Position numbers and translations under genes: made by a program | Notes under the pieces: generated by a model | What the model was told of the DNA's origin: nothing | Databases searched by the model: none | What the model saw: only the letters and a program-made list of their open reading frames with translations | NCBI GenBank assembly: GCA_021789355.1 | Contig: JAJYJR010000043.1 | Span: 1 to 17,885, forward strand | Direction of reading: 5' to 3' | Origin: Chloroflexota bacterium | GTDB taxonomy: Bacteria > Chloroflexota > Limnocylindria > Limnocylindrales > CSP1-4 | DNA: 17,885 nt | Shown: positions 1-17,885 of the stretch, one piece after another | Layout: each line of letters begins with the position of its first letter | How positions within the stretch are numbered: the stretch's first letter is position 1

Positions 1-1318
1 GCGCACGGCGATGCTCCTCCGCTCCGAGCGCTCCGCCCGGCGAGCCGAACACGAAGCCGCGGCGCGACTGGCGCAGGAGCTGCGCGATCGGGGTGACACG
101 CTCGTCTCGCTCGCCCGCCTGCAGCCGGGGCCGACCGCGGCCGATACCGCGCTGCGGATCTGTCGGGAGGCCCTGCGACTCCCCGGGGCAGAGGCAGCGG
201 TCATCCGAACGGTGGACTCCGACGGGATCGTCGTCCCGCTCGCGATCGCCGGGACGGACTTCGACGCGACCGGCTACCTCGAACGACCTCTCCCGGTCGC
301 GCGCGCCGCCGCACTCCGCACGAGAGCGGCAGACAACGCCTGGATCGACCGGATCGCACCCGACGAGACTGAGCCGGGGTTGCGCGCACTGGCCGATACG
401 GGCCTGCGCGGGCTGGTCAGCGCGCCGTTGCGCTGGGAGGGCCGTCTTGCCGGGATCGTGTCGCTCGGCGTGTACTCCGACGCGGCGGCCGCCCAGCTGC
501 CCGACCGGATCGCCACCACGCGGGAGCTCGGCGTGGTCGCCGGTGCCCTGCTCGGCCCCCAGCTCGCGAGTCGCGACCGGCGCCTGGCGCTGCAGCGGCA
601 CGTCGCGCGTGTGATCGACGAGCGCGCGTTCGAGCCCGTGTTCCAGCCGATCGTCGAGCTCACCGCACATCGCATCGTCGGCTTCGAGGCGCTCACGCGT
701 TTCGCCGACGGGACCCGACCGGATCTCCGGTTCTCGGAGGCGGCAACGGTCGAGCTGGGCGAGCAGCTCGAGACTGCCACCCTGCGCGCGGCGCTCGTGT
801 CGGCAAGTTGCCTGCCCGAGGCAGCGTGGCTCAGCCTGAATGTGTCGCCCGCACTCGTGACTGCTCCCGACCGGCTCGGCGGGATACTCGCGAGCGCCCG
901 TCGACCGGTCGTCCTCGAGATCACCGAGCACGTCCCCATCGACGACTACGACCGGCTCATGGCGGCCCTGCGTCCTCTCCGCTCACAGGCCCGGATCGCC
1001 GTCGACGACGCCGGTGCGGGGTACGCCGGCCTGCGGCACATCCTCGAGTTGAGGCCGGACTACGTCAAGCTCGACCGCGCGCTGGTTCGTTCGATCGACA
1101 GAGACCCGGCAAGGCGCGCGCTCGCATCCAGCCTGGCGAGCTTCGCCCGCGAGACCGGCTCCACGCTGATCGCGGAGGGGATCGAGACTCGCGAGGAACT
1201 GTCGGTGCTCCGGGAGCTGGGCGTGGGGCTTGGTCAGGGGTATCTGCTCGGACGGCCGGAGCGCCTCGAGCCGCCCGGCGACGCGGTTATCCCGGTCATC
1301 GCGCAGATGGCCGGATGA
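1..1318 (+). CDS. GAF-EAL cyclic-di-GMP phosphodiesterase, 5'-partial
   Basis: The protein probably hydrolyses cyclic di-GMP to pGpG. The frame is open to the window edge, so the first visible ATG at position 11 need not be the real start and the N-terminus is probably cut off. Counting from that ATG (435 residues), residues 1-30 are charged and helical, like a linker or coiled coil. Residues about 40-180 look like a GAF-type sensor domain. Residues about 205-425 form an EAL domain. Its catalytic and metal-binding set appears complete: E226 in the EAL motif, N277 in LSLNVSP, E303 in LEITEH, D332-D333 in VDDAGAG, K353 in YVKLDR and E389 in IAEGIET. The loop usually written DDFGTG is DDAGAG here, a modest change. 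No GGDEF domain is visible. It does not overlap the catabolic operons and probably belongs to the neighbouring region. The family call is firm; the ligand of the GAF domain is unknown. Confidence 0.88.
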   Translation, partial: RTAMLLRSERSARRAEHEAAARLAQELRDRGDTLVSLARLQPGPTAADTALRICREALRLPGAEAAVIRTVDSDGIVVPLAIAGTDFDATGYLERPLPVARAAALRTRAADNAWIDRIAPDETEPGLRALADTGLRGLVSAPLRWEGRLAGIVSLGVYSDAAAAQLPDRIATTRELGVVAGALLGPQLASRDRRLALQRHVARVIDERAFEPVFQPIVELTAHRIVGFEALTRFADGTRPDLRFSEAATVELGEQLETATLRAALVSASCLPEAAWLSLNVSPALVTAPDRLGGILASARRPVVLEITEHVPIDDYDRLMAALRPLRSQARIAVDDAGAGYAGLRHILELRPDYVKLDRALVRSIDRDPARRALASSLASFARETGSTLIAEGIETREELSVLRELGVGLGQGYLLGRPERLEPPGDAVIPVIAQMAG

Positions 1319-1586
1319 GCCGCGGGAGACGCACGCAGGAACCGGCGGGAGCGGCGCGGAGCGGGGGGCCTGTGCATCAGGAGGGGGTCCCGCGCTGGCT
1401 CGTCGGCTGACAGTGATCCCGGGGGAAGAACATCGCCAGGTCGGTCGGCGCGCTCCTCGACGAGCCGTGGTCACCCTCCGGCAGGGCCGGGTGCTGACAG
1501 TCTCGGCCGCTGCCAGAAAACCGACCAGAACCTGTCTCGCAGGTCGCAGCCGCCACCCCCCGCACGAACCGGTGACATGGGGTGCT
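1319..1586. other. Non-coding stretch after the EAL gene
   Basis: No open frame in this stretch resembles a known protein. The small overlapping frames on both strands look like GC-rich shadows. I see no convincing terminator hairpin with a T-run for the EAL gene. The stretch ends at the tRNA fragment beginning near 1587. Confidence 0.5.
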
Positions 1587-1624
1587 TGGAGCGAGAGACA
1601 GGATTCGAACCCGCGAGGTCTTGC
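1587..1624 (-). tRNA. tRNA 3'-end fragment (T arm, acceptor strand, TCCA), possible att-site scar
   Basis: Read on the minus strand, 1614-1598 forms a T arm: stem GCGGG, loop TTCGAAT, stem CCTGT. It is followed by a seven-base acceptor strand CTCTCGC (1597-1591) and TCCA (1590-1587). The piece before the T arm (AAGACCT) looks like the end of an anticodon stem plus variable loop. The matching 5' acceptor GCGAGAG, a D arm and a normal anticodon loop are not found further along, so only the 3' part of a tRNA is present. Such remnants are typical of one end of an element integrated at a tRNA gene, or of a recombination joint. The tRNA identity cannot be read; the acceptor would suit a Gly- or Thr-like tRNA, but this is a guess. 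Confidence 0.5.
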
Positions 1625-1702
1625 CAGGCGCAGCACGACCTCGATGTCGCTCGGCGTGGCATCCGCGAATCGGAGCGCGGGTGACCGCCTGGATGTTGTC
1701 AC
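1625..1702 (-). pseudogene. Possible N-terminal remnant of a GNAT-like acetyltransferase abutting the tRNA fragment
   Basis: From a GTG at 1702 the minus strand encodes a short peptide containing LRFADATPSDIEVVLRLA. This resembles the first strand and helix of many GNAT N-acetyltransferases. The frame then runs straight into the tRNA-derived sequence and continues with nothing acetyltransferase-like. If real, this is a gene start cut off at the tRNA joint. The match is about 18 residues judged by eye, so chance is a serious alternative. Confidence 0.2.
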
Positions 1703-1802
1703 TCCCCGGGTGCGCCCCGGCGGATCTAGAGCGACAGCAGATCGGCACGCTGCGGGTCAGCCGGTGGTTCGTCTTCATCACCGCCACCGCCCCAACCATC
1801 GC

Positions 1803-1840
1803 AGAAATCAAAGCGGGTCCCCGGTCTGCCGGGTTCGCTA
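1803..1840 (-). terminator. Probable intrinsic terminator of the minus-strand operon
   Basis: Immediately at the stop codon of the SorC gene, the minus strand can fold AGCG...CCCGG-CAGA-CCGGG...CGCT. The inner stem has five base pairs, the outer stem four, and a short asymmetric internal loop lies between them. A T-rich run (TTTGATTTCT, about 1812-1803) follows. The position, right at the end of the last gene of a five-gene operon, supports a terminator, although the T-run is interrupted. Confidence 0.45.
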
Positions 1841-2827
1841 CCTGGAGTCAGCCAGACCTGCCGCAGAGAAGGGCGGCACCTGATCCTGTCTCGACGCGTC
1901 AATCTCCAAGAGTGCCTCACCGAGTTCGTAGTCGGCAATGAGTTCGTCGATGAGGCCGCCCCCAATCGCCGCCCGGACAGAGCGTGCCTTGGCCGCCCCG
2001 CCGGCGACACCAATCACGCGTCGTGCGGCTCTCAGATCCTCGAGTGACAGTCCGACGGGGAAGAGCGAGGGCTCCTCGACCTCTCTGCCGGCAGCGTCAA
2101 AGTAGTGACCCAGGATCTCGCCTTCGGCACCGCGCGCGATGATCTCCCGCATCACGTGCGCGTCGACGAGTCCGTCACTGCGAAGCAGCGAGTCCTCCCC
2201 GACCACGCCGATCGACACGAGCGTCGCGTCGGCCGCACGGGCCAGTCGGAGGACCTGCTCTACCGGAGGAGAGGCCAGTAGGAACTGAAGCGAGGCCATG
2301 GAGTCGGCGAAGGCCGGGGACGGGAGGTGGACAGCCTCGGCGCCCAGTGCGGACGCGAGCGTCCGCGTGACCTCGATCGCCGGCGCCATGTCCTTCCCGC
2401 TCGCGTGGCCGACGGCATCCACGATGACCACGCCGGTCGTTCGCCGGGGCCTCACGAGATGAGCTGCAATGGCCAAGGTGCGACCCCAGCTCACCGCCAC
2501 CGTCTGGTGCCCACCGACGGCGAGTCGCTCGATGCGCCGCGCTCCCGCACGAGCCGCCGTCACCATGGAGCTGTCGTCGACCAGGCGCATCCCGATCTGC
2601 GCGGAGATGCCGAAGCGATCGCGGATCGCCTCGCCGAGCTTCATCTCGAGCGGCGCAGGCTCAGTCACCGTGACTTCGACGATGCCGAGCGCCTCGGCCT
2701 CATTGAGAGCGCGGCTAATCGTCGATCTCGACACGCTGAACCGCTTCGCGATCGTCTCCTGGTTCATTCCCAACTCGTAATGCAGCCGCGCGACCTCGAT
2801 GAGGAAGTCCCGACGCTCGGTCGCCAT
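1838..2827 (-). CDS. SorC-family transcriptional regulator
   Basis: This is a 329-residue DNA-binding regulator of the SorC/DeoR-like sugar-responsive type. Residues about 22-52 form the helix-turn-helix (NQETIAKRFSVSRSTISRAL). The rest is the SorC effector-binding domain, with a VAVSWGRTL segment and a C-terminal GVAGG...GGLIDELI segment. The family normally binds phosphorylated sugars at the position where related isomerases bind substrate. The start at 2827 is preceded by a purine-rich GAGGCGAGGG. It is the last gene of the operon, 26 bases after the RuBisCO-like gene, so its expression is probably tied to the enzymes. The likely targets are the two TGCAC-N4-GTGCA palindromes between the divergent operons. 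A 5-substituted ribulose or xylulose phosphate is the natural guess for the effector. Family call is firm; ligand and operator are inferred. Confidence 0.9.
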   Translation of the reverse strand: MATERRDFLIEVARLHYELGMNQETIAKRFSVSRSTISRALNEAEALGIVEVTVTEPAPLEMKLGEAIRDRFGISAQIGMRLVDDSSMVTAARAGARRIERLAVGGHQTVAVSWGRTLAIAAHLVRPRRTTGVVIVDAVGHASGKDMAPAIEVTRTLASALGAEAVHLPSPAFADSMASLQFLLASPPVEQVLRLARAADATLVSIGVVGEDSLLRSDGLVDAHVMREIIARGAEGEILGHYFDAAGREVEEPSLFPVGLSLEDLRAARRVIGVAGGAAKARSVRAAIGGGLIDELIADYELGEALLEIDASRQDQVPPFSAAGLADSR

Positions 2828-2853
2828 CCCTCGCCTCTGCTACCTACTGTGCC

Positions 2854-4017
2854 TCACGCTTGCATGGCCGCTGGGGACTCCCCTGTGTCGCCCACGGCTA
2901 CACGCATCCGTTTCACATTCTCCGACAGATCACCGCGGTGCAGACTGCCTCCGATCAGGAGCATGGTGTCTTGACCGTAGAAGTCGACGAGTTCCGCGGC
3001 ACGGTCGACGGTCATGCCGCCGCCCGGTGACGGGAAGATGGCCGAAACGCCCGGCAACGGGCTGCGGCAACCCGCCGCGACATCGAGGCATGCGGCGGGG
3101 CTGAAGCTGAACCGGCCACCGAAGCTCGGGAAGATGGAGATGTCTGCGCCGGCCAGCCTCGCGAGCGTGCCGAAGATGAGCCCGTGCCTGATTCCGGCAT
3201 GCTCGTCGGCCACGAACGAGCCTAGGAACGACGGGTGCATCATGATCGGGAGGGCCAGTCGATCGTCGTCCGCGAGGCGCCGCATCGTGTCGAGGCCAGC
3301 GAGACCGGGGAGGACGAGGAGTCCTCCCGCTCCTGCGTCCTTCGCCAGGCGCGCACGGCTCTCGAGTTGATCGGCTGGCGCGTTGAGCGATGGCAGATAG
3401 ATGGCGTGTCTCCCGGTGATCTGGTTGGCCTCACGTACGGCCGCGGCGCAGGCGACGACCCGCTCTTCGAAGAGCGCGAAGGGCTGGTTTGCGATGCCGT
3501 GATCGTCCTTGATGACGTCCATGCCGGCGATCGCGAGGGTCCGCGCCATGGCCGCAAGCGCAGCGCTCCCAAGCCCCACGGGCTTGAGGGCGGTGGCGAG
3601 TAGAGGCCGGCCCCAGACGCCGAGAAGCTGTCGCAGGCCAGTGATGCCGTAGCGTGGGCCACGGAATCGGCCGAGCAGCTCGATGGGCAGGTCGAGATCG
3701 ATGAGGCGCACGCCGGGGAACAGCGAGCAGTTGCCGAAGACGACGTTGAGGAGCTGGGGCAGCTCGAAGCCGGTAGTCTCGACGGCGTAGCTGATGCGCG
3801 CCAGCGTGGAGCCCCTGTCAGGCTGCAGCGCCCGTATCTGTCCGATCACGTGCCGACGGATGTCGTCATCTGCGATCAGGTCGGCGGGGAATTCGATTGT
3901 TTGCTCGATCGTGATCGCCTGTGCGCGCGCCTCCGCCTCCGCCGGCGGCGCGCTGATCGCGTAGGTGGCTTCGAAGCGAACACCCGAGACCGCAAGGGTC
4001 GTGGCTGGGATCGTCAT
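2854..4017 (-). CDS. RuBisCO-like protein (form IV), probable sugar-phosphate isomerase/enolase-type enzyme
   Basis: At 387 residues this is a RuBisCO large-subunit homologue but not a carboxylase. Recognisable family segments are GPRYGITGLRQLLGV (120-134), RPLLATALKPVGL (137-149), IKDDHGIANQPF (169-180), MMHPSFLGSF (259-268) and FPSFGGRFSFS (296-306), with a glycine-rich phosphate site LLIGGS near 354. K145 matches the general-base lysine and K170 the carbamylated lysine. The second lysine of the KPK motif is V147, and the metal-binding Glu of the KDDE motif is H173. Known RLPs act as enolases or isomerases in methylthioadenosine salvage, or in oxo-isoapionate catabolism. Position next to an MtnA homologue favours a 5-substituted ribulose 1-phosphate as substrate. 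Its ATG overlaps the stop of the transketolase C-subunit gene (ATGA at 4017-4014). The exact reaction cannot be read from sequence. Confidence 0.9.
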   Translation of the reverse strand: MTIPATTLAVSGVRFEATYAISAPPAEAEARAQAITIEQTIEFPADLIADDDIRRHVIGQIRALQPDRGSTLARISYAVETTGFELPQLLNVVFGNCSLFPGVRLIDLDLPIELLGRFRGPRYGITGLRQLLGVWGRPLLATALKPVGLGSAALAAMARTLAIAGMDVIKDDHGIANQPFALFEERVVACAAAVREANQITGRHAIYLPSLNAPADQLESRARLAKDAGAGGLLVLPGLAGLDTMRRLADDDRLALPIMMHPSFLGSFVADEHAGIRHGLIFGTLARLAGADISIFPSFGGRFSFSPAACLDVAAGCRSPLPGVSAIFPSPGGGMTVDRAAELVDFYGQDTMLLIGGSLHRGDLSENVKRMRVAVGDTGESPAAMQA

Positions 4018-5027
4018 AGCGAATCTGCCCGTTCCACGGTCCCGATGAGCTCTGGGGGCACGATGGCCAGCTCGGCCGGCTCGATCCCCAGGTCGTGGCC
4101 GAGCAACTGCTCGACGCCCCGCACGATCCCGGCCGCATCGAGACCGTACTCACGGGCCAGGTACGGTCGGCTGGCACCGTGTGCATACGTGTCCCGCAGC
4201 CCCACCCGGACCAGTCGCTTGCCCAGCCCCCGTTCGGCGATGCGTTCCGCGACTGCAGACCCGAGGCCGCCCACGATCGTGTGGTTCTCCGCCGTCACGA
4301 CGCCCGCGCGCCCCCGCGCGATGCTCTCTTCGATCTCCGGATCGTCGAATGGCTTGTGCGTCGAGACGTGTAGGAGACGGACGCCCACGCCGTGCGCCGC
4401 CAGGGCCCGCGTGGCGCGCATGGCCTCCTCGGTTTCGATGCCGGCGCTGAGCACCGTCGCGTCGTCTCCCTCCGACAGCACACGCACGCGATCGAGGCGC
4501 ATCGGGTCGCCGGGCGGGAACAGTCTGGGCATCACCCCGCGAAGCATCCGCACGTATACGGGGCCCTGGACCGCCTGCGCGACATCGAGCACTGACTCGA
4601 CGTCCGTCGCGTCGCCCGTCTCGAGCACGGTCATGTTCGGGGTGGCCCGCATGATCGCGACATCCTCGATCGCCTGATGACTGACGCCCCCCGGGGTCGT
4701 GATGCCCGGCAGGAATCCAATCAGGCGGACGCGAAGATTGGGGTAGGCGATCGACATCGCGAGCTGGTCGTAGGCGCGTCTATAGATGAAGACAGCGAAC
4801 GTATGAATGAACGGTGTGTAGCCTTCGCGGGCGAGCCCGCCTGCGAAGCTCAGCATGTTCTGCTCCGCCATCCCGACCGAGAAGAAGCGGTCAGGGTACG
4901 TGTCGCGCCACCGTCCAACCTCAGACGAGTTCGTCAGATCCGCGGACAGCACCACCACCTCGGGCTTGTCGGCCGCCCAACGGATGAAGTTCTCCACGTG
5001 CGGCCGCACCACGGTCTCGATGCTCAT
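4014..5027 (-). CDS. Transketolase, C-terminal (pyrimidine-binding) subunit
   Basis: This 337-residue protein is the second half of a split transketolase. It has the Pyr domain with the activating glutamate E55 in VGMAEQNM, then TTPGGVSHQAIED (110-122) and a C-terminal transketolase domain ending with AENHTIVGGLGSAVAE. It pairs with the N-terminal subunit encoded just upstream to form the thiamine diphosphate site at the interface. The open frame extends further upstream, but the ATG at 5027 makes a 4-base ATGA overlap with the partner gene and begins exactly where the family begins, so that start is chosen. Split transketolases of this kind occur in specialised sugar pathways, such as the AptA/AptB apulose-4-phosphate enzymes, as well as in general metabolism. 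Coupling to an RLP and an MtnA homologue suggests a specialised donor substrate here. Confidence 0.92.
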   Translation of the reverse strand: MSIETVVRPHVENFIRWAADKPEVVVLSADLTNSSEVGRWRDTYPDRFFSVGMAEQNMLSFAGGLAREGYTPFIHTFAVFIYRRAYDQLAMSIAYPNLRVRLIGFLPGITTPGGVSHQAIEDVAIMRATPNMTVLETGDATDVESVLDVAQAVQGPVYVRMLRGVMPRLFPPGDPMRLDRVRVLSEGDDATVLSAGIETEEAMRATRALAAHGVGVRLLHVSTHKPFDDPEIEESIARGRAGVVTAENHTIVGGLGSAVAERIAERGLGKRLVRVGLRDTYAHGASRPYLAREYGLDAAGIVRGVEQLLGHDLGIEPAELAIVPPELIGTVERADSL

Positions 5028-5944
5028 CGCAACATCGCCTCGTACGCCGCCCGATAGCGGGAACGTTCTTCGTCGGACGTCAACCGGACGGTGTGAAGCA
5101 ACGGTCTTCGTTCCGCGAGCAGCGGGATCCCACATGTCGGATCGGTGCGCGCAACGATGACGAGCGGGCTCGCGGACGCCTGCTCCATCGCGTCCGAGAG
5201 CGCGACCACGTTGTTGCCGTCGACCTCGACCGCAGTCGCTCCGAACGCCCGTATTCGAGCTGGCAACGGTTCCAGGAGGGCAACCGACGCGACTTCCCCA
5301 TCGCACTGTTGTCCGTTGGCGTCGACGACGACGCGGAGATTGTCGAGCCGGTGGAACGCGGCGTTGGCAATCGCCTCCCAGGTCTGGCCCTCTTCGAACT
5401 CGCCGTCCGACATCATGACCCACACGTGCCCGCTGTCGCCGCGTCGCTTGCGCGCGAGCGCGATGCCGGCCGCCTGACTGAGAGCCTGCGCAAGAGATCC
5501 CGCAGTGGTCTCGATACCAGGCGAGTGCTCCGCGCCGATCATCTCGACCGTGCCGCCGTCGCGGTTGAACTCGTCGAGTGCGTCGGGCACGAGCCGACCG
5601 ACCTCGATCAGGGCGGCGTACAGCGCCAGGGCGTCATGCACCGGCGAGAAGATCAGCCGATCGAACGCTGGGCCCCTTGGGCCGTTGGCCGCCGCCCCGG
5701 AGATGTAGTGAAGATTGTCTGCGCTGGGCACCCCCGTGAACGGGCCCGGCCGCACGGGTACCTCAAGAGGCGCCAGCCGGAGGATTCGCGTGTACAACGT
5801 GGCGAGGATCTCGGCGGACGAGCACGCCTGAGAGAGATAGCCCTCGCTGTGCTTCAGGGTGTGCTCGAACACGCGAAGCCGGATCCCGGCCGCAACCGCG
5901 TTCGCCCGCTGCGCCCAGGGAGGCGTGTCGCCAGGGATCATCAC
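5024..5944 (-). CDS. Transketolase, N-terminal (thiamine diphosphate-binding) subunit
   Basis: This 306-residue protein carries the diphosphate-binding half of transketolase. Residues 101-112 (PVHDALALYAAL) match the conserved GHxxxALYA segment. Residues 140-160 (HSPGIETTAGSLAQAL...) match HPxxxTPGVExSTGSLGQGL. SDGEFEEGQTWEA (179-191) to DAN (208-210) is the GDG-N metal/ThDP motif, with Ser in place of the first Gly. The start is either GTG 5944 or the adjacent ATG 5941. Both overlap the stop of the isomerase gene (GTGA or TGATG), indicating translational coupling. It must work with the C-terminal subunit. The donor ketose is unknown; the operon suggests the product of the MtnA and RLP steps. 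Confidence 0.92.
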   Translation of the reverse strand: MMIPGDTPPWAQRANAVAAGIRLRVFEHTLKHSEGYLSQACSSAEILATLYTRILRLAPLEVPVRPGPFTGVPSADNLHYISGAAANGPRGPAFDRLIFSPVHDALALYAALIEVGRLVPDALDEFNRDGGTVEMIGAEHSPGIETTAGSLAQALSQAAGIALARKRRGDSGHVWVMMSDGEFEEGQTWEAIANAAFHRLDNLRVVVDANGQQCDGEVASVALLEPLPARIRAFGATAVEVDGNNVVALSDAMEQASASPLVIVARTDPTCGIPLLAERRPLLHTVRLTSDEERSRYRAAYEAMLR

Positions 5945-6981
5945 GGGAGCACCTCCCCTGTTGTCGGCCCAAAGGGCGGGTGAAGCACGCCGACGTCTGT
6001 GATGTACGCGGAGATCAATGCGCCCGGAGTCACGTCGAATGCGGGATTCCAGACGGGAACGGCAGGCGGCGCGGCCCGGCAGCCCCGGAACAAGCGGATC
6101 TCATCTGCTGGGCGCTCCTCGACCACAATGTCTCGACCAGCGGCAGTCGCAGGATCGAATGTCGAGGACGCGGCCGCGACGTAGAAGGGCACGCCGGCAT
6201 GCCGCGCGAGAACTGCCAGTCCAAAGGTCCCGATCTTGTTGGCGGTGTCGCCGTTCGCGGCGATTCGGTCTGCTCCCACGACGACGGCGTCCACGCGCCC
6301 ACCATCCAGCAGGGCCGCCGCGGCCGAGTCCGCAACGAGCGTCACGTCGATTCCGGCGTCCAGAAGTTCCCACGCGGTCAGCCTTGCCCCCTGGAGGAGG
6401 GGCCGAGCCTCGCAGACGTAAACCTCGACAGGCTCGTGGGCCGCAGCTTTCGCGTACACGATGCCGAGCGCAGTTCCCCACCCGAGCGTGGCGAGGCGCC
6501 CCGTATTGCAGTGCGTCAGGATCCGGGTGACGCCGGCAAGGTAGGCGCGGCCGAACTCCCCAATCAGGCGGCACGCTTCGCGGTCCTCTTCGATGATGAG
6601 GAGCGCCTCGTCGAGCGCGCGCCGTCGTAACTCGTCGAAAGTCGCCGCCTGCGAGGCCGCGTCCCGGACGCGGCCGACCGCCCACATGAGGTTCACCGCG
6701 GTTGGACGTGCACGGCCGATCGTCTCGGCGAGTACGCCCAGGTGGGTTCGGGCGGCACCCAGGCTCTCGCCGTGCCAGGCATCAATCCCAAGCACCATGG
6801 CGAGAGCGCCGCATGCCCCGATCGCGGGAGCGCCGCGCACGGCGAGACGGCGAATGGCGTCGATCGCGGCCCCGCATGTCTCGAGCCGGGTCACGTTGAC
6901 GGCGGTCGGCAACTCGGTCTGATCGATGATCTCAATCGCCGCTCCGTCCCACGCCACTGCAGGGCGCAATCCGCTCGTCAT
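5941..6981 (-). CDS. mtnA: MtnA-type S-methyl-5-thioribose-1-phosphate (or 5-deoxyribose-1-phosphate) isomerase
   Basis: This 346-residue aldose-phosphate isomerase of the eIF2B-related family converts 5-methylthioribose 1-phosphate, or the 5-deoxy analogue, to the ribulose 1-phosphate. Visible motifs are RGAPAIG (49-55), THCNTGRLAT (156-165) with catalytic Cys C158, RPLLQGARLTAWEL (193-206), VGADRIAANGDTANKIGT (235-252) with catalytic Asp D238, and NPAFDVTPGALISAYIT (312-328). The pattern fits MtnA better than the archaeal ribose-1,5-bisphosphate isomerases. DrdI of 5-deoxyribose salvage is a close alternative. ATG 6981 is chosen because GAGGAAG lies just upstream; the frame extends to 7032. 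It is the first gene of the minus-strand operon and faces the divergent control region. Confidence 0.9.
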   Translation of the reverse strand: MTSGLRPAVAWDGAAIEIIDQTELPTAVNVTRLETCGAAIDAIRRLAVRGAPAIGACGALAMVLGIDAWHGESLGAARTHLGVLAETIGRARPTAVNLMWAVGRVRDAASQAATFDELRRRALDEALLIIEEDREACRLIGEFGRAYLAGVTRILTHCNTGRLATLGWGTALGIVYAKAAAHEPVEVYVCEARPLLQGARLTAWELLDAGIDVTLVADSAAAALLDGGRVDAVVVGADRIAANGDTANKIGTFGLAVLARHAGVPFYVAAASSTFDPATAAGRDIVVEERPADEIRLFRGCRAAPPAVPVWNPAFDVTPGALISAYITDVGVLHPPFGPTTGEVLP

Positions 6982-7099
6982 CACTTCCTCTTGCTCCCCG
7001 CGGCGTGCGGCCCACCGTCCAGGGTCCTCCACGACGATGCCCCTCCACAGCGCCGCTGCCTGCTGTTCCGCGACCGGCGGCCCTCAGATCGCGATGCGG

Positions 7100-7113
7100 T
7101 GCACGTTTGTGCA
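7100..7113. promoter_or_regulatory. Candidate operator copy 1, TGCAC-N4-GTGCA
   Basis: The sequence TGCACGTTTGTGCA is a 5-base inverted repeat around a 4-base centre. It differs from the second copy at one base. It also overlaps a second palindrome, GTTTG-TG-CAAAC (7105-7116). Position between divergent operons that include a SorC regulator gene makes it a likely binding site for that regulator. Confidence 0.55.
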
Positions 7114-7177
7114 AACGCCGCAATCTTGGTCGCCCATGGTACACGACCTGTCCAGTGGGGCTCTCCAGCCGCCGATA

Positions 7178-7191
7178 TGCACATTTGTGCA
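7178..7191. promoter_or_regulatory. Candidate operator copy 2, TGCAC-N4-GTGCA
   Basis: TGCACATTTGTGCA repeats copy 1, 78 bases downstream. It is nested inside a wider inverted repeat ATATGC (7175-7180) / GCATAT (7192-7197) that touches the -35 box of the rightward promoter. Binding here could block polymerase on the transporter operon. The two sites about seven helical turns apart would allow looping. Confidence 0.6.
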
Positions 7192-7196
7192 GCATA

Positions 7197-7224
7197 TTGA
7201 CAAACGACGATCTGACCCTATCAT
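7197..7224 (+). promoter_or_regulatory. Sigma-70-like promoter of the transporter-deaminase operon
   Basis: TTGACA (7197-7202) is a perfect -35 consensus. TATCAT (7219-7224) matches the -10 consensus at five of six bases, with a 16-base spacer. It lies 37 bases upstream of the lipoprotein ATG at 7262 and is followed by AGGAGG at 7247-7252. Overlap of the -35 with the candidate operator suggests repression by the SorC protein. Confidence 0.65.
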
Positions 7225-7261
7225 GCCACCAACCCTGATCGCGATGAGGAGGTAGTTCCCG

Positions 7262-8377
7262 ATGGTGTGGCGCGAGGGGATGACGCGGCGGACCTTCATC
7301 CGGCGTGCGGGTCAGCTCGGTGTGGGGGCCATCGGACTTGGCTCGGTCATGACGGTGCTCGACGCGTGCTCCGCCGGTTCCGCGACGGGCGCTCCATCAT
7401 CGTCAGCAGGCGCTGCACGAGCGTCGGCGTCCGCGGCACCGCCGGCGGCCCTGCAGGCCGTGAAGGTGCAGTTGTTGTGGATCGAGGACGTCGAGTTCGC
7501 TGGTCTGTACGCAGCAAGCTCACAGGGCTTCCTGAAAGCCGCGGGGCTCAGCCAGACGCTCATCCCGGGCGGCCCGCAGATCAACGCGATCCAGTCGGTC
7601 GCCGGGGGTGCGGCGCCGATCGGCCTGATCGGGTCCACGGATCAGATGATCCAGGCACGCGCCAACGGCGTCCCCGTCAAGATGATCGCTGCGACCTTCC
7701 AAACGGGCCCCTTCGGGGTGATGAGTCTCGCAAGCGCGCCGATCAAGACCCCGAGCGACCTCGTCGGCAAGAAGATCGGTCTCCAGGCAGGCGGACGGCC
7801 CACCTTCAGCGAGATGCTGAGCGCAAGCGGCCTGACCGCCAGCCAGATGACCATCGTGCCCGTCGGAACCGATCCGACTCCGCTCGTTAGCGGCCAGGTC
7901 GATGGGTTCTGGTCGTACGCCTTCAACCAGCCTCTCGAGCTCGCGGCGAAGGGCATCAAGACGACCATGCTGCTCGCCTCGACCGCCGGTGTGCCGGATT
8001 ACGGAGACGTCATCTTCACGCTCGACGATGTGCTCCAGAAGAACGAAGCGCTGCTCGTGAGCTGGTTGCGGGCCGCCGTTCAGGGCTGGCAGTACGCCCT
8101 CGCGAACCCTGCCGCCATGGCGAAGGAGACCGTCGATCAGTCGCCCAGCCTCAAGCTGAGCCTGTCGCAGCAGACCGCGCAGGCCTCCGCCCAGGTCCCG
8201 TTCCTGACATCGGCGCTGACGAAAGCGAAAGGGCTCCTCTGGATCGATCCGTCGTCGGTGTCCAAGTCGATCGATCTGAACCTCAAGACCGGTCAGATCA
8301 AGAGCGCCGTGAACGTCAACGATGTGATGACGACGACGATCCTCGAGAAGGCCTTCGGCGGAAAGACGACCCTCTGA
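7262..8377 (+). CDS. NMT1/THI5-like ABC transporter substrate-binding lipoprotein
   Basis: This 371-residue protein is the extracytoplasmic receptor of an uptake system. The N-terminus has a twin-arginine-like TRRTFIRR segment (8-15), a hydrophobic stretch, and a lipobox-like LDAC with C36 as the likely lipidated Cys. A low-complexity Ser/Ala linker follows. The mature domain begins near residue 60 and shows the NMT1/THI5 fold signature: a segment like EFAGLYAASSQGFLKAAGL, then a PGGP turn and a GGRP loop. Relatives bind aromatic or heterocyclic compounds (ThiY pyrimidines, RibY riboflavin precursors) or sulfonates. A nucleoside or purine-like ligand fits the downstream deaminase and phosphorylase. 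AGGAGG nine bases upstream supports ATG 7262 over the internal ATG at 7280. It is the first gene of the + strand operon. Confidence 0.88.
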   Translation: MVWREGMTRRTFIRRAGQLGVGAIGLGSVMTVLDACSAGSATGAPSSSAGAARASASAAPPAALQAVKVQLLWIEDVEFAGLYAASSQGFLKAAGLSQTLIPGGPQINAIQSVAGGAAPIGLIGSTDQMIQARANGVPVKMIAATFQTGPFGVMSLASAPIKTPSDLVGKKIGLQAGGRPTFSEMLSASGLTASQMTIVPVGTDPTPLVSGQVDGFWSYAFNQPLELAAKGIKTTMLLASTAGVPDYGDVIFTLDDVLQKNEALLVSWLRAAVQGWQYALANPAAMAKETVDQSPSLKLSLSQQTAQASAQVPFLTSALTKAKGLLWIDPSSVSKSIDLNLKTGQIKSAVNVNDVMTTTILEKAFGGKTTL

Positions 8378-8396
8378 GCAGCTCTACGTCGCCCAG

Positions 8397-9254
8397 GTGA
8401 TGCCGATGACCCCAGCGACCTCCCCGAGGGGACAGGGCGCAAGCGACTGCCCGAGCATCGAGTTGCTTGGCGTGAGCAAACGGTTCCACGCGGGCGCTGG
8501 TGAGGTCGAGGCGGTGCGTGACGTCAGCCTGCGGGTCGAACGGGGTGAGTTCGTCTCGATCATCGGGCCCTCGGGCTGCGGCAAGTCGACCACGCTGCGG
8601 ATCGTGGCGGATCTCACCCCTCCCACGGCGGGCATCGTTCGCGTCGAGGGAGGATCGGCTTCGGATGCGCGGCGGGCGCGCCGCTTCGGCATGGTCTTCC
8701 AGGATCCGGTGCTGCTGCCCTGGAGGACGCTCGACAAGAACGTGGCGCTGCCGCTCGAGGTGGCCGGGATCCGCCCGTCGGCGGCCCCACGGCGACCGCA
8801 GGATCTGATCAAGCTCGTCGGACTCCAGGGATTTGAGCACATGCTGCCGTCCCAGCTGTCGGGCGGAATGCGTCAGCGCGCCGCGATCGCACGTGCGCTC
8901 GTCCTGGACCCGTCGATCCTGTTGCTCGACGAGCCCTTCGGGGCTTTGGACGAGTTCACCCGCCAGCGGCTCAACCTCGACCTCCTGCGGATCTGGAGCG
9001 AGAGCGACACGACTGCGCTGCTCGTCACGCACAGCATCTCCGAAGCGGTACTCCTCTCCGATCGGGTAGTAGTCATGACCAATCGTCCGGCGACGATCTC
9101 CACGATCATCAGGGTCGACCTGCCACGTCCGCGGACCCTCGCGGCTCTGCGGAGCCGCGAGGCATTCGAGATCATCCGCGACGCCTCCGAGGCTCTCTAC
9201 GGTGAGGCGGAGGACCGAGACGCGGTCGAGGCTCCGGGCCCCAGGGTCTCCTAG
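8397..9254 (+). CDS. ABC transporter ATP-binding protein (TauB/SsuB/ThiZ type)
   Basis: This 285-residue ATPase energises the uptake system. It has Walker A GPSGCGKST (57-65), a Q-loop FQDPVLLPW (101-109), signature LSGGMRQR (154-161), Walker B ILLLDEPFG (174-182), a D-loop ALDE and the switch histidine H212 in VTHS. This layout matches ATPases that serve NMT1/THI5, taurine, sulfonate and nitrate importers. The start is not certain: GTG 8397, ATG 8400 and ATG 8406 lie close together and none has a strong ribosome site. The longest is given. It follows the lipoprotein gene after 19 bases. Confidence 0.93.
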   Translation: MMPMTPATSPRGQGASDCPSIELLGVSKRFHAGAGEVEAVRDVSLRVERGEFVSIIGPSGCGKSTTLRIVADLTPPTAGIVRVEGGSASDARRARRFGMVFQDPVLLPWRTLDKNVALPLEVAGIRPSAAPRRPQDLIKLVGLQGFEHMLPSQLSGGMRQRAAIARALVLDPSILLLDEPFGALDEFTRQRLNLDLLRIWSESDTTALLVTHSISEAVLLSDRVVVMTNRPATISTIIRVDLPRPRTLAALRSREAFEIIRDASEALYGEAEDRDAVEAPGPRVS

Positions 9255-9263
9255 GGGAGACCT

Positions 9264-10040
9264 ATGAACGTCGGCATCCGCTGGTTGATTCGCGCGCGGG
9301 GGGCGATCTCCCTCGCCGTTCTCTTGGCTGCCTGGGAGATCGCCGCGCTCCTCATCCCGCAACGGGTGACAGTCTTCCCGGCGCCATCCCTTATCGCGCA
9401 GACGCTGATCGACAACGCGTCCACCTTCGTCGAGGCAGTCCAGCCGACCGCGATCGAGGCGACGATCGGCCTGGTGATCGCGTGCATCGCATCGATCGCC
9501 CTGGCCGCCGCGTTCGTGCGCTCCAGGGCGTTGGAGGAGGGCCTGTACAACGTCGCAGTCATGATGCACAGCATCCCGGTCATCGCGATTATCCCCATCC
9601 TCGTGATCTGGCTGGGAACCGGGTACGCACCGAAGATCGCCGTCGCGGCGCTCGCCTCGTTCTTCCCGATCCTCGTCAACACAACGCGCGGACTGCAGAT
9701 CGTCGACGAGCAACTCCTCGAGTACATGCAGGTCCTTGACGCCAGTTGGTGGCAGACGCTTCGCATCGTCCGCTGGCCGACCGCCTTGCCCTACCTCTAC
9801 GCCGCCCTGAAGATCGGAGCGCCGTCCGCCGTGCTCGGCGCCACCATCGGTGAGTGGATCGGGTCGCAGACCGGGCTGGGGTACCAGATCCTGTCGGCCA
9901 TGTTCAACTTCGATCCGCCGATGCTGTGGGCCACCATGGTGGTCTGCGCCGCAGTCGCCCTCGCAGGGTTCGGCCTATTCGCGCTGCTCGAGCACGTCAC
10001 CGTCGGGAGCTGGGCTGATGCGGACGGCTCCGGCGTATGA
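9264..10040 (+). CDS. ABC transporter permease 1 (BPD-type, SsuC/TauC-like)
   Basis: This 258-residue integral membrane protein has about six hydrophobic segments. The coupling-loop region around residues 145-185 (QLLEYMQVLDASWWQTLRIVRWPTALPYLYA) is the EAA motif that contacts the ATPase. The ATG is preceded by GGGGAGA at a suitable distance, ten bases after the ATPase stop. It is one of two different permeases, so the pore is probably a heterodimer. Its stop overlaps the start of permease 2 (ATGA, 10037-10040). Confidence 0.92.
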   Translation: MNVGIRWLIRARGAISLAVLLAAWEIAALLIPQRVTVFPAPSLIAQTLIDNASTFVEAVQPTAIEATIGLVIACIASIALAAAFVRSRALEEGLYNVAVMMHSIPVIAIIPILVIWLGTGYAPKIAVAALASFFPILVNTTRGLQIVDEQLLEYMQVLDASWWQTLRIVRWPTALPYLYAALKIGAPSAVLGATIGEWIGSQTGLGYQILSAMFNFDPPMLWATMVVCAAVALAGFGLFALLEHVTVGSWADADGSGV

Positions 10041-10861
10041 GGGCCGCGAGGCAGCCGACCCTCGACCAGCGGAAGGGCACCCGCGGGGCGGCAATGTTGT
10101 CGGGGTTGATGTCACGCCTCAGGTCGCTCGCGTTGCGGCTCACCGGGCTGGCGCTCCTGATTGCAGTCTGGCAGTTCGCCACAGCGGCGCTCGACGTTCC
10201 CACGTACCTGCTGCCCCAGCCGGTCGTGCTCGCGTTCGGCCTCGTGCAGGATCAGGCGGTGATTCTCGATGGCCTGCGGCCACTCGCGTTCGAAGCCACC
10301 CTTGGGTTCCTGCTCGGCAACGGACTAGGGCTTGCCCTCGCGATCACGGTCGACAGCGTCCGCTGGGCAAGGGGGGCAGTGTACCCGCTCGCCCTCGCCA
10401 TCCGGAGCGTCCCGATCGTCGCGATCACGCCGCTGATCTCCCTCATCCTGGGGTTTGGCACGCAGACCACCGTCGCGGTCGCGACGCTGATTTCCTTCTT
10501 CCCGATGTTCGTGAACATGAGTCGCGGGCTCGTGGCGGTGGACAGGCAGGCGCTCGAGCTGTTCGAGGTTCTCGACGCCGGGACGCTCAAGACATACCGG
10601 GCACTCCGTTGGCCGTCCTCCCTGCCGTACCTGTACGCCTCGTTGAAGGTCACTGCCCCCGGTGCCGTCCTCGGGGCGATGATCGCCGAATACATCGCGT
10701 CCAACTCGGGCCTCGGCTACATGCTCCAGAGCGCCGCAACGACCTACCAGTATCGGCTGATGTGGGAAGTAACAGTCGTGGCCACCGCGCTCGTGATCGT
10801 GATCTTCTTCGCTGTGACCTGGCTGGAGCGGCGGTTGGTTCCCTGGGCAGCGCCCCGATGA
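10037..10861 (+). CDS. ABC transporter permease 2 (BPD-type)
   Basis: This 274-residue permease is related to, but clearly diverged from, permease 1. It has a leader of about 25 polar residues, then membrane segments and an EAA-type loop (ALELFEVLDAGTLKTYRALR and onwards to LPYLYASLK). ATG 10037 lies in a 4-base overlap with permease 1. ATG 10094 (MLSGLMSRL...) is an alternative start nearer the first membrane segment. The stop overlaps the deaminase ATG (10858-10861). That coupling ties transport to the first catabolic step. Confidence 0.92.
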   Translation: MRAARQPTLDQRKGTRGAAMLSGLMSRLRSLALRLTGLALLIAVWQFATAALDVPTYLLPQPVVLAFGLVQDQAVILDGLRPLAFEATLGFLLGNGLGLALAITVDSVRWARGAVYPLALAIRSVPIVAITPLISLILGFGTQTTVAVATLISFFPMFVNMSRGLVAVDRQALELFEVLDAGTLKTYRALRWPSSLPYLYASLKVTAPGAVLGAMIAEYIASNSGLGYMLQSAATTYQYRLMWEVTVVATALVIVIFFAVTWLERRLVPWAAPR

Positions 10862-12189
10862 CGCAGGCGATCGACCCGCCGGTGCATGACCTGTTGGTCC
10901 GGGACGGTGCCGTGCTGGCGGCGCCCGGCGCCTCGGCGCCGCTCGCACACCACGACGTGGCGGTCGACGGCACGCGGATCACCGCGGTGGGCCCGACGGG
11001 CAGCATCGGAGCCGGGCAGACGGTGGTCAATGCGCGCGGCAAGGCCGTGCTGCCAGGCCTTGTCAACTGCCACAGCCACGCTCCAATGAGCCTCTTCCGG
11101 GGCACCGCCGACCCCATGCCGCTGCAGCCGTGGCTGGCCCACAACGCGCCGTACGCCGGACGATTCGACGAGGAGGACGTCTACTGGGGCGCCCTTCTGG
11201 CCGCGTGCCAGATGCTTCGCGCCGGTGTCACGACGTTCGCGGACATGTACCACCACCAGGCCCTTGTGATACCCGCGCTCGAGCAGATCGGAATCCGCGC
11301 GTTTCTCGCGGAGGGTGTGATGGAGGCCTCCCAGAACCTTTTCATCGGCTCTGTCGAGGATCAACTGGAGCGTGCGGACACCCTCGTTCACCTGGACGCC
11401 GCCCTGGCCGGCGGCCGCATCGTCGCGGGGATCGCACCGCACTCGGTCTACACCTGCAGCGGAGGCCTCCTGCGCGAGGTCGCAGAGATGGCCCGTGACG
11501 CCGGGTGTCGCGTGCATACGCATGTGTCCGAGACGAGGCGCGAGGTCGAGGAATGCGAGGCTGTTCATGGGCGACGGCCGCCGGGCTACTTGGCGGAGTG
11601 CGGCATCTTCGACAATCCGACACTCGCGGCGCATGCCGTGCACCTCGACGCGGAGGACATCGCGTTGCTCGCCGAGCGTGGCGTTGCGGTCGCGCACAAC
11701 CCGGCGAGCAACCTCAAGCTGCGCTCCGGGTTGGCGCCCGTGCCGGCGCTTCTCGAGGCCGGTGTCCGCGTGGGCCTCGGGACCGACGGCGCCGGCAGCA
11801 ACGACTCGCTCGACATGTGGCGCGACTGCTACCTCGCCGCGGTGCTGCACCCGTGGGCCGACGAGGTCTCGCCTGCCGCCATGGCCCTGGAGCTCGCGAC
11901 TGCCGGCGGGGCCGCGGCCCTCGGCATGGACTCCGAGATCGGCGCCATCGCGGTCGGGATGAAGGCTGATCTGGCAGTCATCGACCTCGAGCGTACCAAC
12001 CTCGTTCCGGCGCTCGACGCGACGCGTGTGCTGGCGTTCGCCGCCCGTGGGGACGAGGTCGACCAGGTGGTCGTCGATGGTCGCGTGGTCGTGATGGAAG
12101 GGCGGGTGCTCGGCGTCAACGAAGCAGAAGTCATAGAACAGTGCCGACGGCGCGCGCGGCGCATTTTCGAACAAGGAGCGGTCGCATGA
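10858..12189 (+). CDS. mtaD: Amidohydrolase-family deaminase, 5'-methylthioadenosine/S-adenosylhomocysteine deaminase type
   Basis: This 443-residue metal-dependent deaminase probably converts MTA or a related 5'-modified adenosine to the inosine analogue plus ammonia. It has the amidohydrolase HxH metal pair in PGLVNCHSHAPMSLFRG (H72, H74), APHSVYTCS (193-201), HTHVSETRREVEE (220-232) with metal ligand H220, HAVHL (259-263), and the metal/catalytic Asp D310 in GLGTDGAGSNDSLDM. These match MtaD/SAH deaminases closely; TrzN/AtzA-type and guanine or cytosine deaminases of the same COG are alternatives. ATG 10858 is chosen for the ATGA overlap with the permease stop, and because the domain starts there; the frame is open further upstream only as a shadow of the permease. 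The following Asn-type phosphorylase fits an inosine-type product. Confidence 0.88.
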   Translation: MTQAIDPPVHDLLVRDGAVLAAPGASAPLAHHDVAVDGTRITAVGPTGSIGAGQTVVNARGKAVLPGLVNCHSHAPMSLFRGTADPMPLQPWLAHNAPYAGRFDEEDVYWGALLAACQMLRAGVTTFADMYHHQALVIPALEQIGIRAFLAEGVMEASQNLFIGSVEDQLERADTLVHLDAALAGGRIVAGIAPHSVYTCSGGLLREVAEMARDAGCRVHTHVSETRREVEECEAVHGRRPPGYLAECGIFDNPTLAAHAVHLDAEDIALLAERGVAVAHNPASNLKLRSGLAPVPALLEAGVRVGLGTDGAGSNDSLDMWRDCYLAAVLHPWADEVSPAAMALELATAGGAAALGMDSEIGAIAVGMKADLAVIDLERTNLVPALDATRVLAFAARGDEVDQVVVDGRVVVMEGRVLGVNEAEVIEQCRRRARRIFEQGAVA

Positions 12190-13556
12190 ACATCGTGGTC
12201 GTGGTCGCGGACACGTTTCGACGGGATCACCTTCCCGCCTACGGCAATTCGACGGTCTATGCACCGCACCTGACCGCCTTTGCAGAGCAGGCGCTCGTGT
12301 TCGACGACTGTCGACCCGCCTCGTTCCCCACCGTGCCCGCGCGCGCCGACATCATGACCGGCCGCTACACGTTCGCCTACCAGGACTGGGGTCCGCTCGG
12401 CGTGGAGGAGCAGACGCTCGCGCAGACGCTGAGCACGCACGGGTACCTCACCTGCGGCATCGCAGACACGCCTTTCTTCATGCGGAACGGGTACGGGTAC
12501 GATCGCGGCTTCCACGACTTCCAGTGGATTCGCGGCCAGCGACAGGGTCCCGAGCGCGACGACATCCAGGCGAGCTGGCACGGCGAGGCGGATCGCTTCG
12601 CCCCGACCACCTTTCGCGCCGCCTGTGACTGGCTCGAACGGCATCACCGTGAGCAGTTCTTCCTGTACATCGATACGTGGGACCCGCACGAGCCATGGGA
12701 CCCGCCGGAGTTCTATGTCCGTCGCTACCTGCCGGACTACTCGGGTGCGCAGGTTGCCCCCAGCTACTGGGATTGGAAGGAGAGCGGCCTGACGCAGCGC
12801 GACCTGGAGGTGGCGCACGCCTGCTACATGGGCGAGATCTCGATGGTCGACCGCGCCTTCGGAGCGCTCATCGAGCGCCTGAGCTCGCTCGGCATCCTTG
12901 ACGACACCGCGGTCTTCTTCACGTCGGACCATGGCTACTACTTCGGAGAGCACGGCCTGCTCGGCAAAAGCCTGTTCCGCTGGGCTGGTGACGTGCCCTT
13001 CGAGGATGGCTGGATCCAGGGCGTCAAGATGGGCTACATCTACCGTTCCCCGCTCCACAACGAAGTCACGCGGGTGCCGCTGTTCGCCCGCATCCCGGGC
13101 GTGCAGCCGCGGCGGATCGCCGGGCTCGTGCAGTTGCCCGATCTCATGCCCACGATCTTGGATCTTGCGGGCATCGAGCCTCCGTCGCGCGTGCTGGCGA
13201 CCTCGCTCATGCCCCTAGCGCAAGGCAAGGTTCAGTCCGCGCACGCGTTCGTGACGACGTCGGCCGCCCTGCACAACCCGGGCGAGGTGTCACGCATGGT
13301 GGACGACCAGGTCCGCGAGATCGTGCAGGGATCGCCCAGCACGATCACCGATGGAGAGTGGGACCTCCTGTACAGCACGAACGATGAACCGATCGAGCTC
13401 TACAGGACCCGTGAGGACCCGGGTCACCTCCACAACGTCGTGGCCGACCACAAGGATGTGGCCGAGGCCCTGCACCGGAAGTTCCGCACGTGGCTCGAGG
13501 GCGTCGGGACACCCGAATCCGCGCTGGCGGCTCGCGAGCGCCTGCCGCGCCCGTGA
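12186..13556 (+). CDS. Alkaline-phosphatase-superfamily 'sulfatase' with Thr nucleophile position
   Basis: This 456-residue hydrolase is built like a type I sulfatase but lacks the catalytic Cys. The N-terminal metal segment is VVADTFRRDHL (D9, D14). The CxPSR formylglycine motif reads T49-V50-P51-A52-R53 inside SFPTVPARADIMTGRY. The C-terminal metal and active-site block is TSDHGYYFGEHGLLGK (D248, H249, K261), followed by HNEVTRVPLF. With Thr at the nucleophile position no formylglycine can form. Thr is the nucleophile in nucleotide pyrophosphatase/phosphodiesterases and phosphopentomutases of the same superfamily, so a phosphoester or phosphodiester substrate is plausible. No signal peptide is visible, so it is probably cytoplasmic. 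ATG 12186 overlaps the deaminase stop (ATGA). Role in the pathway is unknown. Confidence 0.82.
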   Translation: MNIVVVVADTFRRDHLPAYGNSTVYAPHLTAFAEQALVFDDCRPASFPTVPARADIMTGRYTFAYQDWGPLGVEEQTLAQTLSTHGYLTCGIADTPFFMRNGYGYDRGFHDFQWIRGQRQGPERDDIQASWHGEADRFAPTTFRAACDWLERHHREQFFLYIDTWDPHEPWDPPEFYVRRYLPDYSGAQVAPSYWDWKESGLTQRDLEVAHACYMGEISMVDRAFGALIERLSSLGILDDTAVFFTSDHGYYFGEHGLLGKSLFRWAGDVPFEDGWIQGVKMGYIYRSPLHNEVTRVPLFARIPGVQPRRIAGLVQLPDLMPTILDLAGIEPPSRVLATSLMPLAQGKVQSAHAFVTTSAALHNPGEVSRMVDDQVREIVQGSPSTITDGEWDLLYSTNDEPIELYRTREDPGHLHNVVADHKDVAEALHRKFRTWLEGVGTPESALAARERLPRP

Positions 13557-14359
13557 ACCCGCTCTCCGGCGTCGATTCCGCGCGCGCTGAGACCGGGCAG
13601 CCAGGCCGTACCGCGGTGATCGCGGGCAGCGGGGGCGAGCGGGCGCTGCCAGGCTACCGGCAGGAGACGGTCGACACGCCGTACGGGCAGGCGCTCGTGT
13701 TCCGGGCCACCGAGGAGGACCCGATATTCCTCTCGCGGCACGGGCCCGAACACGACCTGCCGCCGCATCGCATCAACTACCGTGCGAACATCAGCGCACT
13801 GCGACTGCTGGGCGTGGATCGGGTGTTGGCGACGTTCACCGTTGGCTCGCTCGTCGAGGAGGTGGCGCCGGGAGACGTCGTCCTGCCGGACCAGGTGCTC
13901 GACTTCTCCAGCGGTCGTGCGGCGACGTTCTTCGAGGGTGGCGAGGCAGGCGTCGAGCATGCCGAGTTCACCGAGCCGTTCTGCAGCAGCCTCCGCGCGG
14001 CGCTGGTGCGTGCCGCGGGAGCCGGCGGCCTCGCTGTCCGGCCCGCCGCCACCTATGTGTGCACCAACGGCCCCCGGCTCGAGACAGCGGCAGAGGTCCG
14101 CATGTACGCGATGCTGGGGGGCGACGTGGTCGGCATGACCGCCATGCCCGAGGTCGTCCTGGCTCGCGAAGCCGGGCTCCATTACGCGGGCATCGCCGTG
14201 AGCGTGAATTGGGCGGCCGGACTGCGCGGATCGGTCGTGCTCGATCGGGTCGCGATCGACTCGGTGCGTTCCACCCTCGTTCCGCTGATGCTCGCGGCGC
14301 TTCGGGAGGTCCCAGCCGGGGAATGCTCGTGCGCGCGTTCCGTCGATCAGCGTGGCTGA
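13553..14359 (+). CDS. MTAP/PNP-family nucleoside phosphorylase, probable S-methyl-5'-thioinosine phosphorylase
   Basis: This 268-residue phosphorylase splits a purine nucleoside with phosphate to base plus ribose-1-phosphate analogue. Family motifs are the N-terminal VIAGSGG, the HDLPPHRINYRANISAL segment (67-83), CTNGPRLETAAEVRMYAMLG (170-189) and GMTAMPEVVLAREAG (194-208). At the base-recognition site human MTAP has Asp220 and Asp222 for 6-aminopurines. Here the aligned stretch is SVNWAAG (217-223), giving N219 and A221. Asn at this place goes with 6-oxopurines in PNP and in Pseudomonas methylthioinosine phosphorylase. That fits a deaminated substrate from the upstream deaminase. The start is GTG 13553, overlapping the sulfatase-like stop (GTGA); the frame upstream is a shadow. 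Alignment was done by eye. Confidence 0.85.
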   Translation: MNPLSGVDSARAETGQPGRTAVIAGSGGERALPGYRQETVDTPYGQALVFRATEEDPIFLSRHGPEHDLPPHRINYRANISALRLLGVDRVLATFTVGSLVEEVAPGDVVLPDQVLDFSSGRAATFFEGGEAGVEHAEFTEPFCSSLRAALVRAAGAGGLAVRPAATYVCTNGPRLETAAEVRMYAMLGGDVVGMTAMPEVVLAREAGLHYAGIAVSVNWAAGLRGSVVLDRVAIDSVRSTLVPLMLAALREVPAGECSCARSVDQRG

Positions 14360-14437
14360 CCGGCTGGCGCGCGGTGTCCGTGCGGGGGCCCGCGGCCCGG
14401 GGAAGTCTCCCGGTGCTCCCCGAGCCGGGCGACGAGC

Positions 14438-16897
14438 ATGCGCGCGGACGACCGGAGCATCGGTGTGCGACGCGGCGGCGCGGGCGAAGCCGTGAGCGGG
14501 AAAGCGATGCCGGATTCCTCGCGCCGGTCGGGCCGTGCCGTGTCCGGAGTGAGTTCGACGCCACGCCGTGGTCAGCTTCGACTCTCGCACAGCTCGCACT
14601 GGGGGGCGTTCGAGGCCGTCATCGGCGATGACCACGTCCTGCACGTCGACCCTCACCCACTGGACCCCGCACCGTCGGCGCTGCTTCGCAACATCCCGAG
14701 CGCTCTTTCCACGGGGGCGCGGATTCGTCGCCCCGCCATCCGCAAAGGCTGGCTCAACGACGGACCCGGGCCCGACTCTCGACGCGGAAGCGATCCGTTC
14801 GTCGAAGTGAGCTGGGACGAGCTTCTCGACCTGCTCGCTAGCGAGCTGCGTCGCGTGTACGGCCGGTTCGGAGCCAGCTCGGTCTACGGGGGCTCGTACG
14901 GCTGGGCCAGCGCGGGTCGCTTCCATCACGCGCAGAGCCAGCTCCACCGCTTCCTCAACGGGCTCGGTGGGTACGTGCGCAGCGTGAACACGTACAGCAG
15001 CGCCGCCGCCGAGGTGCTCTTCCCGCACATCGTCGGGACCGGCGAGGACGTGATTCACGGTGGCACCAGCTGGTCCGCGATCCGCGACGAGACGGAACTG
15101 GTGGTCGCCTTCGGGGGGCTGCCGCCGAAGAACCTCGCAGTGGCGTCCGGCGGCATCACGCGCCACAGTTCGGCCGCCCAGCTGCGCATGGCGGCGGTGC
15201 GTGGCACCAGGTTCGTGCTGCTCAGCCCGCTGCGCAGCGACATGGCAGACGAGCTCGGTGCACGCTGGCTGCCGCTGCGGCCCGGAACCGACGTTGCCGT
15301 GATGCTTGCCCTAGCACACACCCTCGTGGCCCGAGGGTGGTATGACCGTGCGTTCATCCAGCGGTACACGAACGGCTTCGAGAGGTTCGCGCGGTATCTC
15401 ATGGGGGACGCCGACGGGATATCGAAAGATCCGGAGTGGGCTGCCCGGATCTCGGGCCTCGATGCTGCGACCCTCACCGAGCTTGCCCTCGAGATGGCCG
15501 AGCGGCGGACATTCATCACTGTCACGTGGTCTCTCCAGCGTGCGGATCATGGTGAGCAGCCTCCGTGGATGGGTCTCGTGCTGGCATGTCTGCTCGGCCA
15601 GATCGGCCTGCCAGGCGGTGGTTTCGGACACGGCTATGGGTCGATGGCGGACACCGGTGCCGAGCAGTCTGGGCTGCCGCTTCCCACGCTCGAACAGGGC
15701 ACGAATCCAGTTCGAGAGTTCATCCCGGTGGCGCGTATCGCCGACATGCTGCTCGGGCCGGGGTCACGGGTCGACTACGACGGGCAGACGTTGACGTATC
15801 CCGACATCCGGCTCGTCTACTGGAGTGGTGGCAACCCCTTCCACCACCATCAGCACACGAGCCGGCTGCGACGGGCGATGCAGCGGCCGGACACCATCGT
15901 GGTCCACGATCCGTACTGGACGGCGACCGCGCGGCACGCGGACATCGTCGTGCCATCGACCACCAGCCTCGAGCGCGCCGATATCGGCGCGGCTCGCAGG
16001 GACCTCTACCTCATGGCCATGCGCCAGGTCTCGCCACCGTCAGCCGAGGCGCGCGACGATTTCGACGTGTTCGGCGATCTCGCCTCGGAACTCGGGACAC
16101 ATCGGGCGTTTACGGAGAATCGCACGTCGGCCGAGTGGCTGCCGCACCTCTACGAACGATGGCGCGCGGAGATCGCGGGGCGCGGAACGGCGGTTCCCGC
16201 GTTTGACCAGTTCTGGCGGGACGGCTTCGTTCGCCTGCCATCTCGGCCACCCACGGTGTTCCTTTCCAGCTTCCGCTCCGACCCCGACCGTTTCCCTCTC
16301 CACACCCCTAGCGGCCGGATCGAGATCTTCTCGAGCGTGATCGACGCGTTCGGCTACGACGACTGCCCCGGTCAACCTGCGTGGCTGGAACCCGCCGAAT
16401 GGCTCGGAGGGCCGCTGGCCAGCCGGTATCCGCTGCACCTGATCGCGAACCAGCCTCGCACGCGCCTGCACAGCCAACTCGACATGGGAGAGTACAGCCA
16501 GTCCTCCAAGGTGGCCGGGCGTGAGCCCCTGTGCATCAACCCCACCGACGCACTCGCGAGAGGGATCGCAGACGGCGACGTGGTCCGGGTCTTCAACGAT
16601 CGCGGCTCATGCTTGGCGGGCGCGGTGGTAACGAGCGGGATTCGCGCCGGGGTCGTGCAACTCTCGACGGGCGCGTGGTATGACCCACTCGACCCCTCGG
16701 ACGTGAACAGCATGTGTGTGCACGGCAGCGTCAACGTGCTCACGTACGACAAGGGCACGTCGCGGCTCGCGCAGGGCAACTGCGGGCAGCACGCTCTTGT
16801 TGAGATCGAGAGATATGGTGCCGTGCCGCCACCGGTTCGTGCCCACGAGCACCCGCGGTTTGTCAGTACAGACACGGATCCGCGCGGCCTGTCATGA
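14438..16897 (+). CDS. BisC-like molybdopterin oxidoreductase (S- or N-oxide reductase), cytoplasmic
   Basis: This protein of up to 819 residues belongs to the DMSO reductase family and is closest in pattern to E. coli biotin sulfoxide reductase BisC. It lacks the N-terminal Cys cluster for an Fe-S centre. SHWGAFEAVI (53-62) matches the BisC start. GGSYGWASAGRFHHAQ (151-166) carries S153, the likely molybdenum-ligating Ser. Later blocks include LPLRPGTDVAVMLALAHTLV, GQIGLPGGGFG, HADIVVPSTTSLER and RLHSQLDMGEYS. No hydrophobic or twin-arginine signal precedes the domain, so it should act in the cytoplasm. The start is uncertain: homology begins near residue 48, so ATG 14507 or GTG 14540 may be the real start. 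It lies 78 bases after the phosphorylase. Probable substrate: an S-oxide (methionine, biotin or thio-nucleoside) or N-oxide. Confidence 0.9.
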   Translation: MRADDRSIGVRRGGAGEAVSGKAMPDSSRRSGRAVSGVSSTPRRGQLRLSHSSHWGAFEAVIGDDHVLHVDPHPLDPAPSALLRNIPSALSTGARIRRPAIRKGWLNDGPGPDSRRGSDPFVEVSWDELLDLLASELRRVYGRFGASSVYGGSYGWASAGRFHHAQSQLHRFLNGLGGYVRSVNTYSSAAAEVLFPHIVGTGEDVIHGGTSWSAIRDETELVVAFGGLPPKNLAVASGGITRHSSAAQLRMAAVRGTRFVLLSPLRSDMADELGARWLPLRPGTDVAVMLALAHTLVARGWYDRAFIQRYTNGFERFARYLMGDADGISKDPEWAARISGLDAATLTELALEMAERRTFITVTWSLQRADHGEQPPWMGLVLACLLGQIGLPGGGFGHGYGSMADTGAEQSGLPLPTLEQGTNPVREFIPVARIADMLLGPGSRVDYDGQTLTYPDIRLVYWSGGNPFHHHQHTSRLRRAMQRPDTIVVHDPYWTATARHADIVVPSTTSLERADIGAARRDLYLMAMRQVSPPSAEARDDFDVFGDLASELGTHRAFTENRTSAEWLPHLYERWRAEIAGRGTAVPAFDQFWRDGFVRLPSRPPTVFLSSFRSDPDRFPLHTPSGRIEIFSSVIDAFGYDDCPGQPAWLEPAEWLGGPLASRYPLHLIANQPRTRLHSQLDMGEYSQSSKVAGREPLCINPTDALARGIADGDVVRVFNDRGSCLAGAVVTSGIRAGVVQLSTGAWYDPLDPSDVNSMCVHGSVNVLTYDKGTSRLAQGNCGQHALVEIERYGAVPPPVRAHEHPRFVSTDTDPRGLS

Positions 16898-17287
16898 GCT
16901 CGGCGGAGCCTGCCGGATCCTCGGGACTCGAGTTACGTCACGACATACGCGTCAACCCCACGCTTGCGTAGCGCAAGGCCGTTCCCAAGTCATCCGTGTC
17001 CAGTGCGCCCGACGGAGTCGGTTACGGAGTGGAGCCTGCGGCCCCGCATTCTGAGGAGCATGCCGAGCCCAGCGAGCGAGGCAGGCATGAGCTGGTGGAT
17101 CGCCAGCGTCACGTGAGGGGACCAGCTCTCGAGTGGCGCTGCAGCGATCCTTGCATCCGGGTCTTCTCCCGGACGGAGCACCGAGACGCCGCGGGTCACG
17201 TTCGCCTGCGGTCGATCTCAGGTAGGTGGCCATGGCCACCCCGACGGAATGGCCGGCCATTACTCCAACCGCAGCCGGCGCACGCGG
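16898..17287. other. Stretch with no recognised gene; small hairpin near the start
   Basis: I cannot assign a gene to these 390 bases. A hairpin CTTGCG-TAG-CGCAAG (16963-16977) lies 66 bases after the oxidoreductase stop but has no T-run, so it is only a weak terminator candidate. A minus-strand frame 17199-16990 (GTG start, 69 residues) contains a run like HVTLAIHQLMPASLAGL but matches nothing I know. It could be a small gene or a decayed remnant. Confidence 0.4.
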
Positions 17288-17798
17288 TCATCGTTGCCGG
17301 ATGAGCCAGGCGGCGGCCCGAAGCGACACGAGGAGGAACGTGACCGCATTCTCGAGAGGCGCATACGAACGGTCTCTCGGGACGGAGCGCGCGTGCAGGC
17401 CGAGAGCAAGGAGGACAGCCAAGGCCTCAAGGGGCGAACAGGCGCCGCCGCCGACGAGCGCGGCCCCATGCACGGCACCGAGCAGCAGGAGGCACCCGAG
17501 CCACTGACCGGCAGGCGTTCGGACGAGCCAGGCACGGGCATGGTTGGCTAGCCCATGGGCACGGTCGCTTTGTGCTGGCGTCGACGACGCGTGGGTCTCG
17601 TCGCCTGCGCCATTCGTCGACGCTGATCGCGGGCGCGCGCCCCGGCGGAGGGCGGCGTAGGCCGCGTTGAGCTCGCGCATCCGAGCGCTCGATCCGCCGC
17701 GGTCGGGATGATGGCGCCAGGCGAGGCGCCGGTAGGCGGCGTGGACCGCCGCCGGATCCGCCCCCGGGCTCGACGCCGAGTACCCGCCAGGGATCCAT
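17288..17798 (-). pseudogene. Short J-domain membrane protein with apparent one-base frameshift
   Basis: A start at 17798 gives MDPWRVLGVEPG, the standard opening of a J domain, but this frame then becomes nonsense. One base over, the DNA reads PGADPAAVHAAYRRLAW, then HHPDRGG (the HPD motif) and MRELNAAYAALRRG, completing a J domain without break. The two frames meet at the run CCCCC-GGG (17761-17768). Removing one base there joins them cleanly, and the whole span is 511 bases, one more than a multiple of three. The in-frame sequence upstream has no start codon. The corrected product would have about 169 residues: J domain 1-50, a Ser/Thr-rich linker, then two or three hydrophobic segments ending in NAVTFLLVSLRAAAWLIRQR. 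A sequencing or assembly error in the homopolymer is as likely as a real mutation. It would be a membrane-anchored Hsp70 co-chaperone. Confidence 0.7.
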
Positions 17799-17804
17799 GC
17801 TGCG

Positions 17805-17885
17805 TCAGATCCGGCGCGCGGGACGACTCGAGTCGAGGGCCTGGAGAAGTGTCCAGGCGACCCCGGCGAGCAGCCCTGCCACGAG
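17805..17885 (-). CDS. C-terminal end of a membrane protein, partial
   Basis: Reading in from the right edge, the minus strand encodes 26 residues ending at TGA (17807-17805). It contains LVAGLLAGVAWTLLQAL, a hydrophobic segment, followed by a short basic tail SSRPARRI. The stop lies 6 bases before the start codon of the J-domain gene, which suggests co-transcription. Too little is visible to name the family. Confidence 0.4.
   Translation of the reverse strand, partial: LVAGLLAGVAWTLLQALDSSRPARRI

Follow-up and report, generated by a model that had tools for sequence, protein, structure and literature searches.

In nearly all cells the use of SAM leaves 5'-methylthioadenosine (MTA) and 5'-deoxyadenosine as by-products, and new ways of breaking them down have exposed odd chemistry, yielding ethylene, methanethiol and isoprenoid precursors. 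Pseudomonas aeruginosa reportedly uses a deaminase and a thioinosine phosphorylase to take MTA through MTI to MTR-1-P. RuBisCO-like proteins (RLPs; OiaX) act in D-apionate catabolism, where apulose-4-P transketolase is a split transketolase. Rhodospirillum rubrum and Rhodopseudomonas palustris possess the MTA-isoprenoid shunt, in which DXP arises when a cupin takes off the methylthio group (PMC5893883). The DHAP shunt runs through MtnP or MtnN/MtnK, MtnA and Ald2 (PMC5893883, PMC10986504), and in the sulfo-transketolase pathway, SqwGH, a transketolase breaks a sugar that carries sulfur into units of two carbons (PMC9594981).

The 17,885-nucleotide stretch of Chloroflexota DNA analysed here, which we call the window, holds a gene set under common control whose probable role is the breakdown of methylthioadenosine-like nucleosides, along a route that we did not find described. 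A first-pass annotation had proposed two divergent operons around a common control region; this was borne out, the region measuring 280 bp, and family scans recovered every gene that it had named. The minus-strand operon encodes a SorC regulator, an RLP, both halves of a split transketolase (TKC and TKN) and MtnA, with a 4-base overlap at each RLP/TKC/TKN/MtnA junction (given the start codons chosen); the plus-strand operon encodes an importer, an MTA-type deaminase, a sulfatase-fold hydrolase, a thioinosine-type phosphorylase and a BisC-family molybdoenzyme (Table 1). The deaminase and phosphorylase of the annotation are both present, the latter being of thioinosine type; the hydrolase and the molybdoenzyme, which lie within the interval it covered and belong to the second operon, were absent from its reasoning. 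Rfam at gathering thresholds and a tRNA scan gave no matches in the window.

Table 1. Features of the locus, with positions counted along the window.
Feature	Position	Strand	Basis
SorC/DeoR-type sugar-phosphate-responsive regulator	1838..2827	-	SorC-family DeoR model NF053881, 148 bits, below cut-off 420
RLP, predicted MTRu-1-P 1,3-isomerase, isoprenoid-shunt clade	2854..4017	-	nearest solved chain 3qfw; tree clade 100/100
TKC, split transketolase C-terminal half	4014..5027	-	nearest solved chain 6yaj (split transketolase); L113, G120, E62
TKN, split transketolase N-terminal half, ThDP-type motif	5024..5944	-	nearest solved chain 6yak; Y36, I136
MtnA, 5-methylthioribose-1-phosphate isomerase	5941..6981	-	TIGR00512, 399 bits, cut-off 279; nearest solved 1t9k
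Shared divergent control region	6982..7261		280 bp, sequence read
Putative SorC operator copy 1, TGCACGTTTGTGCA	7100..7113		
Putative SorC operator copy 2, TGCACATTTGTGCA	7178..7191		
Sigma-70-like promoter, TTGACA-16-TATCAT, toward importer operon	7197..7224	+	11/12 matches, 0.2 expected in region; consensus match only
ABC importer substrate-binding protein, SsuA/ThiY-like (NMT1)	7262..8377	+	NMT1, SsuA family
ABC importer ATPase	8397..9254	+	family scan
ABC importer permease 1	9264..10040	+	family scan
ABC importer permease 2	10037..10861	+	family scan
MTA/5'-deoxyadenosine-type deaminase (amidohydrolase)	10858..12189	+	listed models below cut-off; nearest solved 4f0r, MTA/SAH deaminase
Sulfatase-fold (alkaline phosphatase superfamily) hydrolase	12186..13556	+	PF00884, 134 bits
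S-methyl-5'-thioinosine phosphorylase type	13553..14359	+	NF006599, 223.3 bits, cut-off 223; nearest solved 3ozb
BisC-family S/N-oxide reductase (molybdoenzyme), start codon uncertain	~14507..16897	+	TIGR00509, 987 bits, cut-off 1017.55

The deaminase and thioinosine phosphorylase pair resembles that of P. aeruginosa, in which the later steps are not known to be an RLP and a transketolase. The D-apionate systems likewise combine RLPs and a split transketolase in sugar catabolism, but the window RLP scores 84.5 bits against the OiaX model, whose cut-off is 700, and a D-apionate RLP was rejected. With the MTA-isoprenoid shunt the locus appears to share phosphorolysis of MTA, MtnA, and an RLP that makes 1-methylthioxylulose-5-P and probably belongs to one clade with that of the shunt (PMC5893883); the predicted MtnA and phosphorylase and the clade RLP are all in the window, whereas the cupin methylsulfurylase is absent from it and a split transketolase replaces it. 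The entry to MTRu-1-P and the split into C3 and C2-sulfur parts would be those of the DHAP shunt, which differs in that an aldolase cleaves to DHAP and methylthioacetaldehyde and no RLP takes part (PMC5893883, PMC10986504); no aldolase was found in the window. SqwGH also splits a sulfur-bearing sugar by transketolase, but it acts on a sulfonated ketose and leaves the sulfur on the aldehyde that is set free, and no RLP is named in the text consulted (PMC9594981). As the annotation had claimed, protein family scans of the window found no mtnB/C/D, cupin or class II aldolase; among the canonical salvage enzymes MtnW/X were also missing, MtnW matching below cut-off only. MtnD rose above cut-off in 0 of 11 relatives searched, nine of them with the transketolase, by a family search that did so in just 2 of 14 named control genomes.

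The control region contains two exact copies of TGCACRTTTGTGCA, a palindrome of the form TGCAC-N4-GTGCA; allowing up to two mismatches, the window has three matches against 0.09 expected. The same palindrome occurs once, directly upstream of TKN, in four relatives (L001, L087, L089, L090). This operator, common to both operons, upholds the earlier claim of a single regulon, and its binder is presumably SorC.

The RLP type, unstated in the first-pass annotation, can now be specified: the protein falls, with support of 100/100, in a clade whose members otherwise pair with the cupin of the MTA-isoprenoid shunt, making 1-methylthioxylulose-5-P its likely product. The grounds for this assignment are cupin linkage and the nearest structure, 3qfw, the R. 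rubrum and R. palustris RLPs not being in the tree by name; L048 (frameshifted fragments), L107 (which duplicates L004) and short RLP pieces (250 residues at most), such as that of L091, were left out of the final tree. Across 63 RLP loci of the clade, the transketolase is present in 22, many of them Rhizobiaceae plasmids and so not independent, and the cupin in 33 (28 adjoining, 5 fused); 8 have neither and none has both. In three of the eight (L111, L165, L167) the contig or fetched stretch stops at or close to the RLP, so its partner may be cut off. This mutual exclusion beside one RLP clade is a clean natural experiment. A smaller tree had suggested a single transketolase clade among the RLPs, but the larger tree showed transketolase and cupin rows intermixed, and only two RLP columns separate them at the 80% level; the RLP reaction is therefore probably the same in both. 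K145, K170, D172 and R302 are at least 97% conserved across the 63 rows, and H173 is found in 49 of the 50 transketolase and cupin rows. Identification as an MtnW enolase (168 bits, cut-off 513.6) was discarded, as was a true RuBisCO, the best structure match being 3qfw, followed by MtnW-type and RLP entries.

The split transketolase retains the equivalents of human E366, S345, R474 and probably R318, the catalytic Glu and likely phosphate ligands among them, and has changed those of H37, H110, H416 and D424, which are conserved in ordinary transketolases. H37, H110 and D424 are replaced by Y36, I136 and G120, with H37 and H110 aligned by eye and H110 in a weakly conserved stretch where its alignment is uncertain (ungapped against human TKT, facing a gap against 6yak). 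Y36 and I136 occur in all 22 TKN rows with letters, as does the DG of the ThDP motif (positions 180-181), and the catalytic E62 in 25 of 25 TKC rows; L113, P119, H124 and R170 differ in two of the 25. In the class to which G180 belongs (Alphaproteobacteria), two of 385 genomes have the TKC subfamily (E 1e-90), both with an adjoining RLP, and 17 have the RLP itself (E 1e-40).

MtnA is tied to the transketolase by two related genomes (L103 and L161) in which MtnA and TKN form a single fused protein. Of the 22 transketolase loci, 15 have MtnA within the stretch fetched (some stretches of the other seven being short), against 0 of 28 loci with the cupin beside the RLP. A role for MtnA in a ribose-1,5-bisphosphate route was rejected (399 bits with the MtnA model, 191 with the R15P isomerase model). 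The annotation had asked whether the genes co-occur elsewhere, and they do: the RLP and split transketolase, often with MtnA, recur in Chloroflexota and also in two further classes, the one to which a Rhodopila MAG belongs (Alphaproteobacteria) and that of Chromatium (Gammaproteobacteria). A Ponticoccus plasmid carries genes for purine nucleoside phosphorylase, amidohydrolase, MtnA, molybdoenzyme, TKN, TKC and RLP one after another, with a nucleoside-type importer and SorC-type regulator on the other strand. MtnA was matched in all 11 genomes searched, nine of which have the transketolase, and above cut-off in ten. The shunt cupin was matched in only one of 12 related transketolase genomes, weakly (44.6 bits), and in all five cupin genomes (235-269 bits in three, 107-111 in two), two of which, G638 and G296, supplied sequences to the cupin model.

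We suggest, with a probability of roughly 70%, that the locus serves to catabolise or salvage 5'-substituted adenosines, with a transketolase standing in the place of the cupin; the substrate would be MTA first, possibly MTA sulfoxide or 5'-deoxyadenosine. We infer from sequence each reaction in this organism and the fate of the released fragment. The importer would take in the nucleoside, the BisC-type enzyme would reduce a sulfoxide if present, and the deaminase would form the inosine analogue, which the thioinosine phosphorylase would convert to hypoxanthine and MTR-1-P. MtnA would isomerise MTR-1-P to MTRu-1-P, and the RLP would turn this into 1-methylthio-D-xylulose-5-P through the 1,3-isomerisation that RLPs of the isoprenoid shunt are described to perform. 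The split transketolase, in the position of the cupin methylsulfurylase, would then cleave C2-C3 to glyceraldehyde-3-P and a two-carbon fragment bearing the sulfur, with SorC governing both operons through TGCAC-N4-GTGCA. The earlier order of phosphorylase, MtnA, RLP and transketolase thus stands, along with the regulon and the co-occurrence; what changed is the type of RLP and of phosphorylase and the addition of two enzymes. Within the accessible open-access literature we found no pairing of an RLP and a transketolase for MTRu-1-P, a weak absence, as most subscription papers lay outside that scope.

The same enzymes could act on 5'-deoxyadenosine or 5-deoxyribose, with DXP as the RLP product and an acetaldehyde-level fragment released beside glyceraldehyde-3-P, a reading that we take seriously at odds short of even. 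No feature of the transketolase, RLP or MtnA names the 5-substituent; in the DHAP shunt, MtnK and MtnA take part in the use of 5-deoxyribose (PMC10986504), and many MtnK-type loci hold class II aldolase or aldolase/SDR genes. The deaminase also matches a 5'-deoxyadenosine deaminase model (309 bits, cut-off 522), all 25 NCBIfam models listed for it falling below their own cut-offs (NF005557, 309 of 522; NF012037, 250 of 779). This reading sits poorly with a thioinosine-type phosphorylase, though that is a bare pass of NF006599, with a BisC-family S-oxide reductase in the operon, and with the nature of DXP, an isoprenoid precursor that cells need. Ordinary nucleoside use, with the RLP making xylulose-5-P from plain ribulose-1-P for a normal pentose-phosphate transketolase, draws on the general PNP type of the Ponticoccus phosphorylase, which that of L103 resembles (508 bits, against 235 with the window-phosphorylase model). 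We consider it very improbable: ribose-1-P needs no such detour, conserved transketolase residues are changed in 22 of 22 TKN rows, the window phosphorylase is of thioinosine type, and L001 has an MTR kinase above cut-off (367 bits against 275).

A BisC-family enzyme adjoins the transketolase in four loci (the window, L039, L188 and L189), and sulfatase-fold enzymes and ABC importers occur in the window, L188 and L189, which would suit a different sugar that bears an oxide, for instance a sulfoxide or a dimethylarsinoyl (arsenosugar-type) riboside, from which a sulfate or phosphate ester is removed first. But nothing points to arsenic, and the window hydrolase, 27-28% identical to the two marine ones (L188, L189), has Thr in place of their formylglycine-position Cys, where the C-x-P-x-R motif of formylglycine sulfatases calls for Cys or Ser. 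The window molybdoenzyme is about 55-58% identical to BisC-family proteins of many Rhizobium plasmids against 45-49% to those beside the transketolase, so its link to these loci is by family only; specific orthology failed this control comparison. Such a substrate seems improbable to us. For the window substrate-binding protein, neither marine locus yielded a similar sequence. A doubtful proposal, separate from the substrate, is that the transketolase acts like phosphoketolase or sulfoacetaldehyde acetyltransferase (Xsc), the ThDP-bound fragment expelling methanethiol after C2-C3 cleavage and leaving as acetyl phosphate or acetate. Both enzymes are known to expel a group from the position beta to the ThDP carbanion, and no methylthio-aldehyde dehydrogenase is found among the window operon genes or annotated within the Ponticoccus operon; against it, no residues that would accept phosphate were recognised, the models matched in the family scans are those of transketolase, DXS and pyruvate dehydrogenase, none for phosphoketolase being listed, and other transketolase loci do have an SDR or aldehyde dehydrogenase. 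The fullest version, an undescribed SAM-by-product branch in which the RLP hands 1-methylthio-D-xylulose-5-P to a specialised split transketolase and methanethiol is expelled in one ThDP-dependent step with glyceraldehyde-3-P and acetyl phosphate (or acetate) as products, we judge unlikely; if true, it would be an oxygen-independent exit needing neither cupin nor reductant, through which all five carbons of the sugar would stay in central metabolism.

With an RLP and a transketolase as a pair, the isoprenoid-shunt RLP clade would have two partners instead of one, the role of some members in the absence of the cupin would be explained, and methanethiol or methylthio-compounds would have a further possible source in nature; the prediction is sharp, involving one substrate and two enzymes. 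The transketolase need not be the sole cleavage route everywhere, as 10 of 22 transketolase loci hold a bifunctional aldolase/SDR gene, three of them with a class II aldolase also; class II aldolase-family matches occur in 15 of 17 genomes searched. Nor is the module limited to methylthio substrates, as a Vibrio plasmid carries the RLP and transketolase with two FGGY kinases and no MtnA. On Marinovum and Paracoccus plasmids the same transketolase subfamily, with no RLP or MtnA in the stretch, accompanies a XylB-like kinase and an AraD-like epimerase, a set that could deliver a D-xylulose-5-phosphate.

The two divergent operons described in the first-pass annotation are present in the window. 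On the minus strand, MtnA, the N- and C-terminal halves of a split transketolase (TKN and TKC) and the RuBisCO-like protein (RLP) follow one another with 4-base overlaps, and a SorC/DeoR-type regulator (SorC) comes next; the plus-strand operon encodes a four-gene importer, a deaminase, a sulfatase-fold hydrolase, a phosphorylase and a molybdoenzyme. The phosphorylase barely passes the S-methyl-5'-thioinosine phosphorylase model (223.3; cut-off 223), and its closest solved chain is 3ozb, which we take to be the Pseudomonas thioinosine enzyme. Among solved chains the deaminase is closest to 4f0r, an MTA/SAH deaminase, and it scores under the cut-offs of all 25 NCBIfam models shown. The hydrolase has Thr at the position of the sulfatases' formylglycine Cys, and the best model for the molybdoenzyme is the BisC S/N-oxide reductase (987 bits, under the cut-off of 1017.55). 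The window is predicted to encode a further branch of methylthioadenosine (MTA) metabolism, in which MtnA would convert MTR-1-P to MTRu-1-P, RLP would yield 1-methylthioxylulose-5-P, and transketolase (TK) would cleave this product in place of the shunt cupin, the methylsulfurylase of the MTA-isoprenoid shunt.

The two operons appear to form one regulon. With up to 2 mismatches allowed, TGCACRTTTGTGCA has 3 matches across the window vs 0.09 expected. The palindrome TGCAC-N4-GTGCA is the putative SorC binding site. Across the window and the loci compared with it, 1.77 Mb in all, 6 sites match it exactly, against ~2 expected from base composition: two in the window, and one in each of four loci from other genomes (L001, L087, L089 and L090), every time immediately upstream of the TKN frame. 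The palindrome has no exact match in L088, L162, L163 or the proteobacterial loci tested.

Coordinates of features in the window and in loci from other genomes and plasmids
Feature	Sequence	Positions	Remarks
Control region between operons	window		280 bp; holds both copies of TGCACRTTTGTGCA
TGCACRTTTGTGCA, first copy	window	7100-7113	
TGCACRTTTGTGCA, second copy	window	7178-7191	
GAF-EAL domain protein	window	11-1318	flanks the cluster
DnaJ-domain protein	window	17288-17884	flanks the cluster; below Pfam cut-off
336-residue protein after Ponticoccus RLP	L039	16076-17086	operon-aligned; no Pfam or NCBIfam match
Vibrio nigripulchritudo plasmid cluster	L047	4297-17638	two FGGY kinases flank RLP and TK
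Marinovum plasmid cluster	L188	2831-15940	same TK subfamily as window
Paracoccus plasmid cluster	L189	1674-14701	same TK subfamily as window

Named relatives of the window RLP include a Chloroflexi MAG at 66% identity, and Candidatus Limnocylindria-type, Dormibacteria and Acidimicrobiia entries occur among the 120 of 2180 relatives listed. Genome searches recovered RLP in 24/177 genomes of the class containing L001 (E 1e-10; five at 62-66% identity), 17/385 in the class of a Rhodopila MAG (G180, Alphaproteobacteria; E 1e-40), 21/369 in the class of Chromatium okenii (G178, locus L002, Gammaproteobacteria; E 1e-40), 2/5 in the order of genome G384 (E 1e-60) and 9/301 in the phylum of genome G001 (E 1e-60). 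In the final tree of 77 rows, which includes plasmid and genome_contigs loci, 63 rows form one clade (support 100/100), with TK as partner in 22, cupin in 33 (28 adjoining, 5 fused), both in 0 and neither in 8, three of these eight sitting at contig or stretch ends. Thirteen clade rows had at first been labelled 'none', five of them RLP-cupin fusions; L128, L131, L132, L134 and L136, all from the class of G178, carry RLP and cupin in a single open frame of 527-688 residues, supporting direct coupling of the isoprenoid shunt's two steps. TK and cupin rows are intermixed (cupin L166 and L168 among TK L104, L121 and L163), with some of the forks there weakly supported, and RLP active-site columns are common to both; two columns only part them at the 80% level. 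Because many TK rows are Rhizobiaceae plasmids, they are not independent. The clade members with neither partner nearby are L002, L120, L123, L124, L164, L165, L167 and L111; the last three lie at ends and L165 also carries an FGGY kinase. A third partner may exist. In L137, L138 and L139, which form a separate RLP clade, a class II aldolase-family gene adjoins.

MtnA lies within the fetched stretch at 15/22 TK loci vs 0/28 loci with an adjoining cupin. It is joined to TKN as a single protein in L103 and L161, loci from separate genomes within the same order, where the open frames span 699 and 649 residues, respectively; L103 further carries SorC, a purine nucleoside phosphorylase-like frame and a nucleoside transporter of the CNT type (301 bits to TIGR00804, under the cut-off of 442). 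In Ponticoccus (L039) the genes for PNP, an amidohydrolase, MtnA, a molybdoenzyme, TKN, TKC and RLP are consecutive, with a BMP-type importer and SorC on the opposite strand. MtnK, the MTR kinase, replaces the nucleoside enzymes in nine TK loci (L001, L038, L040, L042-L046 and L162), and the L001 kinase scores over the MTR kinase cut-off. With both kinds of locus represented, the module therefore appears to be fed by MTR-1-P made either way. Counting against the predicted MTA branch, the Vibrio nigripulchritudo cluster is without MtnA, and Shinella zoogloeoides has RLP with TK not found in the stretch.

The later enzymes of other salvage routes were sought in relatives. Across 11 genomes, nine with TK and two (G178 and G598) with RLP and no TK found adjoining, MtnA matched in all 11, over cut-off in 10, and MtnD exceeded its cut-off in none, with one weak match in G001. 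The shunt cupin gave no match in 11/12 TK genomes and a weak one in G953 (44.6 bits), and matched in 5/5 cupin genomes, three of them scoring 235-269 bits and the other two 107-111. Class II aldolase-family matches occurred in 15/17 genomes. A parallel aldolase route is possible in ten of the 22 TK loci, because these have an aldolase/SDR gene, three of them together with a class II aldolase.

The passages of PMC5893883, PMC6302742, PMC8102628, PMC10986504, PMC10663253 and PMC9594981 available to us describe the known branches and contain no pairing of RLP with transketolase for MTRu-1-P. One of those in PMC8102628 refers to a promiscuous transketolase reaction that has been suggested for M. 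jannaschii during 5'-deoxyadenosine salvage, and another gives conversion of 5-deoxyribose to 7-deoxysedoheptulose by TK; neither passage names an RLP step.

The closest solved relatives of TKN and TKC are 6yak and 6yaj, the halves of the Carboxydothermus split TK. Relative to human TKT, in an alignment read by eye, H37 is replaced by Tyr and H110 by Ile; H416 is replaced by Leu and D424 by Gly, with one residue lost; E366, S345 and R474 are retained. R318 and H258, placed by eye and conserved across TK rows, are probably retained as well. Y36, I136 and H284 occur in 22/22 TKN rows with letters, and in TKC rows G120 and E62 occur in 25/25, L113 in 23/25 and R170 in 23/25. Going by TK structures, the changed residues presumably touch hydroxyls or phosphate of the donor, and the retained ones ThDP and phosphate. 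A donor that carries a 5-phosphate but lacks a 1-hydroxyl would be consistent with this pattern.

In plasmids, the TKC subfamily appears to have a sharp boundary: among the best 45 of 355 records, 24 have at least 54.9% identity and the next 47.7%. Twenty-two of the 24 are also on the RLP list, the two matches lying ~100 bases apart or less; the others are from Marinovum algicola and Paracoccus seriniphilus. Alongside TK, these two clusters carry a XylB-like kinase, a Zn-dehydrogenase, an AraD-like epimerase, a BisC-family enzyme, SorC, a Cys-motif sulfatase and an ABC importer (SsuA-family in Marinovum). The Marinovum proteins were identified by scanning; those of Paracoccus were assigned from annotation and from their similarity to the Marinovum proteins, with the Paracoccus sulfatase also scanned. 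No counterpart of the window's RLP, MtnA, deaminase or phosphorylase lies in either stretch, and the clusters perhaps serve catabolism of a sulfated, oxide-bearing pentitol. The RLP route and the kinase/epimerase route could each end in a D-xylulose-5-phosphate analogue, and we count this as added support for the proposed TK substrate; plain xylulose-5-P is also a possible substrate in the two marine clusters. Against the reading, many Rhizobium plasmids encode BisC-family proteins that resemble the window molybdoenzyme more closely than the TK-adjoining ones do, and the window substrate-binding protein has no similar counterpart at the two marine loci. TKC was found at E 1e-90 in 2/385 genomes of the class of G180 (G384 and G526), both with RLP and TK adjoining. 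A more distant split TK (262-267 bits) lies near RLPs of another clade in L096 and L097, from the class containing L001.
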